From: Limnomonas spitsbergensis
Taxonomy: Eukaryota; Chlorophyta; Chlorophyceae; Chlamydomonadales
Direction: 5' to 3'
Assembly (NCBI GenBank): GCA_037349105.1
Contig: JAYJMM010000117.1
Coordinates: 3,162,001 to 3,226,000 of the forward strand
DNA length: 64,000 nt
Of the stretch, positions 1 to 64,000 are shown piece by piece. Made by a program: the position numbers and the translations under genes. Position 1 is the first letter of the stretch, and every line of letters begins with the position of its first letter. Below the pieces are notes generated by a model. It saw only the letters and a program-made list of their open reading frames with translations. It did not search any database and was not told the origin of the DNA.

Positions 1-117
1 GGTTATCAGAAGGCTAATAAGGTACATCCAGGGTTCAAAGTAAACACTAACATAACACATCTGTAGGCTGCATGGCAGATAAAAGTCAGACAAACAGGGG
101 AACTCTTCAAAAACACC

Positions 118-305
118 TTAATGCTGCCCCCCCGTTGAAGCAACACATGATAACCCCTCTCACGTGTATACGCTGCCGCTCCAAGGCACAGATTAAAATT
201 GGGGCCACCAAAGTGAGGCGCATCATCGCATTTTCTTTTTCATTTTAATGCTGGTTCCCCGTTGAAGCAAAACATGAGAACCCCTCTCACGTGTACACGT
301 TGCCG
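118..305. repeat. Duplicated donor block of the RCC1 exon
   Basis: About 75 bp around 118-192 is a diverged copy of about 240-312. The copied block includes the 3' end of the RCC1 exon (291-373) and its GTGAGA donor, so the intron begins with a second copy of its own donor. Confidence 0.7.
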
Positions 306-3300
306 CTCCAGGACAGGGCCATGTTGTGGAATGCGCCGCAGGCAATAGCGGCAATTCCAGTAGCATCACGAACCTGATCACACGAGGGGGGAGTGTGTGT
401 GGGGGGGGGTGAGGGAGGCGGGTGAGGGAGGTTAGGGAGGTTAGGGAGGGAGGGGGGGAGGGAGGGTGGGGAGGGAGGTGGGAGAGGGAGGTAGGGGAGG
501 TGAGGGAGCGAGGGGGGGAGGGAGGGGGGGAGGGAGGGAGGGGAGGGAGGGGGGAGAGGGAGGTGAGGGAGGTGAGGGAGCGAGGGGGAAGGGAGGGGGT
601 GAGGGAGGGTGGGGAGGGAGGGGGGAGAGGGAGGTGAGGGAGGTGAGGGAGCGAGGGGGGGAGGGAGGGGGGGAGCGGGGGGGGGAGGGAGGGCTGGGAG
701 GGGGGGGAGGGAGGGCTGGGAGCGAGGGGGGGAGGGAGGGAGGGAGGGCTGGGAGGGGGGGAGGGAGGGCTGGGAGCGAGGGGGGGAGGGAGGGAGGGGG
801 GGAGGGAGGGCTGGGAGGGAGGGAGGGGAGGGAGGGCTGGGAGGGAGGGGGGGAGGGAGGGCTGGGAGCGAGGGAGGGAGGGCTGGGAGGGAGGGAGGGG
901 AGGGAGGGCTGTGAGGGAGGGGGGGGAGGGAGGGGGGGATGGAGGGAGGGGAGGGAGGGCTGTGAGGGAGGGGGGGGAGGGAGGGGGGGAGGGAGGGCGG
1001 GGAGCGAGGGGGGGAGGGAGGGAGGGGGGGAGGGAGGGCTGGGAGGGCTGGGAGGGAGGGGGGGAGGGAGGGCTGGGAGCGAGGGAGGGAGGGCTGGGAG
1101 GGAGGGAGGGGAGGGAGGGCTGTGAGGGAGGGGGGGGAGGTAGGGGGGGATGGAGGGAGGGGAGGGAGGGCTGTGAGGGAGGGGGGGGAGGGAGGGGGGG
1201 AGGGAGGGCTGGGAGGGAAGGGGGGGAGGGAGGGGGGGAGGGAGGGCTGGGAGGGAGGGAGGGGAGGGAGGGCTGGGAGGGAGGGGGGGAGGGAGGGGAG
1301 GGAGGGAGGGGGGGAGGGAGGGCTGGGAGCGAGGGGGGGAGGGAGGGAGGGGGGGAGGGAGGGCTGGGAGGGAGGGAGGGGAGGGAGGGCTGGGAGGGAG
1401 GGGGGAGGGAGGGCTGGGAGGGAGGGGGGGAGGGAGGGCTGGGAGGGAGGGGGGGAAGGGAGGGCTGGGAGGGAGGGGGGGGAGGGAGGGGGTAGCCAGG
1501 GTTCAAGGGAGGGCGAGCAGGTGGACAGGGGGAGCCAAAGTGTTCGTACAGGCAGGTTGTGGGAGAGGGGGAGGAGAGAGGTGGGGCTGGTTTATGGGCG
1601 TAGTACAAGTGGGGGGAAGGCAAACCGTAAATTCCGGGATCTGCAATTCAGGGCTGGCAGATCAGCTTCAGGGCATTCACGACCAGCTCTTCCTCCCTCC
1701 TCTTCCCTCCCCCTCTACCTGGCAGACTTGACGTCTCAAAAAATAAATACACTCGTGGGGTAAAGATAATACAGGAGCAAACTAGGGCAGCGACAGAAAC
1801 CTGAAATCCCGGGATCCAAATAACGAGGGCAGCTGCAGACCATTTAGCTTCCTGTAGCTTCCATCTAGCTGCTCTGCTCTGCTGAGCTGGCAACAGACAT
1901 TTTCACTGTGCGCACACACCTCCCAACAGCTCAGCCATGCATTGATCACATTCCTGGTCTCGGGCTCCATCTGACCTTCAGGGAGAAGTCCACACTTCAC
2001 AGCCCCCCCTCATATCCACACTTCACCGCTCTCAGTGTCACACCTGTCACACTAAATGATATCAGGTTCTGTTCGATATTGACAGAGAAGTCTCCCCACA
2101 GCTCTCACCATGTCCACACATCATCCATCCCAGTCACACATTGGTCACACTCACTGTATTCAGTTTTTCTCAATCTTAAGAGTCCCCCCACGGCTCCCCA
2201 CACGTCCACACTTCGACCGTATCAGTCACACATTGGTCACACTTACTGGTCTTGGGTTCCGCTCCACCTTGAGGAGGAAATTACCCCACGGCTCTCCCCA
2301 CGTCCAAACTTCGCCGTCTCAGTCACACATTGGTCACACTTACTGGTCTTGGGTTCCGCTCGACCTTGAGGGAGAAATCACCCCACGGCTCCCCCCACGT
2401 CCAAACTTCGCCCGTCTTAGTCACACATTGGTCACACTTACTGGTCTTGGGTTCCGCTCGACCTTGAGGGAGAAATCACCCCACGGCTCCCCCCACGTCC
2501 ACACTTCACCCGACTCAGTCAGGGCCAGGGAGTGCATTCCTCCACAGGCCACACTCTTAATCTGCATGAGGGTGAAAGTGCAGGGTTCAGGGTTTAGGGT
2601 TAAGGGTAGAAAAAGGAATTTAATCTGCATGAGGGTGAAAGTGCAGGGTTCAGGGTTTAGAGTCAAGGGTTTGAAAAGGCTCTTAATCTGCATGAGGGTG
2701 GAAGTGCATGGTTCAGGGTTTAGGGTCAAGGGGGTTTAGGGTTAAAGAAGGCTTTCAATCTGCATGAGGTTGAAAGGTCAGGGTCAAAGATTCAGGGCTC
2801 AAACAAAAGACGCATACCGTACCTGCACTATGAGAGAATGTGCATAACAAGAAATTAACGCAAGGGTTTGCATGCAGGGTCTGAATGTTAAAATTCAAAT
2901 TATGAATTCAAATTTCAAAACAGAGTGGGTGTTGAATATAGCGGTCACTGAGGATATGATCATGCTAGGCTTATTAACAAAACAAAGCTACTTCGACACC
3001 CAAATGGGGGTAAATGAGCTTCCTACAAGCGGCAGCCGCATGGCTGACTTCTCGCATGGTCCCTTAGTACCCACCCGCAGCTGCGGCATGCGAGTGCCAC
3101 ATAATTGCTTTCGCACCCACCCACCCTGGCATTCAAGTGTCACACAGTTACTTCCGCACTGCTTCCCCCTCATCTGCGCCATACGTGTGCCACACAGTTA
3201 CTTTCACACTACTTCCGCCTCATCTGCGGCATGCATGGCATGGGCGACAGTACGTCCCTCATGCTCGGGTTTCCACCGCCATGCAGGCACTCATTTCCTC

Positions 3301-6300
3301 CCCATGAACAGGCCGCATGGCTGATTTATCGCATGGCCCCTAAAACCCACCCTCAGCTGCGGCACGCATGGCATGGGCGACAGCACGTCCCTCATGCTGG
3401 GGTTGCCACCGCATTGCAGGTACTCATTCCCTCCCCATGCAAACAGACGGCCGTCCTCCGAAAGCGCCAAGCAGTGCCAGCCATTCACAGCAACCTGAGG
3501 GAGGGGGAGGAACAGAGGGGGTCACGGAGGTGTGAGGTCGTGGAACGGCGTGGTGGTTTTTATGGTAGTTACACTATAATGTATAAATCCTGCAGGGTTA
3601 CATTCCTAGGCCTCGTGGCTTTACAGGAGTTTCACAGGCATGTGTTACCTCTCACAGGGTTATGCTTCCAGGCCTGGTGGATTCCCGGGAGGTACATATG
3701 TGTAACTCCTGCAGGGTTACACTCCTGGTCATGGTGGCTTCACAGATGTTTCACAGGCATGTGTTACCTCTCACAGGGTTATGCTTCCAGGCCTGGTGGA
3801 TTCCTGGGAGGTACATATATGTAACTCCTGCAGGGTGAAGTTCCGGGGCCTGGTGGCGTGACGGACCTTACGCAGACATGTGTAACTCCTGCAGGGTGAA
3901 GTTCCGGGGCCTGGTGGCGTGACGGACCTTACGCAGACATGTGTAACTCCTGGAGGTCACAATCTAGGGCCTGGTGGCGTACGGACCTTACGCAGACATG
4001 TGTAACTCCTGGAGGTTACAATATAGGGCCTGGTGGCGTGACAGACCTTACGCAGACATGTGTAACTCCTGGAGGTTACAATCTAGGGCCTGGTGGCGTG
4101 ACGGACCTTACGCAGACATGTGTAACTCCTGGAGGTCACAATCTAGGGCCTGGTGGCGTGACGGACCTTACGCAGACATGTGTAACTCCTGGAGGTTACA
4201 ATCTAGGGCCTGGTGGCGTGACGGACCTTACGCAGACATGTGTAGCTCCTGGAGGTTACAATCTAGGGCCTGGTGGCGTGACGGACCTTGCGCAGACATT
4301 TGGAAATCCTGGAGGTTACAATCTAGGGTTTGGTGGCTTAACAGGACTTGCACACACATGTGTAACTCCTGAGAGTTACAATCTAGGGTTTGGTGGCTTA
4401 ACAGGACTTGCACACACATGTGTAACTCCTGAGAGTTACAATCTAGGGTTTGGTGGCTTAACAGGACTTGCACACACATGTGTAATTCCTGAGAGTTACA
4501 ATCTAGGGTTTGGTGGCTTAACAGGACTTGCACACACATGTGTAACTCCTGAGAGTTACAATCTAGGGTTTGGTGGCTTAACAGGACTTGCACACACATG
4601 TGTAACTCCTGGAGGTTACAATCTAGGGTTTGGTGCATTTACATGACTTACACAGGCATTTGTAACTCCTGCAGGGTGACGCTCACGGGCCTGATGGTGT
4701 TTCAAGCCTGGCTCACGCAAGCAGGGCTACACTACCGGATATGTTGGCTTGCTGAGAGTTACATGCATAACTAAAATGCATAAATCCTGTAAGATTTTGC
4801 CTCTGGCCTGGCGGTTATACGGGAGTTATTCGATTCAAGTGGGCATGCTCTCAGATACCGGTGCAACACCCCAGTTTCGATTTCAGAACTTCCGCACTCA
4901 GCCTTGTATTCCATTTAATGATTGGATTCAAAAGAAAATACCGATGCATCAAAGCAATATTTAATTCGATGGCAGACCTGCCACACTCAGCCTTGTATTT
5001 GATTGGATTCAAAAGAGCATGCCAGCAAACACCGATGCAGCAAAGCACCATTGAAGTTTGATTGCAGACCCACCATGCTTAGCGCAGGATACCATTGCAT
5101 TCAAAAAACATGCCAGCAAACTCCGATGCAGCATGGCTTCATTGAAGTGAAGTTGCAGACCTACCAAGCTTAGTAAAGTATTCCATTGATTTAAAAAAGA
5201 GCGTGCCAGTAAACACCGGTGCATCATGGCATCCTTGAAGTTTGATCGCAGACCGACCATGCTTAGCGCTGGATTCCATTCCATTCTAGAGAGCGAGCCA
5301 GCAAACTCTGATGCAGCATGGGCTTCATGGCATCATCCAAGTGTAGTTGCAGACCTACCACGCTCAGCGCTGGATTCCATTCCATTCAAAACCCCACGGC
5401 AAACTATCACTTGGGGGTGCCTATAAAATTGTATAAAGCAAAACAGTCCTTTCCGTAACAGATCAGACCTTACCCTGACCCGTCAAACCCTACCTACAAT
5501 TTCCCCGCTTTTCACCTGCTTGATGCGAACGCCTTGGAGGGCGGCAATTCTCCTCGGCTTCCGCTCCCGGGCCTGATGGCCGTGGCCCAGGGTGGCGCGC
5601 TCGTTCCAGCCCCACGACCAAACCTGGACAACACGTCAAGCATTCGGGGTTCAAAGTCTAAGCCCTGAGGTTCCATGATAACTGGTTCAGGGCTTCAGAT
5701 CTTGGCATTGGGATTCTAGGATACGGTCACCCTATTTCACATGCTCGGGTCCATGACTCCATGTCCGACTCATCAACAGATTGAAGGGAAGCAAGAGTAG
5801 GAAAAAAATAAAGGGAGCGCAGCATGGTTCATCTTGTGAGAGTGCGTTGGCTATAAATAAACAATACGCCCTGAGGCGTGGCTACAATTCACCAGCATCA
5901 CGACCGACCGGCCGGGTGCAACAACAGAATCTTTACCACGGCCTCAGCATCCCTAGCACGACCTGAGCATCCTAGCACGACCTGAGCATCCCTACCACGG
6001 CCTGAGACTGTGCCATGGCCTCTGCATCCCTAGCCCTGAGTGTCCTTAGCAAGGCCTGAGTCCTATCGCCTAGCCCTGCAGTTCCGCCGCCGCTCACCCC
6101 GCCTTCCGAGTCAATAGCCAGCGTGTTCCTAGAGCCCGCGACGATGGGAGCATGTCCAAACGAGCGGCCAGAGAACCTCATACCCAGCATGCTGTCCACC
6201 ACCTGCATGGGCCAGGCAGGTAAGCACATGGGCAGGCAGACATGATCAGGCCACAGCCTCATACCCAGCATGCTGTCCATCACCTGCATGGGCCAGGTAG

Positions 6301-7858
6301 GGGGTCAGGAAGGTCAGGAACCGGATCAGGCAGACGGCCAGGCAGGTAAGCACATGGGCAGGCAGACATGATCAGGCCACAGCCTCATACCCAGCATGCT
6401 GTCCACCACCTGCATGGGCCAGGTAGGGGGTCAGGAAGGTCAGGAACCGGATCAGGCAGACGGCCAGGCAGGTAAGCACATGGGCAGGCAGACATGATCA
6501 GGCCACAGCCTCATACCCAGCATGCTGTCCACCACCTGCATGGGCCAGGTAGGGGGTCAGGACGGTCAGGAACCGGATCAGGCAGACGGCCAGGCAGGTA
6601 AGCACATGGGCAGGCAGACATGATCAGGCCACAGCCTCATACCCAGCATGCTGTCCACCACCTGCATGGGCCAGGTAGGGGGTCAGGACGGTCAGGAACC
6701 GGATCAGGCAGACGGCCAGGCAGGTAAGCAAATGGGCAGGCAGACATGATCAGGCCACAGCCTCATACCCAGCATGCTGTCCACCACCTGCATGGGCCAG
6801 GCAGGGGGTCAGGACGGTCAGGAACCGGGTCAGGCAGACGGCCAGGCAGGTAAGCACATGGGCAGGCAGACATGATCAGGCCACAGCCTCATACCCAGCA
6901 TGCTGTCCACCACCTGCATGGGCCAGGTAGGGGGTCAGGACGGTCAGGAACCGGATCAGGCAGACGGCCAGGCAGGTAAGCACATGGGCAGGCAGACATG
7001 ATCAGGCCTCAGCCTCATACCCAGCATGCTGTCCACCACCTGCATGGGCCAGGTAGGGGGTCAGGAAGGTCAGGAACCGGATCAGGCAGACGGCCAGGCA
7101 GGTAAGCACATGGGCAGGCAGACATGATCAGGCCACAGCCTCATACCCAGCATGCTGCCCACCACCTGCAGGGCCAGGTAGGGGGTCAGGTACAGGACCA
7201 GGCAGGCAAGCACATGTATAGGCAGATGTGCGACCATAAAGCATGCTGTGCAGCACCTGCAGGGCCAGGCAAGAGTCAGGAACCGGATCAGGCAGACGGC
7301 CAGGCAGGTATGCACATGGTCAGGCAGATGTACTCAGGCCACAGAGCCTCACACCAAGCATGCTGTCTGCCTGCATGGCCACTACCTGCATGGCCATGCA
7401 GGGGGGTTAGGTACAGGATCAGGCAGGCAAGCACGTGGGTAGGCAGGTGTGCGGCCATGAAGCATGCTGTGCAAGACCTGCATCATCAGGCAAGGGTCAG
7501 ACAGGCATGCACATGGACAGACTGGCAGGCACATAGACAGGTAGGCCAGCACATAAACAGGCAGGCCAGCACATGGACAGGCAGGCCAGCACATGGACAG
7601 GCACACGTGATCAGGTTAAGCAGTCTCATACCCAGCATGCTCGTACCCAGTGAGCGCCCGTACAGGCACATTTTTCTCCATGCCTGAGTTGCATCATTGT
7701 CAGAAGTGCACCTCCCATGTATCCCCATCCACATGCTTAAGTTCCTGCCCTCACACATACACTTTCTGACCGGGCACTGACCTTGGGTGTGTGCACGTTC
7801 TGCTGTGTGGCGTCACAGCCGAGCTGGGAGTCCTCATTAACGCCCCAGCCAAACAAGA
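291..7858 (-). CDS. RCC1-repeat beta-propeller protein, partial (six exons resolved)
   Basis: RCC1 repeats form seven-bladed propellers that act as guanine-exchange or protein-binding modules; the specific partner here cannot be told. Minus-strand exons, 5' to 3': 7782-7858 (LFGWGVNEDSQLG), 6098-6202 (VAGSRNTLAIDSEGG), 5516-5623 (VWSWGWNERATLGHG), 3351-3494 (NGWHCLALSEDGRLFAWGGN), 2442-2561 (VACGGMHSLALTESGEVWTW), 291-373 (IACGAFHNMALSWSGNVY). All five internal joins keep phase 0 and each exon has AG/GT borders, giving about 211 codons with the alternating 'GxxHxxAL..G.v..WG.N..gqLG' pattern. The exon at 7858 needs a preceding exon ending in phase 1, and the exon ending at 291 has a GTGAGA donor, so the gene continues beyond the left edge. 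Introns are packed with tandem repeats, several containing copies of the splice junctions. Family call is confident; exact orthologue is not. Confidence 0.86.
385..1495. repeat. G-rich (GGGAGGG / GGGCTGGGAGGG) low-complexity array in RCC1 intron
   Basis: About 1.1 kb of almost pure G/A on the plus strand built from AGGGAGGG and GGGCTGGGAGGGAGGG variants. On the gene's sense (minus) strand it is a polypyrimidine tract inside the intron between exons 2442-2561 and 291-373. Runs of three or more G occur every few bases, so G-quadruplex formation is likely. Long open frames here on both strands are a by-product of composition. Confidence 0.9.
1496..2136. other. Non-repetitive part of RCC1 intron
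   Basis: Intronic sequence between the G-rich array and the 97-bp repeats. No conserved coding motif, RNA gene or mobile-element end was recognised. Confidence 0.5.
2137..2535. repeat. About 97-bp tandem repeats carrying the RCC1 exon 3' end and donor
   Basis: Copies start near 2137, 2229, 2326 and 2424 (spacings 92, 97, 98). Each holds CACACATTGGTCACACTTAC, the complement of the GTAAGT donor, followed by sequence matching the 3' end of RCC1 exon 2442-2561. Only the copy ending at 2442 is joined to an intact exon. Confidence 0.85.
2556..2790. repeat. About 62-72 bp repeats carrying the acceptor of the same RCC1 exon
   Basis: Four copies of AATCTGCATGAGGGTGAAAG followed by GGGTTTAGGGT-like sequence. 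The first overlaps the acceptor of exon 2442-2561 (CTGCAT is the complement of ATGCAG). This exon is therefore flanked on both sides by arrays copied from its own borders. The units also carry TTAGGG-like text. Confidence 0.75.
3010..3350. repeat. Donor-side partial copies of RCC1 exon 3351-3494
   Basis: Segments near 3045-3090, 3165-3200 and 3220-3310 repeat the 3' part of the exon and its ACCCAC (donor complement) context; 3225-3300 is a nearly full copy of 3365-3440 with several substitutions. Confidence 0.7.
3580..4690. repeat. 60-bp satellite in RCC1 intron
   Basis: About 14 copies of a 60-bp unit containing ACATGTGTAACTCCTG and TTACAATCTAGGG between about 3840 and 4660, preceded by two or three longer (about 120 bp) diverged units from 3580. 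Two subfamilies are visible: 'GGGCCTGGTGGCGTGACGG' up to about 4290 and 'GGGTTTGGTGGCTTAACAGG' after it. Unit length is a multiple of three, so all frames stay open; not read as coding. Confidence 0.9.
4840..5400. repeat. Degenerate 110-120 bp repeats
   Basis: Four or five diverged copies of a unit with TGCAGACC(C/T)ACCA(C/T)GCTTAG, ATTCCATT and GCCAGCAAAC, within the RCC1 intron 3495-5515. Confidence 0.75.
6186..7650. repeat. 126-bp tandem repeats carrying the acceptor of RCC1 exon 6098-6202
   Basis: Units recur every 126 bp (e.g. 6267, 6393, 6519), with about eight good copies to about 7165 and four diverged ones to about 7640. Each contains the complement of GCAG|GTGGTGGACAGCATGC, i.e. 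the polypyrimidine/AG acceptor and the first 20-27 nt of the exon. The functional copy is the last one, at 6202. Confidence 0.92.
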
Positions 7859-8487
7859 CTGAGCAGGGGTAGAGGTAAGAAAAGGGGACACCGGATTAGA
7901 TGGCCTCAGATGACGTAGCAGGTGAGCTGGAAAAAAAGCGGGACTGCGGGAGGCACAGGTCGCTTTTGTGTGTCTCGGCTACATTTCAGCTACTCCCCGG
8001 CCTCTAACCAGAGGCCCCATACGTAGCTGGACATGCTGTTTGAGCTAATTGCTGTAGACCGGTAGACCTTTGGCCCCGATTGGCCCATTGACGGCCGCAG
8101 GGCAGCCTTCCAAAGGCAGACTTTGACAGAAGAAACAAAACACTCCCGAAAGAGAGCTGCTCCATGGTATTACCAGTCTTTCATCCTCACTCTCTTTTCC
8201 TCTTCCTTTTGAAACACCGGATGCATGGGCCCCATGCGGAATAGAGCACTTGCTGAAGCCCCATGCAGCATGCGGCGCAGCGAAAACAGCAGCAGCAGCA
8301 TACAAGTTTTCTACTAGGAAACATAAGATCACCTGCATGGCTTTCAGTGTGGGTGAACGAAGCCCCGTGGGATGTGCATTCCCTGCACATACCTGAATAT
8401 ATTCCATCCTTAACACCCCCCTCCTTCACACAATGGCGGCTCTGGTGACTGCATGCGCAAATGAGCCTCCGCTCAGTCAACTACCAC
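7859..8487. other. Unresolved stretch upstream of the first confirmed RCC1 exon
   Basis: Should hold one or more RCC1 exons on the minus strand; the candidate segments I could see do not join in phase. No repeats or RNA genes recognised. Confidence 0.4.
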
Positions 8488-8766
8488 TTCCAGGTGAGAG
8501 GCATCAATGGCCAGGAACCGTTGAACATATCCATTTCCACCAGTCTGGGTACCGGTATCTGGCATCAACTTGGTGTTCAGGCAAGGGACAGGCCAGGGCA
8601 GGGCTCGCCAGCCTAGCCCAGAACATGCTTGATGCTCTGCCACTCACGACGTGTACATGCGACACTGTACAGTTTGCGTCCGTATGCAATTACCTGTGGC
8701 TACGGGTGGCTGCTTTGCGTACATGGGCAGTCTGGTGCACAGCGATCCGACGGGGGAGCCTTCCAT
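8488..8766 (-). other. Candidate 5' exons of the RCC1 gene
   Basis: Two minus-strand stretches could be N-terminal exons: about 8694-8766, starting at an ATG complementary to 8764-8766 (MEGSPVGSLCTRLP...) with a GTAATT donor, and about 8488-8558 (GNGYVQRFLAIDASHLE), joined in compatible phase (1 then 2 nt). No RCC1 motif is visible in them and the link to the exon at 7858 was not resolved. The plus strand of 8433-8600 is also open, so this is only a lead. Confidence 0.25.
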
Positions 8767-9329
8767 GGCGATCAGCCTCTCCGCCTGTAGATCCAACGCC
8801 GATGGCGATTCAAATTATGTAGACTCGTATCGTGGTTGATTAAGTCCAGATGTGAGCATATGGTATGCCAGGGCTGGCCAGGCCACGCCTCTTCGATGGC
8901 GACGATCCCTGATGCCAGCGGTTCCAGGGTACGTTTTAGCGGCGTCACAGGTGCACAGTGCGTGTGATACCTGCACTTGTCAGGGGACAACATGTCCTGG
9001 AGGCATCTTTTGTTGGGGAAGGGTTTTCGACCAGGGTTGAAATGACGCCAGCTCACATTCTCCTGGTCCGAACCAACCCCCGAGGGCCCGGTGCCGAAGG
9101 CCCTTCATTCGTCCTTGGCAGTTCAGGTCATATGTCCGTTACATCTTATTCATGTCTACTGTGTGAATAGTTGTTATCGGGCATCATCGGACACTGATTT
9201 AGTTGACACCAAACAGACAGGGCTCCGCAGAATTGGCACTGGTGTTCTCGACGACAAGTGTACGGCCCTAACCGCCATGAGACAGATCTGTACAGTGACA
9301 GAGAATGCAGTTTATTTCCCGCGTCGCCA
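8767..9329. promoter_or_regulatory. Divergent intergenic region, RCC1 / GT47
   Basis: If the RCC1 start at 8766 is right, about 560 bp separate it from the GT47 ATG at 9330, which would hold both promoters. No TATA box or other element was convincing. Confidence 0.3.
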
Positions 9330-12300
9330 ATGATGCAACATCATGCCCTGGCGCTGTTCTTGACGTTGCAGCTACTGGCCACTTCCGCATGGCTTGAGCT
9401 TCGGAAGCCGTGCCCGCCGGGCTGCGAGGACATGGGCAACTGCAACGAGGAATTAGGAGTATGCGAGTGCAACTTCGGGTGGACAGGTACAGCGTCCTTC
9501 ATGCACAGCGAACAAGACGTGGTTTCGCATGGCAACACCGTGCTCTGCACGCTGCAGGGCACGTAGAACAGCTGCATGGCTAGGCTGACTGGCTGGGCTT
9601 GCCTGAGCAACAGCTCATCATCTCAGTTATATATCATTGGCATGTAGCAACCACAGCATATACTTAACAATGCCATGGAAGACATCTTGCACATGCAGAA
9701 TCTCCCGTCCTCCCGTCCCCTGCCTCCGATCTCTCTGCCCATGACCCAGCATTTGCAAAACCCTCCCTCACCGCCTCTGCCTCTGCATCTCAGATCGACT
9801 GATCACTCTGCGCTAGGCCCAACATGTAGCATCTCCCTCTGTCCCCGTCCCTACCTCTGATCCTTCTCCCCAAGGCTTAACGTGTACCATCCCCCTCCCT
9901 CCCCGCCCATGTTTCTTAAAACCTCCGTTCAAGGCCCAACATGTAGCAATCTGGTGCTAGGCGCTTGCCGCACCTCAAACGACAGCCACGCACCGCCAAT
10001 GTATGGTGTGGCCGTCCCTAAGAGCTGTGAATGTTGGAGGCAGATCCGAGACCACTCACTAGGCCTGGGCAACGAGCCGCTGCCAGGCCACGCGCGCTTC
10101 GTGCATGACAGGTCAGTGATGTGGAAGGGCATGGAAGGGGTGGGGGAGGGGAAGCGGAAGGGCAGGGGCGGGGGAAAGGGGGAAAGGGAAAGGGAAGTTC
10201 AGATCCATGTGACAGAGTAAGGAAGGGAGTAGAAGTGGGATTGCATTGGCAGGGGAATGAATTTGTATGGGCTGAACAATTTCCGTACAGCGTGCACCCG
10301 GCAGTACAAGTGCGGGCAAAAGCCGGCAGTACATGGATGGGCACAGTTTGGCAGTACATGCATGGGCTTAGGTTGGCAGAACATGGATGGGCCCAGACTG
10401 GCAGTACATGTATGTGCACAGGCTGGCAGTACATGTATGGGCCCAGGCTGGCAGTACATGGATGGGCCCAGATTGGCAGCACATGGATGGGCCCAGACTG
10501 GCAGTACATGGATGGGCCCAGGCTGGCAGTACATGTATGGGTTCAGGCTGGCAGTACGTGGATGGGCCCAGATTGGCAGTACATGGATGGGCCCAGACTG
10601 GCAGTACATGGATGGGCCCAGGCTGGCAGTACATGTATGGGTTCAGGCTGGCAGTACGTGGATGGGCCCAGATTGGCAGTACATGCATGGGCCCAGGTTG
10701 GCAGTACATGGATGGGCCCAGGTTGGCAGTACATGGATGGGCCCAGGTTGGCAGTACATGGATGGGCCCAGGTTGGCAGTACATGGATGGGCTCAGGTTG
10801 GCAGTACATGGATGGGCCCAGACTGGCAGGACATGGATGGGCCCAGGTTGGCAGTACATGGATGGGCCCAGGTTGGCAGTACATGGATGGGCCCAGGTTG
10901 GCAGTACATGGATGGGCTCAGGTTGGCAGTACATGGATGGGCCCAGATTGGCAGTACATGGATGGGCCCAGGTTGGCAGTACATGGATGGGCCCAGGTTG
11001 GCAGTACATGGATGGGCCCAGGTTGGCAGTACATGGATGGGCCCAGGTTGGCAGTACATGGATGGGCCCAGGTTGGCAGTACATGGATGGGCTCAGGTTG
11101 GCAGTACATGGATGGGCTCAGGTTGGCAGGACATGGATGGGCCCAGGTTGGCAGTACATGGATGGGCCCAGGTTGGCAGTACATGGATGGGCCCAGGTTG
11201 GCAGTACATGGATGGGCCCAGGTTGGCAGCACATGGATGGGCTCAGGTTGGCAGTACATGGATGGGCCCAGGTTGGCAGTACATGGATGGGCCCAGGTTG
11301 GCAGCACATGGATGGGCTCAGGTTGGCAGTACATGGATGGGCCCAGGTTGGCAGTACATGGATGGGCCCAGACTGGCAGTACATGGATGGGCCCAGACTG
11401 GCAGGACATGGATGGGCCCAGGTTGGCAGTACATGGATGGGCCCAGGTTGGCAGTACATGGATGGGCCCAGGTTGGCAGTACATGGATGGGCCCAGATTG
11501 GCAGTACATGGATGGGCCCAGGTTGGCAGTACATGGATGGGCCCAGGTTGGCAGTACATGGATGGGCCCAGGTTGGCAGTACATGGATGGGCCCAGGTTG
11601 GCAGTACATGGATGGGCCCAGGTTGGCAGTACATGGATGTGCCCAGGTTGGCAGTACATGGATGGGCCCAGGTTGGCAGTACATGGATGGGCCCAGGTTG
11701 GCAGTACATGGATGGGCCCAGGTTGGCAGTACATGGATGGCCTTGTTGGCTCCCAAACAATGATCTGAAATTGCTTGTGCCCGTTTGGCATGCCCTCCCT
11801 ACGGCCATGGCAGCTTCTGCTTTGACCTCCCAGGCCTGCCTCCGGAGCAGCAGCTGTCAGACATGCCCCCTGTGGATGACGGCAGCATCACATGGAGGCG
11901 CCCGTCTATTGTGCATGGGGTGTGGCCGTTTGAGGCGCAGGAGGCGCCAATGCCGGATCAAATCATGTTGCAGAACAAGCGGATCCTGCCACTCAACGCA
12001 TGCCCGGACAGGTGGGAGGTTTGATTGACAGGAAGGGAGGGAAAGGCCCCTGCAACCTAGGGGTTCGGACACATCCCTTAGAATACAAGCTTATAATGCA
12101 GGATAGGTTGGGAGGGATTGGGAATTCCCTTCGGATTACTCTTTTGGACAACATTTGAGTCTCCCTTGCGGCTCAGGGGGCGCATGCCCAATATTGTGTG
12201 AAAAGAGGGCCAGGCGTGCTAAACATCTGCCCCTTCTAAAACCATGTCTGGCAACTGGCAGGAAGGATTTGGAACAGCAAAAAATAAAGAAACTTAAGCC

Positions 12301-15300
12301 TCGTTAAGAAAGTCACCAAATCATGTAGAGGACACTGAATCGTCTTCTCACTCTTGTCCCACCAGCATGGCCTGCGCATTATTGGCATTGGTTTTTCGAA
12401 TGCCAATGCTGGCTCATCAGGTGCAATGACCGCGGCGTCTGTCTGGAGCCAGGGACGTGTGCGTGCGGCAAGGGGTACTCCGATGCAAGCTGCGGGGCGG
12501 GCTCCGACATCTGCCTGAACAAGTGAGTAAATTAATCAAATATGTGAATAATCAGCATAGCTTGAACAGTTACAGGTAGAAAGAAAGACGACCCTGAAGA
12601 TGACCCTGAAAACGACCCTGAAGACGACCCTGAAAATGACCCTGAAAACGACCCTGAAGACAACCCTGAAGACGACTGTGCCACGTAGGTTTGTGCGGGT
12701 TAAGGAGACAGCGGGACATAGGCTGTGGCAGTGGGTATTAGTTGCTGTTCAACAGATGCTGCAGATGCAAGCACTTGAGCAGAATATGGGAGGGGCTGAA
12801 TTATGCTGCAGCAATAGCAACAAGGAGGGGCTGAATTATGCTGCAGCAATAGCAACAAGGAGGGGCTGAATTATGCTGCAGCAATAGCAACAAGGAGGGG
12901 CTGAATTGTGCTGCAGCAATAGCAACAAGGAGGGGCTGAATTATGCTGCAGCAATAGCAACAAGGAGGGGCTGAATTGTGCTGCAGCAATAGCAACAAGG
13001 AGGGGCTGAATTATGCTGCAGCAATAGCAACAAGGAGGGGCTGAATTATGCTGCAGCAATAGCAACAAGGAGGGGCTGAATTGTGCTGCAGCAATAGCAA
13101 CAAGGAGGGGCTGAATTGTGCTGCAGCAATAGCAACAAGGAGGGGCTGAATTATGCTGCAGCAATAGCAACAAGGAGGGGCTGAATTATGCTGCAGCAAT
13201 AGCAACAAGGAGGGGCTGAATTGTGCTGCAGCAATAGCAACAAGGAGGGGCTGAATTGTGCTGCAGCAATAGCAACAAGGAGGGGCTGAATTGTGCTGCA
13301 GCAATAGCAACAAGGAGGGGCTGAATTATGCTGCAGCAATAGCAACAAGGAGGGGCTGAATTGTGCTGCAGCAATAGCAACAAGGAGGGGCTGAATTATG
13401 CTGCAGCAATAGCAACAAGGAGGGGCTGAATTATGCTGCAGCAATAGCAACAAGGAGGGGCTGAATTATGCTGCAGCAATAGCAACAAGGAGGGGCTGAA
13501 TTATGCTCGGCCAGGGCATGTATGTGGGTTAAGGGTTCTGTTCTCATAACCCTACCCCCCCAACTCTGTATTCAGTACCAGCTGTGCCTAGCTGCAATAA
13601 AAAAGAAAGAAAGCTACGCCCCGTGGGAGGCGTGAGAGTTAAGGAAACAACGCAGCCTGGGCCAAAGCCACGTCCGCGCCGTTACCGTTAGCTGCAATAG
13701 TTGATGTAGACATTTCAGGTCCACATCTGCTGCATTTCTGATGGCTGTTTTTACCTATCTGTGCCTCTCAGCTGCAGCGGAGTAGGTCGAGGGACTCAGA
13801 CTTAATCTGTTGTGTCTGATAGCTGTGTCATTGTTTGTGCCTCTCAGCTGCAGCGGAGTGGGTGAGTGCCTGGCCGGATTCTGCAAGTGCCCCCGGGGCA
13901 GGTGGGGCATGGACTGCTCCAGAACCAAGGCCTACGCACCGGATCCACAGGACGCCAGGGAGGTCAACGACACCATGTACAGCAGGCAAGTGCGGTACAT
14001 GGCTGTAGTGATGTACAGCAGCCAAGTGCGGTACAGGGCTGTAATGATGTACAACAGACAAGTGCGGTACAGGGCTGTAGTGATGTACATCAGACAAGTG
14101 CGGTACAGGGCTGTAGTGATGTACAGCAGACAAGTGCGGCACAGGGCTGTTGTGATACATCTAGGGGGTGGCAATCTAATTACTTGTCCTCGCATACAAA
14201 TGACATAATCCTTGCATAAACATTACATTACCGTACTTTAATTTTAGGAAAAGTTGCCTGAATGTCACGAGTTTGGGGTTGTGGGTCCGTCTTGATGAGA
14301 ACATTCAGAACATGCAGCTAACATGCCCCATTTAAAAGAGCTAGATCCTAAAGCCAACAAGAACACGATTTAATTCATGCAGTGCGCGGATTTGCGGACC
14401 TGAACTTTAAGAAGTTAACCAGTTCAGTCGAACCAAGTCTACCGTGACTACCAGTGAGGCTACTGGTATAAGGTATAAGGTAGCATCCGGGGAAGTCGGG
14501 CTTGCAGGAGCTTTTGAGACTTTCTGGGGCTTTTGCGGGTCACCTGCTGCGCTGCACAATTGCCTAAATGCACCTTGAAAGAAGCAGCTGGGTTGCACGG
14601 CGTCAACTTCTGCCCGCAGCTTTTGCACTGAAGGTAAAAGCACGGTGCGCCTGGCTAGAGACTCCTTGCCCATCACGCAATTTGTTGCTTAGGAGGAACT
14701 CCAGACTGTTTACTGTACAGCGTTGGATGCAATCGCAAGCGCATCTCTTAGAAATAGCTGACAGTAGCTAAAAAACCGTATTTATGCGATTTCACGTCGA
14801 TTTTCGGAATTTTTTCGAATTTATGCAATTGATATAAATGAGCAGGTCTCGTTCAAAAGTTATAATATAATTCATATAATGTTCAGTTTATATAAATTTA
14901 CATTAAATGTGCCAACCCCTAGATATACCGCAGACAAGTGCGGTACATGTTATTAGTGATGTACAGCAGACATGTGCGGTACAGGGCTGTAATGATGTAG
15001 CTTAAACCTGCCCTGGACGCTGAAGCCTGTTTGTGCTCACTCTTAGCCCTCAACCCTGCCCTGAATGCTAAAACCTTGTTTGTACACCAGCACGGGTCTG
15101 GGTATCCTCGGCTGCCACCCCCTCCTATTGCTTCCCTTCATACAACTGAAACAATCCTAATAACATGTGAAGGACGTCCTATCTTACCGGTACCTATATT
15201 ACCGGTACCTATATTACTGGTACCTATATTACTGGTACCTATATTACTGGTACCTATATTACTGGTACCTATATTACTGGTACCTATATTACTGGTACCT

Positions 15301-18300
15301 ATATTACTGGTACCTATATTACCGGTACCTATATTACTGGTACCTATATACCCGGTACCTATATTACCGGTACCTATATTACCGGTACCTATATTACCGG
15401 TACCTATATTACTGGTACCTATATTACCGGTACCTATATTACTGGTACCTATATTACTGGTACCTATATTACTGGTACCTATATTACTGGTACCTATATT
15501 ACTGGTACCTATATTACTGGTACCTATATTACCGGTACCTATATTACTGGTACCTATATTACTGGTACCTATATTACTGGTACCTATATTACTGGTACCT
15601 ATATTACTGGTACCTATATTACTGGTACTTATATTACTGGTACTTATATTACCGGTACCTATATTACTGGTACCTATATTACTGGTACCTATATTACCGG
15701 TACCTATATTACTGGTACCTATATTACCGGTACCTATATTACTGGTACCTATATTACTGGTACCTATATTACCGGTACCTATATTACTGGTACCTATATT
15801 ACTGGTACCTATATTACTGGTACCTATATTACTGGTACCTATATTACTGGTACCTATATTACTGGTACCTATATTACTGGTACCTATATTACCGGTACCT
15901 ATATTACTGGTACCTATATTACCGGTACCTATATTACTGGTACCTATATTACCGGTACCTATATTACTGGTACCTATATTACTGGTACCTATATTACCGG
16001 TACCTATATTACTGGTACCTATATTACTGGTACCTATATTACTGGTACCTATATTACTGGTACCTATATTACTGGTACCTATATTACTGGTACCTATATT
16101 ACCGGTACCTATATTACTGGTACCTATATTACTGGTACCTATATTACTGGTACCTATATTACTGGTACCTATATTACTTGTACCTATATTACTGGTACCT
16201 ATATTACTGGTACCTATATTACTGGTACCTATATTACTGGTACCTATATTACCGGTACCTATATTACTGGTACCTATATACCCGGTACCTATATTACCGG
16301 TACCTATATTACCGGTACCTATATTACCGGTACCTATATTACTGGTACCTATATTACCGGTACCTATATTACTGGTACCTATATTACTGGTACCTATATT
16401 ACTGGTACCTATATTACTGGTACCTATATTACTGGTACCTATATTACTGGTACCTATATTACCGGTACCTATATTACTGGTACCTATATTACTGGTACCT
16501 ATATTACTGGTACCTATATTACTGGTACCTATATTACTGGTACCTATATTACTGGTACTTATATTACTGGTACTTATATTACCGGTACCTATATTACTGG
16601 TACCTATATTACTGGTACCTATATTACCGGTACCTATATTACTGGTACCTATATTACCGGTACCTATATTACTGGTACCTATATTACTGGTACCTATATT
16701 ACCGGTACCTATATTACTGGTACCTATATTACTGGTACCTATATTACTGGTACCTATATTACTGGTACCTATATTACTGGTACCTATATTACTGGTACCT
16801 ATATTACTGGTACCTATATTACCGGTACCTATATTACTGGTACCTATATTACCGGTACCTATATTACTGGTACCTATATTACCGGTACCTATATTACTGG
16901 TACCTATATTACTGGTACCTATATTACCGGTACCTATATTACTGGTACCTATATTACTGGTACCTATATTACTGGTACCTATATTACTGGTACCTATATT
17001 ACTGGTACCTATATTACTGGTACCTATATTACCGGTACCTATATTACTGGTACCTATATTACTGGTACCTATATTACTGGTACCTATATTACTGGTACCT
17101 ATATTACTTGTACCTATATTACTGGTACCTATATTACTGGTACCTATATTACTGGTACCTATGTTACTGGTACCTATATTACCGGTACCTATATTACTGG
17201 TACCTATATTACTGGTACCTATATTACTGGTACCTATATTACTGGTACCTATATTACTGGTACCTATATTACTGGTACCTATATTACTGGTACCTATATT
17301 ACCGGTACCTATATTACTGGTACCTATATTACCGGTACCTATATTACTGGTACCTATATTACCGGTACCTATATTACTGGTACCTATATTACTGGTACCT
17401 ATATTACCGGTACCTATATTACTGGTACCTATATTACTGGTACCTATATTACTGGTACCTATATTACTGGTACCTATATTACTTGTACCTATATTACTGG
17501 TACCTATATTACCGGTACCTATATTACTGGTACCTATATTACTGGTACCTATATTACCGGTACCTATATTACTGGTACCTATATTACTGGTACCTATATT
17601 ACTGGTACCTATATTACTGGTACCTATATTACTGGTACCTATATTACTGGTACCTATATTACTGGTACCTATATTACCGGTACCTATATTACTGGTACCT
17701 ATATTACCGGTACCTATATTACTGGTACCTATATTACCGGTACCTATATTACTGGTACCTATATTACTGGTACCTATATTACCGGTACCTATATTACTGG
17801 TACCTATATTACTGGTACCTATATTACTGGTACCTATATTACTGGTACCTATATTACTGGTACCTATATTACTGGTACCTATATTACCGGTACCTATATT
17901 ACTGGTACCTATATTACTGGTACCTATATTACTGGTACCTATATTACTGGTACCTATATTACTTGTACCTATATTACTGGTACCTATATTACTGGTACCT
18001 ATATTACTGGTACCTATATTACTGGTACCTATATTACCGGTACCTATATTACTGGTACCTATATTACTGGTACCTATATTACCGGTACCTATATTACTGG
18101 TACCTATATTACCGGTACCTATATTACCGGTACCTATATTACTGGTACCTATATTACTGGTACCTATATTACTGGTACCTATATTACCGGTACCTATATT
18201 ACTGGTACCTATATTACTGGTACCTATATTACTGGTACCTATATTACTGGTACCTATATTACTGGTACCTATATTACTGGTACCTATATTACTGGTACCT

Positions 18301-21300
18301 ATATTACTGGTACCTATATTACTGGTACCTATATTACTGGTACCTATATTACTGGTACCTATATTACTGGTACCTATATTACTGGTACCTATATTACTGG
18401 TACCTATATTACTGGTACCTATATTACTGGTACCTATATTACTGGTACCTATATTACTGGTACCTATATTATTCCTATCATTCTACATTACCTAGATCCG
18501 AACATCCTGATGGATGTGCTTTATCCTGTATAGATCCTTTGGTCCATCCCCCTGGTCTAACTGATCAGAACGCTTTCCTCCCCCTGTCCGTGCTTTAGGA
18601 CTGCCCTGCGTGTCTACCGTTATGACCTGCCCTGGCACCTGGTCTTCCATGTCGATTGGGACGACTGCAATTCTCATTATGATGCCTTGTACGGCGCGTT
18701 CGAGGAGTTCTTCAACAGGCTGGCTCATGACCGGTTGGCGAGTGATGAGGAGGGGGAAGGGGGGGGAGGGAAGGGGATGAGGGGGGAAGGGGAAGATGGG
18801 GGAAGGGAGGAGGGGGAAGGGGGAAGGGAGGAGGGGAAGGGGAAAGGAGGAGGGGGGAAGGGGTTGGGGAGGAGGGAGGGGGAAGGGAGGAGGGAAAGGG
18901 GGGGAGACTGGCTCAAGACCGGTTGGTGCGTGATGAGGAGGGGGGGAAGAGGGGAAAGGGAGGAGGGGGAAGGAGGGAGGGGGGGGATGACTGGCTCAGG
19001 ACCAGTTAGGGAGTGATGAGGAAGGGGGAGGGAGGGAGACTGGCTCAGAAGTGAACTGTGAGTGATGGTAAGAGAAGCTGGGGGACAGATGCGGCTAATT
19101 CAGGACTGGAAGGCGAGGGGGGCACCTCTTGTGATCTTGCCGTTAATCAGGACCCAGACCCTGGCCTTGGGCCTGACCCCCCCTCCGATCCTCCCACTAC
19201 CTCCCTGTCAACCTGCCGCTCCCTCCTGTCAACCTCCTTTCTACTCCCCAGTGGCCCAGTCCCCACTGCCAACCTCCCACGCCCACGCCCCTTGGCGCAG
19301 GTCTATACAGAGAACCCATTTGAGGCCAATTTGTTCTACGTTCCTTTATTGTCCCGCATGTACCACAGCGCCGATCTAGTCCGCGAGCACCTGCGACGCG
19401 TGCTCACTTTTATCAAGCAATCGCAGCCGCAGCTCTGGGAACGCAACCAAGGCAAGTGCTGTTCCTGAAGTGGACAAGAGGTTCTGTAGATGATAATGGG
19501 GCGTCGTGCGACACTTCAGTCCTCGTCCCATACCAGGCACTCGACCATTACAGTTCCCCAGTTCGTTTGCAAGTCCACCCGGCAGCTCTTTTCGAAAGGA
19601 AACGTGCGTGGTGAAGTGCAAGGGTCTTGCTCTCGTTAGTGTAGGAGGTCATCTTCGGGGATAGCAGGGCATGGCTGTTTTTTCAATTCTACTTGTTTTG
19701 CCCTTCAAGTGCTTTGCGTGGACAGAACCCATCCTTGCGACCATCAGGCTGTTTTAATCTGGAATTGAAATCATGGGGTGGGCAGTATGGGGCAGGTAGC
19801 TTATGTCTATGTCTTTGAGAGACGAGAATTCTTATCATTAGAGATCAAGGAGAACAAGAGAACAGGAGATATGGGTTATGTAGGAAACTACATGTAGGAG
19901 ATGAAGGAGAATAGGAGATGAAGGAGAATAGGAGATGAAGGTGATGTAGGAGATGAAGGAGAATAGGAGATGAAGGAGAATAGGAGATGAAGGTGATGTA
20001 GGAGATGAAGGAGAATAGGAGATGAAGGAGAATAGGAGATGAAGGTGATGTAGGAGATGAAGGAGAATAGGAGATGAAGGTGATGTAGGAGATGAAGGAG
20101 AATAGGAGATGAAGGAGAATAGGAGATGAAGGTGATGTAGGAGATGAAGGAGAATAGGAGATGAAGGTGATGTAGGAGATGAAGGAGAATAGGAGATGCA
20201 GGTGATGTAGGAGATGAAGGAGAATAGGAGATGAAGGAGAATAGGAGATGTAGGAGATGAAGGAGAATAGGAGATGAAGGTGATGTAGGAGATGAAGGAG
20301 AATAGGAGATGAAGGAGAATAGGAGATGAAGGTGATGTAGGAGATGAAGGAGAATAGGAGATGAAGGTGATGTAGGAGATGAAGGAGAATAGGAGATGAA
20401 GGTGATGTAGGAGATGAAGGAGAATAGGAGATGAAGGTGATGTAGGAGATGAAGGAGAATAGGAGATGAAGGTGATGTAGGAGATGAAGGAGAATAGGAG
20501 ATGAAGGAGAATAGGAGATGAAGGTGATGTAGGAGATGAAGGAGAATAGGAGATGAAGGTGATGTAGGAGATGAAGGAGAATAGGAGATGAAGGAGAATA
20601 GGAGATGAAGGTGATGTAGGAGATGAAGGAGAATAGGAGATGAAGGTGATGTAGGAGATGAAGGAGAATAGGAGATGAAGGTGATGTAGGAGATGAAGGA
20701 GAATAGGAGATGAAGGTGATGTAGGAGATGAAGGAGAATAGGAGATGAAGGTGATGTAGGAGATGAAGGAGAATAGGAGATGAAGGAGAATAGGAGATGA
20801 AGGTGATGTAGGAGATGAAGGAGAATAGGAGATGAAGGTGATGTAGGAGATGAAGGAGAATAGGAGATGAAGGTGATGTAGGAGATGAAGGAGAATAGGA
20901 GATGAAGGTGATGTAGGAGATGAAGGAGAATAGGAGATGAAGGTGATGTAGGAGATGAAGGAGAATAGGAGATGAAGGAGAATAGGAGATGAAGGTAGTG
21001 TAGGAGATGAAGGAGATGAAGGTGATGTAGGAGATGAAGGAGAATAGGAGATGAAGGAGAATAGGAGATGAAGGTGATGTAGGAGATGAAGGAGAATAGG
21101 AGATGAAGGTGATGTAGGAGATGAAGGAGAATAGGAGATGAAGGTGATGTAGGAGATGAAGGAGAATAGGAGATGAAGGTGATGTAGGAGATGAAGGAGA
21201 ATAGGAGATGAAGGTGATGTAGGAGATGAAGGAGAATAGGAGATGAAGGTGATGTAGGAGATGAAGGAGAATAGGAGATGAAGGTGATGTAGGAGATGAA

Positions 21301-24300
21301 GGTGATGTAGGAGATGAAGGAGAATAGGAGATGAAGGTGATGTAGGAGATGAAGGAGAATAGGAGATGAAGGTGATGTAGGAGATGAAGGAGAATAGGAG
21401 ATGAAGGTGATGTAGGAGATGAAGGAGAATAGGAGATGAAGGTGATGTAGGAGATGAAGGAGAATAGGAGATGAAGGTGATGTAGGAGATGAGAGAATTC
21501 TGGTCATCAAAGATCCAGTCTTTAGCAGTTGGGGGGTAAATGCAACTCTATCCCGGTCTATTTTTTGTATTGAAACGTATAATAAGTTACATACCGGTAG
21601 TTGAAGAAATAGTCAAAGGCCGTGGTAAAGCTGACCTGTCGCTGAAGCACACTGAAGTAAGCAATGTGTGGCACATGCATGTTATCGGTAACCCTGCCCC
21701 CCTGCCCCCCTGCCCCCCTGCCCCCCTGCCCCCCTGGCCCCCTGCCCCCCTAGCCCCCTGGCCCCCTGGCCCCCTGCCCCCCTGCCCCCCTGGCCCCCTG
21801 CCCCCCTGCCCCCCTGGCCCCCTGCCCCCCTGCCTCCCTGCCCCCCTGGCCCCCTGCCCCCCTGCCCCCCTGGCCCCCTGCCCCCCTGCCCCCCTGAACC
21901 CCTGAACCCCTGGCCCCCTGCCCCCCTGCCCCCCTGGCCCCCTGCCCCCCTGCCCCCCTGGCCCCCTGCCCCCCTGCCCCCCTGGCCCCCTGCCCCCCTG
22001 CCCCCCTGGCCCCCTGCCCCCCTGCCCCCCTGGCCCCCTGCCCCCCTGCCCCCCTGGCCCCCTGCCCCCCTGCCCCCCTGGCCCCCTGCCCCCCTGCCCC
22101 CCTGGCCCCCTGCCCCCCTGGCCCCCTGCCCCCCTGGCCCCCTGGCCCCCTGCCCCCCTGGCCCCCTGCCCCCCTGCCCCCCTGGCCCCCTGCCCCCCTG
22201 GCCCCCTGCCCCCCTGCCCCCCTGGCCCCCTGCCCCCCTGGCCCCCTGGCCCCCTGGCCCCCTGGCCCCCTGCCCCCCTGGCCCCCAAGCGTCCCCCTGG
22301 CCCCCAAGCGTCCCCCTGGCCCCCAAGCGTCCCCCTGGCCCCCAAGCGTCCCCCTGGCCCCCAAGCGTCCCCCTGGCCCCCAAGCGTCCCCCTGGCCCCC
22401 AAGCGTCCCCCTGGCCCCCAAGCGTCCCCCTGGCCCCCAAGCGTCCCCCTGGCCCCCAAGCGTCCCCCTGGCCCCCAAGCGTCCCCCTGGCCCCCAAGCG
22501 TCCCCCTGGCCCCCAAGCGTCCCACTGGCCCCCAAGCGTCCCACTGGCCCTCTGCCCCCCTGGCCCCCAAGCGTCCCTGGCCCCCAAGCGTCCCCCTGGC
22601 CCCCTGCCCCCCTGGCCCCCTGCCCCCCTGGCCCCCAAGCGTCCCCCTGGCCCCCTGCCCCCTTGGCCCCCTGCCCCCCTGGCCCCCAAGCGTCCCCCTG
22701 GCCCCCTGCCCCCTGGCCCCCAAGCGTCCCCCTGGCCCCCTGCCCCCCTGGCCCCCTGCCCCCCTGGCCCCCAAGCATCCCCCTGGCCCCCTGCCCCCCT
22801 GGCCCCCAAGCGTCCCCCTGGCCCCCAAGCGTCCCCCTGGCCCCCTGCCCCCCTGGCCCCCAAGCGTCCCCCTGGCCCCCAAGCGTCCCCCTGGCCCCCT
22901 GCCCCCCTGGCCCCCAAGCGTCCCCCTGGCCCCCAAGCGTCCCCCTGGCCCCCAAGCGTCCCCCTGGCCCCCAAGCGTCCCCCTGGCCCCCAAGCGTCCC
23001 CCTGGCCCCCAAGCGTCCCCCTGGCCCCCAAGCGTCCCCCTGGCCCCCAAGCGTCCCCCTGGCCCCCAAGCGTCCCCCTGGCCCCCAAGCGTCCCCCTGG
23101 CCCCCAAGCGTCCCCCTGGCCCCCAAGCGTCCCCCTGGCCCCCAAGCGTCCCCCTGGCCCCCAAGCGTCCCACTGGCCCCCTGCCCCCCTGGCCCCCTGG
23201 CCCCCAAGCGTCCCCCTGGCCCCCTGCCCCCCTGGCCCCCAAGCGTCCCCCTGGCCCCCTGCCCCCCTGGCCCCCTGCCCCCCTGGCCCCCAAGCGTCCC
23301 CCTGGCCCCCTGCCCCCCTGGCCCCCAAGCGTCCCCCTGGCCCCCAAGCGTCCCCCTGGCCCCCTGCCCCCCTGGCCCCCTGCCCCCCTGGCCCCCAAGC
23401 GTCCCCCTGGCCCCCAAGCGTCCCCCTGGCCCCCTGCCCCCCTGGCCCCCTGCCCCCCTGGCCCCCAAGCGTCCCCCTGGCCCCCAAGCGTCCCCCTGGC
23501 CCCCTGCCCCCCTGGCCCCCAAGCGTCTCCCTGGCCCCCAAGCGTCCCCCTGGCCCCCAAGCGTCCCCCTGGCCCCCAAGCGTCCCCCTGGCCCCCAAGC
23601 GTCCCCCTGGCCCCCAAGCGTCCCCCTGGCCCCCTGCCCCCCTGGCCCGGCGCCCCCCTGGCCCGGCGCCCCCCTGGCCCGGCGCCCCCCTGGCCCCCTG
23701 CCCCCCTGCCTCCCTGCCTCAACTGCCCCAGCCTGAGCGTCCCCCTGGCCCCCAAGCGTCCCCCTGGCCCCCTGCCCCCCTGGCCCGGCGCCCCCCTGGC
23801 CCCCTGCCCCCCTGCCTCCCTGCCTCAACTGCCCCAGCCCGAGCATCCCCCTGGCCCCCTGCCCCCCTGCCTCCACTGCCCCCACTGCCCCCCTGCCCCC
23901 ACTGCCCCCCTGCCCCCACTGCCCCCCTGCCCCCCTGCCCCCACTGCCCCCCTGCCCCCACTGCCCCCCTGCCCCCCTGCCCCCACTGCCCCCCTGCCCC
24001 CCTGCCCCCACTGCCCCCCTGCCCCCACTGCCCCCCTGCCCCCACTGCCCCCCTGCCCCCTGCCCCCCTGCCCCCCTGCCTCCACTTCCCCCCTGCCTCC
24101 ACTGCCCCCCTGCCCCCACTGCCCCAGGCAAGGACCACTTTGTGTGGCTGACGGGCGATATGGGTGCCTGCTGGCTTCATGATGAGCCCTTGCTCCAGAA
24201 TCCGATCAAGATTGTACATTGGGGCCTGCAGGTGATGAACAGTAATTAATATTGTGTGGCTCAGCTACAGGTCAGCTACCTCCAGAAATGCTGGTTGGGT

Positions 24301-27300
24301 CTCTGGCTGTAGGCATGATTTTGAATCATGTGTGCAGATGAGCAGTAAATCTTATTTTGTGGCTCAGGCACAGTTCAGCTACACTTCAGGTTCAGTTTGG
24401 CTACAGTTCAGCTACCTCCGGGCCTTTGGCCAGGGATGCTGGTTGGGTCTCTATCTGTAGGCATGATTGTACATCGGGGCCTACAGAAGAGCAGTAAGTC
24501 TTACTATGAGGTTCAGCTACAGTTCAGCTACAGTTCAGCTACAGTTCAGCCAAATGGGTGAAGGGTGGAGGGCTGATTTCCTGTTTGTACTGCAGTGATA
24601 CTCTGTACTGCCACAGTCCACTGGGTGTATTTGCACTGCAGCACCAATGTACTACGATGACAATGCACTATTACAGGTGCGCCTGCAGTGCAGTACAAGG
24701 CCACTGGCGTTGCAACAGCAATGTACTGTCACAGGTGTACCTGCGGTGCAGTACAAGGCCCTCGGGTAGGTGCGACGGAGAAAGGAAGGAACTTGCCGTA
24801 GTGGTGTGAGCGTTGAGGAAACGGTGCGGCTTGGGCTGTGGCACGTCAACGCCACTATAAGGCTGCTGCAACACCGCCACTGTACCGCTGCAACACCACC
24901 ACTGTACCGCTGCTGCAGGTGACAGCAGCGCAGTACGAGGGCATACCGAACGCCTGGTGGGCTTTGCAGCAGCCTGTCAATCGGCAGTACAACTGCTTCT
25001 GGAGTGAAAAAGACGGTGCGCGTGGCTCACGCACCTGTTAGGGTTGAGGGCTTAAGAAGGTTCGTACTGTCCCTGGAATTGGATTTGAGGGGAGTGCTGG
25101 AGGTGGTTTATCATTCATGACTGAGGGCATGCCCCATGCACCTTCTTTATGTCCCTTGGAGGGTTAAACACACACGGTGCTTCTTTAGTGCACAGATGAC
25201 CCCTTTTGGCAAACCTTGGGGCAGCCACCACTGGGCCGATGGAGACCAAACCCCAACCAGCCTTTCGCCAGCGGACCGAGCAGCAGAGCTTCTTGCCCCA
25301 GGCAACCCGGACCACGTGCCATTAGTCAGACGAATTGTAGCTGAGGCCCTATAAAAGAAGCAGCGCGGCGTTTGCTTCCTGCTTAAAGGGATTGCCATTG
25401 GATTTGAAGGGAGTGCAACAAATGGTTTTTAATTGCTGCCAAGGAAGATCTCCATGTGTCTTCTGGGCAAAGAGTGGGCTTGAAATATCTTGAAGTATCT
25501 TGAAATATCTTGAAATATCTTGAAACGAAAGACCTAACCCTGCTCCTTGGGTCCTTGTGCTCACCAACCTCAGTGATGAGTCACCAGCACAATCATCACC
25601 GTTATAATAGTTACAATTACCGGTATAATAAAAATCGAAATCGCCAAGAAAATCACAAAAAATAATCGGATTCACAATTTCAATCCCAAGCGAACGGCCT
25701 GCTGTCTTCCCCCTGCATGCAGTGTTGGCCACCTCCAATCACGCCTCAGGCCAGGGGGGAAACGAACCTGGTTGCACCTGCTCAGGCTTACCGGTACACT
25801 TCCTCTCCTGACCTCCTGAACTGTCTTCCCCCTGCATGCAGTGTTGGCCACCTCTAATCACGCCTCAGGCCAGGGGGGAAACGAACCTGGTTGCACCTGC
25901 TCAGGCTTACCGGTACACTTCCTCTCCTGACCTCCTGAACTGTCTTCCCCCTGCATGCAGTCTTGGCCACCTCCAATCACGCCTCAGGCCAGGGGGGAAA
26001 CGAACCTGGTTGCACCTGCTCAGGCTTACCGGTACACTTCCTCTCCTGACCTCCTGAACTGTCTTCCCCCTGCATGCAGTCTTGGCCACCTCCAATCACG
26101 CCTCAGGCCAGGGGGGAAACGAACCTGGTTGCACCTGCTCAGGCTTACCGGTACACTTCCTCTCCTGACCTCCTGAACTGTCTTCCACCTGCATGCAGTC
26201 TTGGCCACCTCCAATCACGCCTCAGGCCAGGGGGGAAACGAATCTGGTTGCACCTACTCAGGCTTACCGGTACACTTCCTCTCCTGACCTCCTGAACTGT
26301 CTTCCCCCTGCATGCAGTCTTGGCCACCTCCAATCACGCCTCAGGCCAGGGGGGAAACGAACCTGGTTGCACCTGCTCAGGCTTACCGGTACACTTCCTC
26401 TCCTGACCTCCTGAACTGTCTTCCCCCTGCATGCAGCCTTGGCCACCTCCAATCACGCCTCAGGCCAGGGGGGAAACGAACCTGGTTGCACCTGCTCAGG
26501 CTTACCGGTACACTTCCTCTCCTGACCTCCTGAACTGTCTTCCCCCTGCATGCAGTGTTGGCCACCTCCAATCACGCCTCAGGCCAGGGGGGAAACGAAC
26601 CTGGTTGCACCTGCTCAGGCTTACCGGTACACTTCCTCTCCTGACCTCCTGAACTGTCTTCCCCCTGCATGCAGTCTTGGCCACCTCCAATCACGCCTCA
26701 GGCCAGGGGGGAAACGAACCTGGTTGCACCTGCTCAGGCTTACCGGTACACTTCCTCTCCTGACCTCCTGAACTGTCATCCCCCTGCATGCAGTGTTGGC
26801 CACCTCCAATCACGCCTCAGGCCAGGGGGGAAACGAACCTGGTTGCACCTGCTCAGGCTTACCGGTACACTTCCTCTCCTGACCTCCTGAACTGTCTTCC
26901 CCCTGCATGCAGTCTTGGCCACCTCCAATCACGCCTCAGGCTAGAGGGGAAACGAACCTGGTTGCACTTGCTCAGGCTTACCGGTACACTTCCTCTCCTG
27001 ACCTCCTGAACTGTCTTCCCCCTGCATGCAGTCTTGGCCACCTCCAATCATGCGCACGATCTGACAATATTAAGGCTGAACCAGGAGGCCTTCCGGAAGT
27101 CCCTAGAGGGGCCGGGTGCGGTCAGGCGGTAGGTGGAATCGGTAAAGTATAACCGTACGGCCAGGGTGAAGGGTTTAGGGTGAAGGGTTTAGGCCGCTCC
27201 TATACCCACCCAATTTACCTAGCTGCCAAGGGAGGGAGCAAGGAGTGGATGTGGTCAAGAGTTGAGAGGCGGCAGTGCAGTATAACTTGAGGGTTTGAGG

Positions 27301-29601
27301 GTATCCTGGGTTGGAAAGGGAGAGAGGGGGGGAGCGGAGGGTGGGCGGGTTTTAGAGTTGGGAGGCAGAAGTTTCGTATACCACGGAGGTTCAGGGTATC
27401 CTGGGTTGGAGAGGGAGGGAGAGAGGGAGCGGAGGGTGGGCGGGGTTGAAAGGTGGGAGGAAATCAGGCAGTGTAACTTAGGGTTTAGGCTAATGGTTGA
27501 GGGTTGAGACCCCCCCACCACCCACCACCCATGGTATGACAAGGTGGAAAGGAAGAGAGCGGATAGCATCAGCATGCATGGAGAGCGAGGGGAGGAGCAG
27601 GGTGCATGGGTGCATGGGGGAAGGGTGGACATGACCCCATCCCGACACACCTGCCCCACCCCATCCCCTCCCAAAACACCTGCCCCACCACAGATGAGTC
27701 CATTGCCATCTGTTTTTTCTCTGCTGTACAGGCAGTACATGATGTACTTCGGAGGCGGGATCCGGCCGTTGCAGCCGGAGTACAGTGGGGGCGCGCGACA
27801 GGCCTTTTACGACCATGTAGTGCAGCGCAACGACCCTCGGGTGCTGTTTAACGGGCGCTCTACAGACTATGGGTAAGTCAATGACATAACACCTACGGGC
27901 CCTGCTCACAAAGGCTCGGCTGCGTGGGCGACCAACTGTCCTGTTGGGAGAAAAGAAAAGGAACTTAAGGGAACGACCTTAGGGTGCTGTTTAACAGGTG
28001 CTCTACAGACTATGGGTAAGTATGGCCATGGGATGAAAGGTAAGGGTTTAGGGTTTAGTTTTTTTTCAACCGAATTCCGAAGACTTGGGTACGGGGAATT
28101 GTAGAAATGGAGTGGAAGGTTGAGGGTGTTAGATGGAGAATGTTGTGTAATCAGAATACTGACTATGGGTAAATGTTCCTGTGGGGGGGGGTCAGGTTTA
28201 GGTGTGATGGCCTCAATGGCCGCTTAGAAGGCCTTGCACCAAATCACCTGCATGGAGGGGCCAGGAAGCATAAGCTATGATCTGCTGCGCACTCTTGCAG
28301 CATCGCGGATAGCTGCCAGGGACCCACCCTGAACCCTGCTGTGAACCAGGCCTTGCATGCTGTTGTGGACTAGCACAGCGTTGGGGACCCACCCTGAATC
28401 CTGCAATGAAGTGTGAACCAAAACTCAGATCCTGTTGCAGATTTGCGCAACATCTCGGATTCTGCTATAAACCCTAAACTTGAGACCTGCTGTGAGCCAC
28501 AGCCCAAATTCTGCGGTGAACCAAAACCTGAGATCTGCTGCAAACCTCAGCCTCAACCAAAACCTGAATTGCTTTGTGGACTTGCGCAGCATTGCGGATT
28601 TCTGCCTGGCACCCTACGGAGATGGCTTTGGCGCCCGGCTGCCCTACATGGTGGCTGGGGGCTGCATCCCGGTCATAGCTCAGGTAGATGCTGTGACAAA
28701 GCTATATCCAATCAAGTAGAAGGGATAGGTGGGAAATTTTGTACCCCCCCCCCCAAAAGAACCAGATAATGGTCCTTAATCCACCCACATAATTCTTCGA
28801 ATGGAGGAGCCCATATACAGCAGCCGTGTCCTGTTGGCGGTCGAACCATGTGTTGGACGGTTCATGGTAATCCTTTCACAAATTTCAAAGGCGCATACGC
28901 ATATGTTCACACCATGAGAGCATGTGCCTACCCTACTGTTGACATTTGGTGGTCAAACGATTCCCGAAATCTGTTCATTTTTCACTTTTCCACACCTTCT
29001 GGCCCAGGAGCATGTGCACCAGCCATTTGAAGATGTACTGCCGTACCCCGACTTCAGCATCATGATCCGAATCAAGGACATGCCCCATCTGCTGGAAATA
29101 CTCGAGGCGGTACCGCTGGAGGACATCCTGAAGTACAGAAGGAGCCTGTGAGTGTGGCACCTGAAGCGATTTGCGGTTCAAACCCTCCCGGGCGCCATGT
29201 TGGCAAGCACGATAAACTGCAAAAATGCTGAAAATAAAAACGGGGAAATTGAAATTTCACACAAGGCGGTACTGCAGAGGTACATGATGATTGATGAAGT
29301 ACACAAGGATGTACTTCATCAATCATCATGATGATGGTTTCAGTCCCCCGGGGTCGAGCATTGCCCAGCAGGGCACCTTCGGCATCGCTCTCTTGTTTAT
29401 TCAATTTGGAAAGCTTGTGGTTTAGGGTTTAGAGCTTTGATGAGGTTTCAGGTGCTTTTTAATGAACCCGCCTCTATGCTGCTGCGCTACAGGTACAAGC
29501 ACTATCGAGCGTTCTACTGGATTGACAATGGGCTTGCCTATAATGCCACGCTGGCTAGCCTGCACCGCAAGCTGCATAACATGTGGGGAAACCATTATTG
29601 A
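9330..29601 (+). CDS. EGF-like / exostosin (GT47) family glycosyltransferase, complete 14-exon gene
   Basis: Predicted secretory-pathway glycosyltransferase of family GT47 (type II or signal-peptide-bearing Golgi enzyme). Exons: 9330-9486, 9961-10111, 11814-12011, 12421-12522, 13848-13985, 18599-18737, 19301-19451, 24128-24231, 24919-25015, 27032-27128, 27732-27872, 28590-28683, 29008-29147, 29493-29601 (TGA). The phases agree at all 13 joins and sum to 1818 nt (605 aa). Residues 6-22 are hydrophobic (ALALFLTLQLLATSAWL). Three EGF-like modules follow: about 28-54 (GNCNEELGVCECNFGW), 168-201 and 204-228 (CSGVGECLAGFCKCPRGR). The exostosin domain (about 250-585) has RVYRYDLP, NPFEANLFYVP, DHFVWLTGDMGACWL and FCLAPYGDGFGARLPYMV followed by GGCIPV. 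The exon 9 start (24919) could instead be the in-frame AG at 24933. Introns after exons 5, 6 and 7 use GC donors. Donor sugar unknown. Confidence 0.92.
10300..11744 (+). repeat. 25-bp minisatellite, about 57 copies (GT47 intron 2)
   Basis: The unit is GGCAGTACATGGATGG followed by GCCCAGGTT. The period is not a multiple of three and lacks stops in all frames, so long overlapping open frames exist on both strands; none is in phase with the flanking exons. The real acceptor is downstream at 11813. Confidence 0.95.
12570..12670 (+). repeat. Short GACCCTGAA(G/A)A repeats
   Basis: About ten 9-12 bp units of (A)CGACCCTGAAGA in GT47 intron 4. Confidence 0.8.
12781..13506 (+). repeat. 35-bp minisatellite, about 20 copies (GT47 intron 4)
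   Basis: Unit AGGGGCTGAATTATGCTGCA plus GCAATAGCAACAAGG; the main variant position is TTATG versus TTGTG. Copies are otherwise nearly identical, pointing to recent expansion. Confidence 0.95.
13762..13800 (+). repeat. Extra copy of the GT47 exon 5 acceptor
   Basis: TGTGCCTCTCAGCTGCAGCG followed by GAGTAGGT matches the real acceptor and exon start at 13836-13863, about 73 bp downstream, but has an in-frame TAG. Confidence 0.75.
13986..14165 (+). repeat. 36-bp repeats copied from the exon 5 donor
   Basis: Units of GTACAGCAGACAAGTGCGGT / ACAGGGCTGTAGTGAT repeat the last bases of exon 5 and its donor context (TGTACAGCAG|GCAAGTGCGG). In the later copies the GC of the donor is changed to AC or CC. 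Two more copies lie at 14930-15000, next to the 15-bp satellite. Confidence 0.85.
14170..14920. other. Unique part of GT47 intron 5
   Basis: About 750 bp with no recognisable repeat, exon or RNA gene; AT-rich toward its 3' end. Confidence 0.5.
15178..18474 (+). repeat. 15-bp satellite, about 220 copies, with 930-bp higher-order repeat
   Basis: Unit TACCTATATTACTGG, with ACCGG at many positions and a GGTACC palindrome every 15 bp, filling most of GT47 intron 5. Rare variants recur 930 bp apart: TACCTATATACCCGG at 15341 and 16271, and ATTACTTGTACC near 16173 and 17103. The array therefore amplified in blocks of 62 units. Its >1100-codon open frames (VPILL, YLYYW) are composition artefacts. Confidence 0.95.
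18738..19075 (+). repeat. G-rich repeats copied from the exon 6 donor
   Basis: Three diverged copies of CTGGCTCA(T/A)GACCGGTTGG plus AGTGATGAGG, separated by GGGGAAGGGAGG tracts. The last, at about 19040-19065, carries a canonical GTGAGT where the first has GCGAGT. Confidence 0.8.
19452..19889. other. 5' part of GT47 intron 7
   Basis: Unique intronic sequence following the AAG|GCAAGT donor; nothing recognised. Confidence 0.5.
19890..21495 (+). repeat. Polypurine 17/18-bp minisatellite (GT47 intron 7)
   Basis: Alternating units AGGAGATGAAGGAGAAT (17) and AGGAGATGAAGGTGATGT (18) over 1.6 kb. The minus-strand 540-codon open frame is rejected as a composition artefact. Confidence 0.95.
21690..24126 (+). 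repeat. C-rich 16- to 19-bp minisatellite up to the exon 8 acceptor
   Basis: Two mixed unit types: CCCCCTGCCCCCCTGG-like and CCTGGCCCCCAAGCGTCCC. The array ends as CTGCCCCCACTGCCCCAG, so its last unit forms the polypyrimidine tract and AG of exon 8 (24128). Earlier units are decoy acceptors lacking AG. Long open frames on both strands are artefacts. Confidence 0.93.
24232..24540 (+). repeat. Donor-side copies of GT47 exon 8
   Basis: The end of exon 8 (GATTGTACATTGGGGCCTGC AG|GTGATGAACAGTAAT) recurs in diverged form at about 24311-24350 and about 24464-24500 (GATTGTACATCGGGGCCTAC AG|AAGAGCAGTAAGT), with the TTCAGCTACAGTTCAGCTAC filler between. Confidence 0.8.
24672..24775 (+). repeat. Acceptor-side copies of GT47 exon 9
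   Basis: Two diverged copies of the region CAGGTGACAGCAGCGCAGTACGAGG occur at about 24675-24705 and about 24731-24760, upstream of the real exon at 24919. Confidence 0.65.
25723..27031 (+). repeat. 119-bp tandem array, 11 copies, each with the exon 10 acceptor and exon start
   Basis: Boundary-equivalent positions fall at 25723, 25842, 25961 and so on every 119 bp to 27032, exactly 11 intervals. Each unit contains CCCCCTGCATGCAG| followed by about 18 nt of exon 10 (T(C/G)TTGGCCACCTCCAATCA) before diverging. Only the last copy continues into the intact exon. In the second segmental copy only three units remain and the true exon start is lost. Confidence 0.95.
27878..27978 (-). mobile_element. 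LINE 3'-end fragment inside GT47 intron 11
   Basis: The sequence TGACATAACACCTACGGGCC and the following GCTCGGCTGCGTGGGCGACC are shared with 33442, 41508, 43968 and 48365. Comparison with the fragments that carry coding remnants suggests this is the 3' tail of a LINE in minus orientation, lying a few bases after the exon 11 donor. Confidence 0.6.
27979..28165 (+). repeat. Second and third copies of the exon 11 donor end
   Basis: At 27979-28025 the last about 45 nt of exon 11 (GGTGCTGTTTAAC..GCTCTACAGACTATGG) and GTAAGT are repeated almost exactly; at about 28155 a shorter copy (TGACTATGGGTAA) follows. Confidence 0.85.
28290..28585 (+). repeat. Acceptor-side copies of GT47 exon 12
   Basis: CTTGCAGCATCGCGGAT...GCTGCCAGGGACCC at 28296-28330, and shorter copies near 28375 and 28440, repeat the exon 12 border (GCGCAG|CATTGCGGATTTCTGCC at 28590). 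About 25-30 bp CCTGCTGTGAACCA-type units fill the gaps. Confidence 0.8.
29283..29330. repeat. Perfect 20-bp hairpin with 8-nt loop (GT47 intron 13)
   Basis: Left arm CATGATGATTGATGAAGTAC, loop ACAAGGAT, right arm its exact reverse complement. Conserved in the second copy at 42913-42960. It lies just after a diverged copy of the exon 13 3' end, so it may have arisen as an inverted duplication. Confidence 0.85.
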
Positions 29602-30002
29602 GTCGTGACAATGATATACAGCAACGGGCTTGTCTGCAGTGCCGCACTAGCCAGCCGGCGCCACAACATGCGGGGACACCACTAAACCAACTTCAGAAAG
29701 CTGACTTGCAGGATTGTGAACCCTTCAGTTGTGCCCAGCAATTATTACGCTCGGCGATTACAGGACGCGGAACACACAAAAGTGACTTGCTTGGCCTCTA
29801 GTACGACAACTTGATGTGTCATCTGGTGATCGCCAACATGGTGACCAAGAGGAACTTTGACGTCTGCCTGTTGGCGCCAGCTGCTCTTCGGGAAGCATCC
29901 CTACATGGTTTGAATTTGAAATTGGGGTCGCTGTGCCCAGTCTCACACCCTCCGTGTTGAGGGGGCCTCTGGGCCGTGCAAGTCTTATGGTTCCTAGTGT
30001 GC
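29602..30002. other. GT47 3' flank
   Basis: Downstream of the GT47 stop; 3' UTR expected. No clear polyadenylation motif or gene identified. Confidence 0.4.
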
Positions 30003-30370
30003 GAGCTGTGTCTCTGCGGATGGGCCGCCATGGCAGCCACCATGAGGGGGCTTTCTTTCTGTGTTGTTGATGCTACCGCTGCGTTGTAGAAGCAGAGGAC
30101 ATGCTGCCACCAACCTCGTTGTAACGATTGGATCTGCAGCTCTCTCATGACCCTCCAGCTTGCGGCGGACGCAGGTAGCCCCGCAGCCTGACGCAGGTGC
30201 TGAAGCAAGCTTGACTGCATCTTGCTCCTGAGGCAATGCCGCGGCTTGAGGTGACCGGTGGCCCACACCACATCACCGTAGTTGATCGTAAGCGCAGCAT
30301 AGACTGACGCCAACCGGATGTGTCTTCGTCTTTCTGCGCCTCACCCAACTCTCGCAAGGAAGTGTGAGCT
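30003..30370 (-). mobile_element. Degraded non-LTR (LINE-type) retrotransposon, reverse-transcriptase C-terminal region
   Basis: Minus-strand peptide with NYGDVVWATGHLKPRHCL ... LLQHLRQAAGLPASAASWRV ... RELQIQSL resembles the region just downstream of LINE reverse transcriptases ('YG.EvW......R..LL..L.Glp....w...rELg'). Truncated at both ends. The longer copy at 43960-45290 shows what is missing here. Confidence 0.6.
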
Positions 30371-30512
30371 GACGGGACTGGGTGCAAGTGGGGCCCTCTT
30401 ACCTGCTGGCTGCATATCATCAAGGTTTGGCATGGCTGGGGTGGGCAGGAATCACGACCACCGTTAGGCCGTATGCCATCCGGACAATAATCTGTTTATA
30501 AGTTTCCGGGAA

Positions 30513-32344
30513 ATGGCTTTCGGGAGTCGGATTTGTGAGGAGGCTCTCAATAGGTGCAGCAGGATGGTGGACCCACTGGACCGCATGGCTCAGCGTCAGT
30601 TTTGCCTGCAGGTGAGCACAGATGAACACACGACATAGTACACGACAGTACGACACCTGCCTCCCCCATTCTCCTCACACATGCATCTTAGTGACGGCCT
30701 GCCTTTGGCCCAGCATGACATGAAAGTTCGGGGGTGGAAAATTAAAGAAATTAGGGAGGCGTGCATGGAGGAGTAACTCCTCAGCACACCCATCTCACTT
30801 TCCCTGTGCCTGTAGTTTACTGAAGGCCTGTCTCTGAGGTTTGGGTTAGGAGAGGTTAGGGTGTACCCACCATTACAAATTGCCGCCCCACAACTGCTGG
30901 TTCAGCTACTGGTTGCCCTCTTCCCAGTTTGAACGTTGAAGCTGGTTGAACGTACACAATTTCGGCATATCAGCCCTTGATATCCCTCCTTTGTTATCCT
31001 GAAGACACGCGTCGAGGTTAGATTTCTTTCTCCCTTATCCGCCTGTACTCAACCCTTCTCGCTTCATAGAGAAGAAATATGCCTCCGCTTTTTGCTCTGT
31101 CTGATTTGACCCCCCCACACGACCCCTCCGTCAGAATTTGCGATCTTTCGGCGACGTGGAAACAACAGCAGCACATGTATGGCTGCTCTCTTACTTCCAT
31201 GCTTGACCTTTTCTTCTGATTCAACCTCTCTCCCCATTTCCTTGCTGGCTTAGGTGTTTTACTCAGAAGGCTAACTGGTTATTCAACGAGATTGATATTT
31301 TGGGATGTGAGGAGAAATCACTACGGGTCGCGCTGAAGGCGAAGGGATTAAGGGTCGATGAAATTGGGGAGGTGGAAGCTCATCGTCAATTACGTGCCTG
31401 CATTCTTTGGCTTCTCAAGGAAGGGCGCGCATTATGTTCAACTTCTACATGCACAGGTTGGTCTGCTTCATTTGCTTGCCCTTTTCCTTTTTCCGAATGC
31501 CCCCGATGTAATCTGTCGAAGCTATGTCAATAGTTTGGTGGGCACGACGGTGTAAACTCGTTGGTACTTGTGCAGGAGAATCAAGCGAAAGTACGCCATC
31601 ATGCACATGCAGGCTGCACGTCGGTCGGAAGATGCCAGCCTATCAGCCATGCGCTACTCAGCCATGCTGCGGCATGTCAACCAGCCCTAGTACAGCACCC
31701 CCAGATTGCATCAAGGAAGGAAAAGCACAAATTTCTTGTGATACCGACACAGGTTGGTCTACTTTATGTGCTTACCCTGTTTTTGTATCTGAACGGCTTT
31801 AACCTGTCAACGCTCTTTCGTCAGTTTGGTGGGCTCAACGGTGTATCTATGTATGTGTTTGTGCAGGAGAATCAAATGAAAGTCCGCCCTTATGCAGCTT
31901 GCATCTGGGCCAAGAGAAGCCTGCCTATCAGGCATGTGCTCCTCAGCCACGCAGCGTCAGGTCATCCACTGAAAGCCTGATGGACCGCAGCACTGATGCA
32001 GAGGGCTTGGATGCCCCCATGCTGTCTCTCTCGTCATCAACCTCTGTGTCTTGCTCGCCCCTGCTCAGCAAGGTCGATGCAGGTGCGTCAGGATGTGGGT
32101 TTTGTGTCTTGCCTGATCCTGCTCTGCTGGCTTGACCTGCCTCTCAACAATTCGTCCCCTGCCTAATTTGAAATGGCCAACTACTTTCCACTTCCACGCT
32201 TTCACAGGCAAAGGACAGGATATGGCTGCCCAGCGACAGGCACCACTTGTAGCTGCCTTCACGCATGCTGAGAGGGAGGGTCTTCATAGGAGGCTGACAG
32301 GCCAGGGAAGGCCTCGCCTAGTAGAACTGGAGCAGTGTGTTTAA
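30513..32344 (+). CDS. Gene X, unrecognised protein, copy A
   Basis: Family not recognised. Proposed exons 30513-30611, 31267-31456, 31576-31752, 31867-32082 and 32208-32344 (TAA) join without frame break (819 nt, 272 aa). The N-terminus is the most protein-like: ALNRCSRMVDPLDRMAQRQF, then ANWLFNEIDILGCEEKSL and a charged helix. The middle is Ser/Thr/Cys/Pro-rich, and the end (ERE..HRRLTGQGRPRLVELE) is basic. Exons 3 and 4 with their preceding introns are a diverged tandem duplication (291-bp spacing, symmetric exon lengths). An alternative frame in exons 2-3 reads FNFYMH, RIKRKYAIMHMQAAR and is also plausible, so the internal frame is uncertain. The start could extend upstream (AVCHPDNNLFISFRE precedes the ATG in frame). 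Confidence 0.45.
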
Positions 32345-32870
32345 TGGTGGTGGTAAAGTTCCCAACGCACCTGCAGAACATGCAACCAAGCCCTCCCTGG
32401 CGGCATCCATCCAGTTTGTTTAGTAGCCTTGTCTTCAGCTTAAACGCAGGCTTGTCTTGCTTGCCCTGGGTGTGGCCAGCCCTGCTGCCTGTGCCTCAGG
32501 CTGGTGCAGGTTTAGTGTGATTGAGCCTAGGGCTGTGGGGCGACCAATAAGGATGTCTGGATCCCACTAAAATAAACCATGCTCTCATCACACAACTAGC
32601 TGAGTTCTTCACTTGGTGTCCAAAGGGTCATCTTTATGTCAGGTTCCGTACTATCATATTCCAGGCATCGTACATATTGTTGTACTTCTTTCTTTTGCAA
32701 GCCTAGGAGGTAGCCCCTGGAGTGGGAGCCCCTTTTGAGGTAGGCTCACTCTGACGTAGCACATTTGTTTCCTCCTAGGATCCATGCCACTTGGCGTTCC
32801 TCTTTCATTCTTCCTGGCCAGTGGCAGACTCAATCTTGCAGGTTGAAATCCCCCTTAAACATATGATGTA
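32345..32870. other. Gene X 3' flank
   Basis: 3' UTR or intergenic; nothing recognised. Confidence 0.4.
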
Positions 32871-32876
32871 TTCCAA

Positions 32877-33110
32877 GACTTGTTGGGAGATCTTTGCCGG
32901 TATTAGAGGCAGGTAGCTTGATTTGCACACTGATTTGCAGCCTCATGCCGGCAAGACTTGTTGGGAGATCTTTGCTGGTATTAGAGGCAGGTAGCTTAAT
33001 TTGCACACTGATTTGCAGCCTCATGCCGGCAAGACTTGTTGGGAGATCTTTGCCGGTATTAGAGGCAGGTAGCTTGATTTGCACACTGATTTGCAGCCTC
33101 ATGCTGGCAA
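32877..33110. repeat. 78-bp tandem repeat, three copies
   Basis: GACTTGTTGGGAGATCTTTG repeats at 32877, 32955 and 33033. Also present at 47801-48034, where the third unit has diverged. The minus-strand open frame reflects the 26-codon period. Confidence 0.9.
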
Positions 33111-33441
33111 CTTAACTCTGTACCTGTTCACAATGTTTTTTCAAGTACCGGTACATAAGGTTGGCGATGTTTTTGATATTTACGATAGCTTATGGTCTTG
33201 TTTCTGGCAAGGCAATCATTTGCTAGCTTGAAGCAACATCTGTGGGCGCGTTCCTTTGAAGTCGTCACTCTTCCTCGCCCAACGCGCCCCTCCGGACCCT
33301 GAAACCCTCTAACGCGTTAGAATCTAACGCTGCCCCTTACAACACTCACCTGTATTATTATTGTATTCCCTCCAATGTATGATGATGTATACTGTTTGGC
33401 ATGCGGTGGACACTTCAATTCCTGCGTGCCCATGCCAAGTC

Positions 33442-34770
33442 AATGACACAACACCTCTGGGCCCTGCTCAAGAAGGCTCGACCGCGTGGGCGCCCAACTG
33501 TCCCGTTGGGAGAATAGGAAAGGAACTTAAGGTTAGAGGGAAAGAAGGAGGATAACACAAAGGACATAGATACCCCCCCTCCCCCCCCCGCCCAAGGAAA
33601 AAACAGCCCGAAGTATCCCTGCCCCTCTCAAGCCTATTCCCCAAGAAGGCAAAGAAAAGCAACGAACTAGGCCTCAACAATGCCTGCTGCGTCCTCAACA
33701 AGATTCAGAGCCTCCCACCCAAGCCTGGCCCGGTGCAGCTGTTGAAAGTCTGTGGCGTCCTCCGGGGACCTGTCCAACCTCTCTACCTAATTCTCTCCGT
33801 CACGCTAGGGCACTGGAAGCAGACGTGCAGCGCATCTTCCATCTCCAAACCGAAACCACCCTGCTATCACCAAAGAAGATCAGATCATCGTCAGCCGCCA
33901 CGTCAACAGCGTCCATCCGCGGCTGCAGCAGTGGCCGTGAGGGTGAGTCATCGCGCGCCTTCTACCGGCATTGGGGCACCTGCAGTGGGTCCGTTCGCCG
34001 CCGCCGCCGCCCCGAGATCATGGTGCCATCTCCTCCCACCATCCTTGCGGGGAAGACTTCCGCTGCCTCCCACCCACGTCATGGAGTATTCCGTGCGACC
34101 GCTTCCTCGCAAAGCCCGCCACCATCTCCGCAGCTTCTGCACGCTCAAGGCTGCCAGTGTCCGTCGCTGGATGGCTACAGCCGACAAGCAATACGTCCTG
34201 CCAGCTGGATTGAAAGTGCAAGGAAGCTACCCAATGGCGTGGCTGCTCTACAGCACCTCCGCTAGCCGCCATCTCGGCCCCGTGGCAGCGAGAGGCGCTG
34301 TAGCATTGCCACCGCTTGCAGCTACGACTACCGTACGGCAGCGGGCACACCTGCTATCACCACAGCAGTGGTGGCGGTGGCGGGCAGGCCACCATCGCGC
34401 CGTTGCCGCCGCTTGCTCCTCAGTGCCAAAAGCTTGGCTCTGCTGCTGTTGTGAGGTGCCAGCTGCTGGTCCCTCTCCGCCAAGGTCTCATGCATTACCT
34501 TGCTGCTGGGGACTGCGGATGGGGGCAGGTCCGCCAGACGGACCAGCAGGGCTGCTCGATGTGCCTGCATCTGTGCCCCATCTCGATCCCTCAGCGCACC
34601 CCGTACCTGCATCAACTTACACACCTCCTCCTCCTCTCCCTCAAATTCCTCCCCCGCTGCAGTCTCCGGCCTCGCCAGGCACCACCGCTGCTGCCTCCTC
34701 GACCAGCTCTGTGACCCCACATTTTGCTTTGTTCCATGCCAAGTGTAGGGCTGTGACTTTTCCACAGCAT
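33442..34770 (-). mobile_element. Degraded LINE, C-terminal coding remnant and 3' end
   Basis: Minus strand: MEDALHVCFQCPSVTERI (the C..C/H..C-type finger seen after LINE reverse transcriptases) and, after a frameshift, RLDRSPEDATDFQQLHRA and NLVEDAAGIVEA before a stop, then about 230 bp of 3' sequence ending TGTGTCATTGACTT. The plus-strand 379-codon open frame at 33733-34872 overlaps this antisense and is Ala/Pro/Ser/His-rich, so I treat it as fortuitous. The body upstream of 34000 is too degraded to read. Confidence 0.55.
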
Positions 34771-34872
34771 TTAGGGGTCACGCCCACTGCCAATAGTGGT
34801 GGTTTGTTGGTAGCAAGACAAGGAGGACGGCAGTTTATCTTGTTCCATATCCTAGTTTATTTTGTGACTTGA

Positions 34873-35971
34873 AGTACTTGCGGGCACCAGCCCCATGTAC
34901 CAGATATGATGCTTCGTAAGCAACACTTAAAATCGCGATCTGAACTACCACTTTCTAGGAACCACTAGTAATTAAATCTTCCACTAGGTTACAAGCAGTT
35001 TAAAATCCTCCAAGCAGTTACATGCAGCCAATACCGCCCACTTGGTTACCGCTTACCAGCAGTGAATCTTCCGTTTAGTTCCTAGGAGTCACGATCATCC
35101 AGCTCGTGATAAGCGACTTCTCCTGAATACAACACGTGCTTACAATCGGTAGCAGTTAAACTGTGCGTCCTGCCGAACCCCGCCCCTTGACGTGACGTAT
35201 GACGCATACGCATTTAGCATATATACGTCATATGTTAGGTTGTAGTTTTCAGTAGATAGGTCAGCATCAGGAAACAAGCCAATTGAGCTAACATTATAAG
35301 GTGTCTTGCGAGATCTAAAATTCGCTCGCATGCCTGGCATTGGACAGGCGGATACGAAATGCAGACTAAATAAAGAAATGACATAACCTGAGAAGACCAG
35401 CAGACAAACTGCACCTCATTTCTCCCCCCATAGCTTTTATAACCATGTCACTGCTGGAGGACCCCCACCTCACCTGCATGTCTAAAAACGCCTGATGCAA
35501 GTCCACTGCCTGGCAATTTAAAACATCAAAAAAATACTTGTTAAAACAAAGTACGGCATTACACATTCATTGGCCCCTCTGATCACATTCATGAAAAATA
35601 TTCCCGGCTGAATGGGTCTCAGAAAGCCGCCGCCGGTTAGAGCATGAATGCTACGGCACTCATCACGTCATCAGAAGGCAGAAAAAAAAACAGGTGGCTA
35701 AGGAAAGAAATCCCACGATACCGGTAAACGTACAAACATTCAAAGCTTTGCGTGATCTTGGCAGATCATATGGACATACATCAGTGCTTGCACCTGCTAT
35801 ATCCTAGTAATTGCTGAATGCTATCGAACAGTAAGTTGCCATGACTCTGACTAGACGCTCAAGTCCACGAATAAGCAGGGCGTATGTATATATTTTTTCA
35901 TTTATAAATAAATGCTTTACGGCGCGTTGGACCTCAGTTTTTGTCACCGTCACATCAAAAATGTGACTCCG
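34873..35971. other. Right end of segmental copy A
   Basis: No gene resolved. A minus-strand peptide at 35366-35566 (FDVLNCQAVDLHQAFLDMQ) resembles one at about 54420-54530 (FDILNDRAMDLRQPFLETQ), so this may be another LINE C-terminus. Confidence 0.4.
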
Positions 35972-36290
35972 ATTATACTATGATACAATGTGATATGATA
36001 AAAAAATATGGTGTCACATCCATTGATGTTCAAGAGTTTGTTCCCTCACAGTTTGTAAGGAGCCACACCCTACTTGTCAGTTTTTCTGTCAGAGTGCTTC
36101 AGCAACTAACCGGCGAGACTAGGTGCATCAATGATAGATGCCATGCTGCTCGAGCCACCGTCCGTAGGCTGGGCCGGGTTCGGTCCAATGGTGGTCACCT
36201 TGCGGCCGCCCAGAGGTGGTATGACGTGCAATAAAACAAGCACTGATCCACGCACGGCCCGTCTCGCCCCTCTTGCTTTAGCCAGTCTCG

Positions 36291-38430
36291 CTAAGCACTC
36301 TGCCTTCGCACCCTCATCCCCTTCTTCACCAAGTCCTTCTTGTTGGCGAACAAGCTGCACGCCTTTTCGTGGATTGATCGCGTGATGAAGGTCCATCTCC
36401 TACAGGCATTCATGACAGAGTCTGCAATTAGCAGTCACTCTTTCGCACGGCAAGTCACCACTCTTTCCAATTTGAAAAATCAGCTGAAGTGGCCGGCATT
36501 GGAGTTGTTCTATCACAGGCCAGTGCGTACAAGTTTAGAGAGGGCAGATCCAGTCATGGCATCAAAGTAGGAAATGCCATTTTCCTCACTCCATACCTGA
36601 TGTGGAACATGCCGAGTGTCAAACCCGTGCAGATCATCATGCTGCCGGAGAGGACTGACAAGATGATGGCCACAATTAACCAGGCACGTCCGTCTACTTT
36701 GATCCACAGCCGGCAAAGCGAGAGGACCAGGCCGATGCCATTTGTCAGCCATACTGCCCACTGGTTAAGGATGGAAGCTGTGGTCAAGTCCATAGCGCTG
36801 GCAGAAAGATCCATGTTTGATTGAATGTGATAGAACACATCACCAGATGTGGCCGCACTGCCCGGCTTCGTGGTGAGGTCGCCGGTGGGCTTGACTCTGC
36901 CAAGCAAGCTGTTTAGGTCTCCGGGTTGGTGAGTAGGTACGATGCTCTGGACTGCTTGGATCTCGATCTGCCAGGCACAATAAAGCAAGTGAGAAGATCA
37001 TAATACCGTAATCACTCCACTTAGTAATAGCTACAGAGCGGATTGATCGCTACAAAGGCGATGACTGGGGGGTCACCCATGGGCTGCTGCGCAGATTTTG
37101 TATACTGGATTTTTTTTTCTTCTGCCCCTCTCCCTGTCAAGGGGTTTTCTGAGATGAATGCCTTTCAATATTCGCACATCGGCTATTATATACAAAGAGT
37201 CTGGGCTGCAAGAGCTGCATGTCTTGCTCTTCCGGACAGTGTTGCAGTTGCTCAAGGGGCACCCCATCTCATCTGCATGTTATGGTCTCAGGGCCGGTAG
37301 TGGAGGAGGAAAGGATGTTCTCAGTCATAAAGAACATCAGCAAAACACATAGTATCTGGCTAGAGGCAAAGCACTTGACCTAGTGTGCAAGGGCCTTTCA
37401 CTATTTCAGGGTCACCCTTCAGAAGTTCCATACCTACAAACAGGTTATAACTTATAAGCATGGTTATAAGAGGTCGGTCAGACTGCGTTACGTTTGAGGT
37501 TGCGTTTGACATTCATAATCGAAAATAGCCTATCAGAAGATACGGGCGCAGTTGATTCCATTTAAAAATAGCAATATTTTATCCAAACGTCCCCCCCCCC
37601 TGCGTTTCGTGTCTGCCTTTGCGTTTGCAATCCCAAACGCAACCTCAAACGCAACGCAGTCTGACCGACCCCTAAGCCTTGTTCCTTTAGAACCTTAAAA
37701 TATACACTGATATGATTACCTGGTGTGATCCCGGCATTGTCGATGCCCTGACAGTCGGCAGCCTCTGTTCTTGTGTATGGAGACGTTCATGATGATAAAT
37801 TGTCTGCCTCTCATCTGCCTCTGCCTTCGCCTCGAGGTACTCCTGATGCTGCTTTTTCTCCTCCTGATCTGCCACTGCCTGCCTCTGGAGGTACTCCAGA
37901 TGCCTGTCCTTCTGCTGCTTGTTTGCCGCTGCCTGTGTCTGGAGGCGCTCCTGATGCTGCTCCCTCTGTTGTTGTTCTGCCTCTTCCAGTGCCTTGCATA
38001 GTTCTTGATGCTGCTCATTCTTCAGCTTCTCTGCCTTGCGGTGCGTCAAGAGCAGCCCAGTTAGCAGCTGCTCCCGATCTTGCCCACTTTGCAGCTCCTG
38101 TTCCGCTGCCTGGAGGATATCCCGATGCTGCTCCTTCTGCTGTGGACTGACGGATGCCATGGTTGGTTGCCGTTCTGCGGCAGTGTCGTTTGAGATCCGG
38201 TTTGATCCTTCCCCCTGACCACGCGCTGGTTCCACGTTCACAAATTCTGTCTGTCCGGTAAACACGATTTCTTGTGCTGCCCTGAAATATTCTTCTAGCA
38301 TAAGCAGTTCTTTCTCATCCGACAGCTTGGTCCATCTTTGCAGTTCATAACCCTGAGTTTGCAGTAGTAGTTGTTTCAGTTTAAAATGAAGATCAGACTT
38401 GCGTGTCTTGTCTCTAATTTCAGTGGCCAT
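36291..38430 (-). CDS. Coiled-coil protein with two C-terminal membrane helices, unrecognised
   Basis: Exons 37720-38430 (ATG at 38430), 36597-36967 and 36291-36399 (TAG) join in phase (711+371+109 = 1191 nt, 396 aa) with AG|GT borders (CACCAG|GTAATC; GGCAG|ATCGAG; ATCAG|GTATGG; TGTAG|G). Residues about 95-230 are a Gln/Glu/Lys-rich coiled coil with repeats like ERLQTQAAANKQQKDRHLEY. The C-terminal part has two hydrophobic stretches around WAVWLTNGIGLVLSL and WLIVAIILSVLSGSMMI, then a basic tail (HEKACSLFANKKDLVKK). A TATA-like TTTATATACA lies about 25-35 bp before the ATG, unusually close. The gene occupies the spacer between the two segmental copies and has no second copy. Function unknown; a loose resemblance of the helices to cation-channel segments is not enough to name it. 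Confidence 0.55.
37471..37672. mobile_element. MITE-like element with about 35-bp terminal inverted repeats
   Basis: The left end GGTCGGTCAGACTGCGTTAC then GTTTGAGGTTGCGTTTG is matched in inverted orientation at 37636-37670 (CAAACGCAACCTCAAACGC then AACGCAGTCTGACCGACC). TAAG flanks it at 37467-37470 and 37673-37676, a possible 4-bp target duplication. About 200 bp, non-coding, in the first intron of the coiled-coil gene. Confidence 0.8.
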
Positions 38431-38452
38431 CGTATTTGCAAGATGAAAGAGG

Positions 38453-38468
38453 TTGTATATAAACCCGG
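38453..38468 (-). promoter_or_regulatory. TATA-like box upstream of the coiled-coil gene
   Basis: GGTTTATATACAACC on the minus strand, about 25-35 nt before the proposed ATG. Confidence 0.35.
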
Positions 38469-38498
38469 AGAATCAATCAGCATGAAGTCGGAACCAGA

Positions 38499-38531
38499 GA
38501 GATTTGAACCAGGGGCCCTGGTTCAAATCTC
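38499..38531. repeat. 33-nt near-perfect palindrome
   Basis: 16-nt arms (GAGATTTGAACCAGGG and its exact complement) around a single G. Each arm reads GGTTCAAATCTC on one strand, close to the tRNA B-box (GGTTCRANNCC). Lies upstream of the coiled-coil gene and about 210 bp before segmental copy B. Confidence 0.85.
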
Positions 38532-38769
38532 CTGCAGCGGGTGGGCAATCAGCAAAGTTCCGGGGCGGAGCTTTTTGTCCGAGTGCGGAGTTTGCAATTT
38601 CGAGGCTATGTTATGAAAGATCCTATTGATTGAAGCTATTTTGGACTTAGCTTTACCCGGGCGAATGTCGATTTGGCACTCGTCATGGTCGGTGAAATCC
38701 TGGTGAAATGATGGAGGTGGAAACCAGGGTTGGAAACGTCCGTCTGCCCCCCTGCCTCCACTGCCCCAG

Positions 38770-41700
38770 GCAAGGACCACTTTGTGTGGCTGACGGGCGA
38801 CATGGGTGCCTGCTGGCTTCATGATGAGCCCTTGCTACAGAATCCGATAAAGATTGTACATTGATTGTGGCCTTCAGGTGATGAACAGTAATTAATATTG
38901 TGTGGCTTCGCTACATTTAAGCTACACTTCAGCTACCTCCAGAAATGCTGGTTGGGTCTCTGGCTGTAGGCATGATTTCGAATCATGTGTGCAGATGAGC
39001 AGTAAATCTTATTTTGTGGCTCAGGCACTGTTAAGCTACACTTCAGGTACAGTTCGGCACTTCGTCGGCTACAGTTCAGCTACCTCCGGGCCTTTGGCCA
39101 GGGATGCTGGTTGGGTCTCTATCTGTAGGCATGATTATACATTGGGGCCTACAGAAGAGCAGTAAGTCTTACTACGAGGTTCAGCTACAGTTCAGCTACA
39201 GTTCAGCTACAGTTCAGCCAAATGGGTGAAGGGTGGAGGGCTGATTTCCTGTTTGTACTGCAGTGACACTCTGTACTGCCACAGTCCACTGGGTGTATTA
39301 GCACTGCAGCATCAATGTACTGCGATGACAATGCACTATTGCAGGTGCGCGTGCAGTGCAGTACAAGGCCACTGGCGTTGCAACAGCAATGTACTGCCGC
39401 AGTTGTACCTGCGGTGCAGTACAAGGCCCTCGGGTAGGTGCGACGGAGAAAGGAAGGAACTTGCCGTAGTGGTGTGAGGGTTTTGGAAACGGTGCGGCTT
39501 GGGCTGTGGCACGTCAACGCCACTATAAGCATGCTGCAACACCGCCACTGTACCGCTGCTGCAACACCACCACTGTTCCACTGCTGCAGGTGACAGCAGC
39601 GCAGTACGAGGGCATACCGAACGCCTGGTGGGCTGTGTAGCAGCCTGTCAATCGGCAGTACAACTGCTTCTGGAGTGAAAAAGACGGTGCGCGTGGCTCA
39701 CGCACCTGTTAGGGTTGAGGGCTTAAGAGGGTTCGTACTGTCCTTGGAATTGGATTTATGGGGAGTGCTGGAAGTGGTTTATCATTCATGACTGAGGGCA
39801 TGCCCCATGCACCTTCTTTATGTCCCTTGGAGGGTTAAACACACACGGTGCTTCTTAAGTGCACAGATGACCCCTTTTGGCAGACCTCGGGGCAGCCACC
39901 ACTGGGTCGATGGAGACCAAACCCCAACCAGCCTTTCACCAGCGGACCGAGCAGCAGAGCTTGTTGCCCCAGGCAACCCCGACCACGTACCATTAGTTAG
40001 TCGAATTGTAGCTGAGGCCCTCTAAAAGAAGCAGCGCGGCGTTTGCTTCCTGTTTAACGGGAGTGCCATAGGGAACGCAACATATGGTTTTTAATTGCTG
40101 CCAGGGAAGATCTCGATGTGTCTTCTGGGCGAAGAGTGGGCTTGAAATATCTTGAAATATCTTGAAACGAAACCTCTAACCCTGCTCCTTGGGTCCTTGT
40201 GCTCACCACCCTCAGTGATGAGTCACCAGCACAATCATCACCGTTATAATAGTTACAATTATAATGAAAATCACAATCGCCATGAAAATCACAAAAAATC
40301 AATCGGATTCACAATTCCAATCCCAAGCAAACGGCCTGCTGTCATCCCCCTGCATGCGGTGTTGACCATATCCAATCACGCCTCAGGCCAGGGGGAAACA
40401 AAACCTGGTTGCTCCTGCTCAGGCTCACCGGTACACTTCCTCTCCTGACCTCCTGAGCTGTCTTTCCCCTGCATGCGGTGTTCACCACCTCCAATCACGC
40501 TTCAGGCCAGGGGGAAACAAAACCTGGTTGCTCCTGCTCAGGCTCACCGGTACACTTCCTCTCCTGACCTCCTGAACTGTCATCCCCCTGCATGCAGTGT
40601 TGACCACCTCCAATCACGCCTCAGGCCAGGGGGAAACAAAACCTGGTTGCTCCTGCTCAGGCTCACCGGTACACTTCCTCTCCTGACCTCCTGAACTGTA
40701 TTAAGGCTGAACCAGGAGACCTTCCGGAAGTCCCTAGAGGGGCCGGGTGCGGTCAAGCGGTAGGTGGAATCGGTAAAGTATAACCGTACGGCCAGGGTGA
40801 AGGGTTTAGGGTGAAGGGTTTAGGCCGCTCCTATTCCCAGCCAATTTACCTGGCTGCCAAGGGAGGGAGCAAGGAGTGGATGTGGTCAAGAGTTCAGAGG
40901 CGGCAGTGCAGTACAAGTTAGGGGTTTGAGGGTATCCTGGGTTGGAAAGGGAGAGAGGGGGGGAGCGGAGGGTGGGCGGGGTTTAGAGGTGGGAGGCAGA
41001 ATTTCGTATACCTCAGAGGTTCAGGGTATCCTGGGTTGGAGAGGGAGGGAGAGAGGGAGCGGAGGGTGGGCGGGGTTGAAAGGTGGGAGGAAATCAAGCA
41101 GTGTAACTTAGGGTTTAGGCTAATGGTTGAGGGTTGAGACCCCCCCACCACCCACCACCCATGGTATGACAAGGTGGAAAGGAAGGGGGCGGATAGCATC
41201 ATCATGCATGGAGAGCGAGGGGAGGAGCGGGGTGCATGGGTGCATGGGGGAAGGGTGGGCATGACCCCATCCCGACACACCTGCCCCACCCCATCCCCTC
41301 CCAAAACACCTGCCCCACCACAGATAAGTCCATTGCCATTTGTTTCTTCTCTGCTGTACAGGCAGTACATGCTGTACTTCGGAGGCGGGATCCGGCTGTT
41401 GCAGCCGGAGTACAGTGGGGGCGCGCGACAGGCCTTTTACGACCATGTAGTGCAGCGCAACGACCCTCGGGTGCTGTTTAACAGGTGCTCTACAGACTAT
41501 GGGTGAGTCAATGACATAACACCTACGGGCCCTGCTCACAAAGGCTCGGCTGCGTGGGCGACCAACTGTCCTGTTGGGAGAAAAGAAAAGGAACTTAAGG
41601 GAACGTCTTTAGGGTGCTGTTTAACAGGCGCTCGACAGACTATGGGTAAGTATGGCCATGGGATGAAAGGTAAGGGTTTAGGGTTAAGTTTTTTTTCAAC

Positions 41701-43231
41701 CGAATTCCGAAGACTTGGGTACGGGGAGTTGTAGAAATGGAGTGGAAGGTTGAGGGTGTTAGATGGAGAATGTTGTGTAATCAGAATACTGACTATGGGT
41801 AAATGTTCCTGTGGGGGGGGGTCAGGTTTAGGTGTGATGGCCTCAATGGCCGCTTAGAAGGCCTTGCACCAAATCACCTGCATGGAGGGGCCAGGAAGCA
41901 TAAGCTATGATCTGCTGCGCACTCTTGCAGCATCGCGGATTGCTGCCAGGGACCCACCCTGAACCCTGCTGTGAACCAGGCCTTGCATGCTGTTGTGGAC
42001 TAGCACAGCGTTGGGGACCCACCCTGAATCCTGCAATGAAGTGTGAACCAAAACTCAGATCCTGTTGCAGATTTGCGCAACATCTCGGATTCTGCTATAA
42101 ACCCTAAACTTGAGACCTGCTGTGAGCCACAGCCCAAATTCTGCGGTGAACCAAAACCTGAGATCTGCTGCAAACCTCAGCCTCAACCAAAACCTGAATT
42201 GCTTTGTGGACTTGCGCAGCATTGCGGATTTCTGCCTGGCACCCTACGGAGATGGCTTTGGCGCCCGGCTGCCCTACATGGTGGCTGGGGGCTGCATCCC
42301 GGTCATAGCTCAGGTAGATGCTGTGACAAAGCTATATCCAATCAAGTAGAAGGGATAGGTGGGAAATTTTGTACCCCCCCCCCCAAAAGAACCAGATAAT
42401 GGTCCTTAATCCACCCACATAATTCTTCGAATGGAGGAGCCCATATACAGCAGCCGTGTCCTGTTGGCGGTCGAACCATGTGTTGGACGGTTCATGGTAA
42501 TCCTTTCACAAATTTCAAAGGCGCATACGCATATGTTCACACCATGAGAGCATGTGCCTACCCTACTGTTGACATTTGGTGGTCAAACGATTCCCGAAAT
42601 CTGTTCATTTTTCACTTTTCCACACCTTCTGGCCCAGGAGCATGTGCACCAGCCATTTGAAGATGTACTGCCGTACCCCGACTTCAGCATCATGATCCGA
42701 ATCAAGGACATGCCCCATCTGCTGGAAATACTCGAGGCGGTACCGCTGGAGGACATCCTGAAGTACAGAAGGAGCCTGTGAGTGTGGCACCTGAAGCGAT
42801 TTGCGGTTCAAACCCTCCCGGGCGCCATGTTGGCAAGCACGATAAACTGCAAAAATGCTGAAAATAAAAACGGGGAAATTGAAATTTCACACAAGGCGGT
42901 ACTGCAGAGGTACATGATGATTGATGAAGTACACAAGGATGTACTTCATCAATCATCATGATGATGGTTTCAGTCCCCCGGGGTCGAGCATTGCCCAGCA
43001 GGGCACCTTCGGCATCGCTCTCTTGTTTATTCAATTTGGAAAGCTTGTGGTTTAGGGTTTAGAGCTTTGATGAGGTTTCAGGTGCTTTTTAATGAACCCG
43101 CCTCTATGCTGCTGCGCTACAGGTACGAGCACTATCGAGCGTTCTACTGGATTGACAATGGGCTTGCCTATAATGCCACGCTGGCTAGCCTGCATCGCAA
43201 GCTGCATAACATGTGGGGAAACCATTATTGA
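38770..43231 (+). pseudogene. 5'-truncated, broken copy of GT47 exons 8-14
   Basis: Corresponds to exons 8-14 of the intact gene. Exon 8' (from 38770) has a 4-bp insertion giving TGA at 38862-38864. Exon 9' has TAG at 39638-39640 (GCT GTG TAG for GCT TTG CAG). Exon 10' lost its acceptor and first about 30 nt at about 40698. Exons 11' (41362-41502), 12', 13' and 14' are intact and nearly identical to the parent, with matching splice sites and stop. No copies of exons 1-7 precede it. Translation of a functional enzyme is excluded; a transcript could still arise. Confidence 0.9.
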
Positions 43232-43645
43232 GTCGTGACAATGATATACAGCAACGGGCTTGTCTGCAGTGCCGCACTAGCCAGCCGGCGCCACAACATG
43301 CGGGGACACCACTAAACCAACTTCAGAAAGCTGACTTGCAGGATTGTGAACCCTTCAGTTGTGCCCAGCAATTATTACGCTCGGCGATTACAGGACGCGG
43401 AACACACAAAAGTGACTTGCTTGGCCTCTAGTACGACACCTTGATGTGTCATCTGGTGATCGCCAACATGGTGACCAAGAGGAACTTTGACGTCTGCCTG
43501 TTGGCGCCAGCTGCTCTTCGGGAAGCATCCCTACATGGTTTGAATTTGAAATTGGGGTCGCTGTGCCCAGTCTCACACCCTCCGTGTTGAGGGGGCCTCT
43601 GGGCCGTGCAAGTCTTATGGTTCCTAGTGTGCGAGAGCTGTGTCT

Positions 43646-44940
43646 CTGCGGGTGAGGGGATATGTCATATGGTTTATTAGGCTTATCTTTTGTACCGGAT
43701 TGCGCGCACATGTCTCAAACATGAAATGTGATGCTCTGCATGCTGGACTGGAAAAATATCACACGGTGGTATAATCATTGATATGTATCCACTTTATGGA
43801 GCTAGGATGCCGGAGGCTCTAGGAACCTCGTACAGGTTGCTGATTCCACGGATTTTGTTCATCTGCTCGAGGATTCTCTACTTCTTGTAGATCTGGTTCT
43901 CTGAAGATGCTCTGCCGCTATGACTGACCTTCCTCGCAAGTTCAGTCCGGCTGGTCTCATGTGAATGACATTACACCTCGCGGCCGAGCCTTTGCAGCAT
44001 GGTCCAGTGGTGCAACGTCATTGACACCTCTGGGCCATGCTGTGAAGACTCGGCCGCATGGGCGCCCAACAGCGTGGTTGGTAGGGGGGAAACTTACGGC
44101 TAAAGGAGATTGGGAAGGAACAGACGGCAAAGAGGAAAGGGAAAAAGACCTTCCCCACAAGGAGAAGAGGTGTGAAGAAACCCGAGGCCGTCCAGATCCT
44201 TGCCCTCGAAAAAGAGAGGAAACTAACTTACTACCGGTCGGCAGAAAGTCAGGGAAAGACGGAATTTAAGTTAAGGGACACTTAAAAGACTGGGGGGAAT
44301 CTGAGGGATAGGAAACGAGAAAGGATTTCGCGGCCTCTGAAACGACTAAGCCTCAACGAAAGCTACCACATCCTCCACAAAAGTCAGAGCATGCCTCCAA
44401 AGCCTGCCCTGTTACAAAGCATGGGAAGTCTCTAGCACCCTCTGGGGGGCCTGCCGATCCCCGCTCCTTAAGGTGATCTTGAATGCTGGGGCATTGAATG
44501 CGTCCTCCATATGCTCGCCGTCTCCCCTTGCCCAACATCGCTAGCAGCAACGTGCGTCACGTTGGTGAACGCTGCGCCGGCCCCTAGTGTCAGCCGTGCT
44601 GAACCGCAGACTTAAGTTTGTGCGCGCACAAGCACACTCCCTCTTGCTGGTGCGGCTCCTTGCGCCCACCGTAGGCTGAAACCAGGCGCGGTAGGCGGCC
44701 GCAGACCTATGCTCCATGGCTGGGTCTCTGGGATCTCCTAGGCCGGTGACCTCCAGTAGTGCCCTGCAGTAGGCTGTGTGCACTAGCGCCATCACCTATG
44801 TTACGGGGAGAGGCTGCAGAGCAGTCACTCATTGACTCAGTTTGGGGACGGCTACTCCTTGCTCCAGGTGCTCCAAGGCAGGAAGCCATTCATTCCCTGC
44901 GCAAGCTGTGTCTTTCGATGCTCTGTGTAACAGCAAGCTG
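43646..44940. other. 1.29-kb segment present only in copy B
   Basis: Absent from copy A, where 30013 joins directly to sequence matching 44950. The similar words AGCTGTGTCTCTGCGG (43634) and AGCTGTGTCTTTCGAT (44905) sit at the two edges, consistent with a microhomology-mediated deletion in A. The segment holds unique sequence to about 43960, then LINE. Confidence 0.8.
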
Positions 44941-45290
44941 CATGTCGGCCGCCATGGCAGCCACCATGAGGGGGCTCTCTTACTGTGTTGTTGATGCTAC
45001 CGCTGCGTTGTAGAAGCAGAGGACATGCTGCCACCAACCTCGTTGTAACGATTGGATCTGCAGCTCTCTCATGACCCTCCAGCTTGCAGCGGACGCAGGT
45101 AGCCCCGCAGCCTGACGCAGGTGCTGAAGCAAGCTTGACTGCATCTTGCTCCTGAGGCAATGCCGCGGCTTGAGGTGACCGGTGGCCCACACCACATCAC
45201 CGTAGTTGATCGTAGGCGCAGCATAGACTGACGCCAACCGGATGTGTCTTCGTCTTTCTGCTCCTCACCCAACTCTCGCAAGGAAGTGGG
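43960..45290 (-). mobile_element. Degraded LINE, longer copy
   Basis: Minus strand, 5' to 3': the reverse-transcriptase C-terminal remnant (NYGDVVWATGHLKPRHCL), frameshifted Ala/Arg-rich coding pieces, a C-terminal remnant ending LTFVEDVVAFVEA (compare NLVEDAAGIVEA at 33.7 kb), then a 3' tail of about 350 bp ending at GAGGTGTAATGTCATTCAC near 43966. Several frame breaks; inactive. Confidence 0.6.
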
Positions 45291-45436
45291 GGCTGACGGG
45301 ACTGGGTGCAAGTGGGGCCCTCTTACCTGCTGGCTGCATATCATCAAGGTTTGGCATGGCTGGGGTGGGCAGGAATCACGACCACCGTTAGGCCGTATGC
45401 CATCCGGACAATAATCTGTTTATAAGTTTCCGGGAA

Positions 45437-47268
45437 ATGGCTTTCGGGAGTCGGATTTGTGAGGAGGCTCTCAATAGGTGCAGCAGGATGGTGGACCCAC
45501 TGGACCGCATGGCTCAGCGTCAGTTTTGCCTGCAGGTGAGCACAGATGAACACACGACATAGTACACGACAGTACGACACCTGCCTCCCCCATTCTCCTC
45601 ACACATGCATCTTAGTGACGGCCTGCCTTTGGCCCAGCATGACATGAAAGTTCGGGGGTGGAAAATTAAAGAAATTAGGGAGGCGTGCATGGAGGAGTAA
45701 CTCCTCAGCACACCCATCTCACTTTCCCTGTGCCTGTAGTTTACTGAAGGCCTGTCTCTGAGGTTTGGGTTAGGAGAGGTTAGGGTGTACCCACCATTAC
45801 AAATTGCCGCCCCACAACTGCTGGTTCAGCTACTGGTTGCCCTCTTCCCAGTTTGAACGTTGAAGCTGGTTGAACGTACACAATTTCGGCATATCAGCCC
45901 TTGATATCCCTCCTTTGTTATCCTGAAGACACGCGTCGAGGTTAGATTTCTTTCTCCCTTATCCGCCTGTACTCAACCCTTCTCGCTTCATAGAGAAGAA
46001 ATATGCCTCCGCTTTTTGCTCTGTCTGATTTGACCCCCCCACACGACCCCTCCGTCAGAATTTGCGATCTTTCGGCGACGTGGAAACAACAGCAGCACAT
46101 GTATGGCTGCTCTCTTACTTCCATGCTTGACCTTTTCTTCTGATTCAACCTCTCTCCCCATTTCCTTGCTGGCTTAGGTGTTTTACTCAGAAGGCTAACT
46201 GGTTATTCAACGAGATTGATATTTTGGGATGTGAGGAGAAATCACTACGGGTCGCGCTGAAGGCGAAGGGATTAAGGGTCGATGAAATTGGGGAGGTGGA
46301 AGCTCATCGTCAATTACGTGCCTGCATTCTTTGGCTTCTCAAGGAAGGGCGCGCATTATGTTCAACTTCTACATGCACAGGTTGGTCTGCTTCATTTGCT
46401 TGCCCTTTTCCTTTTTCCGAATGCCCCCGATGTAATCTGTCGAAGCTATGTCAATAGTTTGGTGGGCACGACGGTGTAAACTCGTTGGTACTTGTGCAGG
46501 AGAATCAAGCGAAAGTACGCCATCATGCACATGCAGGCTGCACGTCGGTCGGAAGATGCCAGCCTATCAGCCATGCGCTACTCAGCCATGCTGCGGCATG
46601 TCAACCAGCCCTAGTACAGCACCCCCAGATTGCATCAAGGAAGGAAAAGCACAAATTTCTTGTGATACCGACACAGGTTGGTCTACTTTATGTGCTTACC
46701 CTGTTTTTGTATCTGAACGGCTTTAACCTGTCAACGCTCTTTCGTCAGTTTGGTGGGCTCAACGGTGTATCTATGTATGTGTTTGTGCAGGAGAATCAAA
46801 TGAAAGTCCGCCCTTATGCAGCTTGCATCTGGGCCAAGAGAAGCCTGCCTATCAGGCATGTGCTCCTCAGCCACGCAGCGTCAGGTCATCCACTGAAAGC
46901 CTGATGGACCGCAGCACTGATGCAGAGGGCTTGGATGCCCCCATGCTGTCTCTCTCGTCATCAACCTCTGTGTCTTGCTCGCCCCTGCTCAGCAAGGTCG
47001 ATGCAGGTGCGTCAGGATGTGGGTTTTGTGTCTTGCCTGATCCTGCTCTGCTGGCTTGACCTGCCTCTCAACAATTCGTCCCCTGCCTAATTTGAAATGG
47101 CCAACTACTTTCCACTTCCACGCTTTCACAGGCAAAGGACAGGATATGGCTGCCCAGCGACAGGCACCACTTGTAGCTGCCTTCACGCATGCTGAGAGGG
47201 AGGGTCTTCATAGGAGGCTGACAGGCCAGGGAAGGCCTCGCCTAGTAGAACTGGAGCAGTGTGTTTAA
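45437..47268 (+). CDS. Gene X, copy B
   Basis: Exons 45437-45535, 46191-46380, 46500-46676, 46791-47006 and 47132-47268, all offset by 14924 from copy A. The encoded protein is identical in every exon checked and splice sites are unchanged. Unlike the accompanying GT47 fragment it is intact, so it is either functional or too recent to have decayed. The same caution about the internal frame applies as for copy A. Confidence 0.45.
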
Positions 47269-47800
47269 TGGTGGTGGTAAAGTTCCCAACGCACCTGCAG
47301 AACATGCAACCAAGCCCTCCCTGGCGGCATCCATCCAGTTTGTTTAGTAGCCTTGTCTTCAGCTTAAACGCAGGCTTGTCTTGCTTGCCCTGGGTGTGGC
47401 CAGCCCTGCTGCCTGTGCCTCAGGCTGGTGCAGGTTTAGTGTGATTGAGCCTAGGGCTGTGGGGCGACCAATAAGGATGTCTGGATCCCACTAAAATAAA
47501 CCATGCTCTCATCACACAACTAGCTGAGTTCTTCACTTGGTGTCCAAAGGGTCATCTTTATGTCAGGTTCCGTACTATCATATTCCAGGCATCGTACATA
47601 TTGTTGTACTTCTTTCTTTTGCAAGCCTAGGAGGTAGCCCCTGGAGTGGGAGCCCCTTTTGAGGTAGGCTCACTCTGACGTAGCACATTTGTTTCCTCCT
47701 AGGATCCATGCCACTTGGCATTCCTCTTTCATTCTTCCTGGCCAGTGGCAGACTCAATCTTGCAGGTTGAAATCCCCCTTAAACATATGATGTATTCCAA

Positions 47801-48034
47801 GACTTGTTGGGAGATCTTTGCCGGTATTAGAGGCAGGTAGCTTGATTTGCACACTGATTTGCAGCCTCATGCCGGCAAGACTTGTTGGGAGATCTTTGCT
47901 GGTATTAGAGGCAGGTAGCTTAATTTGCACTCTGATTTGCAGCCTCATGCTGGCAAGACTTGGTAGGAGATCTTTGCAGGTATTAGAGGCAGGTAGCTTG
48001 ATTTGCACTCTGATTTGCAGCCTCATGCTGGCAA
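47801..48034. repeat. 78-bp tandem repeat, copy B
   Basis: Counterpart of 32877-33110; the third unit has CTTGGTAGGAGATCTTTGCA instead of the common form. Confidence 0.85.
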
Positions 48035-48364
48035 CTTAACTCTGTACCTGTTCACAATGTTTTTTCAAGTACCGGTACATAAGGTTGGCGATGTTTTTGA
48101 TATTTACGATAGCTTATGGTCTTGTTTCTGGCAAGGCAATCATTTGCTAGCTTGAAGCAACATCTGTGGGCGCGTTCCTTTGAAGTCGTCACTCTTCCTC
48201 GCCCAACGCGCCCCTCCGGACCCTGAAACCCTCTAACGCGTTAGAATCTAACGCTGCCCCTTACAACACTCACCTGTATTATTATTGTATTCCCTCCAAT
48301 GTATGATGATGTATACTGTTTGGCATGCGGTGGACACTTCAATTCCTGCGTGCCCATGCCAAGT

Positions 48365-49693
48365 CAATGACACAACACCTCTGGGCCCTGCTCAAGAAGG
48401 CTCGACCGCGTGGGCGCCCAACTGTCCCGTTGGGAGAATAGGAAAGGAACTTAAGGTTAGAGGGAAAGAAGGAGGATAACACAAAGGACATAGATACCCC
48501 CCCTCCCCCCCCGCCCAAGGAAAAAACAGCCCGAAGTATCCCTGCCCCTCTCAAGCCTATTCCCCAAGAAGGCAAAGAAAAGCAACGAACTAGGCCTCAA
48601 CAATGCCTGCTGCGTCCTCAACAAGATTCAGAGCCTCCCACCCAAGCCTGGCCCGGTGCAGCTGTTGAAAGTCTGTGGCGTCCTCCGGGGACCTGTCCAA
48701 CCTCTCTACCTAATTCTCTCCGTCACGCTAGGGCACTGGAAGCAGACGTGCAGCGCATCTTCCATCTCCAAACCGAAACCACCCTGCTATCACCAAAGAA
48801 GATCAGATCATCGTCAGCCGCCACGTCAACAGCGTCCATCCGCGGCTGCAGCAGTGGCCGTGAGGGTGAGTCATCGCGCGCCTCCTACCGGCATTGGGGC
48901 ACCTGCAGTGGGTCCGTTCGCCGCCGCCGCCGCCCCGAGATCATGGTGCCATCTCCTCCCACCATCCTTGCGGGGAAGACTTCCGCTGCCTCCCACCCAC
49001 GTCATGGAGTATTCCGTGCGACCGCTTCCTCGCAAAGCCCGCCACCATCTCCGCAGCTTCTGCACGCTCAAGGCTGCCAGTGTCCGTCGCTGGATGGCTA
49101 CAGCCGACAAGCAATACGTCCTGCCAGCTGGATTGAAAGTGCAAGGAAGCTACCCAATGGCGTGGCTGCTCTACAGCACCTCCGCTAGCCGCCATCTCGG
49201 CCCCGTGGCAGCGAGAGGCGCTGTAGCATTGCCACCGCTTGCAGCTACGACTACCGTACGGCAGCGGGCACACCTGCTATCACCACAGCAGTGGTGGCGG
49301 TGGCGGGCAGGCCACCATCGCGCCGTTGCCGCCGCTTGCTCCTCAGTGCCAAAAGCTTGGCTCTGCTGCTGTTGTGAGGTGCCAGCTGCTGGTCCCTCTC
49401 CGCCAAGGTCTCATGCATTACCTTGCTGCTGGGGACTGCGGATGGGGGCAGGTCCGCCAGACGGACCAGCAGGGCTGCTCGATGTGCCTGCATCTGTGCC
49501 CCATCTCGATCCCTCAGCGCACCCCGTACCTGCATCAACTTACACACCTCCTCCTCCTCTCCCTCAAATTCCTCCCCCGCTGCAGTCTCCGGCCTCGCCA
49601 GGCACCACCGCTGCTGCCTCCTCGACCAGCTCTGTGACCCCACATTTTGCTTTGTTCCATGCCAAGTGTAGGGCTGTGACTTTTCCACAGCAT
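48365..49693 (-). mobile_element. Degraded LINE, copy B counterpart
   Basis: Counterpart of 33442-34770 with the same remnants and frameshift, so the LINE inserted and decayed before the segmental duplication. Confidence 0.55.
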
Positions 49694-49795
49694 TTAGGGG
49701 TCACGCCCACTGCCAATAGTGGTGGTTTGTTGGTAGCAAGACAAGGAGGACGGCAGTTTATCTTGTTCCATATCCTAGTTTATTTTGTGACTTGA

Positions 49796-50818
49796 AGTAC
49801 TTGCGGGCACCAGCCCCATGTACCAGATATGATGCTTCGTAAGCAACACTTAAAATCGCGATCTGAACTACCACTTTCTAGGAACCACTAGTAATTAAAT
49901 CTTCCACTAGGTTACAAGCAGTTTAAAATCCTCCAAGCAGTTACATGCAGCCAATACCGCCCACTTGGTTACCGCTTACCAGCAGTGAATCTTCCGTTTA
50001 GTTCCTAGGAGTCACGATCATCCAGTTCGTGATAAGCGACTTCTCCTGAATACAACACGTGCTTACAATCGGTAGCAGTTGAGGTTGTAGTTTTCAGTAA
50101 ATAGGTCAGCATCAGGAAACAAGCCAATTGAGCTAACATTATAAGGTGTCTTGCGAGATCTAAAATTGGACAGGCTCGCATGCCTGGCATTGGACAAGCG
50201 GATACGAAATGCAGACTAAATAAAGAAATGACATAACCTGAGAAGACCAGCAGACAAACTGCACCTCATTTCTCCCCCCATAGCTTTTAATACCATGTCA
50301 CTGCTGGAGGACCCCCACCTCACCTGCATGTCTAAAAACGCCTGATGCAAGTCCACTGCCTGGCAATTTAAAACATCAAAAAAATACTTGTCAAAACAAA
50401 GTACGGCATTACACATTCATTGGCCCTTCTGATCAGATTCATGAAAAATATTCCCGACTGAATGGGTCTCAGAAAGCCGCCGCCGGTTAGAGCATGAATG
50501 CTACGGCACTCATCACGTCATCAGAAGGCAGAAAAAACAGGTGGCTAAGGAAACGAATCCCACGATACCGGTAAATGTACAAACATTAAAAGCTTTGCGT
50601 GATCTTGGCAGATCATATGGACATACATCAGTGCTTGCACCTGCTATATCCTAGTAATTGCTGAATGCTATCGAACAGTAAGTTGCCATGACTCTGACTA
50701 GACGCTCAAGTCCAGGAATGAGCAGGGCGTATGTATATATTTTTTCATTTATGAATAAATGCTTTTCGGCGCGTTGGACCTCAGTTTTTGTCACCGCCAC
50801 ATCAAAAATGTGACTCCG
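49796..50818. other. Right end of segmental copy B
   Basis: Counterpart of 34873-35971 with several indels. No gene resolved. Confidence 0.4.
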
Positions 50819-51594
50819 GCACGTTGCTCTGCCTCTATCCCCGACAACGAATCTCCTGATGTCTGGTATTTTCTGGCACAAAAGGTGAAGGGAATGCTTG
50901 GGGGGGTATGGAAAACACCACTGACGTGAGCCAGACCCCCAACCGAGGTTCCCATCAGTATGACCCGGGTGGAAGCATGCTAATCCCCAAAACATATATA
51001 GGATTCCCCGCCGATGAGAACCCGGTAAGGAATGAGCTGTTCAGGGAATTACGGGGGTCCCGTGGGGTCACTTTAGATCTAGCCACAAGATTGTGTGGCT
51101 TGCGCACCGAAGGTGAGGTGTCAATCACAAGTGTGGGGGGGACCCCCACAAGTTCTCAGACAGGTGAGCCGTGGTTTGAATGGCAAAACCCCCTCTTTGA
51201 GGGTCATGGTCTAGTGCCGCACGATACGGCTCTAGCGCCTGGGCCCTGCAGCAAGGACCATCACCGACCATGTGAGTTGGCAGATCAGGTTGAGCCTGAT
51301 GCACCCCGCTTCGCGCTGTTCACCACACACGTGATTGGGGAATGGGAGATTCGGCAGATGTGGGCTGACACAGCCACACAGGCCAGGCCGCAAGTGAGCG
51401 TGGCCAGATAATCCCATGCTCTGCCCTGGCCATGCTGACTGACCACGACCATGAGCTTCTCCCTTTTCTTGCCCAGAGCCAGGGTGCCCTCGACCAACAT
51501 GATGGACAGGGCAGTCTGAGCAAGAAAGGCCAGAGCAACCAGCGTCACAGATGAGTGCCTTCTGCCCCCTTCAAGGCATGGTTTCCCCTTCCCC
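50819..51594. other. Unresolved region after copy B
   Basis: Holds a plus-strand open frame of 167 codons (50908-51411, MENTTDVSQTPNRG...) and a minus-strand frame (51285-51644) with two hydrophobic stretches (TLVALAFLAQTALSIML; YLATLTCGLACVAVSAHI). Neither has a recognised motif and they overlap, so at most one is real. Confidence 0.3.
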
Positions 51595-53782
51595 ATGCGG
51601 GACAAGACGTCCTGGCCGCGGGTGATCGACGCAAGCCGCACCACGGTAATGTGGAAGGCCGATGCTTTCTATGGTTTAAGCAAGTTCACTGCCAACTTCA
51701 GGTATGTGGGTTCTCCAGGTTCCCTGCCCCAAGCGTGGCTCATGATCAATCCATTGGAAAGGACTTCATTGGTGGGCCCCGCATGTTAGTTCTTGAAATG
51801 ATTTCCCCGATATTTTGCTCTCCTACCCATCCTATGCCTAGTTTAGGGTTTAGGGTTTAGGGTGGGAGCACACACCTGTCTTGCAGTGCAACCATCTAGA
51901 TCACCTGCCACTTAACACTTGTGGTGCAACCTTGTTGTTCACAGTTCACACGTGCCGGTGCTTGCTCGGTGTTCTGTCATATCATACGTCTGGTACACAC
52001 CTGCGGTACACCTGTCAGCATGCGCCTAGTCACGCGCCAGTCCCACCGCAATACACACCTGTCTGTTTGCACATGCGATACGGAGTGTAGTTTTTATTTT
52101 ATTTCCAGGAAATCCGTCTTGCCCTTATTGCTTGCAACCCTCTCCAACGATGTGCTTGGCTCAGGTTGGGGGGGGACAGTAAGTCTGTCCTGATTTCTTG
52201 TCTACTTGCATTTTATTCTGGAAGGAAAAAATGAATAAAAAATGTTGCTCTCATGCACAGAACCAACTGATCAGCGGACCTACTGCTGGTTCGGGATCTT
52301 GCACAGCGGACGTGGCAGCTACGGGGGCTGGTGCCATCATGGTCGTCACGGTCAACTGAGGAGACAAGGTTATCAGCGCCGGCGCAACGTCGTGTGGCGC
52401 TGTCTACTGGTCGCTGCATCATGATCGGTATTGGCAAGGTCCCCTGAGTTCTGCTCGCATGCTCCCCAAGAGTTCCGAGTCTCCCCTGATTTAATTGTTC
52501 GTATCTTCACACGCATGCCTTGAGCGCTTCCGGACCTGACTTGCATGTCCTGATTGCATGTTGCAGATCTGGCTAATCTGGCATTACAGATGCCCAGTGT
52601 TGCAGATCTGGACCTACAGATCTTGAGCGATGTAGATCTTCAGTACAGATCTTGATCTGCAGATCTCGAGTGATGTGGATCTCGAGTGCTGTAGATCGCA
52701 GCCTTGCTGTTCGCTTGTGCTGGATTTTCTGACTTGCAGAACTCTAATGATGCAGATATTGACCCGCATGTTATGACTTGCAGATCCAGATAAGTAGATA
52801 TGCAGTGATTCAGATCCTGACTTGCAGATCATGAATTGCCGATCTGCTGTATTGCAGATCTTGACTTCGCCAGTAAACTGCAATTCTGTTGTGGTGCAGA
52901 TCTTGACATTGCCATTAAATTATATTCTGGCTTGCAGATCTTGACTTAAAGATCTTCAACGATGCAGATCTTGACCTGAGGGACTTGACTTGCAGTTCCT
53001 AATAGTTGATCTGTAGTGAGACAGATCTTGCCTTGCAGATCTGCTGTGACGCTGATCTTGTGCAGATCTCAAGGGTTATAGATGTTCCGTGTTGTAGACC
53101 CCCCGTCCCACTCCGTGTCGTGCGATGCTATGTCTGACATATTCTCCTTCAATTGTCCCACAGCCTGACTAGCCTTCTGAGCGCTTTTAACCCGACATGT
53201 ATTTGGACCACGGTTTCAGGAAATATTGTCCCAACCGCCAGCAGTTGGTCTGGGCGGCCTTTGGCAGGTTGCTTAGATGGAGTGGAGCTCCAAGACCTCA
53301 CCATGTCCATGACCAGACTGCCGGCGTAGCCGATGTATTTTAACTTGACTTCCATCCTGCTTATCCCAGGGTTAGCTTGAGGACCGAGCGTAGCTCTATG
53401 CCGGCCATACTGGAGCTGGGTCTAAGACTGGATTGCTGGCATAGCCAATGCGCTTTGGCCTGCTTTCATTCGCCATTGCCTGTTTCGTTGAGCAGCTTTG
53501 CCTGAGGCGTAGCCTCGACTTAGAGCTGTTCCATCTCAGCAGGTGTTCTTGCAGATCACAACGTGATAAAAAGCTTTTTCAGCTTTGAACATTTTCGCTG
53601 CCCCAGGCTGCTGGGGGGGGGGAAGGCTGCTTGTCTCAGGCTGTGTCCACATGGCTAATGTTTAAATAATCTTATGAGTCTTGACTCAAGCTATGTCCCC
53701 GGTTCATCCCTTCCCCGCAGATCTCGCGTCGAAAGCGATCGAGTGCTACTCCAAGTGGGTGGCAGTGTTTCCTGACTGTTAG
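51595..53782 (+). CDS. Gene Y, unrecognised, 3' exons only
   Basis: Four plus-strand segments join in phase: ...-51701 (SWPRVIDASRTTVMWKADAF, donor TTCAG|GTATGT), 52109-52164 (SVLPLLLATLSNDVLGS, strong pyrimidine acceptor), 52261-52368 (QRTYCWFGILHSGRGSYGG) and 53721-53782 (LASKAIECYSKWVAVFPDC, TAG). Phases are 2, 1, 1. The 5' exons were not found and no family is recognised. The first segment overlaps a minus-strand frame with membrane-like composition, so strand assignment there is open. Confidence 0.3.
51841..51862 (+). repeat. Interstitial telomere-like TTTAGGG x3
   Basis: Three consecutive TTTAGGG units, the plant and prasinophyte telomere type. Confidence 0.8.
52560..53095 (+). repeat. 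Degenerate GCAGATCTTGA repeats
   Basis: More than 25 imperfect copies of TTGCAGATCTTGACTTGCAG-like sequence at irregular 15-40 bp spacing, in the proposed last intron of gene Y. Confidence 0.8.
53250..53480 (-). repeat. Diverged duplicated block
   Basis: Minus-strand KYIGYAGSLVMDMV (about 53330) and KRIGYASNPVLDPAPV (about 53430) look like two diverged copies of one block. No family recognised. Confidence 0.4.
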
Positions 53783-53826
53783 TCACTGCTGAGCGCAGTG
53801 ATACTTCAGGGTCACTGGTACCTCGT

Positions 53827-54035
53827 GACAGTATCAGCCATGTGCTCCTCGGCCATGCAGCGTCGGGTCATCCAGTGAAAGCCTGATTGACCGCAGCACC
53901 GATGCAGAGGGCTTGGAAGCCCCCATGCTGTCTCTCTCGTGATCAACCTCGTCATCAACCTATGTCTCATGCTCGGACTCGCGCAGCAAGGTCGATGTAG
54001 GCCGTGCGTCAGGATGTGGTACCGGTAATGGTAGC
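53827..54035 (+). pseudogene. Third, degraded copy of gene X exon 4
   Basis: Matches 31915-32100 (ATGTGCTCCTC, GTCATCCA(C/G)TGAAAGCCTGA, ACCGCAGCAC(T/C)GATGCAGAG, CCCCCATGCTGTCTCTCTCG) with frame-breaking indels after CTCTCTCGT. Lies outside the segmental copies. Confidence 0.8.
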
Positions 54036-54129
54036 TTACTATGAAATCGGGTCCACAGGTATTTGCTTGAAAGTGGACAGGGATAGAACTGCATACCCCG
54101 TAAAGGAATTATATGATGACTGTAACAGC

Positions 54130-54395
54130 CCAACAGACAAACTGCACCTCACAACTCTCCCCTGTTAGTTCCCTTTCTCTTTGTTGAGGGCTAGGATATG
54201 GACGGCCTAGAGTTTCTTCATACTTCCTTTTGAGAGGGGGGGAGGTATTTCTCCTTACCCCGTCTGTTTCTTTCCTCTCTCCTCTCGCCCTACCTTTCTT
54301 CTCCTCTCGACCACACAGTCGGGCGCCTATGCGGCCGAGCCTTTTTAACATGGCGCAGAGGCGTTATGTACTTATGTCATTGACTCTCCCCATCG
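54130..54395 (+). mobile_element. LINE 3' end, plus orientation
   Basis: GGACGGCCTAGAGTTTCTTC and the following tail to ATGTCATTGACTC match the reverse complement of the 3' tail at 43960-44230. Confidence 0.6.
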
Positions 54396-54399
54396 CCTC

Positions 54400-55160
54400 T
54401 TACACCAAGTCACTGCTAAAGCCTCCACCCCCCTCAAACTCGCTTGCGTTTCTAAAAACGGCTGACGTAAGTCCATTGCCCGGTCATTAAGAATATCAAA
54501 ACGAATTGAACATAAAAGCCACGCAAAACAAACAGGTTTGTCATCCTTTGCGGAGGCCTGCAGTGGTTTTTGGGTCTCAGCCCTTTTCATCGTTGGGGCG
54601 TCCAGTGGTATATGGTTCTTGGCCTTTTTTACCGTTGGGCCATCGAGTTGAACGTCACATTTAATTGTGAACATCAGTTTCCTGTTACATATGGTTTGTG
54701 GGCCCTTGGGGGGCAGGGTCTTGTTTTTTTGTTGACACGCATTTATTGACCCCTGGCCTACAAGACATGTAAGCGCTTTGACCCCTTGTCTAGATAAGCT
54801 CGTTTCCACAGCGAAGACTGCCATATGAGCCTCCCAGTTCATAATAAATGTTTATCTGATGAAATCTGGAGGACCAAGCGCTGGCTGCCTCGTTCAACAA
54901 CGAGATAAGGATGGTGCATACCCGCTGGGCCGTGCTGAACGCTCAGCCTTGTGGGGCACAGTTGCCTCGTACAGCAACAGGTGTGATAACCTTCATAATT
55001 CTCTATTAGTCCATATTGTGCTATGACAGTGCAAGAGACTTGTAACTTCATCATTGGTTAATGTAATTACACCTCTGGGTCATCCTGAAATGAAGCTCGG
55101 CCGCGTCGGTAAACAAAAAAGTCAGCTAGGAAAGTCAAGGGAGAAGTAACAAGAGGAAAG
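54400..55160. mobile_element. Further retroelement debris
   Basis: Minus-strand peptide FDILNDRAMDLRQPFLETQ at about 54420-54530 (compare 35366-35566), and a LINE tail at 55055-55110 (AATGTAATTACACCTCTGGG). A roughly 36-bp inverted pair, GCCCAGCGGGTATGCACC at 55256-55273 and its complement at about 54917-54934, encloses about 340 bp. Confidence 0.4.
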
Positions 55161-55299
55161 GAAGTATATCAACTTGTACCTTCCACACTGGTGGCATCCA
55201 CTTGCATCCACTCTAAACCCTACCAGCCCCACGCCGCCGAGCGTTCAGTTGGGCCCAGCGGGTATGCACCGTTCTTAACCTCCTGCCCCATGCTTTGTT

Positions 55300-56075
55300 C
55301 ATATCGATGGCTGATATGACGTACAGGTGTTTCTATCAATGGCTGATTGTTCATATCAAAGGCTGATATGACGTACAGGTGTTCCTATCAATGGCTGATT
55401 GTTCATATCAAAGGCTGATATGACGTACAGGTGTTTCTATCAATGGCTGATTGTTCATATCAAAGGCTGATATGACGTACAGGTGTTCCAATCAATGGCT
55501 GATTGTTCATATCAAAGGCTGATATGACGTACATGTGTTCCTATCAATGGCTGATTGTTCATATCAAAGGCTGATATGACGTACAGGTGTTTCTATCAAT
55601 GGCTGATTGTTCATATCAAAGGCTGATATGACGTACAGGTGTTTCTATCAATGGCTGATTGTTCATATCAAAGGCTGATATGACGTACAGGTGTTTCTAT
55701 CAATGGCTGATTGTTCATATCAAAGGCTGATATGACGTACATGTGTTCCTATCAATGGCTGATTGTTCATATCAAAGGCTGATATGACGTACAGGTGTTC
55801 CTATCAATGGCTGATTGTTCATATCAAAGGCTGATATGACGTACAGGTGTTCCTATCAATGGCTGATTGTTCATATCAAAGGCTGATATGACGTACAGGT
55901 GTTTCTATCAATGGCTGATTGTTCATATCAAAGGCTGATATGACGTACAGGTGTTCCTATCAATGGCTGATTGTTCATATCAAAGGCTGATATGACGTAC
56001 AGGTGTTCCTATCAATGGCTGATTGTTCATATCAAAGGCTGATATGACGCACAGTTGTTCACATCAATGGCTGAT
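55300..56075 (+). repeat. 52-bp satellite, about 14 copies
   Basis: Unit GGCTGATATGACGTACAGGT then GTTTCTATCAATGGCTGATTGTTCATATCAAA; starts at 55321, 55373, 55425 and so on. The main variants are GTTTC/GTTCC and ACAGG/ACATG. Downstream of the resolved WDR91 exons. Confidence 0.95.
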
Positions 56076-56284
56076 ATGAGTATATAACGTACATATGACG
56101 TATCACCAGCTTGCATTCGTGTTTAAAATGAGGGAAGATGGAATCATAAGAGGGGGACTTCACTCTATGGTGCGCCAAGCTGCGCATGGCATGTGTGTGT
56201 GCAATATGGCATGTGTGTGTAATATTCCAGAAGCTGCACACCCAGCTTCTTTGAGCGTTCCTGGTGTACATAATTGTACATGAG

Positions 56285-59200
56285 CTACCCCAGCGCTGTC
56301 CCTGTAGAGCTGCACTGTACAGCTGTACCGCCTGCCCCCCCGGCGTAGTCCAGAGTTGTGGCATCCCCAGACGTACCGCCTGATGTCCTACCAAATGTAA
56401 CACCAGATGCACTGTTAGAAGCAACGCCCAGTGTGGGCCAAGCGTGAATGACAGCATTCTCTCTGTCTGAGGGGTCAACCGCTTGGTCAAGGCCTCGACC
56501 AGAGCTCGTGCTCTCCCCCATGTCCGCTCCTGCCGTCCCCGCCCCCGTCCCCGCTCCCGTCTCTGCCCCTGCTCCCGCCCCTGTCCCACCTCTCTGTCCC
56601 ATCTCTATCCCCGATCTCGTCTCTGTCCCCCCTCTCGCTCCCATCCCCGCTCCCACTCCGGCTCTCATCCTGTCTGCAGCGGCTGTCCTCCCAGATACTT
56701 TTTCCCGGGCGCGGCGCTCCTCAGAGGGAACCGTGGCAACGGAGCCAAAGCTTGTAAGCCCAGAAACCTGGGAAGACGAGCTCGGCTTCGGAGCATCCTT
56801 GCTGCCGGGGCCTGCTTGGGGAAACAAGCTCCGTTTTGGGGCAGGGGTGGCTTCGCACATGCCTTGCGAGCCCTGGCTAATCGCTGGTATACCGGTAAAC
56901 AAAGTACATGGCATTTTAGTATAGGGTGTACCCTTTCCCATGTGTATGAAGCCACCAGACTGACACTGCTACAAAGAGCACCACCAGATCCTGCACCAGA
57001 TCCAACACCACCAGATCCTGCACCAGATCCAACACCACCAGATCCTGCACCAGATCCTACACCACCAGATCCTGCTCCAAGGTGCACCACCAGATCATGG
57101 GACGGCAGGGCACCCTAACCCCTGAACCCTAAGCACCACCAGATCATGGGACAGCAGGGCACCCTAAACCCTTTACCCTAAGCAACACCAGATCATGGGA
57201 CGGCAGGGCACATGCCTTGCGAGTTTTAGCTATTGGCCGGCACATACCGGTCACACGGAATTGTAGAATATCGGTCTACCGGTACCCAACCCACCAGATT
57301 CTGACATTGCATCCTGGGACATTGCAAGAGATCATGGGGCGGCTTTGCTCATGCTGTGCGAGCCCTGGCCATGAGTGTCAAGGCACCAAGACCTCCCACC
57401 TGCCCTCGAGCCTTTAACAGGCATCATCTGCTTGCACCAGATCTGCATCAGATCTGTACTGGATGTACATCATATCTGCACCAGAGATAATCTGGATACG
57501 CATCGGATCTTATCTGCGACAGATCTGCGTCAGATCTACTTCAGCTACTACCTTCCCAGGCTGGACAAACTAGAGGGAACAAGCTGTTCCGATCTCCCAG
57601 GTTGGCGGACCCCTTGTGATCCATACTCCCCACTCTCCATGCTCCCCACTCTCCGTACTCCCCACTCTCCATACTCTCCATTCCACACCTGATATAGACT
57701 TCCCCTCCCCACTCTCCATGCCACACCTGATACAGGCTGCCCCGCCTCCAAGCCCTCTGATATTAACGTCGAGGCGCCACTGATGGCTTGGCTGATGATG
57801 AAGGTGCTGCTAACAGAGGCGCCGCTGGTGGCGGTGCTGCCCTGTACCGCGGCCAGCTGCTGCTTGAGAGCCCGCACCTCAATCTGAAGCTCGTCCACTC
57901 GGCTGGCCAGTTGCTGGCGCTGAAACAGGCAGGCAGGCAGGTTAGCTATTGAATCTGATGCAAGCAGGCAGGCAGGCAGGCAGGAAAGCCATTGATTCTG
58001 AAGAAAACAGGCAAGAACGTTACCCATTTAATCTTAAGTAAGCGGGCAGTCAGGTTGGCTGCTGCTACTGCAAAGAGCAGGCAGGCAGGACGGGCAGGGC
58101 GGGCAGGCATGCAGGCGGGCAGGCATGCAGGCAGATGAGGCTTCAGCATTACCCCATCACATTTTCCCGTTGTCTTACCCGGTGTCTGTCTGCGTTGAAT
58201 CTGAGGATGGCGGGCAGGGGCAACCTGGCCGTGACCTCGGTCATGAAGTTGCGAAAAGAAGCCTCCAGCAGTTGTCCCCACTCGGGAAGGAAATGGGCCT
58301 GGACGTGGAGGCAGTCAGTCAGCCAGTTGATAGTCCGACAATTAGTCAGTCAGTTCGTCAGTCCAGTAGGCAGATGTGGTCTAGGGCAGTGGGGTCCAGA
58401 CTGACCCCAGGGGTAATGGGCATGGCAATGAAGGCAGGCAGACAGGTGCAACTGAGGCTCTGTCTAGTCCCAGTTCAGGAGGAAATTGACCTGACGATGG
58501 TGCTAGTTAGTTAGGCAGGCAGGCAGGCAAGCAGGCAGGCAGGAGGTACATTTTAATTGCCTGCCTGTCTCCAGTCTGGAAGGGAATGGGCCTGGCGGTG
58601 GAGGTAGGCCGACAGTCAGACAGTCAGACAGTCAGTCAGTCAATCAGGCAGGCACATTTTAGGATCTCGACTGTCTCCACTCTTGAGAAGAAATGGGCCT
58701 GGCGGTAGAGGCAGGCGGGCAGGCATGCGGTGCAGTTAAGGGTCGCTCCACATTTGAAAAGCCAGGTCAGCCTAATAATGTTCCTTCAGCACCTGCCACA
58801 GACGTCGTATCCTTTAAGATTCACTTCCGCCTTGGTTTAGGGTTTAGGGTTTGGCAAAGCCAACGCCGTGGTTAAAAAACCAACATGTTTTAGTGTGATT
58901 GCCAGCATCTCCCCAACAGCAGGACCTCTAGCCGCATCCAGAATTCGAATCACGCCCTCTCTGGATACCAGTGCTGTCACACAATTAAAGAAACAGCATA
59001 CATCCACTTTTTGACTTAACGACCAGTGCTCCACTTTTTTTACATGTTTCATGTCAATGATATCCCATGAAAGAATTGGAATATCCCCAAACAAGAACGG
59101 TGACACCTTTTCATAGTTTCCTATCCCTCTCGTCTGGATCCGATCCCTTCACCATGAAGGAGGAAATTCTCCTAAGGTATGGAATGGAGGTCGGGGGTAC

Positions 59201-62055
59201 GGTGCTGCTGATTCACACTTTCTCAATATTTTTTGCACGACTCACGTCACCATGAAGGCTGGATCTCTCCAAGAAAGGCTCTCGAATGAAGTTGAGCGTG
59301 CACCAGATCCATACTTTATAGATCTTGCCTCCAAGTTCCATCCCATCACCTGGAAGGCTGGATCTCTCTCAGGCTCTAAAATGAATTTGAGTGCGCACCA
59401 GATCCATGCTTTCTAGATCGTTCCTCCCAATTTCATCCCGATATTTCCTCCCAATTCTATCACATCACATGGAAGGCTGGATCTCTCCAAGGCTCTGGAA
59501 TGAAGTTGAATGCGCACCAGATCCATACTTTCCAGATCTTGCCTCCCAATTCCATCCCATTACCTGGAAGGCTGGATCTCTCCAAGGCTCTGGAATATAG
59601 GTGAGCGCACACCAGAGTCACACTTTCTAAATCTCACTTTATAGATCTTGCCTCCCAATTCCATCCCATTACCTGGAAGGCCGGATCTTTCCAAGGCTCT
59701 GGAATATAGGTGAGCGCGCACCAGGGCCGCCAAAGGGCCGCCTCAGGGCCCAGCAGCAGGTCAGAGCCGGCATGCCGGAAGAAGTCCTCCACCTGGACAA
59801 TTTCGGGTTCAGAACCCAGGAATTGAGGTTCAAGGTTAACCCCTAAACTATAGGCCCAGCATCAGGTCAAAGCCAGCTTGAAAAAACAAGTCCCAGACCT
59901 TGAGGGTTCAAATTTCAGGGTTTAGACTAGGGGGCAGTCCTCGAACTGGTGTGCTAGGTTAAAGTGTTTGGGCATACGAGTGTAAACCAGGAAAAGGTAA
60001 TCGACGTGGCCGCGCACAGGGCAAGAAAATCCAGTGTACGCGGATTATCATCGTGAGTACGGCTGCGTCATGGAGAACATACATTTTTTGATTTTAATTA
60101 CAACGTGGGGGCGACCGCTGAGCAGCCGTTACCCCTACCGCTAGATCTGGATATCCAGATCCAGAGCACACATCACTTGATTCACTTCCAAGTGGCCTGC
60201 TCTTCACTGCATGCGCATGGCCTCCTTTTTTCACGTTCCTCTCATTATAGCCCCTCCTTCCCCCTTCCCGTCCGTTCTCCTCCTTTTCTCACGTTCCTCT
60301 CATAATGGCCCCTCCTACCCCGTTCTTGTCTGTTTCCCCTCCCTCAATGAGCCACTCCTCCTTACACCTTCGATAACATCCCTCCACTAGACTGCTGCAC
60401 CTCAGCCTGTCACATCTCAATAACATCCCTCCACCAGGCTGCTGCTCCTCACTCCATCACATCTCGATTACTTCCCCCAGGAGGCTTCTCATCTTCACCC
60501 TGTGGGCTGCTTCTCACCCTGTCACGTCTGTTTCTCCGTACAGCCGTTACCAGGAGGCACTTGATGAGAGACTGCTCAAATTTGCGAATGGGCGCGTCGT
60601 ACCGCGAGTCCAGGTGGACGTACAGCCTGTATACAGCCGGGTGATAAAGGGGCCATGGCGTTATGGTCTGCCACACCTCCTGCCACACTTTCTGCCGGCC
60701 GCACCAGCTGCCACAACTCCTTCCACACTTCCTGCCATACCTGATACCACAGCTTGTGCCAAACACTGCGGTACACCTCCGGCTACACGGCGGTACACCT
60801 CCGGCTACACGGCGGTACACCTCCGGCCACACTGCAGTACACCTCCGGCCACACCTTATGCCACACCATATGCCACTGTAGGTTGTCTGGCATGCCATAT
60901 TGCTTTTGTTGATACAACGACGCTAAACGACAGAGACATCAGGCGCCAGATGCCTCAGTAGCTTAGCGTCGCTACATCAACAAACAGTCATCCCCTGGAG
61001 GGTATATTTCATCATCCAGGCGCAGCGGTGCACGCTTCCGGAGTGGGAGATTTGTGTTCTCACTCAAATGCTATGACACTAATTACGCATTGCTGCTGAA
61101 ATCCCCTCTGCCGGAACTTATGAGGCATTTCTGCTGAAACCCAAGTAAAAATGTCCCAGTCCTCATAAGACAAGCTCCTGGGCCGGGTCTCCTAGCCCTG
61201 GGTGCATCCGTTACCCACAGCTAAGCTCCTGCAGGTGTCGTGGCGTCCACGCACCCACCCAGGAGCCTTTTTGAAAGGATTACCGGTAGGCATTGCAAGA
61301 ATGTAGAACAGAGGAAGCAGAGTCTAAGCAAGAAAGAAAAAGAGCGTACCGTAACTTTAAAACAACCATGTCCTTTTTCAGCAGTGAGAGGTACCGCTGC
61401 CAGCAAGATGCCCTGTGGAGCCATGCGGCATGACTACTTACTGCATGAAGCACCACGCACCTGGTCTTAAAAAACTCCCATGTACTGGAGCAGCTGAGTG
61501 CCATGCAGAGCCATGTGGCATGAAGCACCACACACTTTGCATTCAAAACTCCCATGTACTGGAGCAGCTAAGTGCCATGCAGAGCCATGCGGCATGAAGC
61601 ACCACACACCTGGTATTCAAAAACTCCCATGTACTGGAGCAGCTGAGTGCCATGCAGAGCCATGCGGCATGAAGCACCACACACCTGGTATTCAAAAACT
61701 CCCATGTACTGGAGCAGCTGAGTGCCATGCAGAGCCATGCGGCATGAAGCACCACACACCTGGTATTTAAAAACCCCCATGTACTGGAGCAGCTGAGTGC
61801 CATGCAGAGCTATGCGGCATGAAGCACCACACACCTGGTATTCAAAAACTCCATGTACTGGAGCAGGTCTTCGAAGCGCAGGTCAGGGATGAGCTGGCCG
61901 AAGACAAGATCTGCCATGCGAGACGACTGGTAGCCACATCCCTGGTCAGAGCTCAGCTCAGAATTGAGAGAATCAAGGGTGCGTGTGAAGCCTCTGAACA
62001 AGAGGAACTCTTTGACTAAGGCATCCACGTAGGGAAGGGAGTCGAGGGAGGTCAT
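56285..62055 (-). CDS. WDR91: WDR91-like protein, N-terminal half
   Basis: WDR91 acts with its partner WDR81 on endosomes, limiting PI3-kinase activity and engaging Rab7. Exons: 61835-62055 (ATG 62055), 60518-60626, 59673-59792, 58179-58298, 57727-57919 and about 56285-56883, phases 2,0,0,0,1. Exon 1 reads VKEFLLFRGFTRTLDSLNSE, the LisH/CTLH-like start. Exon 2, LYVHLDSRYDAPIRKFEQSL and VTAVRRNRRD, exon 3, VEDFFRHAGSDLL and WRPWCALTYIPEP, and exon 4, PEWGQLLEASFRNFMTEV and RLPLPAILRFNAD, follow the WDR91 order closely. Exon 5 is a coiled coil (RVDELQIEVRALKQQLAAV). Exon 6 is a Ser/Gly/Ala linker whose donor is unclear. The C-terminal WD40 repeats were not found between 50.8 and 56.3 kb; they may be missed or absent. 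Confidence 0.85.
56960..57120 (+). repeat. CACCAGATCCTGCACCAGATC repeats
   Basis: Units of 12-24 bp (ACCACCAGATCCTGCACCAG) in WDR91 intron 5, followed by two longer units (about 57085-57205) with GGGACGGCAGGGCACCCTAA. Confidence 0.85.
57205..57390 (-). repeat. Acceptor-side copies of WDR91 exon 6
   Basis: CATGCCTTGCGAG...TATTGGCCGGCACATACCGG (57211-57250) and CATGCTGTGCGAGCCCTGGC (57350-57370) resemble the proposed exon 6 border at 56860-56900 (CATGCCTTGCGAGCCCTGGC...GGTATACCGG). Confidence 0.6.
57600..57745 (-). repeat. Donor-side copies of WDR91 exon 5
   Basis: CCACACCTGATA(C/T)A(G/-)ACT recurs at about 57683 and 57720 around the donor, with CCCCACTCTCCA(T/C)(A/G)CT units between. Confidence 0.65.
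57925..58130 (-). repeat. GGCAGGCAG low-complexity repeats
   Basis: CAGGCAGGCAGGCAGG runs and GAAAACAGGCAAGAACGTTA-type units in WDR91 intron 4; the last forms the exon 5 acceptor. Confidence 0.75.
58430..58720 (-). repeat. Acceptor-side copies of WDR91 exon 4
   Basis: GGAAATGGGCCTGGACGTGG, which spans the exon 4 acceptor at 58298, recurs as GAAATTGACCTGACGATGG (58480), GGAATGGGCCTGGCGGTGG (58578) and GAAATGGGCCTGGCGGTAG (58690), separated by AGTCAGTCAG and GGCAGGCAGG fillers. Confidence 0.85.
58834..58853 (+). repeat. Interstitial TTTAGGG run
   Basis: GGTTTAGGGTTTAGGGTTTG in WDR91 intron 3. Confidence 0.7.
58855..59235. other. Unique part of WDR91 intron 3
   Basis: No exon, RNA gene or repeat recognised. 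Confidence 0.5.
59240..59700 (-). repeat. About 100-bp repeats carrying the exon 3 donor of WDR91
   Basis: Five copies of CATCACCTGGAAGGCTGGAT CTCTCCAAGGCTCTGGAATGAA-type sequence; each contains the complement of CTTCC(A)G|GTAATG and the last about 30 nt of exon 3. GATCTTGCCTCCCAATTCCA links them. Confidence 0.9.
59793..60340. other. Unique part of WDR91 intron 2
   Basis: No feature recognised apart from two CTCCTTTT(T/C)TCACGTTCCTC repeats (about 60220 and 60275). Confidence 0.5.
60360..60540 (-). repeat. Donor-side copies of WDR91 exon 2
   Basis: GCTGC(T/A)(G/C)CTCACC-TGTCAC units at about 60390, 60430 and 60505 copy the exon 2 donor region at 60511-60530 (TTCTCACCCTGTCACGTCTG). Confidence 0.7.
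60740..60870. repeat. GGTACACCTCCGGCTACACGGC repeats
   Basis: Four to five 21-bp units in WDR91 intron 1, plus ACACTTCCTGCCATACC-like units before them. Confidence 0.8.
61440..61860 (-). repeat. 75-bp tandem repeats carrying the exon 1 donor of WDR91
   Basis: TGTACTGGAGCAG occurs at 61491, 61555, 61630, 61705, 61780 and 61854 (spacings 64, 75, 75, 75, 74). Each unit carries the complement of CAGTACATGG(G)AGTTTTTGAA TACCAG|GTGTGTGG, the last about 35 nt of exon 1 and its donor. Confidence 0.92.
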
Positions 62056-62730
62056 GACGCTACAGTCACAAAATCGTCTGCTGGGCAGCAGTTCTGGCCA
62101 GATTTAGAGAGTACACCAAACAAAATTCCATGAAAAACTTGTTACAGCATTCGAGCAAGTCAGAAGACGATCAGGTCTTCAGTGTGCATGTTTCATTGTT
62201 TCCCACTGCAACGAAGGCTTCAGGGTTTAGGATGGGGTTTGTTTTGGCGACGTCAGCGTCAGGGTTCCCTGATAAATCAAGGCAGCATCCTCTCTCTTCT
62301 TTTCGACGATAAAACAAGGACTTAACAGTCACAAATTATATAGCTGCTGATTAATAGGAGTTCGTCGTGTCGAGCATCGTCTATTCGCCTGCGTCTTTCT
62401 CGGAGGCACAGACTTCATACTAATTCATACATGATCTCTCCCTCTTTTCTCTTTCTCTTTCTCCGCCCGTCTTAACGATGTGCGCGTGGATTTTTTCTTT
62501 CCTGAATCATATTTATTTCTAGTACAGGCATGTCAAGAAAGAAAGAAAGAAAACGCCTGAGCGTGGCTTGAGGAATACGGGATTTTAAATGCCGTGTCAC
62601 GATGTCACAGTTGCTTGTACCCTGAAGCGTAGGCCCCAATAATGTCCATCCGGTGCTTAACAAACCCCTAATTGCTGCGGGCCCTTAGCAACCTTATTCG
62701 CTACGTACTCTGATTTGCAAGCTTCAGCAG
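62056..62730. promoter_or_regulatory. Divergent promoter region, WDR91 / LisH gene
   Basis: 675 bp between the two proposed start codons. No canonical TATA; includes a CTTTCTTTCTTTC-like tract near 62536-62552. Confidence 0.4.
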
Positions 62731-63815
62731 ATGAGAGGAGATGAGGATGGGCTGCCGGGCTTCCCAATCCTGCATCTACAGCTCCCCCAATACAGTGTGG
62801 AGTCCAGCCTCGCCTCGATTTCGAAGTTTCTGAGTCAGCATGGGTTCAAGTCGACCGTGGACGTTCTTGCTGTCGAGGCACAGCACCTGCAGCTGTCCCC
62901 AGCAAACACGGAAGGCCTCTCCAAGGTAGCCTCCCAGATCTCGATCCCTCACCATACGTCCCGGCATGCAAGGCTGCTTGCTACACTAAGCTCTTCCAAT
63001 AATAAGCGTGATTATATTTTTAAATGGACTGATCTCGACACACAGGACATGCTTGAAACACACGTGGCGCTCTGCCTCTCGCGGCTGCAAGGCAACTCAT
63101 CCATTGCATTGTTACTAGAGAACGGCGATTCTTTAGAGGAAGGAGAAGAAGAACCGCATGATGCATCAGCCCACCATCAAGCCCCGATAACAGGTGAAAT
63201 GGCCCCGCAAATTAAACATAATTATCTCCCTCTTCAGCGTGTAACTGATCGCTATGACATGCTTCGTAAGCATAGGGATGTATCCACTAACCTTAACGAG
63301 CCAGGCAAGCAGTTATCGACCTCCTGCCCGAGCCTGCTGCCCGGATGCCTCTCCTCTCCTCCCAGCCTGCACCATGTGTGATACTAATCCACCCATCCTA
63401 GCAGGCAGCAGGTTGCATGGCCTACTAGTGACTGCACGCTTTCTTTCAGCTGACGATGAGGGAGGCCAGGGCACTCAGGCTGTTGGGCGGCCGGCCTCAC
63501 ACTTCGTTGGTCTTAGCACAAGGCAATCATGTCACATGGCTCACATGCACACGGTGTGCTCTGCACAGGTAATGAAGAGGATCTGGAGCCAGCTGCGCCG
63601 GCCAGTATCCTGGACCTCATCAACGGAGACATGAACGGGGACATTGACATGGACGATGCTGATAACATTCCCCTTTTGGCCGGGCGCGACAGCAGTGGGG
63701 AGGGCGATGCCGACAAGCAGGCATCTGACTGCCAGCGGGATAGCGGCCGTGCGGTCTCTGTCGTTGCGGCGTCAGGAAAGGACGAGGCCGTTTGGATGCC
63801 TCGTCAGACTCGCAG
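62731..63815 (+). CDS. LisH-like domain protein, 5' part
   Basis: Exon 1 62731-63193 and exon 2 63569-63815 join in phase 1 (ATAACAG|GTGAAA ... CTGCACAG|GTAATG). Residues about 24-48 (SLASISKFLSQHGFKSTVD, then VLAVEA) fit the LisH dimerisation pattern I..FL...GF..T...L..E. Then come an unassigned helical part (KWTDLDTQDMLETHVALCL) and acidic low-complexity stretches (DSLEEGEEEPHDASAHH; DLINGDMNGDIDMDDADN). Exon 2 ends at an AG|GTGGGT donor in phase 2, so the gene continues past the right edge. Family beyond LisH not recognised. It is divergent from WDR91, which also begins with a LisH/CTLH-like segment. Confidence 0.55.
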
Positions 63816-64000
63816 GTGGGTGAGCCGAAGCACTTACACTCTGCCTAGCAGGAGTGTCTGCACAGTCTGCACATCACGGTATGCTGGTGGGTGCACTGAG
63901 CCCTGCCCAGAAGACGGAACTCACAGCTTCAGGCCTTCCATGCACTTAACCTAATCAGCCTGTCGATCCACGCCAGCACGTCGGTGCAGGCCCATGCTGG

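Follow-up and report, generated by a model that had tools for sequence, protein, structure and literature searches.

The introns of three genes in a 64,000-nucleotide stretch of the Limnomonas spitsbergensis genome (hereafter the window, G000:C117:3162001-3226000, in an assembly of 260,226,709 bases and 124 contigs) contain many local tandem copies, and at 19 of the 46 modelled exon–intron junctions such a copy runs across the splice site. Local tandem duplication probably accumulates in these introns blind to exon borders, surviving where the exon-proximal splice site works. The junction is best regarded as tolerated rather than targeted, a random stretch of intron being copied with whatever exon adjoins it. 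The initial annotation of the window described a process distinct from a mobile family and sustained intron growth, both of which have stood, and the exon-adjoining splice site is the one that keeps the frame; the annotation's further proposal, that the junction drives or attracts growth, has not stood.

Exons were placed by codon bias, family models and eye. The minus-strand RCC1 gene contains repeats that score above the Pfam cut-off, and its exon borders are backed by a paralog on contig C89, in which six of the eight shared exons have equal length, with differences of 36 and 3 bases in the remaining two. The coordinates initially given for this gene (6098-6202, 2442 and 3351) agree to the base with the independently built borders; the acceptor of its exon A is uncertain in the model. 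The plus-strand gene shows EGF-like and exostosin (GT47) stretches, each below the Pfam cut-off (24.5 bits versus 33.4 for the latter). Its model is without exon 9, and the exon numbering of the initial annotation fits if exon 9 sits between 24231 and 27032. At the start of two GT47 introns (window 13986 and 19452), GC is apparent in place of GT. The minus-strand gene at 57.7-62.1 kb is presumably WDR91, a name given from the translated sequence; a Pfam search of this gene gave zero matches. The names ELP3, SMC2, EXO1 and lipoyl synthase are likewise assumed from translations of gene models. Rfam and tRNA scans of the window found nothing, and a PDB sequence search with one frame of 27-36.9 kb gave no match.

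Junction-spanning copies were sought with queries of 60 exon and 30 intron bases against 3 kb of intron-side flank, with the self-diagonal masked, and an alignment had to cross the junction with at least 12 exon and at least 6 intron bases. The same queries against the flanks of other junctions served as the null (1504 pairings, 99th percentile 92, maximum 108). Copies above the 1% null were detected at 10 of 24 donors and 9 of 22 acceptors. They include all 12 junctions at which the initial annotation had reported an intronic copy across the splice site (scores 114 to 441), the clearest being RCC1 2442, where the unit comprises approximately 70 exon and 27 intron bases. Seven junctions pass beyond these 12. 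The RCC1 291 donor, GT47 13848 acceptor, WDR91 59792 acceptor and WDR91 57727 donor are among them, as is the RCC1 2561 acceptor, which passes with the minimum of 12 exon bases only; the GT47 24128 and WDR91 57919 acceptors are low-complexity and are not relied on. A copied stop codon with the GT47 3' end, spotted by eye, scored 80, below the threshold, and was dropped. Donors and acceptors do not differ significantly (17/33 and 13/33 in the three window genes and the C89 paralog; p 0.46). The features are collected in Table 1.

Table 1. Exons, spanning copies and arrays in the window (offsets and periods in bases)
Feature	Position	Strand	Remarks
RCC1 exon F and one intronic copy of the donor edge at 291, 127 bases further, 25 exon bases	291..373	-	
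Array of ~98 bp across the donor of RCC1 exon E (exon 2442-2561)	1940..2521	-	Copy identity to exon, outward: 0.97, 0.90, 0.71, 0.74, 0.81
Telomere-like 63-bp array at the RCC1 exon E acceptor, ~8-12 bases into the exon	2556..2732	-	
RCC1 exon D (3351-3494) and intronic donor-end copy, offset 133, ~70 exon bases, 0.90 identity	3200..3494	-	GT lost in the copy
RCC1 exon B (6098-6202) with a 126-bp array filling intron A/B (6203-7781)	6098..7781	-	Unit: exon B acceptor and ~27 exon bases
RCC1 exon A, acceptor uncertain, no spanning copy	7782..7858	-	
GT47 exon 5 (13848-13985): single acceptor copy (offset 74) and 36-bp array at the GC donor	13750..14156	+	Donor array: ~11 exon bases per unit; AC instead of GC in intronic copies
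GT47 exon 6 (18599-18741) and two diverged donor-end copies, offsets 188 and 271	18599..19045	+	
GT47 exon 8 (24128-24231) and diverged donor-end copies, best offset 255	24128..24550	+	
Array of 119 bp, 11 full copies, unit of acceptor and ~18-22 bases of GT47 exon 10 (27032-27128)	25702..27128	+	
GT47 exon 11 (27732-27872) and donor-side copy, offset 143, 46 exon bases at 0.89	27732..28160	+	
GT47 exon 12 (28590-28683) and upstream acceptor copies, best offset 289	28280..28683	+	
WDR91-like exon 5 and donor copy, offset 38	57680..57919	-	
WDR91-like exon 4 (58179-58298) and upstream acceptor copies, 26 exon bases	58179..58730	-	
WDR91-like exon 3 (59673-59792): ~109-bp donor array and one acceptor copy (offset 106)	59321..59910	-	Donor array: 58 exon bases, five copies, identity falling outward from 0.90 to 0.64
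WDR91-like exon 1 (61835-62055) and 75-bp donor array (61443-61866), 34 exon bases per unit	61443..62055	-	
Tandem segmental duplication of 14.6 kb, units 24102-38743 and 38744-50818, doubling GT47 exons 8-14	24102..50818	+	

The arrays are mostly unrelated to one another in sequence, as initially stated. Only 10 of 435 array pairs in the window are similar, each for an ordinary reason: they are neighbouring arrays, the two copies of the segmental duplication, or G-rich or telomere-like sequence. A mobile family was rejected on this count, and no single sequence family present at many loci, as for introners, was found among the window arrays. Telomere-like TTTAGGG/TTCAGGG motifs were observed within intron arrays at window 2556-2732 and 57084-57211 and at approximately 7250-7440 of locus L021.

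The RCC1 paralog on C89 (loci L027 and L028) has exons C to J in the same order as the C117 gene, with 53-82% DNA identity between corresponding exons, the 53% belonging to exon F, which differs in length. Since dS is approximately 1.6 (near saturation) and dN/dS is 0.13 (211 codons of six exons), the two genes are, as judged from their coding sequences, an old pair under constraint. In both genes, copies span the exon E acceptor and the donors of exons D, E, G and I, among other junctions. In the exon E unit, the intron part continues GTAAGTGTGACC in C117 and GTGAGAATGAGG in C89. All 41 exon-edge copies in the introns of the paralogs are nearer to their own exon than to that of the other paralog, a result toward which the search is biased by starting from the own exon. 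This suggests that both genes made copies after their split. The own-exon identities of 0.64-1.00 similarly indicate copies not as old as the dS 1.6 split, unless refreshed by conversion. The sustained growth proposed by the initial annotation thus recurs independently in the two paralogs, as seen in these own-exon copies and in the unrelated intron parts. Among the paired junctions, 6 are spanned in both genes, 0 in C117 only, 4 in C89 only and 6 in neither; this sharing (p 0.034) is a hint that certain junctions are hit more readily than a blind process would lead one to expect.

Of 69 junctions scanned, 31 have at least one spanning copy, giving 95 copies altogether. Among 22 arrays with at least two copies, 16 have a nearest copy that resembles the exon more closely than the farthest one does (2 ties), and in arrays with at least three copies the rank correlation between identity and distance was negative in 11 of 13 (mean -0.42), the other 2 opposing the trend. 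Splice dinucleotides are kept in 80 of the 95 copies, slightly more than the 0.74 expected from identity, and there is therefore no sign that selection erases decoy splice sites. When 63 of the 80 kept decoys were checked for frame, only 4 (3 of 43 donors, 1 of 20 acceptors) would give an open frame. Three of these belong to one 84-bp array at the exon I donor of the C89 gene (L027 8430-8880), where the units are in frame and use of a distal donor would add peptide repeats. As each of the remaining 59 decoys would bring in a frameshift or a stop, the exon-adjoining splice site must, by this reasoning, normally be the one that is used, in keeping with the initial proposal that one working junction remains after duplication. 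The copies span a single junction and thus lack the two splice sites and preserved frame of a tandem exon duplication.

The segmental duplication that doubles GT47 exons 8-14 bears on recent change in arrays. In unit 1, the acceptor array of exon 10 contains 11 full copies, against 3 in unit 2, so that its length has changed since the duplication. Identity between the units ranges from 91.5% to 99.7%, climbing along the length in a manner that would fit a later refreshing of one part. The unit 2 copy of exon 8 contains an in-frame stop. Approximately 1.3 kb at window 43655-44946 is found in unit 2 only, and part of it matches 54164-54364 inverted.

The frequency of spanned junctions does not exceed that of local copies elsewhere in the same introns. 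When the search target was the intron alone and the background points came from that intron, 30 of 66 junctions are spanned in the four genes, against 34.3 expected: 7/18 (9.3) in RCC1 C117, 10/16 (9.6) in RCC1 C89, 8/24 (11.1) in GT47 and 5/8 (4.3) in WDR91, with expectations in brackets. In the window genes, a local copy was found for 70% of random intron points when weighted by length and 56% when averaged over introns, compared with 41% of junctions; for exon-interior points, the value was 6% of 394. The coverage profile was computed with a fixed threshold of 110 (also applied to the C4 coverage and the RCC1-family locus scans), since the segmental duplication had distorted the 50-base null (99th percentile 250). 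Local-copy coverage rises from 0.34 in the first 50 intron bases to 0.88 at depths greater than 1 kb, a rise due in part to the fact that such deep points exist in long introns only, and on the exon side it falls from 0.30 in the outer 15 bases to 0.10 at 30-45 bases; the change across the exon–intron border is smooth. The largest arrays (15-bp x 220, 25-bp x 57, 35-bp x 46 and 19-bp x 96) lie in introns and contain no visible exon sequence. The initial annotation had named overlap with junctions at no more than the chance level as the outcome that would speak against it, and this was the outcome in a sample of approximately 0.34 Mb out of 260 Mb. The claim that arrays prefer junctions is consequently abandoned for this sample, in which the same-intron background and the coverage profile rule out the junction as a hotspot.

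The pattern is intense in some genes and nearly absent at the junctions of others. In an independent 100 kb picked without looking (C4:3.0-3.1 Mb, eight gene models), only 2 of 84 junctions are spanned, against 9.8 expected among the 76 with background (Poisson p 0.003), and four further loci have 4 of 30 spanned against 7.1 expected; all these junctions have automatic borders, some of them weak, and one C4 gap has no fitting splice-site pair. Together, the 12 gene models of C4 and the four loci have 6 of 114 junctions spanned. Local copies are nevertheless denser in introns than in other DNA, both in C4, where coverage is 0.195 in gaps between coding segments, 0.077 in the whole region and 0.059 outside gene spans, and in the window, where arrays occupy 53.7% of intron bases of the three genes (15595/29065), 6.6% of 29.7-57.7 kb and none of 62.1-64 kb, with the proviso that DNA outside gene models may contain unseen genes and mobile elements. 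The RCC1 family varies likewise, since among five loci L027 has the full pattern, L023 a moderate one, and L024 and L025 little. In the fifth, L026, a 4-kb array with a 20-bp unit (2792-6823) fills an intron but ends short of both junctions. Local-repeat coverage of 94-100% was observed in L002, L006, L009 and L010, which are the first 10 kb of C4, C50 and C100, plus C1:10001-20000.

Intron A/B is present in one RCC1 paralog only. The C117 gene has this 1579-bp intron, while in the C89 gene exons A and B form a single open frame (L028 ~9379-9648); the difference may reflect a gain in C117 or a loss in C89. Approximately four fifths of the intron (1240/1579 bases, in 19 pieces) align to the acceptor context of exon B. 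Its donor and acceptor contexts are unlike each other (alignment score 34 only), and its birth by an AGGT-type duplication is therefore unsupported and was rejected. It is conceivable, albeit doubtful, that exon ends act as permanent seeds which, kept by selection, are copied into the adjoining intron, where the copies drift outward and decay, steadily replacing the intron sequence; intron A/B would then have been born likewise from a duplication of the exon B edge, the resulting array being spliced out.

In the account that we favour, segments of mostly ~40-180 bp would be tandemly duplicated inside introns without regard to exon borders. Slippage or template switching may by chance duplicate a segment carrying an exon end together with its splice site. 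The exon-proximal splice site would stay in use, with which the reading frames are consistent, and the new copy would join and lengthen the intron. Copies multiply into arrays in which the farthest is usually the most diverged, as if newer ones arise beside the exon, and the paralogous genes have done so separately, at the same junctions. Selection would remove exon-internal copies and, in other genes, most junction-crossing copies. The junction deficit in C4 (2 versus 9.8 expected) means that a blind process requires such selection as an extra assumption.

Junction-driven growth, as originally proposed, holds that duplication of a junction makes duplication tolerable or likely, with introns growing chiefly from their ends. 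It accords with the spanning of at least half of the junctions in both C89 and WDR91, with the same junctions being hit in both RCC1 paralogs and with exon-near copies tending to be the youngest, but it is unlikely given that the four genes pooled lie at or below the same-intron background and C4 well below it, that coverage increases away from junctions and that the largest arrays lack visible exon sequence. The arrays could instead be ancestral to both paralogs and be kept similar to their own exons by gene conversion or unequal exchange, with no new border-crossing duplications. The intron parts of the units at the exon E and D donors are, however, unrelated between the paralogs, BLASTN matches between the genes are confined to exons and exon-edge copies (low-complexity stretches aside), and single extra copies such as that at the RCC1 exon F donor require no homogenisation. 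Concerted evolution is thus rather improbable, even though arrays occupy the same junctions in both genes and, at the exon E donor, have nearly equal periods (97-98 and 95) and include roughly the same portion of the exon.

It is very unlikely that the copies are functional, serving alternative splicing or adding peptide repeats: each has one splice site and a partial exon, and most would disrupt the frame, notwithstanding the retention of GT or AG in most of them and the three consecutive 84-bp units of C89 exon I, which are in frame and free of stops. An origin in wrong exon borders or assembly artefacts is hardly credible. The manner in which exons were placed, the missing GT47 exon 9 and the unsure exon A acceptor speak for it, whereas the paralog exons agree in border and length, the RCC1 repeats exceed the Pfam cut-off, and copies diverged by 10-30% are impossible for collapse or stutter errors. 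Duplication blind to exon borders remains the preferred explanation.

Intron lengthening without mobile elements is poorly documented, and here its material is visible as dated exon-end copies within introns. Their recurrence in two paralogs with conserved exons makes the rate, direction and fate of duplications measurable in one genome. The observations open the question of why some genes accept copies at about half of their junctions and others almost never, offer a test case for how splicing picks the right site among several near-identical ones, and correct the tempting notion of the splice junction as a target.

The arrays resemble intronic minisatellites in that they lie head-to-tail in introns, change in copy number and have units of 15-220 bp. 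They differ in that exon-edge sequence occurs in the units at the named junctions, which are therefore not confined to noncoding DNA but include a coding exon end and splice site at many separate junctions. A survey concerned with exon duplication and new introns reportedly describes duplications within genes as common and able to cross exon borders; in the present case, arrays of exon edges fill introns.

In the open-licence literature searched, which lacks most subscription journals, no report of gene-wide intron filling by exon-edge arrays was met; this is weak evidence of absence. The papers used for comparison are PMC3443670, PMC2891723, PMC3488318, PMC10675990 and PMC4974935. In the Drosophila cases, duplication of an exonic AGGT segment gave a new intron (PMC2891723). 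That process likewise consists of local tandem duplication involving splice-site sequence, altering gene structure but leaving the coding sequence intact, whereas here existing introns are lengthened by exon-edge copies, as seen at 30 of the 66 junctions in four genes. In the potato RdRp gene, one duplication across an intron–exon boundary gave one new intron (PMC4974935). The duplicated stretch crosses such a boundary in both systems, and the L. spitsbergensis genes differ in the many junctions affected, the multi-copy arrays and the independent recurrence in paralogs. Introner elements (PMC9860276) represent insertions of one sequence family at many sites; they share with the present arrays one recurring process with a large effect on intron content, whereas the units described here are local and mostly unrelated.
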